DNA of 64,000 bases from Salinisphaera orenii subsp. orenii MK-B5 (GTDB taxonomy: Bacteria; Pseudomonadota; Gammaproteobacteria; Nevskiales; Salinisphaeraceae). Shown here piece after piece: positions 1-64,000 of the stretch (the first letter of the stretch is position 1; every line of letters starts with the position of its first letter). A program made the translations under genes and the position numbers. The stretch is taken from positions 1-64,000 of the forward strand of contig NZ_AYKH01000007.1 in assembly GCF_003788635.1 (NCBI RefSeq), in the 5' to 3' direction. Under the pieces are notes generated by a model, which was not told where the DNA came from, searched no databases, and saw only the letters and a list, made by a program, of their open reading frames with translations.

Positions 1-220
1 CTAGCGGCGCGCGACCGGTGCAGGCCAACGCCTGTCGTGACAGCCGGGGCGATTCGGTATCCTTGCGCCTTCGGTTCGGCGTCGGCCGACCGTGGCCAGC
101 GGCACCGGCCGGCCTGTATGTCGGCGCGAGCCGCGTACCGCCGGCCCCGCCCGAGCCGACGACCGCAAGCCGTCACATCGCGCCACGCGCCTCATTCCTC
201 CCCAGAACGCCGCGAACACC

Positions 221-1798
<1,578 letters not shown>

Positions 1799-1807
1799 TA
1801 CGATCGT

Positions 1808-1825
1808 AGTTGTCAATTGACAACT
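1808..1825. promoter_or_regulatory. 18-bp perfect palindrome after guaA
   Basis: AGTTGTCAATTGACAACT is a perfect palindrome without a loop, lying 10 bases past the guaA stop. With no spacer it cannot fold into a usual terminator hairpin, though two Ts follow it. Its size and AT-rich centre suit a dimeric repressor operator (for example MarR-type) or a recombination site. No regulator is assigned. Confidence 0.45.
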
Positions 1826-1983
1826 TTGGTTGTGGGGCCGATATTTGGCCCGCGGTATGGCGTGAGACTTCAAGCATCCGCATAAAGCGATAGAGCAGGC
1901 TGTCGCGAACGCAGAAGCGCGGCTAGCGCATCGAGAAAAGTCGCGGCCATGCTTGGGGTCGGCTGTTCTGCCCGCATAACGAT

Positions 1984-2004
1984 GCCGATTGCCGATTGCC
2001 GATT
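1984..2004. repeat. Tandem repeat, three copies of GCCGATT
   Basis: The 7-base unit GCCGATT occurs three times head to tail, followed by a partial GCCG. It lies in the non-coding stretch between guaA and the helix-turn-helix gene. Such short repeats can vary in number by slippage; no function is apparent. Confidence 0.7.
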
Positions 2005-2142
2005 GCCGCTGCGGCGAGTTCTGTATCGCGAGTGTCTGGAGCACGCCGAGAAATCCCGAAGCACATGCGCGCCAGATACGTCGTGTCGTCGATAAATGCA
2101 CGGGCGGAGCGGGCGAGTCCGACTCACTAAGTGGAGGCGGCC

Positions 2143-2664
2143 ATGGAATACATCTTCACGCTCAAATATCGTCTGCACGATCACGCCAGTGATCACGAGG
2201 CGCTTATCGACCGGCTGTTCGAGGCCGGTTGCGACGATGCCTTGCCGGGCATCGGCCAATCCGGACGGCTGGCATTGGAATTCGCGCGCGAGGCCGACAG
2301 TGCGACCGACGCGCTCGAAAGCGCCATCGCCGACGTGCGCAAAGCGGTCGATAACGCCCAACTGGTCGAAGCGTTGCCCGACTATGCGGGCCTGACCGAT
2401 ATCGCCGAGCATGTCGGCATGTCCCGCCAGAACCTACGCAAGATTGCCACCAAGAACGGCTCGACGTTCCCGGCCGCGATCCACGAAGGCAACCCATCGC
2501 TTTGGCATTTGTCGGATGCATTGTCGTGGTTTGTCGAGCATGGCTACGCCGTGGACGCCGCCACGCTCGAAATCAGCGCCGCGGCGCGTGAACTTAATAC
2601 CGTGATTCAGGCGCGTCGCCTGTCGGTCGACCGCTCGCGTAAGCTGGAAGCCTTGATGGCGTAA
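2143..2664 (+). CDS. Helix-turn-helix DNA-binding protein
   Basis: A 173-residue protein of a type usually annotated only as DNA-binding protein. The N-terminal half (about 1-85) is an alpha/beta region containing an AGCDDAL segment. The centre (about 88-115) reads like an AlpA or excisionase-type helix-turn-helix, with GLTDIAEHVGMSRQNLRK. The segment after it (SFPAxxHEGxxSLWHL-like) matches how such proteins continue into a winged part. ATG at 2143 is chosen over an upstream GTG at 2131 because GGAGG lies 5 bases before it. It is the first gene after guaA and less GC-rich than guaA, which suits an acquired regulator. The target is unknown. Confidence 0.75.
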   Translation: MEYIFTLKYRLHDHASDHEALIDRLFEAGCDDALPGIGQSGRLALEFAREADSATDALESAIADVRKAVDNAQLVEALPDYAGLTDIAEHVGMSRQNLRKIATKNGSTFPAAIHEGNPSLWHLSDALSWFVEHGYAVDAATLEISAAARELNTVIQARRLSVDRSRKLEALMA

Positions 2665-2848
2665 GTGTTGCGGAAGCAAAAGTCTTGCGCAGTGGTGCGC
2701 TTGATTTGTGATGCAAACAGCTAGGCTGGGCGTTGTTACTTTGATGCAGCATTGCTGTGTCCGGTGCCTGTATGCTGACCACGTCTTTAGGGCTTTCCGA
2801 AGAATTCGGAGTCTTGAACCGCCCAGCCGCAGAAAAGCAAGCAAAATC

Positions 2849-3043
2849 ATGCTGAAATCCGCTCAAAAAACCGTTATGGCTGCAGAGCAGAAAATCGCGT
2901 TGCTGGCCGATGCCGAGGCCGCGTACGAGCACATGTGCCAAAGCGGAGAAGGCTACGAGGCCTCGGATGTCCACCGCTATATCCACGCGCGTGTGCGTGG
3001 CGAATCAGCCGAGCGGCCGCAGCCGAAACGCTGGCGTGAATGA
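2849..3043 (+). CDS. Small protein, possible orphan antitoxin
   Basis: A 64-residue hydrophilic, mostly helical protein ending in a basic, proline-containing tail (RPQPKRWRE). Size, charge and position among accessory genes suit an antitoxin or stability determinant, but I do not recognise the family with certainty. A second in-frame ATG at 2876 would give 55 residues. No toxin-sized partner sits next to it: 145 bases follow before another antitoxin-like gene. The upstream in-frame extension (2708-2848) contains runs of Cys and Arg and looks non-coding. Confidence 0.5.
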   Translation: MLKSAQKTVMAAEQKIALLADAEAAYEHMCQSGEGYEASDVHRYIHARVRGESAERPQPKRWRE

Positions 3044-3188
3044 TCCGTGCCCCCGGGCTTTGCCGATCTGAAGCGTATGCCCGAATTGCCGCTTCGGACC
3101 GCGGTTGCCCGTCCGCTTAATAGAGGAGCGTTCGCTCAGAATGCTAAATACCGTACAGTTCATTTGAATAAGACGTATCGGAATTGCG

Positions 3189-3434
3189 ATGGCTGTAGAA
3201 ACATCAAAGCTTACCATTCGCTTGCCGGTTGAGGACGTGGTCTTCGTCAAACGTTATGCGAAAGCCAATGGACTGAGCGTGACCGAAGTCATCGACCGCT
3301 ATCTTCGGCGTATTCGTTTGCTGGATAGCAAAGCCCCACCGGCTGCCTTGGATGAAATCACGGGCCTGCTATCGGCAGATATGGATGCCGATGCAGAGAT
3401 GCGCGAGCGTCGATCAATCAAGTACGACAAGTGA
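3189..3434 (+). CDS. Ribbon-helix-helix antitoxin-like protein
   Basis: An 81-residue protein. Residues 6-45 (SKLTIRLPVEDVVFVKRYAK...GLSVTEVIDRYL) have the beta-strand/helix/helix pattern of ribbon-helix-helix DNA-binding proteins. The C-terminal part (residues about 52-81, with ALDEITGLLSAD and a final IKYDK) is typical of VapB-like antitoxins paired with PIN-domain toxins. Known family members repress their own operon and mask the toxin. Here no PIN gene follows: the next 108 bases are non-coding and then the opposite-strand SIR2 gene ends. It is therefore an orphan, or its toxin is lost or encoded elsewhere. Confidence 0.75.
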   Translation: MAVETSKLTIRLPVEDVVFVKRYAKANGLSVTEVIDRYLRRIRLLDSKAPPAALDEITGLLSADMDADAEMRERRSIKYDK

Positions 3435-3447
3435 TCCTGGGAACCGC

Positions 3448-3461
3448 GTCTGACCCCTTTT
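3448..3461 (-). repeat. Left GTCTGACCCC flank motif of the SIR2 gene
   Basis: GTCTGACCCCTTTT lies between the antitoxin-like gene and the SIR2 gene. Its reverse complement recurs with one G missing (AAAAGGGTCAGAC) at 7275, beyond the other end of the SIR2 gene. The pair therefore forms a 13-of-14 inverted repeat around about 3.8 kb. Confidence 0.6.
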
Positions 3462-3542
3462 CTTTACGCATTAAAGAGCGGGTTGATTTAACTGCCATTG
3501 GAAGCGGGCTAGCTTAATCTAAGCCCACATGAACAGAGTCCA

Positions 3543-6500
3543 TTAGTCATTTGTTAGTTCATGCGCGGCGTTGCGCACTTCAGGAAGAGGGTCGAAGGCT
3601 GCAATGTCGAGCCAGGCTTGTGTTGGCTGTCTACCTTCTTCTTTTCTTTCGATCACGGTTGCGAGGCGAACACATTCGGCGCGGATTAATGGTATCGAAA
3701 CGGCTCGATCTGGCTCGATCTCCGTATCTCCGTCGGGCGGGCCGTATTCCGTCGCCGCACGTAACTCTTCGAGGACTTCGGTAATTTGATCGAGCTGCGC
3801 GCCACCGCAGTAGTCCGCCTCAATCAAGCGACGAGAGAAATAGATTAGGTGTGTCAGCACGCTTATACGACCGCGCTCCAACGCCCGCAACGCGTGATCG
3901 CGCAACGCGTCGGGTAGCGGCGACACAATATCCTGTTCGGCCAGTCGAAGCCAGCGATCAAGCGCACCGACAGCAGCATGCGAAATACGGCGGTCGTGAA
4001 CTGAAAGCGATCCATAGAAAACGAATTCGATCCGGCGGTCGATGCTTTGGCTCAGCCCGTAGAACATGGGTAGCGCAGCAAGGCTTTCGGACAGTTTCGT
4101 TTCTTCTAGGAAGGTCAATGTAGCTTCGGCCCGATCAATTGTACGATCACATTTCGCGAGTGCGGGTGCGGCTACGATGCCGAGTACAGAGGCCATTGCC
4201 CGTTCTTCTCGCTCTCGTTCTGGCCCAATGAATGCGTTGCTGACTGGGTCAGGATCTGGTTCCTTCGGGCGCCAAGCTATGACGTTAGAAAACAAGCGGG
4301 CCGCATCCGCTTCGCTAGGCTGTAAATACGGCGTTCTCCCCGAAGCCGCCGCCACTAAAGCCATTGGCTCTGGTGCTTCGCCCTGCGCGAATAGGTGTGA
4401 ATAAACGCGGGCGCGCGCGTTTATTTCTGGCGGTTCTGGTGTTATTAAAAAGGCGTGCGGGAAAAGTTCTAAAGCCATGGGCAGCGCGTTGTCGTCTGGC
4501 GAGACATTCTTCCAGAGTGCGTTTGCAAACGACTTGGTTTGGTAGTTAGTCAACTGGCCTTTTTCGTGCAGGTAAAGCAGGCGAATGGCAGCTTCGGGCC
4601 TCGAAGCAGTCTCACTGGTCAACTGCTCAAGAAAATCGGCAACCCGACTGTCAAAGGCGGCTTCGTTCACGCTTCTGAGAACAAAGCGATAACTATCCGC
4701 TGCAGGATCGTACCAATCTCTGGGTGTGCCAAGTATTTCGCGCTCTGCGGCGACGGGAAAGCGGAGAAGTTCAGGTGAAAGCTCACCACGCTTGTCATAA
4801 GGTACGGCGTCAAAGGAGCGCTTTAACAGATGGCCGATCGGCTCGTTCAGCCACCAGTGATTCATCGAATCGTCGCGTGCTAGGTCTACCGCTAAGCGCG
4901 CGTGCTCTTTAGCGCTCGCTGCGTCATCTCGCGCCGTAAGCCGGGATAGGGCTTCGATGTAAAGACGTAGAGTGTTAACATCATTACCTAGGTCTGCTCT
5001 CCTACGAACACGGTCACGCCAGAAAGCGATCGCTTTTTTGATCCTGGCTCGGAGGGAGGTGACTACGTCTAAACTTAGGCGGGCTACTGGAATGCGACCG
5101 AGGTGGATATCGATCGGTTCTTTGGAGTAACCCGGTTTTGTCGAAAGAAAGGCGCTATACCAAGCTGCAGTCGGCTCGAACTCCAGGCGAAGTGCGTCGG
5201 CTAGGCGGGTGCCAAGTAGATTGACGTATGGTGATCGAATCGGAAGACCGGCTCGCTCGGCGAGATAACGCAACTCGCTAAGCGGTGTGATATCCGTGGA
5301 GTTACCAATAGTTATCTTATGCCGGTTGTCGCGGTAGGTGCCGGCTTCAAAGCCAGGCTCTATCTGCTTTGCCTCTAAATTCTTGCGAAGTTCGTTACTG
5401 ATTTTCGTGTCCAAAGAACGCAACTCGTCCCAAGGGTCGTAGTTTCGCAATTGTAGCCGGTCGACACCGTCCAGTTCGGCGAGTAAAACATCGTCATCCT
5501 GCCAAACCAGAGCGCGCGCCAACATCGTCGCCCAAGCTAGGCGAGAGCGGAGCGCCACACTGTCCGGATCACGTAGAACTCGACTCCGCAACGCTCGGCC
5601 GGCCGTACCGACCGCACGAGCAGCTTCATCAGATCTACCGATCCAATATAGCAGCGCCGCTCGGCGCAGGGCCCAAACAGGATCGTCGCCATCGATTTTA
5701 CTTGCGTTCTCCGCTACGAATGTGAAGTTGAGTTGGTCACGCGCGAACAGACATCGTTCATGGGCAACTAGCGCGGGCAAATCGTTGGGCGCCGCGACTG
5801 CTTCCAGGCGCGTAGCGCTGTCCATGAATGCTTTTTCGTCATCGGCTGCACGTTTAGAACTTAGCAGCACCCGAGCTAGTGAGCGCACCAATGCCGGTTC
5901 GGTTTCGGCTAACGACTCAGCCGTAGCAATGCCATCTAAACGATAAATGAGGTATTGCGGTAGTGGCTGTCCTCCTTGATCGTATCGCCAGGCTAGTTCC
6001 AAAAGCGCGTCCCGGCGGTCTTTCTCGGACAAAGTATCGAGAGCGAGCTGGAGATTGTCGACGTTGCTGGTGCCCTGCCTGATCCAAAGGCGTTTTTCTC
6101 TGGGACAAATGACCCATCCCGGGTAGGCTCGACGATCTTGGCGCCAAATCTCGAGCGCTTCCCGAAGCGCTTCGACGACTTTTTCGTGGTCTTTAAAGTC
6201 ACGGGACCAATTCTCGTGATCGTTTTTATTAATAGTTGGATAATTCAGCTGCGACGCTGCCGTCCAATCGTTAGGCTCCTGAGGTCTGGCGGCTTTTAAA
6301 TGTTCCAGAAATAATGATATTGCGACCGCATGACGCCGGTCGGTTCGCTCATGTGTCACCGCTGAAGCCATATCAATAGGGGCAATCCCCCGCGCCTCTA
6401 GAAGGCGTCGTTTTATGGGCGGCAGGTCAAGAGCACCCACAAGGTAAATGCGCCGAGCCCGTCCAGCTAGCCGGTCACGTACCCAACCCGCCCACTGCAG

Positions 6501-7178
6501 AAAGTTCGGATCGTCGCCTGAGAATCCGAGTAGGCAAAGCTCATTCTCGATGAACACTTGCCTGGCGGTGTTGACGAAGGCCGCTTGGCGCTGCGGGTAA
6601 GCGCGGTAGTCCTCCTCTGAGATTACAACGTCGGCGCCATCCTGTAGAGAGCCGTGCAACTTAACTATGCGCGGCCCTCTTGCATGGGCAAGGTCGCTCT
6701 CTTTGAGAACGTGATCGTAGCCCCGCCGCGAGTCTTTCGATGCACGTTCCAGCAGCGTGTCATAGTTCGTAGTTAGTACATCAGTCCAAGGGAGAGCGAG
6801 GAGTTCGTGATGGATCGTGCCGGGCTCGAAGGCTTCGTCGCGGATGCGGCGACGGAGGAAATCTGTCAACGCGGCGTCGCCGAGGCCAGCGCGGAACTCT
6901 TCGGCCACGCGCAACGGGTCGTTTGGCGCGTTCGAGGCATGCGCACCGTAGAGTTCTTGCGCCATGTCAACTGCCAAGTGGGACCACAACGGCGGAGGTG
7001 ACGCGTCGTCTGCGAGAAGTTGTGCCCCGCTTCGACTCACGCCCGCGCCTACAAGAACAGCTGCACCGTGCAATGCTCCACGTGACCACAGTGCCCGAGT
7101 GAGTTGTTCCAAAGCGGCCCTATCCGGCAGATCAATCAAGTGGTCTGCGTGAAGGCCGGGCGCGTTCTGATTGGTCAT
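3543..7178 (-). CDS. Large SIR2-domain protein, putative anti-phage defence effector
   Basis: A 1211-residue protein. Its first ~280 residues form a SIR2-like NAD-binding domain: GAGVS at 44-48, TTNYD with Asn138, KLHGS with His175, and LGFSGDDPN at 217-225. Asn and His are the catalytic pair in defence sirtuins that destroy NAD. The remaining ~900 residues are helical with no recognised motif, which resembles the layout of DSR1/DSR2, single-gene systems that deplete NAD on phage infection. Those parallels are established knowledge; activity here is inference. The ATG at 7178 has only a weak ribosome site. Codon use is clearly less GC-rich than flanking genes, pointing to transfer. It stands alone, with orphan antitoxin-like genes downstream and inverted GTCTGACCC motifs on both sides. 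Confidence 0.85.
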   Translation of the reverse strand: MTNQNAPGLHADHLIDLPDRAALEQLTRALWSRGALHGAAVLVGAGVSRSGAQLLADDASPPPLWSHLAVDMAQELYGAHASNAPNDPLRVAEEFRAGLGDAALTDFLRRRIRDEAFEPGTIHHELLALPWTDVLTTNYDTLLERASKDSRRGYDHVLKESDLAHARGPRIVKLHGSLQDGADVVISEEDYRAYPQRQAAFVNTARQVFIENELCLLGFSGDDPNFLQWAGWVRDRLAGRARRIYLVGALDLPPIKRRLLEARGIAPIDMASAVTHERTDRRHAVAISLFLEHLKAARPQEPNDWTAASQLNYPTINKNDHENWSRDFKDHEKVVEALREALEIWRQDRRAYPGWVICPREKRLWIRQGTSNVDNLQLALDTLSEKDRRDALLELAWRYDQGGQPLPQYLIYRLDGIATAESLAETEPALVRSLARVLLSSKRAADDEKAFMDSATRLEAVAAPNDLPALVAHERCLFARDQLNFTFVAENASKIDGDDPVWALRRAALLYWIGRSDEAARAVGTAGRALRSRVLRDPDSVALRSRLAWATMLARALVWQDDDVLLAELDGVDRLQLRNYDPWDELRSLDTKISNELRKNLEAKQIEPGFEAGTYRDNRHKITIGNSTDITPLSELRYLAERAGLPIRSPYVNLLGTRLADALRLEFEPTAAWYSAFLSTKPGYSKEPIDIHLGRIPVARLSLDVVTSLRARIKKAIAFWRDRVRRRADLGNDVNTLRLYIEALSRLTARDDAASAKEHARLAVDLARDDSMNHWWLNEPIGHLLKRSFDAVPYDKRGELSPELLRFPVAAEREILGTPRDWYDPAADSYRFVLRSVNEAAFDSRVADFLEQLTSETASRPEAAIRLLYLHEKGQLTNYQTKSFANALWKNVSPDDNALPMALELFPHAFLITPEPPEINARARVYSHLFAQGEAPEPMALVAAASGRTPYLQPSEADAARLFSNVIAWRPKEPDPDPVSNAFIGPEREREERAMASVLGIVAAPALAKCDRTIDRAEATLTFLEETKLSESLAALPMFYGLSQSIDRRIEFVFYGSLSVHDRRISHAAVGALDRWLRLAEQDIVSPLPDALRDHALRALERGRISVLTHLIYFSRRLIEADYCGGAQLDQITEVLEELRAATEYGPPDGDTEIEPDRAVSIPLIRAECVRLATVIERKEEGRQPTQAWLDIAAFDPLPEVRNAAHELTND

Positions 7179-7274
7179 AGCAGCGCGAGTACTTAGGTTA
7201 AGGCTTCCATTTTGGGCACGATTCCCTAATGAATCTCAAACTTGATTAGGCCCGAAATTTCGCCGGGTCAAGGC

Positions 7275-7290
7275 AAAAGGGTCAGACCCA
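7275..7290 (+). repeat. Right GGGTCAGACCC flank motif of the SIR2 gene
   Basis: AAAAGGGTCAGACCCA lies 97 bases upstream of the SIR2 start codon. GGGTCAGACCC is itself an imperfect palindrome. It mirrors the motif at 3448 in the opposite orientation. Similar GGGTCAGACCC palindromes occur next to REP-type repeats in other proteobacteria; whether this is one is inference. Confidence 0.6.
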
Positions 7291-7382
7291 TTCCCCTGGT
7301 CGCCAGAAGCAGCGATCGTTGCCCGCGTCGAAGCCGCGCATGCGGTCTTGGCAGCGGCAAACCCAACGGACAGCGAAGGGTT

Positions 7383-8132
7383 TCAGCTTCGCAGGCGCGC
7401 CAAGCTCACCGAAGGCGGCGCGCCGAACGTGCGGCGAAAATCGTGGTTGAAGTGGGGCTGGTCTGAAAAACCCGCGGTGTAAGCGGCCGCGGTAAAATTG
7501 GAACCCGACACGATCCGGTCGATCGCAACCCGCATCCGCGCCCAGGCCCGATAGCGGCGAAAGGGCACACCGACCTGTCGGCTGAAAAGATGCTGAAAAC
7601 GGGAACCGGATAGGCCCGCCTCTGCTGCGAGCCGGGCCAGGCCGATCGGCTGACCCTCGTCGGACACCAGCGCCGATACGCTGGCGGCAATCCGTGGATC
7701 CATGCGCGCGCCCGCACGGGGTCTGGCGAAACGCAGCACGTCGTCCAGCAGCAGCCCCGCCGAAGCCATGGGAATACGGCCTTCCCAGAGTTCGCGGACT
7801 ATCGCGTATTCGCCGGCGCTGCTGGTCAATACACCGTCGACTTCACTGGCGTGTCGCATCAATGGGAACAACGCCTGAACGCCCGCGACCGACGGCTCGA
7901 TATACACGCCCGCGATCGGGTTGCCGTGCACACGTAGCTCGTGCACTACGCCCGCCGGTATCACCGCCGTACGGCAGGACTGCCATATACCGCCCTCGAC
8001 GCGCAGCTCGAAACGGTCGTGGATACCGGCCAGAAAAATCGGCGCGCCGTGCTGGTGGATGCGGTTGTGCCATAGCGGCGCGATAAAGAGCATCCGCCCC
8101 GCATCCAGATACCACAGCGCCGTGGCCGTCAT
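7383..8132 (-). CDS. AraC-family transcriptional regulator
   Basis: A 249-residue regulator. The N-terminal ~130 residues look like an AraC-type cupin sensing domain (HNRIHQHGAPIFLAG, then IPAGVVHELRVHG). The C-terminal ~100 residues carry the double helix-turn-helix, with LARLAAEAGLSGSRFQHLFSRQVG as the first and AAAYTAGFSDQPHFNHDFRRTFG as the second. The last is a near-canonical AraC signature. It is transcribed away from the metallo-hydrolase gene starting 182 bases beyond its start codon, so that gene is its likely target. High GC marks the return to core-like sequence. Confidence 0.92.
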   Translation of the reverse strand: MTATALWYLDAGRMLFIAPLWHNRIHQHGAPIFLAGIHDRFELRVEGGIWQSCRTAVIPAGVVHELRVHGNPIAGVYIEPSVAGVQALFPLMRHASEVDGVLTSSAGEYAIVRELWEGRIPMASAGLLLDDVLRFARPRAGARMDPRIAASVSALVSDEGQPIGLARLAAEAGLSGSRFQHLFSRQVGVPFRRYRAWARMRVAIDRIVSGSNFTAAAYTAGFSDQPHFNHDFRRTFGAPPSVSLARLRS

Positions 8133-8314
8133 GTGTCAGCCGTCAGCACGTTCGTACAAGCCACCGGATATGTTCATCCGCCAATCTCCCACCCATGCGG
8201 TCGTGCCAGGCGATGCGCGTCATCGGCGATCCGGCCCACAGAGGCCGGGCGGCCGAGCCACTGACGAAGATAGCAGCTGCCGCGAATCTTGCCTTTTCGC
8301 AACGGAGATAGCCG

Positions 8315-9364
8315 ATGTTCAACCAAAGCACGGATCCCACGCGCCGACGTATCCTGGGCGCGGGCGCCGCCTTTCTCGCGTTGCCGTCGATCGCTCGGCA
8401 GGGCGTACGCCCCGCTTACGCGGTGGCCCCATCGCTCGGCTCGACAAGACCTACCCATTACCGATTTCAACTCGGTGATTTCGAGGTGACCACACTCCTC
8501 GATGCGGGCGCGATGCTCGACGGCCCCTGGCCCGTGGTGGGCGAGGATCAGCCGCCCGAAACGGTACGGCAGCTGATGCACGACAACTTGTTGCCCGAGA
8601 CGCGGTTCCGACCCGGCTTCACGCCAGCGCTGGTGAACACCGGCAAGGAATTGATCCTGTTCGACACCGGCAATGGCGCCCACGGTTTCGTGCCGCCCCC
8701 CGATGGCGGCTGGCTGGCAGGCATGCTCGGCCCCGCCGGTTACCGCCCGGAGCAGATCGATGTCGTGGTGCTCACACATGGTCATATCGATCATATCGGC
8801 GGCATGCTTCACGACGGCCGGGCCGTATTCCCGAACGCGCGCTATGTGATGGGCGCCAAGGAGTTCGCGTTCTGGGCCGCGACCGAGGACCGGCTGCGTG
8901 CGCCCGAGGGTGATATCGAGCACATGTCCGGGCGCCTGTTCGCCAGCCATGTGGTGCCCTTCGCCGAGCGGATGCGCCTGATCGAGCCCGGCGGCGAAGT
9001 CGCCTCCGGTATCCATGCCATCGAAGCCTATGGCCACACGCCGGGGCATCTGGCGTTCCATATCGAAAGCCGAGGCCAGCGACTCGTGCTCTGGGGCGAC
9101 TGTGCCCATCACGAGGTGGCCTCATTGGCCCGGCCCGGCTGGCACGCACTATTCGACCGCGACAAGGCTCAAGGCGCGCGTACTCGCGAGCGTATCTATG
9201 CCATGGCGGCCCGGGAACGCATACCGGTCATCGGCTATCACACCTCGTTTCCATCCGTGGGTTTCGTAGACGCGCAGCCCGGCGGCTACCGCTGGATACC
9301 GGTCACCTACCAGCTCGACGTAGCGTCGACCGGCGCCAAAGCAGACGCCGATCGGCCCGCGTGA
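8315..9364 (+). CDS. Tat-exported metallo-beta-lactamase-fold hydrolase
   Basis: A 349-residue zinc hydrolase. The N-terminus has a twin-arginine signal (TRRRILGAGAAFLALP, residues 9-24), so the folded enzyme is probably exported to the periplasm. The zinc motif HGHIDH is at 155-160, and further metal ligands are likely in YGHTPGHL and WGDCAHH. Overall it resembles lactonase-like members such as the quorum-quenching AttM/AiiA group and other Tat-secreted MBL proteins; the substrate is not readable from sequence. GGAG ends 8 bases before ATG 8315. The divergent AraC gene probably controls it. Confidence 0.88.
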   Translation: MFNQSTDPTRRRILGAGAAFLALPSIARQGVRPAYAVAPSLGSTRPTHYRFQLGDFEVTTLLDAGAMLDGPWPVVGEDQPPETVRQLMHDNLLPETRFRPGFTPALVNTGKELILFDTGNGAHGFVPPPDGGWLAGMLGPAGYRPEQIDVVVLTHGHIDHIGGMLHDGRAVFPNARYVMGAKEFAFWAATEDRLRAPEGDIEHMSGRLFASHVVPFAERMRLIEPGGEVASGIHAIEAYGHTPGHLAFHIESRGQRLVLWGDCAHHEVASLARPGWHALFDRDKAQGARTRERIYAMAARERIPVIGYHTSFPSVGFVDAQPGGYRWIPVTYQLDVASTGAKADADRPA

Positions 9365-9679
9365 GCCCGGCCTTGGAAAACCCGGCGTCTATTTGACGCG
9401 TGATGCATCTGCGCATGAGGACAAAGTCTTGCAGAGTGCTTCAACAGCGGTGCATTGGACGTCTAACTCTATCGGGGAGGCCTCTTTTCCCGGACGCCAA
9501 TAAGAAGGACGAGTCACGGATCGTGTCGTCGATGTGGCGCGATTATCCGCCTGCGATAACCGCGACGCGTGACCCGGCGCGTCGCCGCCTGTGATAGCCC
9601 GCCGTGGCATGCGATAGGGCCGCGCGATTAAACTGTCGCGGGCTTCGCACCCGCCATGCATCCCACCGGCTCGATTGCT
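9365..9679. other. Intergenic stretch with a hairpin, no gene seen
   Basis: No supported reading frame lies between the hydrolase and the TRIC-type gene. It contains a perfect 8-bp stem, GCGACGCG (9562-9569) with CGCGTCGC (9578-9585) and an 8-base loop. No U-run follows, so it is a weak terminator candidate at best. The rest is featureless. Confidence 0.5.
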
Positions 9680-10297
9680 ATGCACCTGTTACTTTTCGCG
9701 CTGGAACTGGCGGGTACTTTCGTTTTCGCGCTTAGTGGCGCGATGGCGGCGGTCCAGAAGCGGCTCGATATTTTCGGACTCGCGGTGCTCGCCTTCGCGA
9801 CTGGCACGGTGGGCGGGATCACACGTGATCTGCTCATCGGTGCCACGCCGCCGCTGGCGATCGCGGACGTGCGCTACGGGCTGACGACCATGGCGGCGGC
9901 ACTCGTGGTGTTCTTCGGCCATCGTCTGGTCGATCGCATCAGCCGGCCGGTGGCGATCTTCGATGCCGCCGGGCTGTCGCTGTTCGCCGTCGGCGGCTCG
10001 ATACGCGCGCTGGAGTTCGGGATCTCGCCGGTGATGGCCGCCGTGATGGGCATGATCACGGGGATCGGCGGCGGCATCATGCGCGACGTGCTCATCGACC
10101 GCCTGCCCATGGTGCTCGCGCCGACGGAGCTCTATGCGACCGCGGCGCTTCTTGGATCCACGATCACGGTCACGGGCATGACGCTCGACTGGCCGTTCGT
10201 GCCGACCGTGATCGGTGCGGCTGGCCTGTGTTTCTTTGTCCGCTACATGGCGATGCGTCGCGGCTGGCATCTGCCGGTGCCGCGTGTGGGGGAGTAA
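9680..10297 (+). CDS. TRIC/UPF0126 family cation channel (YicG/YadS-like)
   Basis: A 205-residue inner-membrane protein with seven likely membrane helices in two related halves. Each half has the glycine-rich signature of the family: GTVGGITRDLLIG in the first and GIGGGIMRDVLID in the second. Bacterial members form trimeric potassium-permeable channels related to animal TRIC channels; the physiological role is mostly unclear. ATG 9680 begins the protein close to its first helix, as family members do. An in-frame ATG at 9656 would add eight residues, and neither has a clear ribosome site. It is probably transcribed alone, convergent with the next gene. Confidence 0.9.
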   Translation: MHLLLFALELAGTFVFALSGAMAAVQKRLDIFGLAVLAFATGTVGGITRDLLIGATPPLAIADVRYGLTTMAAALVVFFGHRLVDRISRPVAIFDAAGLSLFAVGGSIRALEFGISPVMAAVMGMITGIGGGIMRDVLIDRLPMVLAPTELYATAALLGSTITVTGMTLDWPFVPTVIGAAGLCFFVRYMAMRRGWHLPVPRVGE

Positions 10298-10556
10298 AGC
10301 GTGACCAGAGGGCCGGACGAGGAGAATGAAAATCTTTAGGGGCCGATCACGATCGGATCCTGCACGGTGCCTTCGAATAATAGCGGCCGAACATCACGCT
10401 CGACCGCTATCGTTTTAGCCGTATGCGCCGTCTCTACGGGCATCCGTTGTGTAGACGCTGGAGGACCGGCGTGGGGCAGGGCATGGTCTATCCGGTGACA
10501 GCCCCGCGCGATGACGGTTGCTCACGGTATTGGCTGGCACTTTCGCCTGCGACCGG

Positions 10557-11936
10557 CTATGAAGATGCCCCCGAGCCATCCTCGCTGTCACTGGATTGCG
10601 CTGCATCGGGCTGATCGGCTTCGGCGGCCTGCCCGTCGGCATCGTTCCGCGTCACCCGCCAGACGGCGTTGGTCAGGTCGTCGGCAACGAGCACCGAGCC
10701 GTCGGGCGCGACGGTGACGCCGACCGGGCGGCCGCGGGTCTTGTCGTCGCCGTCGAGAAAGCCCGTCACGAAATCCACGGGGTCGCCGGCCGGCTCACCG
10801 TTCTCGAAGGGGATGAACACGACCTTATAGCCGACCGGGTCGCCACGATTCCAGCTGCCGTGTTCGCCTACGAACACGCCGTTGGCGAATTCGCCGCCGA
10901 CCTGTTGGTTGGAGAAAGCGATGCCGAGTGGGGCGTGATGCGAGCCCAGGCTGTAGTCCGGCGCGATCGCGGATTCGACTTTCTTCGGGTTCTCCGGCTT
11001 CACCCGCGGGTCGACGTGCTGGCCCCAGTAGCTGTACGGCCAGCCATAGAAGGCGCCCTCCTGCACGCGGGTGAGGTAGTCGGGCACGAGGTTGGGGCCG
11101 AGTTCGTCGCGTTCGTTGACCACCGCCCAGAGTTGGTCGGTGTCCGGCTGAAAGGTCAACGCCGTGGGGTTGCGCAGGCCGGTGGCGTAGGCGCGGTGGG
11201 CGCCGGTTTCGGCGTCGATCTCCCAGATTTCGGCACGATCGACTTCGGCTTCCATGCCGCGTTCGGTGATATTACTGTTGGAGCCGATGCCCACATACAG
11301 ATACTCGCCGTCCGGACTCGCGGTCAACGCCTTGGTCCAGTGGTGGTTGATCCGCGCGGGCAGCGGCGTGACCACGTCCGGCGGACCGCTGGCCTTGCGT
11401 TGGCCCGCTTCGTAGTCGAAACGAACCAGCGCGTCTTGGTTGGCGACGTAGAGATCGTTGTCGACCAGCGCCAGGCCGTAGGGTGCGTTGAGGTCGTCGG
11501 CGAAGACCGTCCGGTCTTCGTAGGTGCCGTCGCCATCACCGTCGCGCAGCAGGGTGAGTCGGTCGCCGCTTTCGACCGACGTCGTGCCCTTCGATTTGAT
11601 GATGCCGGCGATGAAGTCCTTCGGCCGTTTCTTCGGCGCCTTGCCGCCGCCCTTGCCCTCGGCGACCAGAATGTCGCCGTTGGGCAGCACGAGCGTGTGA
11701 CGCGGCACTTTCAGATCGTTCGCGATCGCGGTGATCGTGTAGCCGTCGGGCACGGTCGGTTTGGCGTCGTCCCAGGGCGCCGGTTCGGGGATCGTCATGT
11801 TGGGCAACAGCCCGCGCTGCGGTTCGGGCAGGTTCGGGTTGGGGCCGAACTGTTGTTCCGAATCCGCCGCGTGGGCCGTGCCGGCCGTCAGCAGAATCGA
11901 CAGGGCGGTGGCGTAGAGAATGCCTTGCGTTTTCAT
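10557..11936 (-). CDS. PQQ-dependent sugar (sorbosone-type) dehydrogenase
   Basis: A 459-residue secreted protein with a signal peptide at 1-23 (ending GTAHAA). The rest is a six-bladed beta-propeller of the glucose/sorbosone dehydrogenase type. Blade-like motifs include LKVPRHTLVLPNGDILVAEG, LNAPYGLALVDNDLYVAN, GLRNPTALTFQ and FVGEHGSWNR. Characterised relatives oxidise sugars in the periplasm with PQQ as cofactor; the substrate here is unknown. The C-terminal ~25 residues are an acidic low-complexity tail. ATG 11936 has GGAGG 5 bases upstream. Its ATG overlaps the stop of the DUF2231 gene (ATGA), so the two are translationally coupled. Confidence 0.88.
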   Translation of the reverse strand: MKTQGILYATALSILLTAGTAHAADSEQQFGPNPNLPEPQRGLLPNMTIPEPAPWDDAKPTVPDGYTITAIANDLKVPRHTLVLPNGDILVAEGKGGGKAPKKRPKDFIAGIIKSKGTTSVESGDRLTLLRDGDGDGTYEDRTVFADDLNAPYGLALVDNDLYVANQDALVRFDYEAGQRKASGPPDVVTPLPARINHHWTKALTASPDGEYLYVGIGSNSNITERGMEAEVDRAEIWEIDAETGAHRAYATGLRNPTALTFQPDTDQLWAVVNERDELGPNLVPDYLTRVQEGAFYGWPYSYWGQHVDPRVKPENPKKVESAIAPDYSLGSHHAPLGIAFSNQQVGGEFANGVFVGEHGSWNRGDPVGYKVVFIPFENGEPAGDPVDFVTGFLDGDDKTRGRPVGVTVAPDGSVLVADDLTNAVWRVTRNDADGQAAEADQPDAAQSSDSEDGSGASS

Positions 11937-12355
11937 GACCGGCCTCCAGTGCCGAGACGGGAAAAGCCGAGCAGGGTGGCCACACAGGCCAGTACGGCAA
12001 CGATGATCGAGAGCACGAAACCCGTGGGCATCGCCGCCCAGGCGTCGCGGGCATGAATCAGCGCGTTGATGAAGCCCAGGATCCAAGTGGCAAGCAGCAG
12101 CAGAAAGTAGGCGAGATACGGGCCGCGGCGCTCGGCCCGAAACAGGCCGACGAGCGCGCATACCAGGGCGAAACCGTTGAACACGAGCGCGCCGGCAATC
12201 ATCCAGGATGCGAAGGTGCTCCACTGGATGTGATACGACGCCGTATAGGCATAGTCGCTCACGGCGGCGCCGAGAAACAGCGGGAAGACGCCGGAGAGCA
12301 GTAGTGCATGAAGCGGATGGATCCCGCCTGCATGCGTTCGTTGGGCAGTGGTCAA
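11933..12355 (-). CDS. DUF2231 membrane protein
   Basis: A 140-residue inner-membrane protein with four predicted helices, starting with the family-like GGIHPLHALLLSGVFPLFLGA. DUF2231 proteins often sit beside sugar dehydrogenases of the sorbosone type, and a role as membrane or quinone-linked partner has been suggested but not shown. The start is read as TTG at 12355, because AAGGAG lies 6 bases before it and no ATG fits. The stop overlaps the dehydrogenase start by four bases. The two genes form one operon. Confidence 0.8.
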   Translation of the reverse strand: MTTAQRTHAGGIHPLHALLLSGVFPLFLGAAVSDYAYTASYHIQWSTFASWMIAGALVFNGFALVCALVGLFRAERRGPYLAYFLLLLATWILGFINALIHARDAWAAMPTGFVLSIIVAVLACVATLLGFSRLGTGGRS

Positions 12356-12949
12356 GACAAGCTCCTTTGGTCGGGCAGAACACGGGGCCCGCGGGGCGGC
12401 CGGGTGTTTCGGCAACGCAATCGTTGGCGTGCAGTGTAGTGCGCTCGGAAGGGCGTCACTAAAGTATTTATACGCACCGTATAAACCCGGTCGATGCCCG
12501 GTGCCACGCGGATTCAACGCCGTGGCGGTAGCGATCACCGGCAGCGCAAGCGACGGGCCAGCAGCCGTGGTGGGATGTTTGCAGGGAATGGGGCTGCATC
12601 CGTCAGGGCCGGCTACGGGGCCTTCTCGGACGAGCGGCCGCCAATTCGAGGAAGCGCATCGCCAGCCCGCGTGTCGCCGCCGCCGGGATGGCGTCGTTTC
12701 GCGCTCGCCGGCCGTGTCAGGGCAAGCCGCACAAGCCCGAACGGTGCGGCGCGCCGCTGCAATCGACACATGCGGTCCGTCCGATCGAACGCGGCTATCG
12801 CGTCGAACCCGTGACCGCCGGCCGGCGGTGGCCGAAAGGACATGCCGGCACGGGCGGCGTGCCTGGATCAAGCGGCGGTCGGGGATTGTGCGATCGGCGC
12901 CGCGCCATGGGGCGGTCGGATGGCCGGCTTCGCGCGCCCGGGGCCGCGG
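12356..12949. other. Intergenic stretch between rsgA and the DUF2231 operon
   Basis: These 594 bases have only spurious GC-rich frames. The AT-rich part near 12460-12490 contains an inverted repeat listed separately and is the most likely promoter region of the DUF2231/dehydrogenase operon. The rest, from about 12490, shows nothing recognisable. Confidence 0.55.
12467..12485. promoter_or_regulatory. 19-bp inverted repeat, candidate operator
   Basis: TTTATACG-CAC-CGTATAAA is a perfect 8-bp inverted repeat with a 3-base spacer, in an AT-rich island about 112 bases upstream of the DUF2231 start. The geometry suits a dimeric repressor or activator controlling the DUF2231/sugar-dehydrogenase operon. 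No matching regulator gene is adjacent. Confidence 0.5.
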
Positions 12950-14065
12950 TCAGCGCCGTCGGCCGCCGGTGTGGGGTCGTCGTGGCGGCGGCTTGCCCCT
13001 GGGTTTGTCGCCGGGTTTGTCGCCGGCGCGGTGCAGGCGCCGGTCGGCCGCGCCGGCGATCTCGCCGTGCAGCTTGAGATAATGCGCCAGACGCGCGGCG
13101 TCGACCGTGCCCGCGGTCGCCGCTGCGCGCAGTGCACAGCCCGGGTCTTGCCGATGCCGGCAATCGCGAAAGCGACAGCGCCGGGCGAGCGCGTCCAGGT
13201 CGGCGAAGTGGGTCTCGGCGAGGTCTTCCTCGCCGGTCGGCTTGAGCTCGCGCATGCCGGGTGTGTCGATCAGGCAGGCGCCGGAGGGCAGGGCGATCAG
13301 GGCGCGGTGCGTCGTGGTGTGGCGCCCGCGCGCGTCCTTTTGTCGGACCGTCCCGGTCTGCATGCGCTCGTGCCCGACGAGTGTGTTGGTCAGCGTGGAT
13401 TTGCCGGCCCCGGAACTGCCGACCAGGACCGCGGTTCGGCCCGCCGCCAGCCAGGGCGCCAGGACGGCTGCGCTTTCCGGCCGCCTGGCGTTGATGGCGA
13501 ATACGGGCAGATCGCGCGCGGCGAGTTCGGTCGCCAGGGCCCGGGCCGCGGTCGCGGTCGGGCCGTCGCGCCCGCCTTCGGTATCGGCCTTGGTCAGCAC
13601 GATCACCGGCCGCGCGCCGCCGTGCACCAACAGCAGATAGCGCTCGATCCGGCGCGGATTGAAGTCGCCGTCCAGTCCGCAGACGATGAACACCGTATCG
13701 ATATTGGCGGCGATCACCTGCTGCGCATAACGTTCGCCGGCGACGGCGCGCTTGATCGCGCTGTGCCGCGGGAGCAATGCGACGGCGCTGGGCTTGCCAC
13801 CGGCGTTTCCGTTGATCAGAAGCCAGTCGCCCACGGCCGGGCGCGCCTCGGGCCCCGTGACCGGCCGCTGCCACTCGGGCAGGGATTCGATGCGGAAGCC
13901 GTCGCCGCGGCCCTCGGACACGATGTAGCCGGAGCGATGCTGCTCCACAACGCGCGCCGGACGGGCGTCGGGATGGCCGGCGATCGTCGTTGCCCAGCTG
14001 CCGGCCGGCGGTGCGCCCTCGTGGGGCCAGCCGATGGCACGGAGCGCTGCGAAATCGGGGCTCAA
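12950..14065 (-). CDS. rsgA: Ribosome small-subunit GTPase RsgA
   Basis: A 371-residue circularly permuted GTPase that helps mature the 30S ribosomal subunit. An OB-fold occupies roughly 25-110. Motifs then run in permuted order: G4 LTKAD at 157-161, G1 P-loop GSSGAGKST at 216-224, and G3 DTPGM at 267-271. The zinc finger follows with Cys297, Cys302, His304 and Cys310. The tail (about 345-371) is rich in Lys, Arg, Pro and Gly, as expected for rRNA contact. The start is TTG at 14065: the encoded LSPDFAALRAIGW matches how family members begin, and an upstream ATG at 14089 is out of frame and soon stops. Confidence 0.93.
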   Translation of the reverse strand: MSPDFAALRAIGWPHEGAPPAGSWATTIAGHPDARPARVVEQHRSGYIVSEGRGDGFRIESLPEWQRPVTGPEARPAVGDWLLINGNAGGKPSAVALLPRHSAIKRAVAGERYAQQVIAANIDTVFIVCGLDGDFNPRRIERYLLLVHGGARPVIVLTKADTEGGRDGPTATAARALATELAARDLPVFAINARRPESAAVLAPWLAAGRTAVLVGSSGAGKSTLTNTLVGHERMQTGTVRQKDARGRHTTTHRALIALPSGACLIDTPGMRELKPTGEEDLAETHFADLDALARRCRFRDCRHRQDPGCALRAAATAGTVDAARLAHYLKLHGEIAGAADRRLHRAGDKPGDKPRGKPPPRRPHTGGRRR

Positions 14066-14217
14066 GCGGCGAGGCGAATGGGGTTCATGGCGGCATTCTA
14101 TCCCGCGGCCGACGATGCCCGGTCGAGAATAAAGATCGAACGATGATTCAGGCGGCCCGAACGCGTGTAGAGTCGTCGGCCTGATCCCAATGACGCGTCT
14201 TTCGGAGTACTCGCTGC

Positions 14218-15186
14218 ATGCGTGTTTTCAATAATCCGGTCGGATCCGGGTCGCTCTGGTTCGATAACCTGGCCACCGCCGAGGGGACGCCGGTCGCCTA
14301 CGATCCGCAGGCCCGGGCGTTCGTGCCCATGCCGCCGTTCTGCGCCAATCGCGAACGTATCGGCTGCAACTGGATCGCGCCCGAGCAGGGCGCCTTCTGC
14401 CGCTCCTGTGCGATGACCGCGCTGGCGCCGGATCCGTCCATCGAGAACGTGATGTCCGACTGGGCGGAGACCGAGGCGGCCAAGCGCTGGGTTCTGGACA
14501 ACCTGGGGCGCTGGCACTGGTTCCGGCCCGAGGACCCGGGCACCCGGCCCGTGTTTCATATGCTGGGCGAATACGGCGACACGCCGGCGCCCATGGGGCA
14601 CGCCGACGGAGTGGTCACCATCAGCGTGGCCGAGGCGGACCCGGTGGTGCGCACGAAACGCCGGCAGGCCCTGGGCGAGCCGTATCGCACCATGGTCGGT
14701 CACATGCGCCACGAGATCGCGCATATGCTCTGGTGGCGGCTGAGTCTTCGCAACGATTTTCTGGATGCCTTCCGCGACATGTTCGGCGACGAGCGCGAGG
14801 ATTACGGGGCGGCGCTCAAGCGGCACTACGGCAACGGCCCGCCGGCGGACTGGAATCAGCGTTTCCTGACGACCTACGCCTCGGCCCATCCCCATGAGGA
14901 CTGGGCCGAGACCACGGCGCACCTGCTGCACCTGACCGACCTCACCGACAGCTTCGCCGCGGCCGAGCTCTCATCGCCGGATCTGCCCAGCCCGGGCTGG
15001 GATCCGTACACCGAGACCGACTCGGAGCGCCTGATCTACGTCGCGGCCGCGGTCGCCGTGGGCATCAACCACGTGAATCGCTCGATGGGCCTGGCCGATC
15101 TCTATCCGTTCATGCTGGCGGAGTCGACCCATCGCAAGCTGGCCTTCGTGCACGACTGGCTGCGGCGGGGCGCCCAAGGGCTCTGA
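14218..15186 (+). CDS. Putative zinc-binding metallopeptidase (COG4307-like)
   Basis: A 322-residue protein. The N-terminus has a zinc-ribbon-like set of Cys42, Cys50, Cys61 and Cys64. The centre has the gluzincin motif HEIAH at 165-169, with a likely third ligand in the downstream HEDWAET. This matches the COG4307 family of predicted cytoplasmic zinc metallopeptidases, whose substrates are unknown. ATG 14218 begins with the family-typical MRVFNNP. It stands alone, divergent from rsgA. Confidence 0.85.
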   Translation: MRVFNNPVGSGSLWFDNLATAEGTPVAYDPQARAFVPMPPFCANRERIGCNWIAPEQGAFCRSCAMTALAPDPSIENVMSDWAETEAAKRWVLDNLGRWHWFRPEDPGTRPVFHMLGEYGDTPAPMGHADGVVTISVAEADPVVRTKRRQALGEPYRTMVGHMRHEIAHMLWWRLSLRNDFLDAFRDMFGDEREDYGAALKRHYGNGPPADWNQRFLTTYASAHPHEDWAETTAHLLHLTDLTDSFAAAELSSPDLPSPGWDPYTETDSERLIYVAAAVAVGINHVNRSMGLADLYPFMLAESTHRKLAFVHDWLRRGAQGL

Positions 15187-15500
15187 CACGATCGAGTCCT
15201 GGCCGGGGTAGTCTCTTCGGCCGGGCCGGACCGGGGCCCGGTCGGGTCGGGCGGATGGCGCACGCGCACGCGTTGGCCGGTGGACGCCGATGTCGCGGCG
15301 ATCACCGGATCCCGGCGCGTACGGCCAGCGTGCGTCAAAACTCCGGGTCGGGATGCATCCGCTAGCGAGCGTGGTTGATCATCGATCACTGCGGCCAGGA
15401 TGATGCCTGGCGCTCGCGGCCCGAGCCGATCTCCGCGGGCAGGACCGGGGCGGGCGCATCTTTCGCGCCCGCCCCCTCGACGCCGCGGCCGTGGACGCCT
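15187..15500. other. Intergenic stretch between convergent genes
   Basis: No gene is seen in these 314 bases. The part next to the BCCT carrier holds a strong hairpin listed separately as its terminator. Confidence 0.6.
15447..15475 (-). terminator. Hairpin terminator of the BCCT carrier
   Basis: GGGGCGGGCGC and GCGCCCGCCCC form a perfect 11-bp stem around a 7-base loop, 25 bases beyond the stop of the BCCT gene. No clear U-run follows on either strand, so termination may be weak or factor-assisted. Confidence 0.65.
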
Positions 15501-17117
15501 CTATGCGGCGCCGGCCGCCTGCCGGTCCTGCAGCTTGAGCAGCGCGTACTCGTGCCGGATGCCCTTGAGCAGCGAATAGCACATGAGCAGCAGCACGAAG
15601 GTGAACGGCAGGCCGGTCGTGACCGAGGCCGCCTGCAGGGCCGACAGCGCGTCGGCGCCGCCGACCACCAGGAGGGCCGCGGCGATGAAGCCCTCGGCGG
15701 CGCACCAGAACACACGCTGGGCGGCCGGCGCCTCGGTCTTGCCGCCGGCGGTGATGGTATCGATCACCAGCGAGCCGGAGTCCGACGAGGTGATGAAGAA
15801 CACCAGCACCAGCACGATCGCCAGGAACGAGGTGACGCTGGTCAGCGGCATGTTCTCGAGCATGCGGAACAGCGTGAGCGACGAATCCTGAATGCCGCCG
15901 GCCAGCGAGCCGACACCGCCCATCGCCTGATCGACCCCGGCACCGCCGAAGGCCGTCATCCAGATGCCGGTCACGACCATCGGCACGATCAGCACCGCGG
16001 TGAGGAATTCACGGACGGTTCGACCGCGTGAGACGCGGGCGATGAACATGCCCACGAACGGCGACCAGGAGATCCACCAGGCCCAGTAGAAGATGGTCCA
16101 GGAGTGGTAGAAGCTCTGGTCCTCGCGGCCGATCGGGTTGCTCAGCGGCAGCAGGTACTCGGCATAGCCGCCGAAAGTGGTCAGCAGGTTGCCCGCGAAC
16201 GCGAACACCGAGCCGGCGATGATCACGAACAGCAGCAGCAGACCGGCCAGGCCCATGTTGATGTTGCTGAGCAGCTTCACGCCACCGTCGATGCCGCGCA
16301 GGACCGATACGAGTGCGACCGCGGTCACGCCGGCGATGATGCCGATTTCCAGCGGCAGGTTGGCGGGCACACCGAACAGGAATTCGATGCCGCCGGCGGC
16401 CTGCTGGGCGCCGAAGCCCAGCGACGTCGCCAGCCCGAAGATCGTGGCGAGCACGGCCATCGTGTCGATGACGTTGCCGAGCGTGCCCCAGACACGATCG
16501 CCGAACAGGGGATAGAAGGTCGAGCGGATCGACAGCGGCATATCCTTGTTGTAGGCGAAAAACGCCAGCGACAGCGCCACCACGCCGTAGATCGCCCACG
16601 GATGCAGCGCCCAGTGATACATCACCGCGCCCATGGCGGCGGTCTTGGAGGCCTGGTCGCCGCCGGCCACGTTCAAAGGCGTGCCGGCCCATTCGGTGAA
16701 GTACCCGACCGGCTCGGCCACGCTCCAGAACATCAGCCCGATGCCCATGCCGGCGGCGAACAGCATCGCGAACCACGACAGGAGCGAGAACTCGGGCTTG
16801 GCGTCCTGACCGCCCAGGCGAACGCGGCCGTAGGGCAGGCAGATCATCAGCAGGCAGAACAACACGAAGATGTTGCCCGAGAGCAGGAACAGCCAGTCGA
16901 AGCTGTTGATCACCCAGTCGCGGGTGCTGGACAGCCCGGACTTCGAGGCCTCGGGGAAGATCATCGAGCCGACGACGAAGACCACGATGAGCACCGCGCT
17001 CCAGATGAAGACCGGATTGTGGAGATCCAGTCCGAATGGATGGATGTTGTCCTCGCCGATCTCGTAGTCGAAATCGTAGCGTTGTTCGAGTTCGTCGACT
17101 CGCTGGTTCGTGTTCAT
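15501..17117 (-). CDS. BCCT family transporter
   Basis: A 538-residue inner-membrane carrier of the betaine/choline/carnitine family with about 12 helices. It imports compatible solutes with sodium or proton symport and is typical of salt-tolerant bacteria. The family's glycine stretch AAGMGIGLMFWSVAEP is near residue 120, and the signature FYWAWWISWSPFVGMFIARVSRGR is near 335-360. The acidic N-terminus (about 1-35) is cytoplasmic. ATG 17117 is chosen over a TTG at 17141 because GGGGAGGG lies between them as ribosome site. It stands alone with a strong terminator. Confidence 0.95.
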   Translation of the reverse strand: MNTNQRVDELEQRYDFDYEIGEDNIHPFGLDLHNPVFIWSAVLIVVFVVGSMIFPEASKSGLSSTRDWVINSFDWLFLLSGNIFVLFCLLMICLPYGRVRLGGQDAKPEFSLLSWFAMLFAAGMGIGLMFWSVAEPVGYFTEWAGTPLNVAGGDQASKTAAMGAVMYHWALHPWAIYGVVALSLAFFAYNKDMPLSIRSTFYPLFGDRVWGTLGNVIDTMAVLATIFGLATSLGFGAQQAAGGIEFLFGVPANLPLEIGIIAGVTAVALVSVLRGIDGGVKLLSNINMGLAGLLLLFVIIAGSVFAFAGNLLTTFGGYAEYLLPLSNPIGREDQSFYHSWTIFYWAWWISWSPFVGMFIARVSRGRTVREFLTAVLIVPMVVTGIWMTAFGGAGVDQAMGGVGSLAGGIQDSSLTLFRMLENMPLTSVTSFLAIVLVLVFFITSSDSGSLVIDTITAGGKTEAPAAQRVFWCAAEGFIAAALLVVGGADALSALQAASVTTGLPFTFVLLLMCYSLLKGIRHEYALLKLQDRQAAGAA

Positions 17118-17456
17118 CGAATGAAGCCCTCCCCTGGACAAATGGCCGCGGCCGACAGCGAACGGTGCGCGAGTGCGTGCACTCGGGATGCTGTAATCGC
17201 GGTTTCTGTCGGCTAGAGCCTAGGCAGCCGGGTACGTGGTGTCAAAACAGCCGACGGCCGGATCGGTCGACTCGGCCGGGGCCGAACGCCGGGCGGCCAC
17301 CGACTGACGGCGCGCGATGGCCGGTAGCACTAGAGCCGGGATCGGCAGCATTCGCGCATATCGGCGCCTTCTCGAACCCGGCCGCCGGCTATTCTTCGGT
17401 TGCCGAATCAGGTGCTCGAGTGGTGAAGGAATGTGACTGTACGACGCACAGCCGGG

Positions 17457-18233
17457 TCAGGCCTGCCGCGTGCAGTTGCGCCCGGCGTGCTTGGCGCGAT
17501 AGACGGCGCGGTCGGCCCGGTCGATCAGCCGATGGATACGGGCGGTATCGACATCATGAGTGGTGGCGATGCCGATGCTCAGGGTGACGCTCACCCGGTC
17601 GTCGTTGTCCAGAACGATCGACGTCCGCGCCAGATGGCGGCGTATACGCTCGGCCAGGTCATGGGCGGTCGCGGCGTCGGTGGCGGGCAGGAGGGCCGCG
17701 AATTCCTCGCCGCCGTAGCGACAGAGCTGGTCGCCGTGGCGCAGTCGGTTCGCGATCTCCGCGCTGACGTATTGCAGGATCTCGTCACCCGTCTGGTGGC
17801 CGTGGGCATCGTTGACCCGCTTGAAATGATCGATATCGATGAATAGCAGCGCCGTCGGACCGTCGCCGGAATGCGCGGGGGCCGCGGCCTGGAGCAGCGC
17901 GCGGCGGTTGGGCAGGCCGGTGAGCTCGTCGGTGCGGGCCAGCCGGTGCAGGGCGCGTTCCGCCCGGTCCAGCCGCTGGATGAGCGCCAGCAGGCCGGCG
18001 ATCAGCGGCGGCATTATCGTGATCGAACAGGTCAGCGCGATGGTGTAGCCGAGCAGCCGGTGCTCGAGCCCCGCGAGGCGCATCGCCACGCCGGTGATCG
18101 TCAGTGCGAGGGCGATGTTGGCGAGGGTGAATACCGCGACTCCGCGCCAGACGCCGACGTGCCGCACGAAACGACGCAGCCGGCCGGCGGTGTCGGGAGG
18201 CGTAGTGGATGACTGTCGTTTCGCGGGGTTCAT
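17457..18233 (-). CDS. Membrane-anchored diguanylate cyclase (GGDEF)
   Basis: A 258-residue protein that should make cyclic di-GMP. Two membrane helices lie at about 31-53 and 60-86. The GGDEF domain starts with the usual ARTDELTGLPNRRAL (99-113), has the metal-binding FIDIDHFKRVND and the active-site GGEEF at 174-178. The product-inhibition I-site RxxD is intact (Arg165-Asp168), five residues before it. No sensory domain is visible apart from the membrane part. The start is placed at ATG 18233, close to the first helix; the longer frame upstream is Arg/Pro-rich and probably not translated. Confidence 0.9.
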   Translation of the reverse strand: MNPAKRQSSTTPPDTAGRLRRFVRHVGVWRGVAVFTLANIALALTITGVAMRLAGLEHRLLGYTIALTCSITIMPPLIAGLLALIQRLDRAERALHRLARTDELTGLPNRRALLQAAAPAHSGDGPTALLFIDIDHFKRVNDAHGHQTGDEILQYVSAEIANRLRHGDQLCRYGGEEFAALLPATDAATAHDLAERIRRHLARTSIVLDNDDRVSVTLSIGIATTHDVDTARIHRLIDRADRAVYRAKHAGRNCTRQA

Positions 18234-18673
18234 GGGCCTCGGCGTGGCTCGCGCTGTGTCGGGCGGTCGGCATGTCTTGCGGCCGCCGGGGTCTGGCCGC
18301 CGCTCGACGCGCACGCGGTACGGATGCGAATGCCGTCGGGCGCGTGCCGTCGCGGGAAGCGCTTGTCGGTGCCACATGTTATCGGCGTGCGTCGGCCCGG
18401 CATTAATGCCGGCTGGTCGAAGGACGAGATTCGGCGTGCGGAATACGCCACGGCGAATCCAGGCGTGGACCGGCAGGCCGAGACCTGCCGGCGCCGACCA
18501 CGACGGGTTGGCCCGTGCGATGCCGGGCTCGGGCCGGGGTGCGGGCGCGGTGTCGGTGCCGTACTGCTTCTCGGAGCCTTGCTGACGCCCGTTTCACGTT
18601 GTGCAATGCTGCCCGTCGAACGAATGGCACACCGTCGGCGCAGCGATCCGCCGGCTCGAAGGAAGCGCATCAC
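18234..18673. other. Intergenic stretch between divergent genes, no gene seen
   Basis: These 440 bases separate the diguanylate cyclase and the first DUF2252 gene, which diverge. Promoters for both must lie here, but I could not place them with confidence. No repeat or RNA structure stands out. Confidence 0.5.
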
Positions 18674-20167
18674 ATGACCGATGAGACGGGCGAAACGCGC
18701 AAGGCCCTGTACGAGCGGGCCCAGGAGCGCGAGATCGCCGGCCGTTCCCGCATGAGCAAGCCGGAGCTGGCGGCGGCGCTGGAGCGCGAGTCCCACGAGG
18801 ATGCGCGGCCGGTGGTCGCGAGTCGCGTCGATGCCTTCCGCCGGCTCGCCGAGGCGGTTGCGGCCGGGGAGTTCGTGCTGCGCCCGCGTGTGCTGACCGG
18901 CCACGACCGGCGTCTGCACGTGCGCCAGTGTCTGCGCGAGGACCACGAGACGCGCATCGCGGCATCGTCCGAGGAGGCCGAGGTCAAGTTCGACAAGCTG
19001 TCGGATTCGCTGTTCTCGTTCTTTCGCGGTACGGCGCTGCTGTTCTATCGCGACATGGCCGGCGACGATGCCTGGATGCCCACGGTGCTCACGCTCGGCG
19101 ATGTGCACCCCGAGAATTTCGGCGTGATGCCCAACGTGAACAACGTGCCGATCTTTTCGGTCAACGATTTCGACGAGGCCTACTACGCGCCCTTCACCTG
19201 GGATATCAAGCGCGGCGCGGTCGGCTTCATGATCGCCGCCGAGACCGAAGGCGAACTCAAGCGCAAGCACCAGGTCAGGATCGTGCGGCATTTCGTGCGC
19301 GGCTACGTCGAAGCCATGCAGCGGCTGGCACGCGAGGGCACGGAGCAGGACGAGGAAATGCGCTACGACAACGCGCCGAAGCTCATCCGCAAGCTCATCG
19401 AGGACGCCGACGAGGAGCGCGCCGAGTGGCTGGCGGACGACTACCTCAACGAGACCGGCACCGGCTTTCAATCCAACGAGGAGCTGGTGCCGATCTCCTC
19501 GCGCCGGGACGAGTTCCAGAAGATCACCGACCGGCTGGTCAGCGAGAATGATATTGAGGTGCCGGCCCGAGCGGATCGCATGCGCGTCAAGGACGTGGCG
19601 ATACGTCAGGGCCAGGGCACGGCGTCGCTCGGACTCAACCGCTACTACGTGCTCATCGAGGGTCCGCAGCGTGACGGCAGCGACGATCTGATCATCGAAT
19701 ACAAGCAGGCACGGCGCTCGGCGCTGTCGGGCCTGGTGCCGCCCTCGGCCTACGAGATGGACTCGCGGGCCGAGCGCATCAGCCACGCGCAGGCGGTGCA
19801 GCTGGTGCGCGGGGATGTCTTCTACGGCCATATCGAGTTCGACGGTCTGAGCTACATGTCGCGCGAGCGCGCCCCGTTTCGCGACGATATCGATCTGGAC
19901 GATCTGTCCAAGGGCGAGTGGAAGGACTACGCCGGCATCTGCGGGCGTATGCTCGCGCGCGTGCACGCGCTGTCCGATGAGTCCGGCAATATCGATTACG
20001 ACATCGAGCCGGCCATCGTGAACGCCATCGGGCCGCCGGAGGTGTTCGTCGAAGACATGGTGGAGTTCGCGGGCGAATCCGCGGAACGCGTGCGCCGCGA
20101 CCATCGGCTGTTCCGTGCCGACCATGCGCTCGGCGCCTTCAAGCAGCTCGATATCGTGCACCGTTGA
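18674..20167 (+). CDS. DUF2252 family protein with Rho-N-like N-terminus
   Basis: A 497-residue protein. Residues about 8-40 (RKALYERAQEREIAGRSRMSKPELAAAL) form a Rho-N/SAP-like helical motif that often precedes this family. The DUF2252 domain follows, with FFRGTALLFYRDM, LGDVHPENFG, NDFDEAYYAPFTWDIKR and a late TASLGLNRYY. The fold is related to aminoglycoside/choline-kinase-like phosphotransferases (GDxHxxN and DFDE resemble the catalytic and metal motifs), but the substrate is unknown. A second DUF2252 gene lies at 53571. ATG 18674 is chosen as the first start close to the conserved motif. A GC-rich hairpin follows the stop. Confidence 0.9.
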   Translation: MTDETGETRKALYERAQEREIAGRSRMSKPELAAALERESHEDARPVVASRVDAFRRLAEAVAAGEFVLRPRVLTGHDRRLHVRQCLREDHETRIAASSEEAEVKFDKLSDSLFSFFRGTALLFYRDMAGDDAWMPTVLTLGDVHPENFGVMPNVNNVPIFSVNDFDEAYYAPFTWDIKRGAVGFMIAAETEGELKRKHQVRIVRHFVRGYVEAMQRLAREGTEQDEEMRYDNAPKLIRKLIEDADEERAEWLADDYLNETGTGFQSNEELVPISSRRDEFQKITDRLVSENDIEVPARADRMRVKDVAIRQGQGTASLGLNRYYVLIEGPQRDGSDDLIIEYKQARRSALSGLVPPSAYEMDSRAERISHAQAVQLVRGDVFYGHIEFDGLSYMSRERAPFRDDIDLDDLSKGEWKDYAGICGRMLARVHALSDESGNIDYDIEPAIVNAIGPPEVFVEDMVEFAGESAERVRRDHRLFRADHALGAFKQLDIVHR

Positions 20168-20178
20168 CGTGGCGGGTC

Positions 20179-20198
20179 GCCCGGGCGGCGGCCCGGGC
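20179..20198 (+). terminator. Hairpin after the first DUF2252 gene
   Basis: Two copies of the self-complementary GCCCGGGC separated by GGCG form an 8-bp stem with a 4-base loop, starting 12 bases past the stop codon. No U-run follows. Confidence 0.5.
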
Positions 20199-20374
20199 AC
20201 GTCTCGCCGGCCGCATCTCTAGGGCCCGATCGGGCCGTATCGCGACGTCGCCGGGCGGCCGTTCGGGCGATCGTCGAGCACGCATGGCCGGCGCGCCGGG
20301 CGAGACCATCTGCGTTTACCCATACGTCAGGCGCGCCGCCGGCGCGCTGGCGAGATTCGTCGAGGACAATGCCC

Positions 20375-20692
20375 ATGGATGAACAGACCCGCATCGAAGC
20401 CGAAGCGGCCGCGTTTCGCGACTTGATCAAGCACCTACAGCAGCGCACGGACGTGCAGAACATCGACCTGATGAACCTGGCCGGTTTCTGCCGCAACTGC
20501 CTCGCCAAGTGGTACCGCGCCGAGGCGGAACGCCGCGGCGTGACGATGGATTACGACGAGGCCCGCGAGCACGTCTACGGCATGCCCTACGACGAGTGGA
20601 AAACGCGCCACCAGGCCGAGGCCAGCCCCGAGCAGAAGCAGCGGTTCGAGGCCACGCAGTCGATGCACGCCGATACGCGCGGCGGCAATTAG
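20375..20692 (+). CDS. DUF1244 family protein
   Basis: A 105-residue cytoplasmic protein of the DUF1244 family, conserved in proteobacteria but without known function. It shows the family's core: LIKHLQQRTDVQNIDLMNLAGFCRNCLAKWY at about 16-46 and VYGMPYDEWK at about 65-74. ATG 20375 has GAGGA 8 bases upstream. An ATG at 20369 is only 2-3 bases from that ribosome site. Its TAG stop codon is also the first three bases of repeat copy A. Confidence 0.9.
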   Translation: MDEQTRIEAEAAAFRDLIKHLQQRTDVQNIDLMNLAGFCRNCLAKWYRAEAERRGVTMDYDEAREHVYGMPYDEWKTRHQAEASPEQKQRFEATQSMHADTRGGN

Positions 20693-20985
20693 CGCTCGCT
20701 GACACGTCGTGCGAACGCCGCGTTGGGCGATCGCATATCGTGTGAGGCAAGGCACGAGTCGCCGATCCGGCGCGCCACGATCGGGACGTGAAAGGCCGCA
20801 GACGTCGATGCTCATCGGTCCATACGGAGCCCGACCCGAAGGGCCAAGGCTCCGAGACATTCACGACGTGCGGCAATTCGGTGTGATCGCACGCGGTCGC
20901 GAAAGTCGCTGCGCGGCGTGCGTTACGTCTCGTCACGTCGCATGACGGTGTTCAGCGCGCTCGCATGACGATTGACCCGGCACTG
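20690..20985 (+). repeat. MITE-like repeat, copy A (diverged)
   Basis: One of four related non-coding units in this window (others at 32169, 41410 and 47688). The left end reads TAGCGCTCGCTGACACGTCG, and the right end holds an imperfect inverted counterpart (GCATGACGATTGACCCGG). Internal blocks shared with the other copies include CGAACGCCGCGTTGGG, CGAGTCGCCGATCC and GACGTGCGGCAATTC. The central hairpin is CGGAGCC/GGCTCCG with inner CCC-GAA-GGG. The opening TAG is the stop codon of the DUF1244 gene. It is the shortest and most worn of the three clear copies. Confidence 0.75.
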
Positions 20986-21243
20986 GGCGACGTGCACCGC
21001 AGCCTCGGCGGCGCCCGACGGCGCCCGACGGCGCCTGATGGGCCGGGCATCCCGGGTGGGGGGTCGAAGACCGCTCGGCCGAGTGGACGCGGCGGCTGCC
21101 TGTCGTGACCGCTCCGGCTTTCGGGGCGGCTCGGCGGGAGCCTGCGACCGGGCCGATACGACTGTTCGGCCGCTTCGGCCACGGCTTGTCTTCGACCGGT
21201 TGGTTCGCTATAGCTCTTGCATCATTTCGCCACCGGTCGCCCC

Positions 21244-21630
21244 ATGCGCACAATGGCTTTGAAATACCTGTCGATCACGCTTGTGCTGGCCGGACTCGCC
21301 GGCTGCTCCGACGCGCCCGAAGCGGCCGATGTGCAGCCGCTGGTGGAGGACTCGTTGCGCAGCGGCATCGTCCATGCGCGGTCGATGGCCGAGACGCTCG
21401 GCGGTGCCGACGGTGTCGCATTCATCGAGTCGCTCGGCGCGCCGGAGCCGGCGGACGTGCAGGTCGAACATGTCCAGATCCTGGACAGTCGCGAACTCGA
21501 CCACGGCGACTACGATTTGGACGTGCGCTACGACGTGGTCGTCGGCGACGAGCGGGAGGTCGTCAGCCGGCGCCTTCGGCTCAACGAGACCGCCGATGGC
21601 TGGCGTCTGGTGCCGGCGCCATCCCGGTGA
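21244..21630 (+). CDS. Small lipoprotein, unknown function
   Basis: A 128-residue predicted lipoprotein. The N-terminus (residues 1-21) is a signal peptide with lipobox LAGC, so Cys would be lipid-anchored after cleavage. The mature part is acidic (many Asp and Glu) with an alternating beta-strand pattern in residues about 75-125. I do not recognise a family. ATG 21244 fits the signal peptide best; ATG 21253 is possible. A 258-base non-coding stretch between repeat copy A and its start shows nothing else. Confidence 0.7.
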   Translation: MRTMALKYLSITLVLAGLAGCSDAPEAADVQPLVEDSLRSGIVHARSMAETLGGADGVAFIESLGAPEPADVQVEHVQILDSRELDHGDYDLDVRYDVVVGDEREVVSRRLRLNETADGWRLVPAPSR

Positions 21631-21791
21631 TGCGTCGGTGCCACGGGGGGTGCCGATGAAACCCACGCCACGCGTGACGGTTCGTCCATGACCGGCCGCC
21701 GGCGCTGCGTCCGGCGTATCGGCCGTGTGGCTCGGGGCGAATGCGGCCGAGGCTCGTCGCGACGCCGTCCGAGTGCCGGGGTCTGAGCGGC

Positions 21792-22172
21792 ATGTGGTAT
21801 GCGCTGACCGCCGATGCGGTGCTTCTTATCCACCTGGCATTCATCCTGCTCGTGGCCTGCGGCGGCGTGCTGGCTCTGGCCTGGCCGCGACTGGCCTTCG
21901 TGCACGTGCCGGCCGCCTGCTGGGCGGCGTATGTGTCGTTTTCGGGGCGCCTCTGTCCGTTGACGCCGCTCGAGCAGGCGCTCAGGCGAGCGGCCGGGCA
22001 GGCGGGTTATAGCGGTGGTTTCATCGATCATTATCTGATGGCGCTGATCTACCCGGCCGGGCTGACACGATCAGCACAAATGTTCATCGGCGCGACCGTG
22101 ATCGGTGTCAATGTCGTGCTCTATGCGTGGCTGGTCTACCGCGCCCGGCGCTCGTGCGACGGCAAGCGTTGA
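21792..22172 (+). CDS. DUF2784 membrane protein
   Basis: A 126-residue inner-membrane protein of the DUF2784 family, function unknown. Three to four helices are visible. Family features include the N-terminal ADAVLLIHLAFILLVACGG, the SGRLCPLTPLEQALR stretch after the second helix, and YSGGFIDHYLMALIYPAGL before the last. ATG 21792 starts four residues before the first helix-forming stretch. Confidence 0.9.
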   Translation: MWYALTADAVLLIHLAFILLVACGGVLALAWPRLAFVHVPAACWAAYVSFSGRLCPLTPLEQALRRAAGQAGYSGGFIDHYLMALIYPAGLTRSAQMFIGATVIGVNVVLYAWLVYRARRSCDGKR

Positions 22173-22461
22173 CGCGATTCGCTTCGGGCCGGGCGCGACT
22201 GCGCGGTTTCGGGCGGGGGGATCGCTTGCGCCTATGACGGCTCCAGGTCGGCGCCGGCTGTTACGTATGCTACAGCGGTCATCGGTGCCCCTGACGTCAC
22301 ATGATGCGCGTGGGTACCGGCGCATGCCGGTTTCATCCCATCACGCCTACGGCGGTCGAACCGGGGTGACTCCACGACGGGATCGGGCCGAGGACGGTCA
22401 TGATAAGTAATGCACAAGCCGCCGCGCGGTGCGGCGAATCGAGACGTTTTTCGGGGTGACG

Positions 22462-23445
22462 ATGAATCGACTCGATGTCAGCGGCATACGCTGGGATCTG
22501 GTCATGGCGCTGGCGGCCGTGGTGGTATTGTGCTTCATCGGCCGTGACTGGCTCAACGGCCTGACGCTGGATGTGCTGCATTACTTCGAAGCACCCGCGC
22601 ATGTGCCGACGGGCAAGCCGTAAGGCGAGTACCGACTCTTCGAGGTCGTCTCCCACTGGTTTCCGCTGGTGGCGATGATGCTCTTCGTGGACGTCTATCT
22701 GCATGGCACGTCCCGCCACCAGATATGGCTCGCGCTGGTGGCCGGCTTCTTCGCGCTGGCGATGTACGCCGCCGAGGTTAACTTCGTGATCGGGCGTCAC
22801 CCGATGTGGATCGGTACGTTCTTCGGCGGCTGTCTGCTTCTGCTGCTGTGGCCGCGGCGGCAGTGGCTGCTGCTGGGGGTGCTCGCCGCCGCGGGCGTGG
22901 CGATGCAGGCCGGACACATCGGCGACTGGTGCTCCAACCATTGCAACGAGATCGGCGGACTGAGCGATGATGTCGCCTATAACTTCCGCATGGTCGAGGA
23001 AGAGCTCGAGATGCTGGGGGCGGCCCTGTATCTGCTGTTCGCGCTGATGTGCTGGGCGGCTGCCGGCCGGGCGCCCTCCGGCCGGCATCTGCTGGCACGC
23101 GCGGCGTGGCTCGTGCCGCCGATGCTGGTCGCCTACGGCAACAGTCTGCAGCACTATCAGCGCGATCCCGGCCATCTCGTGCTCAAGTTCGCACTGTTCA
23201 CGGTGCTGGCCGGCGCCGCGGCGCTGCTCTGGCGGCTGCGCGGCGGCCGGCGCGAGCTGGATGCGCCACGTGCTGCCCTGTCCTTTGTATTTGCCTTCAT
23301 ATTCATCGTGATGCCCGCGATCTACGGTAACTACAGCGCCAAGATATGGACGGTCCATGTCTATATCTGGGTGCCGCTGCTCATCTGTCTGTATCGCTAT
23401 CTGGTGCACCGCCCGCCGATGGTGTCGGCAGATACGCGTGCATGA
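22462..23445 (+). pseudogene. Multi-pass membrane protein gene broken by an in-frame TAA
   Basis: One reading frame runs from ATG 22462 to the stop at 23443-23445 but is interrupted by TAA at 22621-22623. Both sides read as the same membrane protein. Before the TAA there is one helix and a VLHYFEAPAHVPTGKP loop. After it come GEYRLFEVVSHWFPLVAMM and about seven more helices, with a histidine- and cysteine-containing loop HIGDWCSNHCNEIGG. The coding signature resumes at once after the TAA, so a single recent nonsense mutation is the simplest reading. A downstream restart (ATG 22675) would give about 256 residues. I do not recognise the family. A sequencing error cannot be excluded. Confidence 0.7.
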
Positions 23446-23688
23446 AGCGTCGCTCGCGGCGCCTGTCGTGGACGCTGACCTGTCGCGAGGCGCCCGCCGG
23501 CCGGCGATGAAGCGTGCCGGCCTTGCCATGGTCGCTGGCGCCGGCGCGGCGCGCGCTCTGGCAACGTCTGCCCTGAGCGTATCGAATCGCGCCCGCGGCC
23601 TGCCCCGATGCCGCGGGAAGCGTTTATCCTGTGCGCTTTTACGCGGACCGGGCGCAGCGCGGGCAGACCGCGAACCGGGAATTACACG

Positions 23689-24681
23689 ATGAAGGCGAAG
23701 ACCATCTATCACGGGCTGCGAAGACGCGCCCAGGCCACCCATACCGTGCCTCGCTTCGAGGGGCGGGAATCCCGGCATCACGAGAGCGTACCCCTATGGC
23801 GACTGCTCGCCGAGGCTTCGGCGCACGCGCTCAAGGCGCGCCGGCGTCTCACCGATGTCGAGACGTTCGTTCAGTTCGCGGGGTTTCCGCGCTCCGGTCA
23901 TTCGTTGATCGGCTCGATTCTGGATGCGCATCCGCAGGCCCGGGTCTCCCACGAACTGGACGCCATGGGGCTGCTGCTCCAGGGCGTGCCCTTGGCCGCG
24001 ATCTTTTCGCTGATTGACCGCAGGGCGCTCGAATTCACGCGTCACGGTCGCTGCTGGAACGGATTCTCCTATCTCGTGCCGGGCGGCGCGCACACGCGCG
24101 TCGATCCGCTGCGGGTGCTGGGCGACAAGAAGGGCGATCAGGCGGTGCGCCGCGTGGCCCAGGACCCGGGATTGCTGGAGCGGCTGAACCGGCGGCCGCG
24201 GCCCGCGAAGAAATGGATTCTGGTGCTGCGCAATCCGTTCGACAACATCGCCACCATGTCGCTGCGCAAGGGCCGGGCCTACGATGAACTGCGCACGTCG
24301 GTGGCGGCCGAGGATTTCGACGCGGCGCTGCGCGCCTATCAGGCCGATGGCCGCATTGCCGATGTCGCGCTGGATTCCCAGATCGAGGACTACGCCGCGC
24401 TGTGCCGGACGGTCGCCGACATCAAGCACCGGACGGCGCCGGCCCACTGGTTCGAGTTGAGCCACGAGGCCCTCACGGCCGATCCCGAAGCCACCATCCG
24501 TTCGATGCTCGCCTTCCTCGATCTGCCGGTCGATGAAGCCTACGTTCGGGCCTGCAGTGGTCTGGTCCAGCGGACGCCGAACCGCAGCCGCGATCGGCTC
24601 GACTGGCCCCAGGACCGGCAGGCGCGCGTGGCGGCACTGACGCGCGAATTCTCGTTTCTCAATCGCTATGATGAGACATGA
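23689..24681 (+). CDS. Sulfotransferase family protein
   Basis: A 330-residue enzyme expected to move sulfate from PAPS to a sugar or other hydroxyl. The PAPS 5'-phosphosulfate loop is FAGFPRSGHSLIGSIL (about 63-79). The 3'-phosphate-binding part is likely WILVLRNPFDNIATMSLRKG, with the conserved Arg and Ser. The late segment LSHEALTADPEATIRSMLAFL is also family-like. Its stop overlaps the next gene's start (ATGA), so the following glycosyltransferase is translationally coupled. Context suggests decoration of a surface glycan. Confidence 0.88.
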   Translation: MKAKTIYHGLRRRAQATHTVPRFEGRESRHHESVPLWRLLAEASAHALKARRRLTDVETFVQFAGFPRSGHSLIGSILDAHPQARVSHELDAMGLLLQGVPLAAIFSLIDRRALEFTRHGRCWNGFSYLVPGGAHTRVDPLRVLGDKKGDQAVRRVAQDPGLLERLNRRPRPAKKWILVLRNPFDNIATMSLRKGRAYDELRTSVAAEDFDAALRAYQADGRIADVALDSQIEDYAALCRTVADIKHRTAPAHWFELSHEALTADPEATIRSMLAFLDLPVDEAYVRACSGLVQRTPNRSRDRLDWPQDRQARVAALTREFSFLNRYDET

Positions 24682-25658
24682 GCGCGGTCGATGATCGATC
24701 CATCCATCTCGTCAGCTGTATCGGGGTCGATACGGAATTCGCGCATCTGCCGCATTTCCTCGATCACTATCTTGCGCTCGGCGTCCGGCGCGAGAACGTC
24801 CATCTGATACTCAATACCGACGATGCGGATTCACCGAACCTGGCGCGGGCTCGCGCGCTGCTCGAGAGCCGGCATCTGCCTGCCCCCGATGTCTGGATCG
24901 GGCCCTACACCAGTGACGCCATGTGGGCGCGACGGCGCGACCTGCAGACAGAACGCGTGCCCGCCGACGCTTGGGTGGTCAGCGCCGACGTGGACGAGTT
25001 CCACGAATATCCCGCGCCACTGGGCGAGATCATCGCGCACTGCGAGGCACTCGGCGTCAACTGCGTGCAGGGCGTGTTCATCGATCGCATCGCCGCCGAC
25101 GGTCGCCTGGTCGACGTCGACCCGGACCAGCCGATCGGGCAGACGTTCGCCCTGCAGGGCGATGTGCAGTGCTCGGTCGGCCGGACCGGGCGGCATCACG
25201 ACTGGTTCGGCACGATCAAGGTCATGCTGCTGAAGGCCGAGCTTCTGCCGAGCCGGGGTGGGCATCATCCGCAGAACGGCGACGTACCCGTGCGTTATCT
25301 GTTCGACCGGCATCTGGCGCGCTTTCCCGCGATCGGCCGCGCGCGCTTCAGGTTCTTCATCCCGTTCCGGGTGCATCACTTCAAATGGACCGCGTCGATG
25401 GCGCAGACGCTGCGCCGCCGGCTCGCGACGCCGGGCGTCAGCGCCGCGGGCGCCGAGTACGGCCGCAAGCTGGTCGACTACGTGGAGGCCGAGGGCGGCA
25501 TCCGCCTGGCCGACATTCCGCTGCGCTCGCGCCACCGGGTCGATCCGCTCGGCTGGCGTCGGCGCGTGCGGATGCTCCGCCTGATGGCGTCCGCGCTGGC
25601 GCGGGGCGACGACGCGCGCTATATCGCTCGACGAATCCGACAGAGATTGTCCACATGA
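24678..25658 (+). CDS. Glycosyltransferase family 2/92-like protein
   Basis: A 326-residue protein of the Glyco_tranf_2_4 / family 92 type. The N-terminus (CIGVDTEFAHLPHFLDHYLALGVRRENVHLIL) matches the start of that family. The metal- and sugar-nucleotide-binding motif is in VVSADVDEFHEYP (about 102-114). A late histidine-rich part, FRVHHFKWTASM, also fits. The donor and acceptor are unknown. Both ends overlap neighbours by ATGA, giving a tightly coupled three-gene set with the sulfotransferase before and the propeller protein after. Confidence 0.82.
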   Translation: MSAVDDRSIHLVSCIGVDTEFAHLPHFLDHYLALGVRRENVHLILNTDDADSPNLARARALLESRHLPAPDVWIGPYTSDAMWARRRDLQTERVPADAWVVSADVDEFHEYPAPLGEIIAHCEALGVNCVQGVFIDRIAADGRLVDVDPDQPIGQTFALQGDVQCSVGRTGRHHDWFGTIKVMLLKAELLPSRGGHHPQNGDVPVRYLFDRHLARFPAIGRARFRFFIPFRVHHFKWTASMAQTLRRRLATPGVSAAGAEYGRKLVDYVEAEGGIRLADIPLRSRHRVDPLGWRRRVRMLRLMASALARGDDARYIARRIRQRLST

Positions 25659-26821
25659 CCGACTGGCAGTTGCAGCAACTTACCCACGGCACCGACGAAG
25701 GGCGTTTCCATACGCACAGCTATTACGATATCAACGTCTTCGATTCGACCAGCCGCTATGTCGCCGCGCACTGCGTGACGTTTGCCGAACGCCAGCCCAC
25801 GGCCGACGATTCGGTCGAGGTCGGGGTCATCGATCTGGACGACGACGCCCGCTGGATCCCAGTGGGCACGAGCTATGCGTGGAGCTGGCAGCAGGGGCCG
25901 ATGGCGCAGTGGGTGCCCGGTCGAACGACGCTCATCTGGAACGACCGCGACGACGATACCTTCGTCACCCGCGTGCACGACCTGGCGAGCGGCACCACGC
26001 GCACGCTGGGCCGCCCCAGCTACGCCGTCGACCCGAACGGGCGCTTCACGCTGTCTCTGAACATGGCGCGGCTCCAGGCGGTGCGCCCCGGCTACGGCTA
26101 CGCCGGCGGTCGCGGCGCGCGGCTGTCCCAGCGCGCGCCCCGCGGCGACGGCGTCTGGCGCCAGTCGCTGGACGACGGCGGCGATACGCTCGTGCTGTCG
26201 GTCCGGCGCGCCGTGCGCTTTCTCATGTCGCGGATCGGCTGGCGCGCCTATCTGCGCCACACCCGGTCGCGCTATCGCTACTGGTTCAACCACGTCAAGC
26301 TCTCGCCCGACGGCCGCCGTTTCACCGTGAAGCTGCGCTTTCGCACCCGCGGCGGCGGCTGGAACGACCGCATGGGCGTCAGTCTGACCTGCAACGTCGA
26401 CGGCAGCGATCTGCGTCTGCTCGCGAGCGCGACCTCGCACGTGATCTGGCTCGACAACCGTTCGCTGTATTTCTGGCAGCGCGACGGTTTCTATCTGTAC
26501 GCGGACGAAGCGCCCGAAGGCCGGCGCATTCGTCAGATCGCGCCCGAAGCGCTGGGTGCCAACGCGCACGTGCGCTATTTCCCGGGGTCGACGCGGCGGT
26601 TCGTCTTCGATACGCCCTACGCCGAGGAGATCGATCTCTGCGTCTACGACGAGACGGACGCGAGCGCCCGCCGCATCGCGCGCTTCGGCAACCATCGCCC
26701 GAGCCGCGGTCCGTTCCGCTGCGACCTGCACCCCTGTCCGAGCCCGGACGGCCGCAGAATCGTGGTGACGTCGCTCGATGACGGTGGACGCCAGCTGTAT
26801 CTGCTGCACGGTTCGGATTGA
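25655..26821 (+). CDS. Beta-propeller (TolB/WD40-like) protein in glycan cluster
   Basis: A 388-residue protein with repeated beta-propeller-like blades, such as HVKLSPDGRRFTVKLRF, LRLLASATSHVIWLDN, VRYFPGSTRRFVFDT and CPSPDGRRIVVTSLDDGGRQLYLL. These resemble TolB-type and oligogalacturonate-lyase-like repeats. There is no signal peptide, so it should be cytoplasmic. Its exact family is not clear to me. Coupling by ATGA to the glycosyltransferase suggests a role with the same glycan: recognition, lyase or epimerase activity. An Arg-rich insertion around 185-212 is unusual. Confidence 0.72.
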   Translation: MTDWQLQQLTHGTDEGRFHTHSYYDINVFDSTSRYVAAHCVTFAERQPTADDSVEVGVIDLDDDARWIPVGTSYAWSWQQGPMAQWVPGRTTLIWNDRDDDTFVTRVHDLASGTTRTLGRPSYAVDPNGRFTLSLNMARLQAVRPGYGYAGGRGARLSQRAPRGDGVWRQSLDDGGDTLVLSVRRAVRFLMSRIGWRAYLRHTRSRYRYWFNHVKLSPDGRRFTVKLRFRTRGGGWNDRMGVSLTCNVDGSDLRLLASATSHVIWLDNRSLYFWQRDGFYLYADEAPEGRRIRQIAPEALGANAHVRYFPGSTRRFVFDTPYAEEIDLCVYDETDASARRIARFGNHRPSRGPFRCDLHPCPSPDGRRIVVTSLDDGGRQLYLLHGSD

Positions 26822-27037
26822 GAACGACTCGCGGCGAGCGGATCGGGCGACCGGGGCGCGTGCCCGGCGTCTGCCGCGGCATCTGCGCCCCCGGATTGCC
26901 GCGGCTTCGCCCGTCGTTTGGCGGTGCGGGCTTGAATCACGGCGGGTCGACCGTGATCCATCGATTCCGGCTGGGTGGAGTCCGCGTGGTGGGCCCACTG
27001 GCCGCGGCCGAGCGAACTGACTCTTGAAAGGAATGGC

Positions 27038-28249
27038 ATGAGCGAAAGGCGTCCGACGGTCGCGGTGGTCATGGCGACCTACAATCGCGCCCACTTCATC
27101 GGTGCGGCACTGGACAGTCTGCTGGGCCAGACCCGGGTGCCGGACGAGATCCACGTGATCGACGACGGCTCGACCGACGATACGGCGGCGACCGTCGCCG
27201 CCTACGGCGATCGCGTCAATCTGGCCCGGCAGCCGAACCAGGGGCGTCCGGCCGCGTTCAATCGCGTCATCCCGGAGATTCGGACCGATTACATCTGGCT
27301 GTTCGACGATGACGATCTCGCGCTGCCCGACGCGCTGGCACGGCATCTGGATTTCCTCGGCAGGAATCCGCAGTACGACTTCAGCTACAGCCCGCACTAT
27401 TTCTTCGAGCACACGCTGACGACCGACGGCGCGCAGGCCAATCCCGTGATGGAATGGCCGGCCGACCCGCCCGAGTCCTTCCTGCTGTGGCTGATGGAGT
27501 CGCATTTCGTGCCCGCCCAGCTGCAGGGCATGCTGATCCCGACCCGTTGTTTTCGACAGGTGGGATCGTTCGACGAAACCCTGCTGAGATCCCAGGATCA
27601 CGATTTTCTGCTACGACTGGCACGCCACTGCCGGGCGGGGCGCATCGATGCGCCGACCTGGGCATTCCGCCAGCACTGCGGTCAGCGGGGCGCCGGCGGC
27701 GCGGCCCACGACGAAGCCAGCCGATATCATGTCTGGCGGCAGTATCAGCAAACGATCTATCGGCGTGTCCGGGCCACGCTCGATCTCGCCGAGTACCTGC
27801 CGCCGTCGCAGCGCGCTGACGTAGGCGGTCCGGCCGAGGCGTCGCCGCTGCCTGGCGAGCGACGACTCGCCCTACTGCGGCGCGGTGCGATCATGTCGAT
27901 TCACGGCCTGCCCGAGGCCGCGGTCGAGGATTTCCGGCTCTACGGTGCGGTCCATGACCCGGCCGACGCCCGTATCACTGAGGAAGAGCGGACGCATATC
28001 TCCAGACTCGGCAACGTGGATAACCGCGAAACCCGACCGCCGCTGGCGTATTTCCGGACTCTCGGCGGTCTGGCCCATGCGCGCCGGGGCGCGTTGTCGG
28101 CGCTGCTGCGCGGGGCCTACTGGAGCGTGCGTCGGGAATGGCGGGCCGGCCGTTACGGGGATGTCGTGGTTCTCGCGCCGACGCTGATGAGCCTGTGTCT
28201 CGGCTACGGCGTCGGCTGGATCTGTCGGCCCTCGACTCCAGGCGGCTGA
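27038..28249 (+). CDS. Glycosyltransferase family 2
   Basis: A 403-residue GT-A glycosyltransferase. The N-terminus has the classic VAVVMATYNRAHFIGAALDSLLGQ, then VIDDGSTDDT, and the metal-binding LFDDDDLALPDA near 90-100. A catalytic-base-like RSQDHDFLLRLARH lies further on. The C-terminal ~130 residues are helical, with amphipathic or membrane-near stretches. GAAAGGA precedes ATG 27038. The gap of 216 bases after the propeller gene shows no gene, so it may have its own promoter, but it clearly belongs to the same glycan cluster. Confidence 0.93.
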   Translation: MSERRPTVAVVMATYNRAHFIGAALDSLLGQTRVPDEIHVIDDGSTDDTAATVAAYGDRVNLARQPNQGRPAAFNRVIPEIRTDYIWLFDDDDLALPDALARHLDFLGRNPQYDFSYSPHYFFEHTLTTDGAQANPVMEWPADPPESFLLWLMESHFVPAQLQGMLIPTRCFRQVGSFDETLLRSQDHDFLLRLARHCRAGRIDAPTWAFRQHCGQRGAGGAAHDEASRYHVWRQYQQTIYRRVRATLDLAEYLPPSQRADVGGPAEASPLPGERRLALLRRGAIMSIHGLPEAAVEDFRLYGAVHDPADARITEEERTHISRLGNVDNRETRPPLAYFRTLGGLAHARRGALSALLRGAYWSVRREWRAGRYGDVVVLAPTLMSLCLGYGVGWICRPSTPGG

Positions 28250-28325
28250 GTCCGGCGAGTCGCGGCGTGTTCCGGTGGCGGACGCCGCTGCGAATCCGAT
28301 GCTCGAGGGTGGCGAGGGGCGCACT

Positions 28326-28356
28326 GCGACCGGTATCCGGTCGCGCCGGGCCTTTT
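28326..28356. terminator. Hairpin between convergent genes
   Basis: GCGACCGG-TAT-CCGGTCGC is a perfect 8-bp stem with a 3-base loop, followed by CCTTTTG shortly after. It sits between the ends of the glycosyltransferase (28249, plus strand) and the cytochrome fusion (28414, minus strand). It can act for the plus-strand transcript and perhaps both. Confidence 0.6.
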
Positions 28357-28413
28357 GTCGCCCACGCGATGATTCCGTCCGGCGTCTCCGGCGGCGGTGG
28401 CTCGCGCCGCGAT

Positions 28414-29688
28414 TCAGTCGTCCGTGCCGGATGCGGCGTCCCCGGCGGCACGGCGGCTGAGCACCGCGCGTACCCGGATCTCGATATCGCGCGATACCCA
28501 TTCGCCCTCCGGATCGGAGGCCATGCCCAGATCGGCCTCGGCCCGGTCCAGCGCGAGTCGGCCGGTGACGGTCGCGGTGTTGTCGTCCAGGCTCAGTGTC
28601 AGGGGCGGGATGTCGATGGCGTTGCCCTTGATCGTCAGCACGCCGTCGACCGCGTAACGATCGGCCTCGAGCGGTCGGATCGCGCGGCTCTCGAAGGTGG
28701 CGACCGGGTGATTGGCGACGTCGAACCATTCCTTCTCGTGCAGGGTGCGATCGTGCATGGCCACGCCGTCGGTCGCCGAGGCGGTCTCGATGGTGGCGTT
28801 GATCGACGACTCCGGCACGGCGTCACTGTCGATGCGGACATCGACGCCCCAGCGCTCGAAGCGGCCGTTGAAGGCACTGCCGCCCTGCTCGCCGGCGAAC
28901 CGGATCGCGCTTGCCGACCGCAGGAGCCGCCATTCGCCGGGGGCACCGCCGCTGTCGGCGGTATCGGCACCCTCGCTGATGTCGCTGTCGCGCGGCGCGT
29001 CGGCCTGACGCGTCGTATCCGGGCGCAGCAGCGCCGCGCCGACGCCCACCAGCAGGATCAGGCCGATGCCGGAGGCGAGTGCGACGCGCCAGCCGGGCCG
29101 CGGCAGCATGTGGGTGAGCACGGCATCGCGGTCGATCCACTGGTGCTTGAGCGCGGCGCCGACGTGCAGTGCGGCCAGCGCCGCCGTGCTCCAGGCCAGC
29201 CACGTGTGCAGGTCGACGGTGGTCGCGGCCCAGGTCTCGCGAAACGCGCGTGTTTGTTCGTTGAGCCCGAACAGATGCGGGACCTCGAACAGCCCGAACC
29301 AGAGCGTGGGCACCTGCAGGGGCGTGTCGCCGCGCCACTGGGCGGAGACATACAGCCAGCCGGTCAGCGGCAGCGCGATCATCAGCACATAGAACAGTGC
29401 GTGCGTCGCCCGCGCGGCCGCGCGTTCCCAGAGCGGCATGGCCGCGGGCAGCGCCGGTGGCGGATGCCCCAGCCGCCACGCGAGCCGGAGCAGGCTGAGA
29501 ATCAGCACCGTCAGCCCGATGGATTTATGCAGCTGGAACGCCTCCACCGCAAGGGCGCGGGTCGCGGATGCCTCCACGGCCCGGCGCATCCACCAGCCGA
29601 GCGCGATGTTGCCGAGGATTGCGGCCGCGATCAGCCAGTGCAGGACGATGGCGACGGCGGTATAGCGTTCGGCCCGTTGCATGCTCAT
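28414..29688 (-). CDS. Cytochrome b561 - YceI fusion protein
   Basis: A 424-residue fusion. Residues about 5-190 are a cytochrome b561 with four helices. Candidate haem ligands are His17 (VLHWLIAA), His54 (LHKSIGL), and the histidines in PHLFG and VDLHTWLAW/ALHVG. A further helix lies at about 205-220. The C-terminal ~180 residues are a YceI-like lipocalin domain (EWRLLRSASAIRFAGEQGG through the final strands), predicted to be periplasmic. YceI proteins bind isoprenoid or quinone-like molecules, so the fusion could pass electrons between membrane quinone and a bound lipid; that is inference. ATG 29688 or 29682 is possible. Confidence 0.9.
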   Translation of the reverse strand: MSMQRAERYTAVAIVLHWLIAAAILGNIALGWWMRRAVEASATRALAVEAFQLHKSIGLTVLILSLLRLAWRLGHPPPALPAAMPLWERAAARATHALFYVLMIALPLTGWLYVSAQWRGDTPLQVPTLWFGLFEVPHLFGLNEQTRAFRETWAATTVDLHTWLAWSTAALAALHVGAALKHQWIDRDAVLTHMLPRPGWRVALASGIGLILLVGVGAALLRPDTTRQADAPRDSDISEGADTADSGGAPGEWRLLRSASAIRFAGEQGGSAFNGRFERWGVDVRIDSDAVPESSINATIETASATDGVAMHDRTLHEKEWFDVANHPVATFESRAIRPLEADRYAVDGVLTIKGNAIDIPPLTLSLDDNTATVTGRLALDRAEADLGMASDPEGEWVSRDIEIRVRAVLSRRAAGDAASGTDD

Positions 29689-29889
29689 GCGTTACTGTCG
29701 GCCGACCGGCCCGATCCGCGCAAGCCATGCCGCGTTTGTGCTTGCGGCGATCGAAGCGGCTGCCCGGCCGGTGGCGATGATCGCCGCTGTCGGCGGGGCT
29801 CGCCGTCGCGGCCGGCGCTCGCATCGGGGCATCCGGCCCCAATGTGGGTGGTCGCGACGGGGCGGTCCCAAACGCTTCGGGAGATGACG

Positions 29890-30138
29890 ATGAAAAAGCT
29901 CAAGAACGAGAAGGCGTTGACCAAGAAGGCGTTGGCGCTGGGCATGGACTACGGCGAGCGCCGCGGCGCGGTCGAGTTCGAGGCCACCGACTCCGCGGCC
30001 GACCGGCTCGAGTACATCTATCGGCTGCTGGTGCACGACGGCATCATCCAGCCGCTGCCGGAGGATCAGGTCTCGCAGAAATCGATCCAGCACAAGCTGG
30101 CGATCTGGGCCTCCAAACAGCCGGACCCGGCAGGCTGA
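29890..30138 (+). CDS. Small DUF5062-like protein
   Basis: An 82-residue cytoplasmic protein rich in Lys at its start (MKKLKNEKALTKKALALG). The later part AADRLEYIYRLLVHDGIIQPLPEDQ and KSIQHKLAIWASKQ resembles the DUF5062 family as I remember it; function unknown. ATG 29890 is preferred because GGGAG ends 6 bases before it, while ATG 29884 directly abuts that site. It is flanked by divergent and convergent genes, so it is monocistronic. Confidence 0.7.
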   Translation: MKKLKNEKALTKKALALGMDYGERRGAVEFEATDSAADRLEYIYRLLVHDGIIQPLPEDQVSQKSIQHKLAIWASKQPDPAG

Positions 30139-30197
30139 CTCGGCATCTCGGTCGCGGCGGGTTCCGCTTCTGCCTTCGACCGCGCGACGCAGCGGCT

Positions 30198-31184
30198 TCA
30201 GCCCGCCGGAGCGGCCAGGGCGCCGAGCACGAGCCAGGTCGTGTAGCCCACGAAGATCGCCAGCAGCACGCCGCCCTCCAGGCGGCTGAGACGCGCACGC
30301 GGCGCGCGCCAGCGCATCGCGAAGAGCAGCAGCAGGACCGTCATCGCCATCATCACCGGCCAGTCCCGTTGCACGACGAGCGGCTCGATGTCGATCGGCG
30401 CGATCAGCCCGGCGACACCGACCACGCCCAGCGTGTTGAACAGATTGGAGCCGAGTACGTTGCCCAGCACGAGGTCATGGGCGTTGCGGCGCAGCGCGCT
30501 GATGGACGAGGCCAGTTCGGGTAGCGACGTGCCCACCGCCACGACGGTCAGGCCGATGACGAGATCGCTCACGCCGAGCGTGGTCGCGATGGTCACTGCG
30601 CCCCAGACCAGCAGGCGCGAACTCGCTACGAGCAGGATCAGACCCACGATCAGCCACGCCACCGCGCCCCGCAGGCCGAGCGTCGGCGGCTCGGTTTCGA
30701 CGCCGGCCGTGGCGGGCCCGCTCACGTGCTCGGTCGGCCGCCGCGCCTGGCGGACGCACAGGCCGAGATAGCCGATCAGCGGCACCAGCAGGAGAGCGGC
30801 GTCGAGCCGCCCGATGGTGCCGTCGAGCAGCAACAGCAGCGATCCCAGCGTGACCGCGGCCAGCAGGGCGAGCTCGCGGCGAACGACGCCGCTGGCCACG
30901 ATTATCGGCGACAGCAGGAGCGTGAGGCCCAGGATCAGCCCGATGTTGGCGATGTTCGAGCCGTAGGCGTTGCCGATCGCCAGCCCCGGTTGGCCCGACC
31001 ACGCGGCCAGTCCCGACACCACGAATTCCGGCGCCGAGGTCCCGATGCCGACGATCACGGTGCCGATGATCAGCCCGGGCAGTCGGAAGTGGTGGGCGGT
31101 GGCCACCGCGCCGTCGACGAAGCGCTCCGCGCTCCAGATGAGCACCGCCAGGCCGGCGATCAGGGCGAGCCCGGCCATCAGCAT
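30198..31184 (-). CDS. Calcium/sodium antiporter (YrbG-like)
   Basis: A 328-residue inner-membrane exchanger of the CaCA family with about 10 helices in two inverted halves. The alpha-1 repeat is GIGTSAPEFVVS (about 46-57) and alpha-2 is AVGTSLPELASS (about 216-227). Both hold the acidic residue that binds the cation. GNxxGSNxxN motifs also occur in both halves (GNAYGSNIANIGLILG and GNVLGSNLFNTLGVVG). The halves are joined by a short cytoplasmic loop around 150-175. It exchanges sodium or protons for calcium or similar ions. Confidence 0.94.
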   Translation of the reverse strand: MLMAGLALIAGLAVLIWSAERFVDGAVATAHHFRLPGLIIGTVIVGIGTSAPEFVVSGLAAWSGQPGLAIGNAYGSNIANIGLILGLTLLLSPIIVASGVVRRELALLAAVTLGSLLLLLDGTIGRLDAALLLVPLIGYLGLCVRQARRPTEHVSGPATAGVETEPPTLGLRGAVAWLIVGLILLVASSRLLVWGAVTIATTLGVSDLVIGLTVVAVGTSLPELASSISALRRNAHDLVLGNVLGSNLFNTLGVVGVAGLIAPIDIEPLVVQRDWPVMMAMTVLLLLFAMRWRAPRARLSRLEGGVLLAIFVGYTTWLVLGALAAPAG

Positions 31185-31305
31185 GACGGGAACCGATGGG
31201 GGCGACGATTCATGGATTCAGTCCCGGATGACGTTCGGTGTCGGCACTCTAGCAGCCGCCGCGCGAACCATCATCGACTCCGCCGGCGGCCCTCGTGCCC
31301 GGTGG

Positions 31306-32094
31306 TCACCGCGGGCGGATTAGCAGGTTCTGGTGGGCGACCCCGATCCGGCCGTGGCTGTCGTAAAGCGTCGAACTGTTCAGACCGATGCCGTCGGCGC
31401 CGGTGATGGTTTCGCTGTCGAGGCCGATCCATTCCCCCTCCGGCGCCCGGTGAAGGTAGACGGTGAGATCGGTGTTGGCGAAGAGGAAATCGTCGGCCGG
31501 GAGTACCCAGCTGATGCCGTTGCCGAAGTCGGCGGCGGCAACTGCGCGCACGGTCGCCGTGTTCTCAATACCGGCGAGCAGCGGCATGCGCAGGCGAAAC
31601 CAGGCCGCGGCCGGCCCGGCCGCTCGCGTGCTGCCCCGTGCAACCCGGATCTCCATGGCTTCGTGGTGAAAGGATTCGCCCGCCGGCATGCCCGGTGTCT
31701 CGAAGCCGGCACGGCATTGCGCGGGCGCCGGCGTGAGCCGGCGATCGGGCGTGGCCGGCACCTCGACCGCGGTGCGCCGGATCATGAGGGCGACCGCACG
31801 GCCGATGACGAGGCCCTCGTGCTCGATCTCCAGGCGCAGGCGTCGGGCCGTGCGTGCCCGCCCGCTGTCGATGCGCACCGTCAGCGGCGCGATCGGCACC
31901 GGCCGCGTGAGCTCGAAGGTCAGCCGGGCGAGGGCGAACGCCGGACCGGTCGCCTCTTCGGCCAGATGGGCGAGGAGGGCGGCCGGCGCGCCGCCGTGCT
32001 GGGCGCGTTCATCCCAGGGGCCGCGCGCCAGGCCGCTGGGCTGGAATAGGGCACCGTCGCGCTCGTAGACGGCGGTCGGACGGGGCGATGTCAT
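31306..32094 (-). CDS. TesB-like acyl-CoA thioesterase family protein
   Basis: A 262-residue double-hotdog protein. The N-terminal half has the family-like start RDGALFQPSGLARGPWDERAQHGGAPAALLAHLAEE and LARLTFELTRPVPIAPLTV. The C-terminal half shows WVLPADDFLFANTDLTVYLHRAPEGEWIGLDSET and ends with HGRIGVAHQNLLIRPR. Family members hydrolyse acyl-CoA thioesters; chain preference is unknown. It lies alone, with repeat copy B starting 75 bases upstream of its start. Confidence 0.88.
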   Translation of the reverse strand: MTSPRPTAVYERDGALFQPSGLARGPWDERAQHGGAPAALLAHLAEEATGPAFALARLTFELTRPVPIAPLTVRIDSGRARTARRLRLEIEHEGLVIGRAVALMIRRTAVEVPATPDRRLTPAPAQCRAGFETPGMPAGESFHHEAMEIRVARGSTRAAGPAAAWFRLRMPLLAGIENTATVRAVAAADFGNGISWVLPADDFLFANTDLTVYLHRAPEGEWIGLDSETITGADGIGLNSSTLYDSHGRIGVAHQNLLIRPR

Positions 32095-32168
32095 GAGGGC
32101 TGGCGTCGGCGAATGGGCAGGGACAGGCTGTCACGGTTTTCGGCCGCACACGAAGCACGGCGTCAGCC

Positions 32169-32477
32169 TTGGGCCTGTCAACACTTCCTGCGAACGCCGC
32201 GTCGGAGACCGCACATCGTGTTCTGCAAGGCGCGAGTCGCGGGTCGTGGCGCGCCACGATCAAGACTGGCAACGCCGCAGAATGCCCATGGTTGTTTCAT
32301 GGGCGGCCCAACCCGTCGGGACAAGCGCCCCACGAAACGACCAGGGTGCGGCAATCCAGCGTTGTCGCGCGCTGGCGCAGAATGATTGCGCGGCACGCGC
32401 TACGCCGCGACTTGCCGCCAATGGTCGATTTTCAGGACGCGCTTGGCGCGGGCTCGTATGAAGTGTTGGCAGCCCTA
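32169..32477 (+). repeat. MITE-like repeat, copy B
   Basis: A 309-base non-coding unit with imperfect terminal inverted repeats: left TTGGGCCTGTCAACACTTCC, right (reverse complement) TAGGGCTGCCAACACTTCAT. It aligns along its whole length with copy C (47688) and less closely with A and D. The central hairpin pairs GGGCG with CGCCC around an inner CCC-GTC-GGG. The outermost CTA at 32475-32477 is, on the minus strand, the TAG stop codon of the adjacent zinc-ribbon protein gene. No reading frame in it looks coding. Confidence 0.85.
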
Positions 32478-33953
32478 GCCGACACCCGTGGCCACGGCGG
32501 CGGAGAAGATCGTCGGCGAGCTCGGCAGCATATCGCCGAGCGCGGCGGGTGCCCAGTGGGGCAGCGACAGGGCCAGCAGCGCCAGAATCAGGGCGGCGGC
32601 CATGCTGGCCCGGCTGGCGGTATAGCAGGAGAGCGCCTCGGCCACCGGGCCGCTGCAGGTGTGTCGGCGCGCCGTGCGACGACTGCTGCGGTGTTCCAGT
32701 GCTGCGGCGCACAGCTCGATCGCGGCGATGCTCAGGAAAAACATCGCGGCGGTGATCGACCAGTGCGCTCCCAGCCTGGCGAGCAGCCGTCGTCCGGTCT
32801 CCGGCCACGGCCCGCTGAACCACGGTGGCAGCGTCGCGGCCTGGGCCGGTGCGGTGAGCACGAGACCGGCGACCAGCATGCCTCCGAGCAGGAGTACGCC
32901 GCTGAACAGGCCGGTCGCCAGGCGCTGGCCGTGGCGTCGACGCTGTCGGCGAATCAAGGCGGCGAGACGGCTGCGCAGGCCGTCGACGCGTGCCGGCGAT
33001 GCATGCGCTTCGGGCCACGGCATGAGCCCGTCGCGCGCGACTCGCGCGCCGGTGATGCCCCGGCCCGTGGCGCTGGCGTTCACGTCTGCCAGAATTCGCC
33101 GCGGATGCACGAACCGGCGCCGGCGTTCCATTCGGTCGAGCATCGTCTCGATGCGTTCGATCTCGACGCGTGCGGTCGCCGTGGCGATCTCGTCCACGAG
33201 TTCAGCGCCGGTCAGGAGCGTATCGTCGGCCTCGTTGCTCACGAGACGCATGCGCCGGTCATCGAAAGTGACGTCGATGATGTGGATGTGCTCCGGGCGG
33301 TATGTCGACTCCAGTCGCCAGCGCCCCGGTTGCAGCAGTTCGATCGCCGTGAACACGAAGCGATCGCCGTCGCTCAGTTCGCGCTCCACGGCGGGGCCGA
33401 CGAGAGTCTCGTGATCGCCGCAGTAGATGTCCTGCGTGCGTTCGGCGCAGGCCAGCACGGCCTGCAGGCGGGCGCCGCGGCTGTAACGGCCGGTGCCACG
33501 GCAGACCGCGCAGCGGTCGGTGCCGGTATCGGCCGTGTTCGGATCGCTCGTGGTGCCGGCGCAGTCCGGGCAGGCGACCGTGCTCATCACCGTGTGGCCG
33601 ATGCGGGCGGTGAGGGCCGCCCATGGCAGGTGGCCGTGCTCTGCGATGGTGGCGCGATGGTCGGTCAGTGCCGCGTCCAGCGCCATGCCGACGCGGCGTC
33701 GATGGAGCTCGATGCGGGCCGGCAACTGCGCCTCGGGCACGATCTCCAGCCGGGGCAGCGCGGGATCGGGATCGCCCGCACAACACAGCGCCTCGCGGGT
33801 GACCCGGACTACGCCGATATCGTGTCGATGCACGGCCACCGGCACGGGGTCGACCGCGTGGATCGTCAGATCGGCGCGCAGCATTGGGTCCACGCCGCGT
33901 GCGCGCAGCCGGGAGACGAATGCGTTGTGCGCGACATCGGTCATCGTCGTCAT
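32475..33953 (-). CDS. Zinc-ribbon membrane protein, unknown function
   Basis: A 492-residue protein I cannot assign to a family. The N-terminal ~320 residues look cytoplasmic. They contain a DnaJ-like zinc ribbon: CPDCAG at 128-133 and CAVCRGTG at 148-155, separated by an acidic loop. Residues about 215-300 include a long charged helical part (RVEIERIETMLDRMERRRR). The C-terminal third has about three membrane helices (around 345-370, 400-420 and 450-470). Its TAG stop coincides with the terminal bases of repeat copy B, so the original C-terminus may have been cut or kept exactly. Start ATG 33953; ATG 33944 is possible. Confidence 0.75.
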   Translation of the reverse strand: MTTMTDVAHNAFVSRLRARGVDPMLRADLTIHAVDPVPVAVHRHDIGVVRVTREALCCAGDPDPALPRLEIVPEAQLPARIELHRRRVGMALDAALTDHRATIAEHGHLPWAALTARIGHTVMSTVACPDCAGTTSDPNTADTGTDRCAVCRGTGRYSRGARLQAVLACAERTQDIYCGDHETLVGPAVERELSDGDRFVFTAIELLQPGRWRLESTYRPEHIHIIDVTFDDRRMRLVSNEADDTLLTGAELVDEIATATARVEIERIETMLDRMERRRRFVHPRRILADVNASATGRGITGARVARDGLMPWPEAHASPARVDGLRSRLAALIRRQRRRHGQRLATGLFSGVLLLGGMLVAGLVLTAPAQAATLPPWFSGPWPETGRRLLARLGAHWSITAAMFFLSIAAIELCAAALEHRSSRRTARRHTCSGPVAEALSCYTASRASMAAALILALLALSLPHWAPAALGDMLPSSPTIFSAAVATGVG

Positions 33954-34866
33954 CCTGTCGGGCGGCCGGTTCCGCGCGGCGCGCCGCCGTCGCAGTAGTG
34001 GCCGGGCGATCCGGTGCCGGGTCGGCGCGCGTTTCGTCGGGGGCTATTGCGGTTGTGCACCCTTGATCGCCGTTGCTCCGTCGCGCCGTCGCGCCGTCGC
34101 GCGGCGTCGTTTCGCTACGGTGCCGTCGGTCTTCCGGAAAGCGGATCGCGAATCCGTGTTCGGGCATTCCCAGCAAGAAGCGGGCCGATGCGACAAAGGC
34201 CCGTATTCGCGGCGTGGGTGGGGCTGAGAAGTGACAGGGGTGTCATGTTTATCGACACCGGAACGGCCCGGGTCGATCGCGAGATCATGGTGAAACCGAC
34301 GCTCAGCCCTCGGCGTTGATCGGTGGGCGCCCCGTTCGGGTGTCGTTCGGGCCGACACCACGCGGATGCGGGCGACCGCCATGGGCGAGTGCATGTCCGG
34401 AACGCGTCGGGGAGCGCCGTGCCGGACGGGCGTGCTCGTATCGGCGTGGTCGATGGCGCGCACGGCCGGCTTTCGCCGGCCGCCCGTCGCGGCAGGGGAC
34501 GCGCTTCAGGCGTGGGGCTGTATTGGCCGCAGCTCGCCGCTCGTCGCCGATGTGCAGTCGTATGCCGGCCGCCCGGCGCGTGATTCGGCGCTCGACCGGC
34601 TGTGCGACCGGCCGAGCCGCCTCGCGCGTGGGCGGCTGTCATGGCGACAGGAGCGGACTGTAGCCGCTGCCGGCCGCGCGTCGGGGCAGCGTCCGGCGAT
34701 GTGGTCAAGCCCCGGCATTCGTGCCGAGGGGAGCCGAGGGTCGCGGCCCCCCGTTGTTCCGCCGGCCTGTCCGTTACGGCGCCCCTGTCACGCGTGTCGA
34801 GACGTCGGCCGATTCCGGCGCGGCTCGCCGATCGGTCGCGGCATCCGCCGCCGCGGCATGCAGACG
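33954..34866. other. Long gene-free stretch
   Basis: In 913 bases I see no supported gene; all frames have Arg/Pro/Ala-rich composition typical of spurious GC-rich frames. It contains a tandem CGTCGCGC run (three units near 34079-34103) and a small hairpin GGTGTC/GACACC at 34239-34259. It may hold a decayed gene or unrecognised RNA. Confidence 0.5.
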
Positions 34867-35280
34867 CTAGTCGCTCGAATCGATGCCGCTGTCGTCGATT
34901 CGCTCCCGCGAACCGTCGGGGTAGACGAGATACGTCTCGCCGCCGGAGGCAGCGGGGCCGACCGTGCCCTTGCCTTCGCGATCGGCGGTCATGCCGGCTT
35001 CGAACTGATTGAAGTTGATGCCCTCGGCCGGCGCGTTGGTCGACGGGTTCTCGATGTTCTCCCGAGTGTCCAGCGAGTCGTAGATCTCGGCCACGCGCGG
35101 ATTGGCCTCGGCCTCGGCGCGGGTCAGCGTGCCGTCGTCGTCGCTGTCCAGCCGCTCGAACAGCGTCTGCAGCGAGATGGTGTCGCCGGCGGCGTCCGCC
35201 TCCGTTTCGGCGGCGTGAACCGACGCGGCGGCGCCAGCCGCGAGCGCGCCGGCGGCGATGAGCGGTGCGAGTCGATACAT
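34867..35280 (-). CDS. Secreted EF-hand protein
   Basis: A 137-residue protein with a signal peptide at about 1-24 (ending SVHAAE). Residues about 40-52 form a calcium-binding EF-hand loop (DSDDDGTLTRAEAE). A second, weaker Asp-rich helix-loop follows (NFNQFEAG). The C-terminal tail is Gly/Ser/Asp-rich. It probably sits in the periplasm and binds calcium; a partner is unknown. GGAG lies 7 bases before ATG 35280. The longer frame upstream is Arg-rich and unlikely. Confidence 0.82.
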   Translation of the reverse strand: MYRLAPLIAAGALAAGAAASVHAAETEADAAGDTISLQTLFERLDSDDDGTLTRAEAEANPRVAEIYDSLDTRENIENPSTNAPAEGINFNQFEAGMTADREGKGTVGPAASGGETYLVYPDGSRERIDDSGIDSSD

Positions 35281-35542
35281 GGCAATCTCCCGGACTTTGT
35301 TGCGTGGCGTTGGCGCCGCGGTTCGGATGGGGCGCCGACGCCTCGACAACATCGCCGATTCGGCGTTTCGGTGCAATGCAGGCCGGCCGCAGGTACTTCA
35401 ATGTGGCCGGCGTGCGGGTCGATCGCACGGCGGGGCCGTGCGCCACCACGCCCCAAGCTGTCGCCACGCGGAAGCCGCGGGCCGCATTGTTCACTCGGAG
35501 CGCATGCTATGTTGCGGACAGAGTCCGATTCACCGAGCCGCC

Positions 35543-36292
35543 ATGAAGACGCCCCTGCTGTCAGTGCACGCCTTGATTTTTCTCGCCTGCGCCCTCGCGA
35601 TGTCGGCCGCGGCCGCCGAGCCGGCGCTCGACACGCGGGCCGGCCCGGTCCAGCTGCATCCGGTCGAGCATGCGAGCTTCGTCATGGAGTGGAACGATCG
35701 CACGATCTACGTCGATCCGGTCGGGCCGGTCTCGGCCTACGCCGAGCACGGCGCCGCGGACGTGCTGTTGCTCACTCATCCGCACGGCGATCATCTGGAC
35801 ACCGAGACGCTGGCCGGACTCGATCTGGATGGGGCGACCGTCATCATGCCGCAGTCGGTGGCCGACGAGATCGACGGCGACTTCGGTGCCGACCAGCGGA
35901 TCATGGCCAACGGCGATACGCTCTCCGTGGCCGGCATGGAGGTCCGGGCGATGCCGGCCTACAACCTGCCGCCCTCGGAGGACGCCTATCATCCGAAGGG
36001 CTGGGGCAACGGCTACGTGCTGACGCTCGCCGACAAGCGCGTCTACATTTCCGGCGACACCGAGGGCATCCCGGCGATGCGCGCCCTCGAGGATATCGAT
36101 CTCGCCTTCGTCTGCATGAATCTGCCCTACACCATGGATGTGGACCAGGCGGCCGATGCGGTGGCCGATTTCGAGCCGGCCATCGTCTATCCGTATCACT
36201 ACCGCGGTCAGGACGTGGCCGACTTCAAGCGCCAGGTCAACGAGCGGACCGACGCCGTCGAGGTGCGCCTCGGCGACTGGTATCCGGAATAG
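35543..36292 (+). CDS. Periplasmic metallo-beta-lactamase-fold hydrolase (UlaG-like)
   Basis: A 249-residue protein with a signal peptide at 1-25. The zinc motif THPHGDHLD is at about 79-87. A metal-bridging Asp lies in YISGDTEGIP, and a late His in VYPYHYRG. This layout matches short MBL-fold proteins of the UlaG type, whose substrates vary (lactones, phosphoesters). Start ATG 35543 fits the signal peptide. It is divergent from the EF-hand gene. Confidence 0.88.
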   Translation: MKTPLLSVHALIFLACALAMSAAAAEPALDTRAGPVQLHPVEHASFVMEWNDRTIYVDPVGPVSAYAEHGAADVLLLTHPHGDHLDTETLAGLDLDGATVIMPQSVADEIDGDFGADQRIMANGDTLSVAGMEVRAMPAYNLPPSEDAYHPKGWGNGYVLTLADKRVYISGDTEGIPAMRALEDIDLAFVCMNLPYTMDVDQAADAVADFEPAIVYPYHYRGQDVADFKRQVNERTDAVEVRLGDWYPE

Positions 36293-36405
36293 GGGCAGCG
36301 CCGGGCCGTTCGGGCCGCTCGTAGAGGCGCGGCCCGGCCGCGTCCATCCCGGCGCGCTCGCCCGCGGGGCGGCGGATGGCCGCCCCGCGGGCAACGACGG
36401 CGAGG

Positions 36406-37197
36406 CTACTTGCGGCGGAAATCGACCTGTTCGATCCGCGTCTGCACGCTCTGGCCGCACTCCCAGCAGTTGGCGTGCGGGTCCACGTTCGGGGTGGGGA
36501 TATCGGCACGGTGCGCCCGGCATTCGGGCGTCGAAACGCCCAGACGCTGATCGCGGGCCTCGACCCGGTCGGGATCCACCTGGCCGTCCTCTGTGAAGGC
36601 CATCATCAGCTGCGGTACGCCGTAGGGAAAATCGTCGCGATCGATCTGCCAGGTGTGGAAGGTCTTGCCGTAGGTCGTGATCAGGTCCTCGAAATAGGCG
36701 TGTTCGGCCATTTTGGGGATCCCGGGTGCGACCAGCTGCCCGGATTTGATCTCGTAGTGATGGCTGTGCCAGAGCCGCTTCTCCTCGGCCGGCAGGCGCT
36801 GGTAGCGCTCGGCGCTGATGATGTATTCGATGCCGATCAGACGCGCGTCCGCGCGATTGGAGTCGAATATCACGCACTGGTGCAGATCCGGCTCGAGGTG
36901 GATGCAGAAATGCGTGGCCTCGACCTGCCGACCCATGTCGTCGGCGTACATGTGGAAGCCGTTGAGATAGGTGTTCATCGACTCCAGCGGGATCTTGCGT
37001 TGCAGTGCGCCGGAAGCGCTGTCGAGCAGGCGGTGCTTGAGCGGATGCCCGCGCCCGGGCACACCGTTGCCGCTGGCGCGGCGGCCGAGCATCAGGCCGG
37101 CCGCGGCGGCCACGCCGGTGGCCAGGCCGAGACCGAGGGCGGCCAGGCCCGAGTCGGGCTGGGACCGGCGGGCGATCGGTTTGCTGCGTCGTGACAT
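36406..37197 (-). CDS. DUF1264 (OBAP-like) protein
   Basis: A 263-residue protein with an N-terminal hydrophobic stretch at about 17-40 (LAALGLGLATGVAAAAGLML), probably an anchor or signal. The rest is the DUF1264 domain, related to plant oil-body-associated proteins. It shows ATHFCIHLEPDLHQCVIFDSN, LIGIEYIISAERYQRLPAEEKRLWHSHHYEIKSGQL and GKTFHTWQIDRDDFPYGVPQLMMAF. The histidine-rich blocks are family hallmarks. Function in bacteria is unknown; lipid association is inferred from plant members. Confidence 0.9.
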   Translation of the reverse strand: MSRRSKPIARRSQPDSGLAALGLGLATGVAAAAGLMLGRRASGNGVPGRGHPLKHRLLDSASGALQRKIPLESMNTYLNGFHMYADDMGRQVEATHFCIHLEPDLHQCVIFDSNRADARLIGIEYIISAERYQRLPAEEKRLWHSHHYEIKSGQLVAPGIPKMAEHAYFEDLITTYGKTFHTWQIDRDDFPYGVPQLMMAFTEDGQVDPDRVEARDQRLGVSTPECRAHRADIPTPNVDPHANCWECGQSVQTRIEQVDFRRK

Positions 37198-37304
37198 GGG
37201 ACCTCCATTGGCGTCGGAACGCGCGTGCGACGGGAACGCCGCATCAAGTCGCAGTGTGGGTCGCCCGCGCGGGGCTGTCTCTCAGGAAAACTCCCGAGAC
37301 CGGC

Positions 37305-38534
37305 TCAGCACATCACGTCGCAGCAGAAGACGCGGTGGGGCGTGTCCGGGCTGCAGACCGAGAGCGTGACGCAGAGTGCGGTGCCCGTGCTCGAGCGGTA
37401 GGGCCGCGAGATTTGCACGCGACGCGGCTCGTTGACGGCGCTGCGGAAATAGCCGCGGCGGAACCAGGTGCCGCCGCTGGTATCGGCCACGGGGTCGAAA
37501 CGCCGGGCGCGCGCGTCCCGGTCCTCGACGCCGCGGTAGTGCCCGATCTCCTCGCCCCATTCGTTGAGCAGATAAACGCGTGCCGTACGCGGCAGCGCCA
37601 GCAGCGAAGCGACGGCGTCGTCGAAACCGGTGCCCTGCTCGATGGCTTCGGCGACGGCCCGAAAGACGTCCAGATGGGGCGCCAGCGACTGACGGCTCGC
37701 CTGCTGCTCCTGGCTGGCGGTCTCGGCGAAGTTTTGGGTCAGCGCGGCCAGTGCCGCCGTTGCCTCGGCCGTTTCCTCGGCGTTGATTGCGCCGGTGGGA
37801 TAACCGAAGTGAAAGCCCTGGACGAAATCGATATCGGCGTCGAGCGCGATCAGGCCCTGATCGTGGGTTTCGACCCCTTCGGCCAGCACGAAGCTGCCGG
37901 CCTCGTGCATGAGCGCGACCAGGTTCGGCAGTATGCGTCGCAGCCGGTCGCTGTGGTGGGCCTCGGCCTGGGCCATCAGGGAACCGTCGAGCTTGATGAT
38001 GTCCGGGGCCAGCCGCCATACCCGATCGAAATTCGAGTGCCCGGTGCCGAAATCGTCGAGCGCGACCAGCGCGCCGAGAGAGCGGAAATAATCCACCGCC
38101 TCCAGCAGCAGGCCCTCGTCGCGGATGCGGCCTTCGAGTATCTCGATGACCAGCCGATGGGGGCCCAGCGAGGCCTGTTCGAGGATGCCCGCGAGCAGGC
38201 CGTCGTCGAAGCCACGGCTCGTGATGGTCTGCGCGTCGACGTTGAGAAACAGCCAGCGTGCCGGCGGCGCGATCGCGGCGAAATTGCGCACATGGAGGCG
38301 CTGGCAGGCGGCATCGAGGGCCCGCAGCTCGCCGTGATCGGACGCCCAGCCGAACAGTCCGGCCGGGCTCACCGGGATCTTTGCGCCCAGCTGCGGCCGC
38401 ACGAGGGCTTCGAAGCCTACCGCGCGGCGATGGCTGAGACTGAAGATCGTCTGGAAGACGCTGTGTAGGCGATAGGCGCCGAAGGTCGCCGTGTGCGGTG
38501 CGACACGCTGCCGGCTGACATCGGACGAGCTCAT
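37305..38534 (-). CDS. EAL-domain cyclic di-GMP phosphodiesterase
   Basis: A 409-residue protein. The EAL domain fills about 20-250 and has all catalytic elements: FEALVRP (Glu42), LFLNVD (Asn98), VIEILE (Glu131), ALDDFGTG (Asp160/161), IIKLDGSL (Lys181), LAEGVET (Glu219) and VQGFHFG (Gln239). It should therefore degrade cyclic di-GMP. The C-terminal ~130 residues (about 280-409) look like a small sensory domain of the Cache or GAF kind. There is no membrane helix. Together with the GGDEF protein at 17457 this gives the window one synthetic and one degrading enzyme. Confidence 0.93.
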   Translation of the reverse strand: MSSSDVSRQRVAPHTATFGAYRLHSVFQTIFSLSHRRAVGFEALVRPQLGAKIPVSPAGLFGWASDHGELRALDAACQRLHVRNFAAIAPPARWLFLNVDAQTITSRGFDDGLLAGILEQASLGPHRLVIEILEGRIRDEGLLLEAVDYFRSLGALVALDDFGTGHSNFDRVWRLAPDIIKLDGSLMAQAEAHHSDRLRRILPNLVALMHEAGSFVLAEGVETHDQGLIALDADIDFVQGFHFGYPTGAINAEETAEATAALAALTQNFAETASQEQQASRQSLAPHLDVFRAVAEAIEQGTGFDDAVASLLALPRTARVYLLNEWGEEIGHYRGVEDRDARARRFDPVADTSGGTWFRRGYFRSAVNEPRRVQISRPYRSSTGTALCVTLSVCSPDTPHRVFCCDVMC

Positions 38535-39032
38535 CGGCCGGCCATGATGCCGTCTGCCCGCATCGTTCTCACCGGCGCAAGGCGCTCCGCTGTCGGTAGC
38601 GGGGCGCGCTGGCCGGATCGGTGGATGCAGTCATATGTCGGCATGGCGCGCCTCCACTGGTACTCGGAACCCCGTGCAATCGCTATCGGCGGGGCGGGCC
38701 CGAACTGAAAGCCATATTCAGCTTCGACGCATGCCGATGCAAGCATCGCGATCATTCGCAGCCAAGTCGTGCCGGGCGTTTGCGGCAACGTGGCGGCTGC
38801 GATGGCCGCTACGAACGCGGATACCGGGGCCTATGACCGATGCGGGCCGCGACGCCGGAAGACCGTATCGACGGTGTCCGTTACCGCCCCCTCTCAGTAA
38901 GGCGGCCGGTCGCCTCGGCGTGCGGGTGGCCGGCGCGATTCAGGCCGAGTCGAGTGTCGACGCGGGCAGCAGGCCGCGGCGCCCGCTCCGGCGCCCGGCG
39001 ACGAATCGCCGGACAGGTCCGGAAGCGGTGAC
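38535..39032. other. Gene-free stretch, nothing recognised
   Basis: These 498 bases between the EAL gene start and the end of the lipoprotein gene hold no supported frame. The half next to 38535 probably contains the EAL promoter. No repeat matching the MITE-like family was found on either strand. Confidence 0.5.
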
Positions 39033-39659
39033 TCAGTCCTGGGTCCCGGCGTTGCTCTCGCGGCGTTCCTCGACCTCCGGCGGCATGAGATTGCTGTCCG
39101 TGCTGCCGAAGAACAGGATCGACGAGCGGTCGAAGTGCGAGAACCCGTAGACCGGATCGCTGGCGTCCTGCAGCGCGCCGGTCTCGGCGTCGTAGAAGGT
39201 CAGCCGGAACTTGGCCACGCCGGTGCGCTCCTTGCTCTTCCAGAACGAGATCTCGGGGGTTTTGAACGGCCCGGCCAGCGGGATGGGCACGGAAGCGCTC
39301 GGAACGCCGAGGAGTCGTTCGCGGCGATCGATCGACAGCGCGCCGCTGCTGACCTCGGCGATGGTGTCGGCCTCGTCGGCGCTGGCTGCGAGGTTGTATC
39401 CCTGCTTGAGAATCGCCGCCCGGATCGCGCCGATGGCATAGCTGGACTGATAGTCGTCCGACGAGCCGAAGTGGTCGGTGTTGACGAACACGGACGTGCC
39501 CGCCGGCAGATTGGGCGAGATCCGCTGGCTGGCTTCGTCGGCCGCGGTGGACAACAGCAGCTGGTGGCGTGCCGTCTGGCCGGGTTCGGTCTCGCGGAGG
39601 GTCGTGCAGCCGCCGAGGAGGACGGCAATGGCCAGGAGGAGCAGCGGATAGCGGATCAT
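39033..39659 (-). CDS. Lipoprotein, DUF6655-like
   Basis: A 208-residue predicted lipoprotein with lipobox LLGGC near residue 18. The mature part starts with ETEPGQTARHQLLLSTAADEASQRI, which resembles the little-studied DUF6655 type as I recall it. A later segment, GVAKFRLTFYDAETGAL, suggests beta-strands. Anchored in the outer or inner membrane facing the periplasm; function unknown. ATG 39659 is chosen because it directly begins the signal peptide; an ATG 30 bases further upstream is less suitable. Confidence 0.8.
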   Translation of the reverse strand: MIRYPLLLLAIAVLLGGCTTLRETEPGQTARHQLLLSTAADEASQRISPNLPAGTSVFVNTDHFGSSDDYQSSYAIGAIRAAILKQGYNLAASADEADTIAEVSSGALSIDRRERLLGVPSASVPIPLAGPFKTPEISFWKSKERTGVAKFRLTFYDAETGALQDASDPVYGFSHFDRSSILFFGSTDSNLMPPEVEERRESNAGTQD

Positions 39660-39857
39660 GGGCGTTTCTCGTGCGTGGTTGGGTGCCACACTAGCAAATA
39701 CGCGCGGCAGGGCGCGGTCGGCGGTGGCAGGGATCGCCCCGCCGCGCCGGATCGACCGTGGGTTCGGCGCTGTCGCAGCGCGGGTGCTACGGATTGCCGG
39801 CTCGCCGGGCGGCAGGCATCGTGCCGCGTATCATTTCCTCCGTCGCCGTGTCCGCCC

Positions 39858-40451
39858 ATGAACCAATCCAGCTGGCTCGCCGGCGACCTCGGATCGCTTA
39901 TCGGCGTGGTCGTGTCGGGCCTGGTCATCTACGCCGCGCTGATGCTGTTCACCCGGTTGGTGGGCCTGCGCAGCTTTTCCAAGATGTCGGGGTTCGACTT
40001 CGCCATCACGGTCGCGCTCGGTTCGGTGATCGCATCGACGCTGCTCAACGACAAGCCGCCGCTGGTCACCGGCATCGTGGGACTGGCGGTGCTGTACGGC
40101 ATTCAGTATACGATCGCGCGGCTGCGGCGCTCCTGGCCGGCTTTCGCCCGGCTGATCGACAACGAGCCGCTCCTGCTCATGGTCGGCGAGCGCATCCTCG
40201 ACGATCATCTCACCATGGCCCGGGTCACCCGGGACGACCTGCGCGCCAAGCTTCGGCTGGCCGGTGTCACCCATCCGAGTCAGGTGCTGGCGGTGGTCAT
40301 GGAGACGACCGGCGACGTGGCGGTCATCGAACGGCGCGAATCGGTGGACCCGGACCTGTTCTCGGGCGTGCGCGGTCGTGAACTGCTGGCCGGCGTGCTC
40401 GCCGAACAGCCGACCTTCGACGCCCGTCGACAGACGTCGCGCAGCGCTTGA
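39858..40451 (+). CDS. DUF421 (YetF-type) membrane protein
   Basis: A 197-residue protein. Three membrane helices lie in the first ~95 residues, including the family signature [30 protein letters not shown]. The C-terminal YetF domain follows, with [32 protein letters not shown] and [20 protein letters not shown]. The family is linked to stress and membrane functions in Bacillus, but its role here is unknown. It ends 65 bases before htpX and could share a transcript. Confidence 0.92.
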
Positions 40452-40516
40452 TTCCGGACGCGCCGACGCCATTTAAGAGGTTGAGCGATGGGCTCGTTAT
40501 CAGAGAGGGCATCTCG

Positions 40517-41386
40517 ATGAATGCACTGCGCACGACCTTCCTGCTGGCCGGGTTGACCGTGCTTCTCGTGCTGGTCGGCAACGCGCTCGGCGGCACCGGC
40601 GGCATGGTCATCGCACTGGGCTTCGCCGTGGCGATGAACTTCGGCAGCTACTGGTTCTCCGACCGTCTGGTGCTGAAGATGCACGGTGCGCGCGAGGCGG
40701 GCGCCGACGAAGCGCCGGAGCTGCACGGCATCGTCCGAGAGCTATCGCAGCGCGCCGGTCTGCCGATGCCGAAGGTCTACCTGATGGAATCGGCCACGCC
40801 CAACGCGTTCGCCACCGGTCGCAATCCGACGCACGCCGCGGTTGCGGCCACCACGGGCCTGATGCGGTTGATGAACCGCGAGGAACTGCGCGGCGTGCTC
40901 GCGCACGAGCTGGCGCATGTGCGTCACCGGGATACGCTGATCAGCGCGATCGCGGCGACCTTCGCCGGCGCGATCGCCATGATCGCCAACATGGCGCAGT
41001 GGGCCATGCTGTTCGGCGGTTTTCGCGGCAACGACAATCAGGGCGGCGGCATGCTGGGCGGCCTGGCGATGATGATCCTGGCGCCGATCGCCGCGACGCT
41101 GATCCAGCTGGCCGTATCGCGTTCGCGTGAATATGCCGCCGACGCGGGGGGCGCCGAAATCGCGGGTAGCCCGCGGGGCCTGGCCAGCGCGCTGCGCAAG
41201 CTGGAACAGGCCAATCACGCCCAGCCGATGCAGTCGGCCGAGCGTAACCCGGCCAGCGCGCATCTGTTCATCGTCAACCCGCTGAGCGGGGCGAGCGTGT
41301 CGAAGCTGTTCTCGACCCATCCGGCCACGGAGGAGCGGGTCCGTCGCCTGGAGTCGATGGCCCCGGGCACGCGGGCGCGGATGTAG
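40517..41386 (+). CDS. htpX: Membrane zinc protease HtpX
   Basis: A 289-residue membrane metalloprotease of family M48 that degrades misfolded membrane proteins. Two N-terminal helices lie at about 5-21 and 29-45. The zinc motif HELAH is at 130-134, the third ligand Glu lies in [10 protein letters not shown], and further helices lie around 145-190. The C-terminal [15 protein letters not shown] is typical. GAGAGGG is 7 bases before ATG 40517. A small hairpin follows the stop, then repeat copy D. Confidence 0.95.
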
Positions 41387-41392
41387 CCGCGG

Positions 41393-41409
41393 CCGGCTGA
41401 CGAAGCCGG
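41393..41409 (+). terminator. Short hairpin after htpX
   Basis: CCGGCT-GACGA-AGCCGG forms a 6-bp stem 7 bases after the htpX stop, followed by TGGCTGTTTGG. The weak T-content makes it a modest candidate. The left end of repeat copy D starts directly after it. Confidence 0.4.
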
Positions 41410-41694
41410 TGGCTGTTTGGTCAGCATGTCGTTCGAACGCCGCGCTGGACGCCGCATGTCGCGTTCAGCGCGGTGCGGCTCGGATTGCGAGGGCTGCCGA
41501 TCGGAATGTGCGGGGCGACAGGGCGGTCGTGGCGGATGACTCATCGACCGCCCGTCGACGGACCAGACGCCCCGTAAAATTCGCTGGACGCGGCAACCGA
41601 GCCTTGCCGCAAGCGGGCGAGCGGGGCGCTGCCACAACGCTTCGTCCGGGTGCGCAACAGTGTCGGCGCGGGCTCGGATGCAGTCGACGGTCTA
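41410..41694 (+). repeat. MITE-like repeat, copy D (diverged)
   Basis: About 285 bases aligning with copies A-C. Matching blocks in order: GTCAGCA and CGAACGCCGCG at the left, CCGCATGTCGCGTTC, then GGTGCGGCTCG. The centre has GACGCCCCGTAAAATTCGC and GACGCGGCAACCGAGCC. The right has GGCGCGGGCTCGGATGCAGTC. The left boundary is approximate. The outermost CTA at 41692-41694 is the TAG stop codon of the minus-strand gene at 41692. The central stem seen in A-C is hard to trace here, so this is the least certain copy. Confidence 0.65.
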
Positions 41695-41997
41695 ATACGG
41701 CCCCGCGCCGGTCGCGTTCCGGCGTTCTCGGCGCAGACGCTCACTCAGATCGTCGGCGTTGCGGTCCAGCCGGCGCGCCTCCGATGCGCTGTCGAGTCGC
41801 TCGCGGTTCTGCTCCAGCTGCCGGGACAGGTTGTCGCGCTGCCGGCTGCGCGAATCCAGGCCGCGATCGAGGCTGTCCGACCCCGCGCGCCCGGCGGGCG
41901 TGCGGTGGTCGTTCAACCCGGCGGCCAGCGCCGGCGCCGTCACGACGCCGGCGAGCGACAGGATCAGGATCAGGCTCGTGCGGCCTCGGTAGCGCAT
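41692..41997 (-). CDS. Small secreted Arg/Asp-rich protein
   Basis: A 101-residue protein with a signal peptide at about 1-25 (ending PALAAG). The mature part is extremely rich in Arg, Asp, Glu, Gln and Ser with a helical, coiled-coil-like repeat (SLDRGLDSRSRQRDNLSRQL, then LDSASEARRLDRNADDLSE). I do not recognise a family. Its TAG stop coincides with the terminal bases of repeat copy D, so the last residues may derive from the original gene end. Confidence 0.65.
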   Translation of the reverse strand: MRYRGRTSLILILSLAGVVTAPALAAGLNDHRTPAGRAGSDSLDRGLDSRSRQRDNLSRQLEQNRERLDSASEARRLDRNADDLSERLRRERRNATGAGPY

Positions 41998-42105
41998 TGG
42001 GACCTCCCGCGATATCGGCGTCCGTCCGGGCGGTTACGTCGGCGTGCGCCGGCGCGATGCGGCGCGGCCGCCGGCCGCCAGCGGCGAGCTGCCCGCTGAC
42101 GGGCT

Positions 42106-42537
42106 TCAGCCGCCGCTGATGTAGTGCTCGAGCTGTTTGATGAGAAAGCGCTGTTCAGCAATCACGGCCTTGACGAGGTCGCCGATGGACAAGACTCCGA
42201 TCAGCGTGTCGTCCTCCATGACCGGCAGATGGCGGAAGCGCTTGTCGGTCATCAGGGCCATGCATTCCTCGAGGGTTTCCGAAGGCTCCGCGTAGGCGAC
42301 GTGCGTGGTCATGACGTCGCGGACCGCGGTCTCGCGGGACCGCCGGTTCTCGAGGGTGATCTTGCGCGCGTAGTCGCGCTCGGACAGCAGGCCGACCAAC
42401 CGCCCGCCGTCGAGCACCAGGACGGCGCCGATGTTCTTGTCGGCCATGAGCTTGATGGCGTCGTAGACCGTGTCGTCCGGGGCCACCGACCACATGTCGG
42501 TGTCCTTCTCCCGCAGCAGATCCCTGACCCGTTTCAT
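42106..42537 (-). CDS. CBS-domain pair protein
   Basis: A 143-residue cytoplasmic protein made of two CBS domains (about 8-65 and 74-130). They contain TVYDAIKLMADKNIGAVLVLDGGRLVGLLSERDYARKI and SETLEECMALMTDKRFRHLPVMEDDTLIGVLSIGDLVK. Stand-alone CBS pairs bind adenine nucleotides and report energy state, or tune a partner enzyme; no partner is evident here. It lies alone between a small secreted protein gene and the OmpA gene. Confidence 0.94.
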   Translation of the reverse strand: MKRVRDLLREKDTDMWSVAPDDTVYDAIKLMADKNIGAVLVLDGGRLVGLLSERDYARKITLENRRSRETAVRDVMTTHVAYAEPSETLEECMALMTDKRFRHLPVMEDDTLIGVLSIGDLVKAVIAEQRFLIKQLEHYISGG

Positions 42538-42664
42538 TTATCTCTCCAGCGCAGTTCGGTTGTCGGCTCGAGTCTAGAAGGTCCGCGCCCGACGGTATAG
42601 CGCGGCCCACCGGACGGGACAGCGCTGCGCGCGTATCGGCGGCGTTCGGGGCACGATCTCCGAG

Positions 42665-42696
42665 CGCACCCGAGGCTCGTCCGGGCCCCGGGTGCG
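42665..42696 (-). terminator. Hairpin after the OmpA lipoprotein gene
   Basis: CGCACCCG (42665-42672) pairs perfectly with CGGGTGCG (42689-42696), 15 bases past the OmpA-family stop codon on the minus strand. The 16-base loop can pair partly within itself. No U-run is present. Confidence 0.5.
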
Positions 42697-42711
42697 TCGG
42701 TCACACCGGAT

Positions 42712-43392
42712 CTAGTCGGAAACGACGCTGAGTTCCACGCGCCGGTTCTGGGCGCGCCCGGCGGCGGTCTCGTTGGTCGCCACCGGCTCGGACTCGCCGT
42801 GGCCTTCGGTCGCCGTGATGCGGCGCGTGTCGATGCCGGCATCCATCAGATACGTGCGCACCGATTCCACGCGGCGCTGCGACAGGTCGAGGTTGTAGGA
42901 CTCGGAACCGATGCTGTCGGTGTGGCCGTCGATGCGGAACCGCACGTCGGGACTGGCCTCCAGCGCGTCGACGACGTTGTCGAGGCGGTTCTCGGCGGAC
43001 ATCGTCAGATTCGACGAATCGAACTCGAAGGTCACGCCCTTGAGCACGATCGGCGACTGCTTCTCGATCGGGCAGCCGCGGGCATCGACTTCCACCCCGC
43101 GCGGGGTGCCCGGGCATTCGTCGCGGCTGTCGGGTACCCCGTCGCCGTCCGAATCGCCGTCGGTCTGGGCGATCTGGTCGCCGCACTCGGCCCGCATTTC
43201 CTTCTTGGGCGCGTTGGGCGTCTGCCAACAGTTGCCCTCGGCATCCTTGTAGACGTTGCCGTCCGGGTCGACGACATAGGCGCCGCCGTCGTTGTCGGCA
43301 TCTGCGGAAGGCGGTGCGGCGGTACAGCCGGCGAGTGCGATCGCCGCCGTCGCCGCCAGGGCCAGGCCGCGCCAGTCGAAAATGGTTTTCAT
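42712..43392 (-). CDS. OmpA-family lipoprotein with TSP3 repeat
   Basis: A 226-residue protein. The signal peptide ends in the lipobox LAGC with Cys23, so it is anchored to a membrane, probably the outer one. Residues about 78-110 form a calcium-binding thrombospondin type-3 repeat (DGDSDGDGVPDSRDECPGTP). The C-terminal ~115 residues form an OmpA peptidoglycan-binding domain, with RIDGHTDSIGSESYNLDLSQRR and GHGESEPVATNETAAGRAQNRRVEL. It should tie the outer membrane to the cell wall. A hairpin follows its stop. Confidence 0.93.
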   Translation of the reverse strand: MKTIFDWRGLALAATAAIALAGCTAAPPSADADNDGGAYVVDPDGNVYKDAEGNCWQTPNAPKKEMRAECGDQIAQTDGDSDGDGVPDSRDECPGTPRGVEVDARGCPIEKQSPIVLKGVTFEFDSSNLTMSAENRLDNVVDALEASPDVRFRIDGHTDSIGSESYNLDLSQRRVESVRTYLMDAGIDTRRITATEGHGESEPVATNETAAGRAQNRRVELSVVSD

Positions 43393-43578
43393 CGCTCGTT
43401 CTCCCTTTATCGCTTGTTGTTCGTCGAGAGCGGCCGCCGCGCGATAGATCCGCCGGCGTCCGATGTTCCCTCTCTTGTTTTTCGTGTCGTTCTGCCCGAG
43501 GGCAGCACACGATCGAATACCATGTTTCGTAGGGTCGCGGCAATCGTCGGGATGGGCGCGGCCGCGCTTCGGTCCGGG

Positions 43579-44760
43579 TCAGTCGGGCGCGATCGGTCCG
43601 GGGCGGCGGCCGGCCCGCCATGCGATCGCCCAGATCGCCAGGCCGCCGAGCGCGAGCACGCAGCCGACGATGCCCGTCGAGCGCAGGCCGAAGCCGGCCG
43701 CCAGCGCCAGACCGGCCAGCCAGGGGCCGAGCGCGTTCGCGGTGTTGAAGGCCACGTGGTTGAGCGCGGCGGCGAGATTCTGGGCGTCGCCGGCGACATC
43801 CATCAGCCGGGTCTGCAGCACGGTGCCGAGCGCGCCGCCGATGCCGATGCAGAACACGTCGACACTCAGCAGCCAGACGTTGCCGGCGACCAACGGAAAC
43901 GCCGCCAGTGCCAGCGCGCTCCATACCAGCAGCCCGCCGGCGGTGGGCATGAGCGCGCGATCGGCCAGCCGGGGCAGCACGATATTGCCCAGCGTCATGC
44001 CGACGCCGAAGATCGCGAGCACGGGCGGCATCCAGCGCTGGCCGACACCGGTGACAGCGTCGAGCGTAGCGGTGAGATAGGTGTAGACAGAGAACATGCC
44101 GCCGAAGCCGATCGCACCGATCGCCAGCGTCAGCCAGACGGCCGGCCGCGCCAGCGCGCCCAGCTCGCGCAGGGGACTGGCCTGGGCCGCAGCCCGATCG
44201 TGCGGTGCGAACAGCAGAATCAGGGCCGCGGCGAGCAGCGCCAGAGCGGCGATGACCCAGTAGCCGGGCCGCCAGCCGGCAAGCCCGCCCAGCCAGGTCG
44301 CCAGCGGCACGCCGACGATGGTCGCGGCGGTCAGGCCGAGCATCACGTAGCCGACCGCCTGCGTCCGGCGCGCCGGCGCGACCACGTCTGCGGCCACAAG
44401 CGAGGCCAGACCGAAATACGCGCCGTGCGGCAGGCCGCTGAGAAAGCGGAAGCACACCAGCCAGCCGTAGTTCGGCGCCAGCGCGCTCAGCGCGTTGCCG
44501 GCTGCGAACAGCAGCATGAGGATGAGCAGGAGCGGCTTGCGGGCCATGCGCGCGCCCAGCACGGTGATCACCGGCGCGCCGAAGACGACCCCGAGGGCGT
44601 AGGCGCTGATGATGTGACTCGCCGTGGACGGATCGATATCCAGACTGGCCTGAATGAACGGCAGCAGGCTCATCGTCGCGAATTCGGTCGTTCCGATGGC
44701 GAAGCCGCCGGTTGCCAGGGCGATGAGCACGAAAAGCGGATTGGTGGGCGTCTGGGACAT
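43579..44760 (-). CDS. MFS transporter (drug/sugar efflux type)
   Basis: A 393-residue major-facilitator protein with 12 helices. The N-terminal pattern FVLIALATGGFAIGTTEFATMSLLPFIQASL and the loop 2-3 motif GARMARKPLLL match the DHA1 / AraJ-like efflux group. ATG 44760 starts close to helix 1. Upstream in-frame codons (to 44874) are Arg-rich and unlikely. The substrate is unknown. It is divergent from the TraB/GumN gene. Confidence 0.92.
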   Translation of the reverse strand: MSQTPTNPLFVLIALATGGFAIGTTEFATMSLLPFIQASLDIDPSTASHIISAYALGVVFGAPVITVLGARMARKPLLLILMLLFAAGNALSALAPNYGWLVCFRFLSGLPHGAYFGLASLVAADVVAPARRTQAVGYVMLGLTAATIVGVPLATWLGGLAGWRPGYWVIAALALLAAALILLFAPHDRAAAQASPLRELGALARPAVWLTLAIGAIGFGGMFSVYTYLTATLDAVTGVGQRWMPPVLAIFGVGMTLGNIVLPRLADRALMPTAGGLLVWSALALAAFPLVAGNVWLLSVDVFCIGIGGALGTVLQTRLMDVAGDAQNLAAALNHVAFNTANALGPWLAGLALAAGFGLRSTGIVGCVLALGGLAIWAIAWRAGRRPGPIAPD

Positions 44761-45021
44761 GGCGCAGGGCTCGGCGGGAGCGAACTGGGAGTGGCGCGAT
44801 CGATTCGGCGGGGCGCGGCGCCGGCCTGTGCGAGCACGGCACGATCGCCGCGACGGGGGCGCATCGATGCGCACCCCGGCCGGCCGTCCAGTCTAGCCCG
44901 GCCATTGTTGCGTTGCGGTAAATGCGGTCGTGACGCCGCGGCATGGGTCGGCATCGCCGCCGGGGTGACGCGCACGCCGCGGGCAGCGATGATGAGGGCA
45001 CCACGACACACTGGGCTGGCC

Positions 45022-45891
45022 ATGCGCTGCGCCGGAATCGCTCTACTCGCCGTAATCTGGCTGACCACCGGATCCGCGCTCGCCAGCCCGGTTGGTCTGG
45101 TCTGGCGGGTCGAAGGTGCCGAGAACCATGTGTATCTCGCCGGCTCGATGCACATGCTGCCGCCGCGGGCGTATCCGCTGCCGCCGCCCTACGAACGCGC
45201 CTATGAGGCGTCTGAACGGCTCGTGCTGGAGGCCGATCAGGCGGCGCTTCAGCGGCCGCAGGCGCGCGACGCCCTGCTGGCGGCCGCCCGCTACGACGCG
45301 GGCGACCTGCGCTCGCACGTCGGCGAGGAGTTGTATCGGCGCACGCGGGCCGTGGCGCGCGATCAGGGGCTGTCGATGCGGCGGCTGGACGGCTATCGGC
45401 CCTGGTTCGTGGCCATGGCGATCGAGATGCAGTCCTACCGGGCGGCCGGCTTTCGCCCGGACCTCGGCCTCGACGGCCATTTCCACGAACGCGCGCTCGC
45501 CGACGCCCGCCCGGTCCAGCCGCTGCAGGCCATCGACGCGCACCTCGCCATCGTCACCGACATGCCGGCATCGCTGTCGCGCGACCAGCTCGCCATAACC
45601 CTCGACAGCGCCGACGAACTCGCACAGGCGCCGGCCGACATCTATGCCTACTGGCGCAACGGCGACGCGGCAGGGCTGGCGGCCTCCGTCGCCGAACAGG
45701 CCGACGCCTACCCGGCGCTCTACGACCGCCTGATCTACGATCGCAACGAGGCCTGGCTGCCGACCATAGAGCGCCTGCTCTCGCGATCCGGCAACGCCCT
45801 CGTGCTGGTGGGCGCGGTTCATCTCGTCGGCCCGCGTGGTCTGGTCGAGCGGCTGCGCGCGAGCGGACACACGGTCACCCGCGTGGAGTGA
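45022..45891 (+). CDS. TraB/GumN family protein
   Basis: A 289-residue protein with a signal peptide at about 1-22. The family's two GxxH-type motifs are present: YLAGSMHMLPP near 39-49 and LVLVGAVHLVGPRGLVERLRASG near 260-282. It also has the Glu/Asp-containing LEADQAAL and the long helical middle. TraB/GumN proteins are related to Tiki-type metalloproteases; function in bacteria is uncertain. ATG 45022 fits the signal peptide; upstream ATGs at 44991 and 44994 are possible. Confidence 0.88.
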   Translation: MRCAGIALLAVIWLTTGSALASPVGLVWRVEGAENHVYLAGSMHMLPPRAYPLPPPYERAYEASERLVLEADQAALQRPQARDALLAAARYDAGDLRSHVGEELYRRTRAVARDQGLSMRRLDGYRPWFVAMAIEMQSYRAAGFRPDLGLDGHFHERALADARPVQPLQAIDAHLAIVTDMPASLSRDQLAITLDSADELAQAPADIYAYWRNGDAAGLAASVAEQADAYPALYDRLIYDRNEAWLPTIERLLSRSGNALVLVGAVHLVGPRGLVERLRASGHTVTRVE

Positions 45892-45919
45892 CGCCGCTCT
45901 CGGCGGCGGCGCGGCGTTA
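45891..45919 (+). terminator. Hairpin at the end of the TraB/GumN gene
   Basis: ACGCCGC and GCGGCGT form a 7-bp stem beginning at the last base of the stop codon, with a GC-rich loop that can pair further. TTA follows. Moderate terminator candidate. Confidence 0.45.
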
Positions 45920-46376
45920 GACCCGCGTGGCGATAGTGGCCCGATCTGTCGATCACCGCGACGCCCGCGGCCCGTCTAAGCCCCCCTCCACGCCATGACC
46001 GGCCGGGCGTCGCGGTCGGATCGGAGCCCGTCCTGGCGCGATCGTCCAACGTCATCCCTTTCGGTCTCCAGCGATGCGGGGCCGGGACCGTGGCTTCGGT
46101 GAGCACGCCGGCCGCGGCCTCGGCGGATTGCAGAGGGCGATGGCATGCATGGCCCGGACGGGGTTGTGCCGCCGCCGGCGCTTGCGCATCGATATGGGCA
46201 CGCGTTACGGCGCCGCGTCGACGTAGGGTGCGCGCAGGCACCGCGGCCTCAGAACAGGCGCCGACCGCCCGGTCTGCCGGACAGGTGACGTCCGAGACGA
46301 ACCACATCCCTGTCAGCTGTCGTCACGATCCCGATCCGAAGCTGATTATTACGTGCTTATAAGCCGTTCGGTCCGG
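45892..46376. other. Gene-free stretch between convergent genes
   Basis: Apart from the hairpin at its start, these 485 bases show no supported gene or repeat. A short AT-rich patch (TTATTACGTGCTTATAA, near 46346-46362) lies close to the end of the second MFS gene. Confidence 0.5.
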
Positions 46377-47615
46377 CTAGCCCCGGGTCGGATCGTGGGC
46401 GGAAAACACCCGCTGATAGGCGTAGATATAGGCGCCGAAGAAACCGGCGGCGATGTAGAACGGGGCCGCGAGCATGCCGCCGCCGAACAGCAGACCCGCG
46501 AACAGGGGGCCGATAGCCCGCGGCAGCTGGATGGCCACGCTGCCGGTGCTGACGGCGGCGCCGCGCCGGTGCGGGCGCACGAGGCTCACGGTCAGCGCCT
46601 GCCGGGCCCCGGCGGTGCCACGGTTGAGCGCCGAACGCGCGACGTGCAGTGCGGCGGCCATCCAGAAGCTCGGCACCAGCGGCAGCACGAGCAGGATCGC
46701 GAGCCCCAGACTGCGCATCCAGACCACAGCACGGACCACGCCGATCCGATCCACCAGCCGGCCGGCGAACAGCGACGAGACCGCGGTGACACCATAGGCG
46801 AGCGCCATGACCGGGCCGATGTCGGCCGGTCCGCGCCCGAAACGCACCGCGAACCAGTAGGTCATCAACGGCCCGACCAGGCCGATGGCGATGCCGTTGA
46901 GCGCGTTGACGCCGAACAGCCAGCGCATGAGCGCGTTCTCGCTTCGCCGGGTCGCGCGGTCGGCTTCTGCGTCCGCGGCCGTTCTCGCTGTTGTAGCTTG
47001 TAGCGCCGCTGCCGGTGCGTCACGCGCGAGCGCGATCAGGACCAGACAGACGAGCGAGCCGGCCAGCACCAGCGCGAACAGGGGTCGGTAGGCCAGAGGG
47101 CCCGGCAGCAGCTCGCCCAGCAGGGCCGGGCCGGCCCCGAGCAGCGCGCCGATGCCCATGCCCGAGAACCCGATGGCCATGTTCAGGCTGTACACGCGGC
47201 CGCGCTCGCGCCGGGGGAGGGCCTGCGACAGCCATGACAGCTCGATCGGTGCGAAGGGGCCGCTGCTGCCGTTGGCGCCGCGCCCGAAGCCGCCCACCAC
47301 GGCGGCGATCGCGAGTGCGGCGGGCGCGGCCGTGCACAGGGCGGTGACCGCCGCCGCGGCCTGTGCCGCCTCGTAGGCGAGCAGAAAGCCGCGGCGGCCC
47401 AGACGGTCACTGGCCGGGCCCAGGGCGACGATCAGCGCGGTATCGATCAGCAGGCCGGCCGTGAACAGCGCCCCGATCGCCGGCGCCGACCAGCCGAGTG
47501 CGTCCAGATAGAGCGCGAAGGCGACGATCAGCGCACCCTGGCCGACGCTTCGCGCCGCGCGCGCAGCCAGAAGCAGACGGGTATCGCGGGGCAGGGTCGT
47601 CCAGCGGCGGCGCAT
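46377..47615 (-). CDS. MFS transporter
   Basis: A 412-residue major-facilitator protein with about 12 helices. The N-terminal RLLLAARAARSVGQGALIVAFALYLDALGWSAPAIGALFTAG and the loop 2-3 motif GPASDRLGRRGFLLAYE are typical. A second motif-A-like stretch, AGRLVDRIGVVRAVVWMR, lies in the second half. The substrate is unknown. ATG 47615 is chosen over a TTG at 47636. The left end of repeat copy C lies 73 bases upstream of this start. Confidence 0.9.
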   Translation of the reverse strand: MRRRWTTLPRDTRLLLAARAARSVGQGALIVAFALYLDALGWSAPAIGALFTAGLLIDTALIVALGPASDRLGRRGFLLAYEAAQAAAAVTALCTAAPAALAIAAVVGGFGRGANGSSGPFAPIELSWLSQALPRRERGRVYSLNMAIGFSGMGIGALLGAGPALLGELLPGPLAYRPLFALVLAGSLVCLVLIALARDAPAAALQATTARTAADAEADRATRRSENALMRWLFGVNALNGIAIGLVGPLMTYWFAVRFGRGPADIGPVMALAYGVTAVSSLFAGRLVDRIGVVRAVVWMRSLGLAILLVLPLVPSFWMAAALHVARSALNRGTAGARQALTVSLVRPHRRGAAVSTGSVAIQLPRAIGPLFAGLLFGGGMLAAPFYIAAGFFGAYIYAYQRVFSAHDPTRG

Positions 47616-47687
47616 GCGGTGTCGGTGGCCGGGCAAGGACGAAAGCCTAGCACCTGCACCGGCCGCCCGGCCCCGGCCGCAATTGCG

Positions 47688-47999
47688 TAGGGCCTGTTAA
47701 CACCTCATGCGAACACCGCGTTGGGGACCGCAAATCGTGTTCTACAAGGCGCGAGTCGACGATCCGAGTTCGCCACGATCTAGACTGGCAACGCCGCAGA
47801 GCGCCCCTGGTCGATTGTTCATGGGAGGACCAGCGCTTCGGGCCAAGCGCCCATGAAATGAACAAGATGCGGCCATCCCGCGTTGTCGCACGCGGGCGCA
47901 GAGTGACCGCGCGGCGCGCACGACGTCCCGTCTTGCCGCCCATGGTCGATTGTCAGGAAGCGCTTGGCGTGGGGTCGTGTGAAGTGGTGACAGGCGCTA
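47688..47999 (+). repeat. MITE-like repeat, copy C
   Basis: A 312-base unit with imperfect terminal inverted repeats: left TAGGGCCTGTTAACACCTCA, right (reverse complement) TAGCGCCTGTCACCACTTCA. It aligns from end to end with copy B. The central hairpin pairs TTCATGGGAG with CGCCCATGAA, with the inner loop GCGCTTCGGGCC. It fills the space between the divergent MFS and aspartic protease genes. Its right end lies only 31 bases before the protease start, so it may carry or displace that gene's promoter. Confidence 0.85.
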
Positions 48000-48030
48000 G
48001 AGTGGCGCGGTCTCCACCGGTTGCATTTCC

Positions 48031-48537
48031 ATGTCCGACGCCTTACGCGCCCTGCGGCCCATGATTGCCGTGTTCGCGCTGCTCCTGCTGCTGTGGTGGG
48101 GGTTCGATACGCTGCTCGATCGGCGCGCCCGGCCCAACAGCGGCCTCGTGACCGGCGCCGGCGCGCCGGCGCGGTTGGTGCTGGAGGCCGGCCCGGGCGG
48201 CCATTATCGGGTGCCCGGCGAAATCAACGGCCAATCGGTGCAGCTGCTCGTGGATACCGGCGCGAGCCACGTCGCCGTGCCCGGTCATATCGCCGACCGT
48301 CTCGGCCTGGAGCGCGGGCCGGGTATGCGCGTCCAGACCGCGGCCGGGACCGTGCGCGCCTATGCCACGACGCTCGACCGGATCGAGATCGGCGGCCTGG
48401 CCGTGCGCGACGTGCGCGGTTCGATCAATCCGTCGATGGACGCGGACTTCGTGCTGCTGGGCATGACCTTCCTGCGGCATGTGGATCTGCGCCAGGAGAA
48501 CGGGCGGCTGATCCTGCAGGCGCCGGGTGACGCCTGA
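48031..48537 (+). CDS. TIGR02281-type retropepsin-like aspartic protease
   Basis: A 168-residue membrane-anchored protein. One helix lies at about 10-26 (PMIAVFALLLLLWWGFDTLL). The rest is a single-lobe aspartic protease (clan AA) with the catalytic LVDTGASHVAVP at about 72-83 and a second family element LLGMTFLRHVDLR near 142-154. It acts probably as a dimer on the periplasmic side. The start codon lies 31 bases after repeat copy C, so transcription must begin in or across that repeat. Confidence 0.9.
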   Translation: MSDALRALRPMIAVFALLLLLWWGFDTLLDRRARPNSGLVTGAGAPARLVLEAGPGGHYRVPGEINGQSVQLLVDTGASHVAVPGHIADRLGLERGPGMRVQTAAGTVRAYATTLDRIEIGGLAVRDVRGSINPSMDADFVLLGMTFLRHVDLRQENGRLILQAPGDA

Positions 48538-48858
48538 GGGCAGGCCCGGTCCCAGACGACGCTCGCAACGCCGGCCGCGACCGGGGCGAAGGCTGTCGAG
48601 GCCGCCGGGATATGGGCTGCAAAAGCCCGGGCCGAACGACGTGACCGCTCGACGCGCGCCCCGGGCAGCGGCTCCGGATCGCGCCGTGCGGTCGCCGCGG
48701 TCGCCGCGGTCGCGCGGCCGTGTCGCTGCCTCGGGCGCCGCGGCAATGCAGGCACCGGCTCGGGCAGCGCTTCGGGCCCGAGCCCGCCCCTGTGCGGCGC
48801 TTGAAACAGGCTTCGGCTTGGGTAATGCTGAACGACTGGAACGAACCGGAGCGAGACC
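48538..48858. other. Intergenic stretch, nothing recognised
   Basis: These 321 bases lie between the protease and the DksA-like gene. I see no gene, repeat or clear hairpin. The last 12 bases contain the GGAGCGAG ribosome site of the DksA-like gene. Confidence 0.5.
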
Positions 48859-49128
48859 ATGGCGACCGGCTGGGCGCGCGAAGGCGCGGTACAGGAACAG
48901 ATCGACAGCACCGTCGCGGAAGGCGTGGAACTGGCACGCAGCCGGCTGGGGCAGACCGGCGAGAGCCTGAGCGAGTGCGAGGAATGCGGCGATGCGATTC
49001 CCGAACGCCGGCGCGAGGCGATCCCGGGCGTGCGCCTGTGCGTGGCCTGTCAGGAGGCGGCCGACGCCGAGTCGCGCGACAGCTCCGGCTTCAACCGTCG
49101 GGCGAGCAAGGACAGCCAGCTTCGATGA
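48859..49128 (+). CDS. DksA/TraR-family C4 zinc-finger protein
   Basis: An 89-residue protein of the short TraR/YbiI type. The C-terminal zinc finger has CEECGDAIPERRREAIPGVRLCVACQ, with four Cys at about 42, 45, 63 and 66. The N-terminal half is a helical segment shorter than in DksA, so it may bind the RNA polymerase secondary channel only in part. Its stop overlaps the next gene's start by ATGA, so the two are coupled. Confidence 0.9.
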   Translation: MATGWAREGAVQEQIDSTVAEGVELARSRLGQTGESLSECEECGDAIPERRREAIPGVRLCVACQEAADAESRDSSGFNRRASKDSQLR

Positions 49129-49364
49129 CTGATCTGCCGTTGATGCGATTCGTCTGCGAGATCGACGGCGAGGAGCACCTGATCGATGCCGACAGTCCCG
49201 AGGTCGCGGCCTGCCGCGTCGCCGAGGCCCATGGCGGACAGGCGGCGCCGGGCGGGCGAGTGGTCGTCAACGTGGCCGAGGCCAACGAGGCCGACGTACC
49301 GCTCATCGCCGGCACCGACTACACGGTAGCGCTCGACGCCGACGGCGCCCGGGTCGAGGAATGA
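49125..49364 (+). CDS. Small acidic protein coupled to the DksA-like gene
   Basis: A 79-residue, very acidic protein with an alternating beta pattern (RFVCEIDGEEHLIDAD, VVVNVAEANEADVPL, DYTVALDADG). I do not recognise a family. The ATGA overlap with the zinc-finger gene means it is translated from the same message, so the two proteins probably act together or are regulated together. Confidence 0.75.
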   Translation: MTDLPLMRFVCEIDGEEHLIDADSPEVAACRVAEAHGGQAAPGGRVVVNVAEANEADVPLIAGTDYTVALDADGARVEE

Positions 49365-49400
49365 GCGCCCGCGCGTGAGCGCGCGCTCACCGTCGCACGC

Positions 49401-50345
49401 CTACCAGGGCAGCCGGTCGAGATCGACGTTGCCGCCGGTCAGGATCACACCGACGCGACGCCCGGCGAAGACTTCGGCATGGCGCAGGATGGTCGCCAGC
49501 GGGACCGCGCAGGACGGTTCCACGACGAGCTTCATGCGCTGCCAGATCAGCCGCATGGCCGCGACGATCTCGTCTTCCTCGGCGAGCAGTATGTCGTCGA
49601 CCTCCCGGGAAACGAATTGCCAGGTCAGCTCGCCGAGCGAGGCCTTGAGGCCGTCGGCGATGGTATCCGGCGCGTCCTCGATCAGGCGTCGGCCGGCATC
49701 GAGCGAGCGCCGAGCGTCGTCGGCGTTGGCGGGTTCTGCGGCGATCACGCGGGTCGCCGGCGACAGCGCGCGGCAGCTCAGCACGGTGCCGCTGATCAGT
49801 CCGCCGCCGCCGATCGGCGCGATGACGATGTCAAGATCGGCCACATCCTCCAGCAGTTCCGCCGCACAGCTGCCCTGACCGGCGATCACACGGGCGTCGT
49901 CGTAGGGCGGCACGACGTTGGCGCCGCTGTCGGCCACCACGGCGTCGAGTGTGTCCTGGCGTGCCGCGTTGCGCGGCTCGCAGAACACGATGTGCCCGCC
50001 GTAGCCGCGCACCGCCTCGATCTTGGCCCGTGGTGCGGTGTCGGGCATGACCACCGTGGCCTCGATGCCGCGGCAGGCCGCCGCGCGCGCAAGTGCCATG
50101 CCGTGATTGCCGCTGGAGTGGGTGGCCACGCCGTGCGCGGCCTCGGCATCGCTCAGCCCGAAGACCGCGTTGACCGCGCCGCGAGATTTGAATGCGCCGG
50201 CCTTCTGGAGGTTCTCGCATTTGAAGAACAGCCGCGCGCCGCTCATCGCATCGAAGGTCGCACTGGTGAGTACCGGCGTATGGTGGGTCCAGGTCGCGAT
50301 CCGTTCCCGGGCGCGGCGGACGTCGTCGAACGTGGGCGGGGTCAT
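49401..50345 (-). CDS. Threonine dehydratase / serine racemase-type PLP enzyme
   Basis: A 314-residue fold-type II PLP enzyme. The Schiff-base lysine is Lys53 in KAGAFKSRGA. The phosphate loop is GGGGLISG near 176-183. SSGNHG near 78-83 binds the substrate carboxylate. There is no C-terminal ACT domain, so it is not the feedback-regulated biosynthetic IlvA type. It matches the shorter catabolic dehydratases, serine racemases and threo-3-hydroxyaspartate ammonia-lyases. Start ATG 50345; an ATG 30 bases upstream adds ten residues. Confidence 0.9.
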   Translation of the reverse strand: MTPPTFDDVRRARERIATWTHHTPVLTSATFDAMSGARLFFKCENLQKAGAFKSRGAVNAVFGLSDAEAAHGVATHSSGNHGMALARAAACRGIEATVVMPDTAPRAKIEAVRGYGGHIVFCEPRNAARQDTLDAVVADSGANVVPPYDDARVIAGQGSCAAELLEDVADLDIVIAPIGGGGLISGTVLSCRALSPATRVIAAEPANADDARRSLDAGRRLIEDAPDTIADGLKASLGELTWQFVSREVDDILLAEEDEIVAAMRLIWQRMKLVVEPSCAVPLATILRHAEVFAGRRVGVILTGGNVDLDRLPW

Positions 50346-50545
50346 GGCGAACTCGAATGCGATCGGCCGCGCCATTCTGCCCGAGCCGTCGCGCCTCGGG
50401 TGGAGGCGGGGCTATCGATCACGCGCGGACCGCCTGCGGCAGGGCGCCGGTTGCGTGCCATCACATCGCGCTTGAATTGCTGGACTCGGGCGCTCTAATA
50501 ATGGCTTATCGCCCATGCACCGGCAGCGCGCTGCCCGAGGATTTC

Positions 50546-51730
50546 ATGAACGACCCATCGAGGATGTCGCCCGCGAGCGAGGACATCGACGGCCAGACGC
50601 CGGCGGACGCGGCGCGCACGCTCAGCGGCCGATCGCCCGAAGAGATCCGCGCGCTGCTGGCGCAGATGCCGCACGAGGAGGCGCTGGCCGTGGCCGCGCA
50701 GTTGTCCGGCGCGGCGAAAGAGCAGGCGGCCGGCGCCAGTACGCAGGCCGCCGCCTCGGATATCGATGCGCGTATCGACGAGTTGGTGGTGCCGGCGCCG
50801 GCGATTCTCGAGTCGACGAAGACCGCGGCCGAGGCCGTGGCGTTCCTGGTCGCCAGCGAGTCGGTGGCCGAGATCACCTACATCTTCGTGGTCGACGCCG
50901 GCCGGCTGGTGGGCGTGGTCGGCATGCGCGATATCGTCCTGGCCAAGCCCGGTCAGCGTCTGGCGGAAATCATGGTCGGCGAGCCGTTCGCATTCAAGAG
51001 TGGCACCGATATCGATGCCGCGGTGCGCGCCGCACTCGCCCGGCATTATCCGGTCTACCCGGTGGTCGACGACGAGGGGCGTCTGCTCGGCAGCGTGCGC
51101 GGCTGGCAGCTGTTCGAACGCGTGGTCGTCGAGGTCTCCGGCCAGGCCGGCGCCCAGGTCGGTGTGTCGCGCGAGGAACAGGTCACCACACCGATTCTCA
51201 GCGCGTTCCGAATGCGCCATCCGTGGCTTCAGGTGAACCTGCTCACGGCCTTCGTCGCCGCCTTCGTGGTCGGCATGTTCGAGGATACGATCACTCAGAT
51301 CGTGGCCCTGGCGGCGTTCCTGCCGGTGCTCGCCGGTCAGAGCGGCAATACCGGCTGTCAGGCGCTGGCGATCACCCTGCGCGGGCTCACGCTCGGTCAG
51401 CTGGACGAATACCCCGTGGGCAAGCTGCTGCGCAAGGAGATTCTGCTGGGCGCGCTCAACGGCTTCGTGGTCGGCATCGTCGCCGGTGTCGCCATGTGGC
51501 TCTATGCCTCGATGTCGGGCGAGGCGAACGCGGTCATGCTCGGCGTGGTGATTCTGGTCGCCATGCTCGGCGCCTGCACCGGCAGCGGCATCTTCGGCGT
51601 GGTCGTGCCGCTCACACTCAAGCGCTTCGGCGCCGATCCGGCCATGGCCAGCAGCATCTTTCTGACCACATTCACCGATATTCTCGGCATGGGTCTGATG
51701 CTGTTCCTGGCCAGCTGGGTGCTGCTGTGA
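50546..51730 (+). CDS. mgtE: Magnesium transporter MgtE
   Basis: A 394-residue magnesium channel. The N-terminal helical domain is short (about 15-70) compared with typical MgtE. A CBS pair follows at about 80-205, with YIFVVDAGRLVGVVGMRDIVLAKPG and YPVVDDEGRLLGSVRGWQLF. Five membrane helices come after, with the conserved pore sequences FLPVLAGQSGNTGCQALAITLRGL and LGACTGSGIFGVVVPLTLKRFGADPAMASSIFLTTFTD. The CBS pair senses magnesium and closes the channel. GAGGA lies 4 bases before ATG 50546. Upstream in-frame codons are less likely to be translated. Confidence 0.93.
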   Translation: MNDPSRMSPASEDIDGQTPADAARTLSGRSPEEIRALLAQMPHEEALAVAAQLSGAAKEQAAGASTQAAASDIDARIDELVVPAPAILESTKTAAEAVAFLVASESVAEITYIFVVDAGRLVGVVGMRDIVLAKPGQRLAEIMVGEPFAFKSGTDIDAAVRAALARHYPVYPVVDDEGRLLGSVRGWQLFERVVVEVSGQAGAQVGVSREEQVTTPILSAFRMRHPWLQVNLLTAFVAAFVVGMFEDTITQIVALAAFLPVLAGQSGNTGCQALAITLRGLTLGQLDEYPVGKLLRKEILLGALNGFVVGIVAGVAMWLYASMSGEANAVMLGVVILVAMLGACTGSGIFGVVVPLTLKRFGADPAMASSIFLTTFTDILGMGLMLFLASWVLL

Positions 51731-52125
51731 CGAACGCGGGCGAGGGTATGACACGCCATCGTCCGTGACATCGCTGCCGGTGGGCCACGCGTCCGGGCGA
51801 GATCGCGCCGACGGTTGCCGAGGTCGCGCTGCCGTGGGACTTCACGCGGGCTCGCGGCGGTATCCAAGCTAGGTGGTGTCGCCGCCTGGTGGGGCGGGAC
51901 GCGCCGCGCCTGCGGGCACGCGGGTCGCAGGTCAGCTCCGCCGTGCGCGGTTCCGGATTCGCCGCTGCGCGGCATTGCGTTCGCAGGGTCGGCGGTATCG
52001 CGCTACCCGCGCATCGCTTGCCGCTGGCCGGCCGCTCCGGTCCGGCGGACGTGTGACGTAAGTCGCATGGGCGCGACGACGGCGTGCTGCTAGCGTCGAT
52101 CTGCACGTCCGCACGGGGAGATCCC
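51731..52125. other. Intergenic stretch, nothing recognised
   Basis: These 395 bases hold no supported gene, repeat or hairpin. The promoter of the hydrolase gene must lie near the end. GGGGAG at 52115-52120 is its ribosome site. Confidence 0.5.
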
Positions 52126-53184
52126 ATGACCGATATCGCTATCCGACGTCTGCATCTGCGTCGGTGTCTGCTGTCCGCGATGACGGCGCTGGCCTTGACC
52201 GCGCCCGCGCATGCGGCCACGACCTCGACCACGCATATGATTCAGAGCAGCGCCGACGCTGACGTGCGACTGCACGTGCGTGAACGCGCCCCGGCGGACG
52301 ACGCAGCGGCCAACGGCGAGGCGGTGCTTTTCGTCCATGGGGCGACCTATCCCGGCCATACCTTCGACACGGCGCTGGCCGACGGACCCAGTTGGATGGC
52401 ACGGCTGGCGGAGGCGGGCTATCGCGTCTACGCGATGGACCAGCGCGGTTACGGCCGTTCCACGCGGCCGGCGGCGATGCAGGCGCCCGCCGAGGACAAT
52501 CCGCCGTTCGCCCGTGCCGAGGATGTCATCTCCGACATGGGCGACGTCATCGACTTCATCCGCAAGGACAGCGGCGATGAGCGCGTGGATCTCGTTGGCT
52601 GGTCCTGGGGCACGGTCACCGGCGGCATGTTCACCGCCCGGCACGGTGACCGGATCGACCGCCTCGTTCTCTATGCGCCGGTCTACCGGCACGACAATCC
52701 GGCCTGGACGGAAAAACTCGCCGATCCCGAAGCGCCGTCGAAGCTGGCCGACGTCGGTGCCTATCGCACCGTCACCCGGACGCAGGCCGACGAGCGCTGG
52801 GCCGCACAGATCGACGCCGACGATCCGGCCGCGTGGCGCGATCCGGCGGTCTTCTCTCGCTGGTACGACGCGATGATCGACATGGCGCCGGGCGAAGCCG
52901 AGGACGACGTCATCAAGGCGCCGAACGGCGTTCTGGTGGATCTGTGGGAGATATTCAACGGCCGTGCGGTCTACGACGCCTCGAAGATCGAGGTGCCGAC
53001 GCTGGTCATACGGGGCGATGACGATCCGACGGCCACGGACGCCGACGCGCGCGGGCTGTACGCGGCGCTCGGTGCGTCGATCAAGCGTTACGTGGTGATC
53101 GGCGACGGCACCCATTTCCTCAATCTCGAGAAGCACGCGCCCCAGCTGTACGCGGAGACGCAGCTGTTCCTCGACAGCGACTAG
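52126..53184 (+). CDS. Secreted alpha/beta hydrolase
   Basis: A 352-residue protein with a signal peptide at about 1-30 (ending PAHAAT). The hydrolase fold has VLFVHGATYPGHTFD (oxyanion region), the nucleophile elbow GWSWG near 163-167, a late Asp in VIRGDDDPTAT and the catalytic His in GDGTHFLNLE. It probably acts on esters or related bonds in the periplasm; the substrate is unknown. Ribosome site GGGGAG is 5 bases before ATG 52126. Confidence 0.9.
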   Translation: MTDIAIRRLHLRRCLLSAMTALALTAPAHAATTSTTHMIQSSADADVRLHVRERAPADDAAANGEAVLFVHGATYPGHTFDTALADGPSWMARLAEAGYRVYAMDQRGYGRSTRPAAMQAPAEDNPPFARAEDVISDMGDVIDFIRKDSGDERVDLVGWSWGTVTGGMFTARHGDRIDRLVLYAPVYRHDNPAWTEKLADPEAPSKLADVGAYRTVTRTQADERWAAQIDADDPAAWRDPAVFSRWYDAMIDMAPGEAEDDVIKAPNGVLVDLWEIFNGRAVYDASKIEVPTLVIRGDDDPTATDADARGLYAALGASIKRYVVIGDGTHFLNLEKHAPQLYAETQLFLDSD

Positions 53185-53570
53185 ATGCGGTCGATGCGGG
53201 CCGTGCGGGCGGGGCCGGGGGTCCCTCGCAACGTTCGAGTTGTCGCCGCCCGCGGCCTCGGCCGCGCCACGTGGCGATACGAGCGTGGGCCATGCGGGAT
53301 TGCGGCTCGGGCCTATCGAGCGTGGATATCGTTCGACGTGCGCCGACCGTCCGGATCAGTACACTATCCAACCGTGTCGCGCGATGCGGCTCTCGAATCC
53401 GAGCCAACCACGCTGCGGGCCGAGCAGGCTCACGGGCGCGCGGCGCAGCAGGGTCGGCGAGGCTGTGCTCCCGCGATGCGGCCCGATAGCCTCCGTCGCC
53501 GCCCACGTCTAGGCGGCCGGAATCGGCGGCCACGCGGCTCGCGTTGCGCGGGGTGCCGAACGGCCGTGAT
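53185..53570. other. Gene-free stretch between convergent genes
   Basis: No gene is supported in 386 bases. Near 53380 there is a short resemblance to the inner part of the MITE-like family, but it does not extend and I do not count it. Confidence 0.5.
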
Positions 53571-54887
53571 TCAGCCGGATTCGGCCGCGCGTTCGGCGAC
53601 GAACACCGCGTGGTCCCGACGCACGCAGTCGGCGTAGGTGAAGGCCAGGTCCACGATCATCTGCTTGAACGACTCGCGGCGCGTGTCGCAGCGGTCGAGC
53701 ACCGCGCGCGAAAAATAGGCCGGATCGTCCGGCCGCAGGGCCTCGGCGCCCTGGAGATGTTCCCGGGCCATGATCCGGCCCCACTGACGCGCCAGTCGCC
53801 GATACTGCTTGAAGTCGCGGATTTTGTGGGTCGGGAAATCCTTCTTGTAGGGCGAGCGTTCGCGCACGGAGAAGACGGTATCGTCGAGCGTCAGCCAGCC
53901 GATGTACTCGTCCGGATGATTGGCCAGTGCCTGGAAGGCCAGCGCGTGACGGTGCGCCTCGTGATCGAAGCTGCGCCGCCACAGGCGTTTCTCGCGGGCG
54001 TTCATCACGCGGTAGGCCGGCGGCGGCGTCTGCTGTTTGATGTCGAGGATGAGGTCGTCCTCGAGGCGGTCGCTGGCGCCGGCGATCAACGCGTAGTAGC
54101 GCGACAGGCCGAGGGAGCCGGTGCCGGCGTTCAGACGTCGGGCGACGTCCTTGACGCGCAGATGCGCGGCGGAGAGTTCCCGGCCGCCGTTGCGCAGCGT
54201 CTCGGGATATTGTTCGCGCAGCGCCTTGAGCAGCTGGCTGCGCTCGGCCGCGGACACGGCGCCCATTTTCTTCGTGTCCAGATTGAAGCGGCGCTCGCCG
54301 TCCTCGACCACCGTCCACTTCGCCAGATAGCGCTTCGGCCCCCGCTTGTCGAGCACCTTTTGCATGAAGGGCCCGAGGGGCTTGTTGATGTAGGTGACGT
54401 GGATGTCCTCCGGGCCCGTGCCGGCGGTGTAGGCGGCCAGCGTGTCCAGATACACGCCCAGCAGATGACGGATGGCGCGGCGGGCCTGCCCGGCGGACAG
54501 GCCCGCGTTTTCCTCGGCGTCGAGCACCATGCTCGCGGCATGGCGCCACAGGTCGTACTGATAGTCGCCGATGACCGCGTCGTCGAAGTCGTCCATGCCG
54601 TAGTGCACGCCCTGTCGATCATCGCCGTAGGCGCCGTGGTTGTAGACGTGGGCGTCGCCCTGCAGCCAGGTCTGGGTGTCCCGCAGGCCGCCGAACATAT
54701 AGATGCGCCAGTCCTGCCAGACGTCGCGCCAGAACAGGTGGTTGGTGCCGCGGAAGAAGCGGTAGGGCGTGCGTTCCATCTTGCGGTACTTGCGCTCGCG
54801 ATCCGCATCGGACAGGTGGCGATTCTGGGTACGGAGCTCGTCGAGCACGAGTTCGCTGCGCGCGGGCCGCATGAAATGAAACGTCAT
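53571..54887 (-). CDS. DUF2252 family protein (second copy)
   Basis: A 438-residue DUF2252 protein lacking the Rho-N-like N-terminus of the one at 18674. Family motifs: PYRFFRGTNHLFWRDV, WLQGDAHVYNHGAYGD, YGMDDFDDAVIGDYQYDLWRH and TGSLGLSRYYALI. It differs widely from the first copy, so they are ancient paralogues or separate acquisitions. Predicted kinase-like fold, substrate unknown. Start ATG 54887; it is monocistronic. Confidence 0.9.
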   Translation of the reverse strand: MTFHFMRPARSELVLDELRTQNRHLSDADRERKYRKMERTPYRFFRGTNHLFWRDVWQDWRIYMFGGLRDTQTWLQGDAHVYNHGAYGDDRQGVHYGMDDFDDAVIGDYQYDLWRHAASMVLDAEENAGLSAGQARRAIRHLLGVYLDTLAAYTAGTGPEDIHVTYINKPLGPFMQKVLDKRGPKRYLAKWTVVEDGERRFNLDTKKMGAVSAAERSQLLKALREQYPETLRNGGRELSAAHLRVKDVARRLNAGTGSLGLSRYYALIAGASDRLEDDLILDIKQQTPPPAYRVMNAREKRLWRRSFDHEAHRHALAFQALANHPDEYIGWLTLDDTVFSVRERSPYKKDFPTHKIRDFKQYRRLARQWGRIMAREHLQGAEALRPDDPAYFSRAVLDRCDTRRESFKQMIVDLAFTYADCVRRDHAVFVAERAAESG

Positions 54888-56082
<1,195 letters not shown>

Positions 56083-56349
56083 TGCATGCTCCACGAAAGA
56101 TGATCCGGCAATCATGGGGACGAATGCCGTGATGCGCCAGGTGCGAGCCTCAAGCGGTGTTCCACGCCTCGGGCCGCGCGAGGCCGGCGCGTGGCCGCCT
56201 GGCCCTGGATGCGGCCACGCGCGACGGTTCGGCGGCCGGAATCCGCGCGACTGCCCGCCGGTTTCGGTTTTCCGGTGCTTGTTCTAGACTCGAACCGATC
56301 GCTCGCGGCGCATCCGCCGCGGGCCCACGACACTCCGGGGGATCTCACG

Positions 56350-57348
56350 ATGCGTTTCAAACTTGTACATACCCTGCTGGCGGCCGCGCTGGTGCTCGGC
56401 GTCGCGCCGCTGGCTTCGGCCAAGACCTTCGTCACCATCGGCTCGGGCTCGACCAGCGGCCTCTATTATCCGACCGCGGTCGGCATGGCCAAGATCGTCA
56501 ACGAGGCGGACATCGACATCCGCGCCAACGCGCGCTCGACCGGCGCGTCGGTGTTCAACTGCCGGGCCGTGGGCGAGGGCCAGCTGCAGATGGGCATCAG
56601 CCAGAACAACATCGCCTACTACGCCTACAAGGGCCGCGGCGTCGAGGCCTTCGACGGCAAGCCGGTCGACAATCTCCGCGGCATGGCCGTGCTGTACCCG
56701 GAGACGATCCAGGTGCTGGCGCGCGAGGACGCCGACATCGACAGCCTGTCCGATCTCAAGGGCAAGCGCGTCTACGTCGGTGACATCGGTTCGGGCACGG
56801 AACAGGACGTCAAGAACGTCCTTGGCGCCTTCGACATGAGCCTCGATGATCTCAAGGCGCCGGTGCGCGGCAGTTCCGGCAGCGCGGTGGGGCTGCTGCG
56901 CGACGGTCAGATCGACGCCATGTTCTACACCGTCGGCCTCGGCGCCTCGGCGATCACGGAAGCCGCCCAGACCGCGCCGATCGAGCTGGTATCCATTCCC
57001 TCGGAGCGGATCGAGGCGTTGAACGAGAAGTACCCGTTCTATACCGAGATCACGATTCCGGGTGGCACCTACCCGGGCATCGACGACGACGTGACCTCGA
57101 TCACGCTGAAGGCTTCGCTCGTGACGTCGTCGGATGTCTCCGAAGACGTCGTCTATCAGTTCATGAAGACAGTGTTCGCCGACCACAAGGACGCGTTCTA
57201 CAACGATATTCCGAATCCGAACCTGAAGAAGTACTTCACGCTGGAATCGGCGCTGGAGGGCATGTCGATCCCGCTGCATGCGGGGGCCGTCCGGTTCTTC
57301 GAGGAGCAGGGCATCGAGGTCAAGGACAGCCTGATGCCGCCCTCCTGA
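56350..57348 (+). CDS. TAXI-family TRAP transporter substrate-binding protein
   Basis: A 332-residue periplasmic binding protein with a signal peptide at 1-24. It begins its mature part with the family hallmark FVTIGSGSTSGLYYPTAVGMAKIVN, then QMGISQNNIAYYAYKG, and DLKGKRVYVGDIGSGTEQDVKNVL. It captures a solute (TAXI members often bind glutamate-like or other carboxylates) for the fused TRAP permease that follows 97 bases later. A hairpin between them may lower permease expression relative to the binding protein. Confidence 0.94.
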   Translation: MRFKLVHTLLAAALVLGVAPLASAKTFVTIGSGSTSGLYYPTAVGMAKIVNEADIDIRANARSTGASVFNCRAVGEGQLQMGISQNNIAYYAYKGRGVEAFDGKPVDNLRGMAVLYPETIQVLAREDADIDSLSDLKGKRVYVGDIGSGTEQDVKNVLGAFDMSLDDLKAPVRGSSGSAVGLLRDGQIDAMFYTVGLGASAITEAAQTAPIELVSIPSERIEALNEKYPFYTEITIPGGTYPGIDDDVTSITLKASLVTSSDVSEDVVYQFMKTVFADHKDAFYNDIPNPNLKKYFTLESALEGMSIPLHAGAVRFFEEQGIEVKDSLMPPS

Positions 57349-57379
57349 GCCCCGGTGGCGTGACACCGGTTCGCACGCT

Positions 57380-57406
57380 GAGCCCCGACCGTCACGGCCG
57401 GGGCTC
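57380..57406 (+). terminator. Intra-operon hairpin between binding protein and permease
   Basis: GAGCCCCG pairs with CGGGGCTC. Inside it, after one A-C mismatch, CCG pairs with CGG around loop TCA. TTTC follows. It lies between the TRAP binding-protein stop and the permease start, so partial termination or 3'-end protection of the binding-protein message is likely. Confidence 0.7.
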
Positions 57407-57445
57407 TTTCGGTTCGATGCAGCGGAGTTCCCTCGGGGGCGCGTG

Positions 57446-60071
<2,626 letters not shown>

Positions 60072-60087
60072 GTGGTAGCCTCGCGCC

Positions 60088-61236
60088 ATGAGTACGCAAA
60101 AGACATGGCGGGTCGCGGTTCTGCCCGGCGACGGTATCGGGCCCGAAGTGGTGGCGCAGGCCACGCGCGCCCTCGAGGCGCTCGCCGCGCGGGACGACGA
60201 ACTGGCGATCGAGTGCACGACCTTCGAATGGCCCTCGCATGCCTGGCACGAGCGCCACGGCGAGAGCGCGCCCGCGGACTATCTGGACCAGCTGGCCGCG
60301 TTCGACGCCATTCTGCTCGGTGCCCTGGGCGACCCGGGGCCGACCAGCGATCCGGATCGGTACCTGCTGTCGGATGCGGTCTCGCTGGCGCCGCTGCTGG
60401 AAATCCGCAAGGGGTTCGATCAGTGGTGCTGCGAGCGTCCCTGCCGCCCGCTGCCGGGCGCGAACCAGTACCTGGCGGACCCGCGGGCGGCGGATATCGA
60501 CATGCTCGTCATCCGCGAGAACAGCGAGGGCGAGTACGTCAATCAGGGCGGCCGGCTGGCTGTCGGCACGCCCCACGAGATCGCCACCCAGGTCGCGCTG
60601 TTCACGCATCGGGCGACCGAGCGCATCATCCGGCACGCCTTCGAGCAGGCCCGTGTGCGGGCCCACCATCGGGCCAGTGACGGGCGAGCGCGCGAGTTCG
60701 GCCGCGAGGCCCGCGCCAGCCAGGTCTGTCTCGTGACCAAGCGCAACGCCCAGCGCTACTGGGGCGACATGTACACCGAGATCTTCGCCCGTGTCGCCGC
60801 GGACTATCCCGATGTCGACACCCACCACGAGCTGGTGGATGCGGCCTGCATGAAGTTCGTCAGCCACCCGTGGATGTTCGACGTGGTGGTGGCGTCCAAT
60901 CTGCACGGCGATATCCTCACCGACCTCGCCGCCGTGCTCAACGGCGGCATGGGCGTGTCGCCGTCGTCCAACATCAACGCGTCCGACCGTTCGCGTCCGC
61001 CCATGTTCGAGCCCACCCACGGCAGCGCGCCCGACATCGCGGGCCGCAACCTCGCCGGTCCCGCGGCGATGCTGCTGACGACGGCGATGATGCTCGACTG
61101 GATGGGCGTCGAGGATCCGGCCGCGGCGCGGGCGGCCGAGCGCCTGCGGACCGCGGTGAGTGCGGATCTGGCCGCCCACGGCGGCGAGGCCCGGGCCACC
61201 GACGCCATCGGCGACGCCGTGATCGGCGCACTCTGA
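60088..61236 (+). CDS. Tartrate dehydrogenase / isopropylmalate dehydrogenase-like enzyme
   Basis: A 382-residue member of the beta-decarboxylating dehydrogenase family. Motifs: AVLPGDGIGPEV at about 9-20, LLEIRKGFDQWCCERPCRPLPG (substrate arginines), VIRENSEGEY, VDAACMKFVSHPWMFDVVVASNLHGDILTDLAA (metal and substrate Lys/Asp) and FEPTHGSAPDIAG. The substrate arm and length fit tartrate dehydrogenase/decarboxylase more than LeuB, but this is inferred. It starts 16 bases after tadA, so the two are co-transcribed. Confidence 0.88.
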   Translation: MSTQKTWRVAVLPGDGIGPEVVAQATRALEALAARDDELAIECTTFEWPSHAWHERHGESAPADYLDQLAAFDAILLGALGDPGPTSDPDRYLLSDAVSLAPLLEIRKGFDQWCCERPCRPLPGANQYLADPRAADIDMLVIRENSEGEYVNQGGRLAVGTPHEIATQVALFTHRATERIIRHAFEQARVRAHHRASDGRAREFGREARASQVCLVTKRNAQRYWGDMYTEIFARVAADYPDVDTHHELVDAACMKFVSHPWMFDVVVASNLHGDILTDLAAVLNGGMGVSPSSNINASDRSRPPMFEPTHGSAPDIAGRNLAGPAAMLLTTAMMLDWMGVEDPAAARAAERLRTAVSADLAAHGGEARATDAIGDAVIGAL

Positions 61237-61336
61237 GTCCCGTCGGCGCGTGCCGGCGCCGACTTTGATTGAAACCGGCCGGAGACCCGGCTAGGCTCGC
61301 GCGGAGCGCGACCACGAACACCAGTTGGAGAACCTC

Positions 61337-62599
61337 ATGACGGCAAATCGCCCCGGCCATCTGTCCCCGCTGCTCAAGCAGGCCACCGGCGTTGTCGCCG
61401 AACGCGGTGAAGGCTGCTACATCATCGACACCGAGGGGCGTCGCCACCTCGACTTCACCGCCGGCATCGGCGTGACCAGCACCGGTCACTGTCATCCGAA
61501 GGTGGTCGCGGCCGCGCAGGAGCAGGTCGGCAAGCTGATCCACGGCCAGTACACCACGATCATGCACAAGCCGATCCAGGAGCTCTCGGCCCGGCTGGGC
61601 GAGAAGATGCCCGGCGATATCGACGCGCTGTTCTACGCCAGCGCCGGCACCGAGGCGGCCGAGTCGGCGATGCGGCTGATGCGCCACGCCACCGGCCGTC
61701 CGAACATCGTGGTCTTCCACGGTGGCTTCCACGGCCGCACCATGGGCGCGGCTTCGCTGACGACCTCGGGCACGGCCTACACCGCCGGCCTGCAGCCGCT
61801 GATGGGCGGCGTGGTGGTCGCGCCGTTCCCAAACGCCTTCCGCTACGGCTGGTCCGAGGAGGAGGCGACGGACTTCTGCCTGCGCGAGCTGGACTTCATC
61901 TTCCAGACGCTCAGCTCGCCGAAGGACACCGCCGGCATGCTCATCGAGCCCATCCAGGGCGAGGGCGGCTTCGTGCCCGCCAACGCGCGCTTCATGGCCG
62001 GTCTGCGTGAGCGCTGCGACCATCACGACATGCTGCTCGGCATCGATGAGGTCCAGTCCGGCTACGGCCGTACCGGTCGCTTCTGGTGCCACAGCCACTT
62101 CGATGTCCAGCCGGACATCGTCATGACCGCCAAGGGGCTGGCCAGCGGCTTCCCGCTGTCGGCCTGCGCCGCGCCCCAGCACATCATGGAGAAGGGCTGG
62201 CCCGGCTCCCAGGGCGGCACCTACGGCGGCAACGCGGTCGCCTGCGCGGCCGCGCTGGCCACGCTCGACGTGATCGAGGAAGAGGGCCTGGTCGAGAACG
62301 CGGCAGCCCAGGGCGCGCATCTCAAGGACCGTCTCGACGCCCTCAAGGACAAGCATTCCTGCATCGGCGACGTGCGCGGCAAGGGTCTGATGATGGGCGC
62401 CGAGATCCAGAAGGACGGCGTGCCGGACGGCGACCGCGCGGAGCAGATCGTCAAGATCTGCGAGTCCCACGGCCTGCTGCTGCTGCGCTGCGGGCCCGGC
62501 AAGCAGGTTGTGCGCTGGCTGCCGCCGCTGGTGGTTACCGCTGCCCAGGTCGATGAGGCCGTCGACATCTTCGCCAAGGCGCTCGACGCGACCGGCTGA
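61337..62599 (+). CDS. Class III aminotransferase (4-aminobutyrate/diamine type)
   Basis: A 420-residue PLP transaminase of class III. It has the start-typical GEGCYIIDTEGRRHLDFTAGIGVTSTGHCHPKVV, the cofactor-binding SAGTEAAESAMRLMRHATGRPN, the loop LGIDEVQSGYGRTGRFWCH and the catalytic Lys in MTAKGLASGFPLSA near 265. Members convert 4-aminobutyrate, putrescine, ornithine or similar omega-amines. GGAG lies 6 bases before ATG 61337. With the TRAP transporter, SDR and tartrate-like dehydrogenase it may form a catabolic module; this is inference. Confidence 0.93.
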   Translation: MTANRPGHLSPLLKQATGVVAERGEGCYIIDTEGRRHLDFTAGIGVTSTGHCHPKVVAAAQEQVGKLIHGQYTTIMHKPIQELSARLGEKMPGDIDALFYASAGTEAAESAMRLMRHATGRPNIVVFHGGFHGRTMGAASLTTSGTAYTAGLQPLMGGVVVAPFPNAFRYGWSEEEATDFCLRELDFIFQTLSSPKDTAGMLIEPIQGEGGFVPANARFMAGLRERCDHHDMLLGIDEVQSGYGRTGRFWCHSHFDVQPDIVMTAKGLASGFPLSACAAPQHIMEKGWPGSQGGTYGGNAVACAAALATLDVIEEEGLVENAAAQGAHLKDRLDALKDKHSCIGDVRGKGLMMGAEIQKDGVPDGDRAEQIVKICESHGLLLLRCGPGKQVVRWLPPLVVTAAQVDEAVDIFAKALDATG

Positions 62600-63206
62600 T
62601 CCGGCGCCCGGGGCCGCCGCCGCATCGGCCGGCGGCGGCTTCGCCCACAGAGTGCTGTCCTTGTGTCGGCGCGTGACTGTGCCGGCAACGGCGCGGCAGT
62701 CACTTCGCGGCTACAGCCGTCGTGATGCGCCGCTGTCTTGAGATGGGCGGGCCGCGCGCACGCGGTGAGTCGATGCGAGGTCCGCGACCGGCGAGTCGCC
62801 GATTTGCATCGCCGCAGGCGCCGCGTCGTGCGGCTTTTTTGCGGCTGCCGCGGCCACCGATCGATCGACATAGAATCCGCGACGGGGCGATACGGTCGCC
62901 GATGGCCGAACTCAGCTCGGCACGTTTCGGGGTGTCGAGGCTTTCGCGACAGGCAGGCCAGTGCACGAGTGGTCTTCGTGCTTTCATTGGACGTGATCGA
63001 GCCCGTGCGCCCGCGGCCCGGCCAGCCGGAGAGACGGCCTGTACGACCGCTTTGGGTGCCGATCGCCCGGGATGGGGCGGCGGTCATCACGCGCGTGCCG
63101 ACAGGCGGTGCCGAATTGCGGCACCCGCCGTCGTATCGACGCTCGCGCGAGCGCCCGGCGGCCGCACCTGACCGGGGGCGCGAGGCGGCGCCGCCGTCAA
63201 TGCCTA
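62600..63206. other. Gene-free stretch with a classic terminator
   Basis: In 607 bases I see no supported coding frame. A stem followed by six Ts ends near 62840. It is 212 bases downstream of the aminotransferase stop, so the space before it could hold a small RNA or a long 3' end. The remainder shows nothing recognisable. Confidence 0.55.
62811..62840 (+). terminator. Rho-independent terminator with U6 tail
   Basis: GCCGCA (62811-62816) pairs with TGCGGC (62829-62834). An inner alternative GCCGC (62820-62824) with GCGGC (62830-62834) and loop GTCGT is also possible. TTTTTT follows at 62835-62840. This is the clearest intrinsic terminator in the window. Confidence 0.75.
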
Positions 63207-63584
63207 TCAGTCGCGACGCTCGAAGCGCTCATGCGAGGCCTGCCGATCTCGGCGCGGATTGTGGCGGTGATCGCCGCGGTGGCGTTGTGCACGGCGCTCG
63301 TGGCCCCGTGCCTTGCCTTCGCCGTGGCGGCTCCGCGGTTGCCGGTCCGGGCCGAAGCGCACGTCGTGTCGGGCATCACGGCGTCGCTCGTGGCGCTCAT
63401 GCCCGCGACGGTCGTGCCCGTCATGGCGGTAGGCGCGGCGGTCGTAGTGGTAGTCGCGATAGTCGCGGTGGCCGATTGTGCCGGCGTGCGGGCCGCCATG
63501 CCGCGCACCTTGGCGGTCGCCGTCGTGATAGGCGCAGCCACCGATGGCGACAACGGCGAGCAGGAGGATGATTCGGGGGGTCAT
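63207..63584 (-). CDS. His/Arg/Asp-rich lipoprotein
   Basis: A 125-residue predicted lipoprotein. The signal peptide ends in lipobox IGGC near residue 17. The mature part is a low-complexity run of His, Arg, Asp and Gly (GHRDYRDYHYDRRAYRHDGH, then GHERHERRRDARHD), which could bind metal ions or nucleic acid. No ribosome site is obvious. Overlapping frames on both strands are open here because of the composition, so this call rests on the signal peptide alone. Confidence 0.5.
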   Translation of the reverse strand: MTPRIILLLAVVAIGGCAYHDGDRQGARHGGPHAGTIGHRDYRDYHYDRRAYRHDGHDRRGHERHERRRDARHDVRFGPDRQPRSRHGEGKARGHERRAQRHRGDHRHNPRRDRQASHERFERRD

Positions 63585-63812
63585 GGGCGTCTGTGTCGTG
63601 GACTCTGCCTCGAGATTCGCGCGCCGCGCCTGAATGCCGCGTGAAACATCGATGGTGCCGGGATCCGGATGCCTCGCGGCTGACGACCCGCCCGGCGCGG
63701 CTCACGGCCCGGTTTGTCTCGCGCGCAACATGTCGTCATCATACGGAGCCACCCGTATCCGGCCTGCGCCTCCGACGGCGTTTCGGCGAATCCAATCGAG
63801 GACAGACGTATC

Positions 63813-64000
63813 ATGACTCGAGCGCGCGCTTCGCGAACTCCCGGCAATACGCTGCGTATCCTGGTTCTGTGTCTCGGCATGCTGGCGGTGCTGTGCGCGC
63901 CGTTGGCGATGGCCCAGAACGATGGGGCCGACGGCGCCGCGGCCGATGCCTCCGATCAGGCGCTGCCGCTGAGCCAGCTCGCCGATCTGATCGAGAACGA
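63813..64000 (+). CDS. Partial secreted/membrane protein at window end
   Basis: An open frame starts at ATG 63813, with GAGGA 10 bases before it, and runs off the window edge. A signal peptide occupies about 1-35 (NTLRILVLCLGMLAVLCAPLAMAQ). The mature start is Ala/Asp-rich, then ALPLSQLADLIEN. The last segment recalls N-termini of large MscS-type mechanosensitive channels, where LADLIED-like helices follow the signal, but 62 residues are too few to be sure. Confidence 0.7.
   Translation, partial: MTRARASRTPGNTLRILVLCLGMLAVLCAPLAMAQNDGADGAAADASDQALPLSQLADLIEN

Follow-up and report, generated by a model that had tools for sequence, protein, structure and literature searches.

The window analysed here is the whole stretch of 64,000 nucleotides at the start of contig NZ_AYKH01000007.1 of Salinisphaera orenii subsp. 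orenii MK-B5. Within it lie four similar stretches of 285-312 bp, and the question is whether these are mobile units, what moves them and how far the family extends.

Four related units in the window and their relatives in the genus

A sequence-only reading of the window had described four homologous, MITE-like units in one orientation with imperfect terminal inverted repeats (TIRs). All four were recovered by BLAST within the window and by a profile search of the genome, which also placed them on the same strand, and TIRs near the proposed consensus were found. The features are listed below.

20690-20985, plus strand: copy A, worn; profile E 1.6e-36; fold z -0.18
20690-20692, plus strand: TAG stop of the DUF1244 gene 20369-20692, coinciding with the left end of copy A (ORF list, Pfam PF06844)
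32169-32477, plus strand: copy B, the best-preserved window copy; 81% identical to D; profile E 4e-103, with B among the seed sequences; fold z -5.25
32475-32477, minus strand: TAG stop of the minus-strand ORF 32475-33953, coinciding with the right end of copy B (ORF list)
41410-41694, plus strand: copy C, the most worn, with TIRs barely recognisable; profile E 7.4e-11; fold z -2.38
46236-46245, no strand assigned: empty site, where the closest relative (G012) has an extra copy of about 283 bp; profile E 7.9e-50; junctions worn and duplication not readable
47688-47999, plus strand: copy D, TIRs intact with TA at both ends; fold z -2.11
47688-47706, plus strand: left TIR of D, TA plus GGGCCTGTTAACACCTC (from sequence)
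47981-47999, minus strand: right TIR of D, in its minus-strand reading (from sequence)

Comparison of the window copies with one another gives E 4.5e-79 for D against B and E 4.6e-22 for D against A, with 81% identity over 305 bp for B-D and about 70% over 233-235 bp for A-D and A-B. The close pair is therefore B and D, and not B and C as had been proposed, and it is C rather than A and D that is most worn. Copy C gives short weak matches only to the other window copies (best E 3.4e-4) and is counted in the family because the genome profile matches it. By itself, the terminal 12-mer shows no significant excess in the window: it matches 7 times where 5.17 are expected, a count reached in 27 of 100 shuffles. 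The case for a family therefore rests on full-length similarity. A TIR match at 14647-14673 was rejected as a further unit, as it falls inside a coding region. The units had also been described as non-coding beyond a stop codon, and this holds for A and B, where the terminal TAG of each is the stop of an ORF; the protein of ORF 32475-33953 has no Pfam match, and the closest relative has a counterpart with 95.7% identity over 492 aa. Copy D is flanked by two divergent genes, 46377-47636 (minus) and 48031-48537 (plus), whose 5' ends face it.

The expectation of many copies genome-wide was borne out. Copy D matches at least about 40 places in its own genome (46 match rows), a total to be read as a lower bound because 40 of 96 candidates were scored, and each of the 13 further genomes searched within the genus has copies too. 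TIR searches gave 45 matches in the own genome versus 0 in the reversed control, and 251, 121, 64, 53, 18 and 7 in G001, G006, G008, G012, G009 and G004, respectively, with 0 in every control. In G002, G010 and G011, matches at the ends of contigs were considered as hidden full-length insertion sequences and proved to be the element itself, cut by the contig end or N-filled.

Insertion sites and the probable IS5-family partner

The units are bounded by TIRs, show a TA duplication and mostly occupy YTAR target sites, a hallmark of the IS5 family. Of the 37 copies in which both ends show TA, 31 have a YTAR target (the remaining 7 of the 44 copies were left out because TA was not present at both, and 7 of the 44 came from a search requiring CTAG at one end). 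Comparison with relatives revealed empty sites: one copy is missing from the orthologous site in eight out of 10 relatives, the TA duplication is visible at one paralogous site, where a GTAG-REP was the landing site, and the window itself is empty at 46236-46245. The orthologous site of D in G009 was dismissed as a clean empty site, its 340-bp spacer starting with a degenerate element overlooked by the profile search, and no readable empty sites were found for plasmid copies. Neighbours differ from copy to copy, and in G191 four further places carry near-identical copies (99% over 270 bp). Conserved syntenic intergenic sequence with neither empty sites nor further copies, the outcome that would have spoken against mobility, is not what was found. 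The repeat family is genuine and mobile, which supports the MITE reading. B, C and D are common to the window genome and its closest relative, and those three are therefore not recent.

Copies often give a neighbouring gene its in-frame TAG stop, because TA followed by the first G of the element rebuilds TAG. In the own genome, after six of 32 copies without an intact end were left out, an in-frame ORF of 120 codons or more terminates at 23 of 28 intact ends, and the two remaining frames give 13 and 2; in this GC-rich genome, long ORFs are frequent in frame 1 as well (the 13 of 28). A wider set gave 25 of 79 ends versus 9 and 6. Seven of the eight proteins tested that are stopped by elements match Pfam families.

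No ORF of the window copies or related elements reads as a transposase. The window had been said to lack a transposase altogether, which is correct for PF01609, the sole family tested: the genome's single match is on a different contig. Its flanks carry no matching ends, so that it was rejected as the partner, and no IS5-family element with matching ends was found in the own genome. The full-length, transposase-carrying element with the same ends, whose search had been advised, was found in relatives, at 811-864 bp. Six such elements of 859-864 bp, matching at both ends, were present among 30 PF01609 loci examined in the genus, and in G006 the ends of insertion sequence and element are identical over the first 20 bases. 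Five TIR pairs spaced 811-812 bp occur in G191 and four spaced 826 bp in G345, with ends that differ from those of the elements at one base in 18; where their ORFs were read, they encode NF033580-type transposases. Similar elements of 814-827 bp occur in Nitrosospira. We infer that these IS5-family transposases do the moving. No NF033580 match was found in four of 10 element-bearing genomes (Aquisalimonas, Luteimonas suaedae, HyVt-581 and an Acidobacteria MAG), and in Pseudomonas PA27 and Luteimonas salinisoli the NF033580 loci come without matching ends; a different mobiliser is therefore possible in those genomes. The family in the window is old, and the partner that once moved it seems to be gone from the own genome.

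A superfamily with a conserved fold

Beyond what had been claimed for the window, its copies belong to one branch of a superfamily whose members measure about 269 bp and share a fixed architecture. Of 369 genomes sampled from the class of the host, 38 contain homologs, and these cover 29 families; four families outside this class have them too. Copies from different genera and orders have interiors that are homologous throughout, and 38 of 46 distinct full-length copies measure 268-273 bp (16 partial matches left out). Four plasmids carry copies, and their annotation leaves the element unnamed. Rfam 15 covariance models gave no match to eight loci at E up to 0.1, and the literature searched contained no description of the element.

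The architecture consists of an outer stem of about 35 bp formed from both ends, a hairpin H1, a CCC..GGG mini-hairpin and a hairpin H2. In 38 aligned sequences (11 of 49 were left out, namely three duplicates and eight near-copies or odd lengths), 84 of 107 pairs in these helices have changed on both sides, with a covariation score of 0.443 versus 0.138 for shuffled and at most 0.086 for slid alignments. Fold z ranges from -7.9 to -19.2 in 11 full-length elements and from -0.18 to -5.25 in the window copies, the fold of A being no better than that of shuffled sequence. The own-genome copies alone (n = 30) give a consensus that folds poorly, with 33 pairs at -13.75 kcal/mol, and their covariation is weak. 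Compensatory change conserves the fold, and worn copies lose it. This points to selection on copies that still move and not on old ones.

As for an RNA role, the GU:AC ratio in 63 sequences was 75:38 in H1, 61:127 in H2 and 72:69 in the outer stem. The same pattern was seen in 25 sequences added later (7 of 30 new loci dropped as partial, two plasmid copies added), with 39:20, 26:55 and 35:33, respectively. Wobble that favours opposite strands in H1 and H2 hints at an RNA-level constraint. Counted as distinct pair types only, the contrast is marginal (H1 32:21 versus H2 25:36, p 0.06), and related sequences are not independent. No promoter or terminator consensus was found in the two elements scanned.

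Taken together, the units are very probably copies of a non-autonomous DNA transposon (MITE) with IS5-type ends, moved in trans by IS5-family DDE transposases and forming a branch of the structured superfamily. Insertion at a TAG stop duplicates TA, after which the first G of the element restores TAG; as the stop is recreated, the upstream protein stays complete, and many of the surviving copies are found on TAG stops. Less certainly, the hairpin adjoining a gene may be transcribed as its 3' end and fold as RNA, and hairpins transcribed as 3' ends from either side would explain the opposite strand preferences of H1 and H2. A bolder picture, which we put forward as possible though doubtful, is that of a portable 3' end, structured and mobile on the scale of the phylum, that tunes its ends to parasitise local IS5 transposases and lands harmlessly on TAG stops, its two hairpins being active as RNA, one for the transcripts of each side. 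If true, the same fold borne by many lineages would be a mobile, selected RNA/DNA structure and not junk between ends.

The fold might instead act as single-stranded DNA during replication or transposition, the two ends pairing into one double-stranded end. An outer stem built from both TIRs and free of strand bias agrees with this, but the H1/H2 contrast fits RNA better and IS5-type transposases are generally thought to work on double-stranded ends; we consider this rather unlikely. Mutation rather than selection may also make the arms alike, through template switching or hairpin-templated repair that copies one arm to the other. The GU:AC ratio across all helices (128:127), like that of the outer stem, is as expected for a DNA-level or strand-neutral mutational cause, and the double changes are mostly from Watson-Crick to Watson-Crick. 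However, pairing is lost in worn copies, where such repair should act too, length and architecture are nearly fixed, and the strand favoured by wobble differs between H1 and H2. Arm-copying is thus unlikely as the whole explanation, and could contribute alongside selection. An ordinary MITE, derived from a local IS5 element by internal deletion and with a meaningless interior, would account for the agreeing ends, and such MITEs are known (MITEPsy1, MITEAba12). It is nevertheless improbable: the insertion sequences resemble the element notably at the ends only (inside, the best match spans 18 bases at E 0.009), and the interior is covarying and shared across genera and orders. A non-mobile host regulatory RNA or 3'-UTR element spread by duplication would suit the conserved fold and the position at gene ends, but is highly improbable given the empty sites, the TA-duplicating insertion at one site, the varying neighbours, the near-identical G191 copies, the plasmid copies and the insertion sequences with the same ends.

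Comparison with known systems

The IS5-mobilised, structured MITE proposed here shares its ends and target type with IS5-family insertion sequences (NF033580), which differ in encoding a transposase and in having a dissimilar interior. MITEs are usually seen as short-lived, lineage-bound leftovers of insertion sequences; here, one interior is class-wide, of near-fixed length and strongly covarying. This makes it testable why a gene-less element keeps a fold, how it follows changing insertion sequence ends and whether stop-codon landing permits spread in gene-dense genomes. A covariance model built from the alignment would let annotators mask or name what we estimate, as an uncounted figure, to be thousands of such intergenic repeats.

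The bcr1 repeats of the Bacillus cereus group, ERIC and Correia/NEMIS also fold as RNA and are thought to be mobile, in narrower hosts; their ends and hosts are unrelated to those of the present element. GTAG-REPs act as landing sites for it. REP/REPIN sequences are likewise intergenic paired hairpins in inverted order, but they are moved by tyrosine transposases and have no TIR/TA anatomy; papers on them include PMC2817692 and PMC8049555. Triplex/BoxC repeats (PMC4666352) were considered as the identity of the units and rejected.

Two MITEs are close parallels. MITEPsy1 of Pseudomonas syringae (PMC3189936) is non-autonomous and mobile with IS5-like ends (ISPsy2), and its CTAG or YTAA target fits the YTAR-type targets seen here. 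Unlike the present element, it is 100 nt long with 18-nt ends and a reported 4-nt duplication, its spread is described as fairly restricted, with more distant similar sequences elsewhere, and the excerpted account mentions no conserved fold. MITEAba12 of the Moraxellaceae (PMC6382973) resembles the present element in keeping a fixed length across a bacterial family and in being paired by its ends with a resident insertion sequence, ISAba12, to which it is similar at the ends alone. It measures 113 bp, with a 9-bp duplication and outward promoters, whereas the present element measures about 269 bp, duplicates TA and is class-wide.

Copies in the window, the genome and the genus

The repeats of the window belong to a superfamily that is old, widespread and structured; this agrees with their earlier designation as MITEs and extends it. 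The sequence-only reading held the four units to be homologous over their whole length; alignment bears this out, and a profile made from the genome's other copies, the seed of which also held B and D themselves, recovers each of them:

Copy A, window 20690-20985: MITE-like unit, E 1.6e-36
Copy B, window 32169-32477: MITE-like unit, E 4e-103
Copy C, window 41410-41694: MITE-like unit, E 7.4e-11
Copy D, window 47688-47999: MITE-like unit, E 2.7e-97

B and C had been taken as the close pair, with A and D worn; instead, B and D are closest (81%) and C is the most divergent. The predicted abundance was found, with copy D matching at least about 40 places in the 3.67-Mb MK-B5 genome (44 contigs), a lower bound as 40 of 96 candidates were scored (46 rows of matches). 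A 27-base terminal inverted repeat (TIR) pattern, allowing up to 3 mismatches, gave 22 forward and 23 reverse matches, versus 0 and 0 for the reversed-pattern control. One such match (window 14647-14673, minus strand) lies within a coding region without any unit and is also present in G012, the closest relative, which is 95% identical to the window across 16 kb. Copy D is placed between two divergent genes and therefore may influence the promoters of both.

Matches are present in each of the 13 further genomes searched from the genus, and TIR matches in the six counted range from 7 (G004) to 251 (G001). The end sequence also occurs in named records, among them Salinisphaera halophila YIM 95161 and Salinisphaera sp. 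Q1T1-3; transposase hits in the genomes of these two lie at almost the same contig positions as those in G012 and G001, so that G012 is most likely S. halophila. In the G010 assembly, element copies (L059, L061, L067) are filled with stretches of N.

Mobility and a probable IS5-family partner

Mobility of the element is well supported. The suggested comparison with empty sites was positive: at the place orthologous to one copy in genome G191, 8 of 10 relatives are without the element, their two flanks lying on a single contig 186–256 bp apart, versus 461–513 bp in G191, and the other two have no right-flank match nearby. An unoccupied GTAG-type REP in G191 reads CTCC-TA-CGGGGGCATGG and an occupied one CTCC-TA-element-TA-GGGGGCATGG (L275, L281), so that TA is duplicated at insertion; one further base differs between the two loci. 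GTAG-type REP sequences are landing sites of the element in this genome (L275, L280, L281). TA is found at both ends in 37 of the 44 copies examined, 31 of these 37 at YTAR sites. The target duplication is TA and not four bases, because copies at CTAA and TTAA sites still start with TAGGG. G012 has an additional copy, with worn junctions, at the site equivalent to window 46236-46245.

Matching ends in several genomes give good support to a candidate IS5-family partner. PF01609 is present in 11 of 14 genomes of the genus, and the transposase-bearing element with the same ends that had been sought exists as an IS of 859–864 bp at 6 of 30 PF01609 loci (in G001, G003, G006 and G007). Two of its proteins match NF033580 with 249 and 267 bits, and in G006 the first 20 bases agree between IS end and element end. 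Complete genome G191 has five TIR pairs spaced 811–812 bp, and G345 has four spaced 826 bp and a fifth spaced 1953 bp, in both cases alongside 269-bp elements; one G345 protein scores 272 bits against NF033580 and two G191 ORFs 104 and 129 (cut-off 110). The 1953-bp IS5 version (L214, G345:C7:1039000-1041200) contains another transposase-like ORF, 358 codons long and resembling IS30 by eye, which would make it an IS inside an IS. Nitrosospira has IS5 elements of 814–827 bp as well as a 117-bp element (L101, L110, L114) with nearly the same ends and an unrelated, AT-rich interior.

The MK-B5 genome has one PF01609 gene, with flanks lacking matching ends. This gene (L031, G000:C1:266993-270310) lies in a 378-codon open frame, and the adjoining reading frame resembles a RecD-type helicase by eye. 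Speaking against such a partner, the NF033580 search gave no match in 4 of 10 element-bearing genomes, and in Pseudomonas PA27 and Luteimonas salinisoli the NF033580 loci have no matching ends.

Conserved fold and stop codons

A conserved fold is well supported. Based on 38 aligned sequences (mean identity 0.65), the consensus comprises 107 pairs in an outer stem formed by both element ends, hairpin H1, a three-pair mini-hairpin and hairpin H2. Paired cells amount to 89.9% versus 72.7% in shuffled and 37–40% in slid versions, double changes occur at 84 pairs versus 53.7, and the covariation score is 0.443 versus 0.138 shuffled and 0.070–0.086 slid, the structure having an advantage over slid versions as it derives from the same alignment; none of 500 shuffles reaches any of the five measures. 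The most conserved stretch is the H1 tip, to which G776 has a 52-base match at 94%. Folding z ranges from -7.9 to -19.2 for eleven full-length elements and is -5.5 for the Nitrosospira 117-bp element (60 shuffles each). For the window copies it is -5.25 (B), -2.38 (C), -2.11 (D) and -0.18 (A); therefore, inserted copies seem to decay. We infer that the copies under constraint are those that give rise to new ones. As they are worn and come from different subfamilies, the 30 MK-B5 copies alone do not return the superfamily structure.

G-U pairs, unlike A-C, are tolerated in a hairpin that is under selection as RNA on one strand. Over all helices the two are equal (128:127). Per helix, leaving out one fixed G-U pair, the G-U:A-C ratio in 63 sequences is 75:38 for H1, 61:127 for H2 and 72:69 for the outer stem; 25 sequences added after the pattern was noticed give 39:20, 26:55 and 35:33, respectively. 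Per sequence, 18 lean one way versus 4 the other, and distinct pair types number 32:21 in H1 versus 25:36 in H2 (p 0.06). These counts are weak to moderate evidence that H1 is important in transcripts arriving from the left and H2 in those from the right, and an RNA role of the hairpins is a testable proposal.

Every intact end reads TAG, because G comes right after the duplicated TA. At 23 of 28 intact MK-B5 ends (26 copies) this is the in-frame stop of an ORF of 120 codons or more (versus 13 and 2 for the two remaining frames), and by eye the GC pattern looks coding-like at 18 of the 28. Seven of eight stopped proteins searched match Pfam (TatC, aconitase C-terminal domain, molybdopterin-binding, TGT, two Usp and a LysR regulator). 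Copy A supplies the stop of a DUF1244 gene; the protein neighbouring copy B has no Pfam match and is 95.7% identical along its full length in G012. Among 46 copies in other genomes, in-frame ORF stops occur at 25 of 79 ends (9 and 6 in the other frames), with at least one such end in 22 copies; 2 of 6 IS copies have them as well. Either a site preference of the transposase or the weeding-out of other insertions could account for this placement.

Spread of the superfamily and known elements

With a 272-bp Aquisalimonas element as query (E up to 1e-8, with scoring of two candidates in each genome and not all matches complete), 38 of 369 genomes sampled from the class match, in 31 of 271 genera and 29 families. 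A second query across the phylum (E 1e-6) matched 47 of 398 genomes, 36 of them outside the class and 32 of those in one family; near-full-length elements were present at 23 of 30 loci examined there. Length is 268–273 bp in 38 of 46 distinct full-length copies extracted and 254–295 bp in the remainder. In the Acidobacteria-labelled bin LL4.bin34, a MAG, copies of 285–286 bp occur (L098, L100, L105), either by transfer or by misbinning.

The element is also on four plasmid records (two of Azotobacter chroococcum, one of Pseudomonas aeruginosa, one of Halomonas), with no annotated feature beneath the match. The Azotobacter plasmids (L256, L257) share element and right flank at 97.5%, and the match ends at the element's left end, which suggests a possible rearrangement there. 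Phages and E. coli genomes gave no match with one query, nor did plasmids searched with copy B.

In the open-access literature searched (including PMC10969869, PMC2718517, PMC2267715 and PMC4666352), we found no description of the superfamily. The nearest known elements there are MITEPsy1 (PMC3189936) and MITEAba12 (PMC6382973), both of which are shorter than the present element and, as reported, make another duplication.
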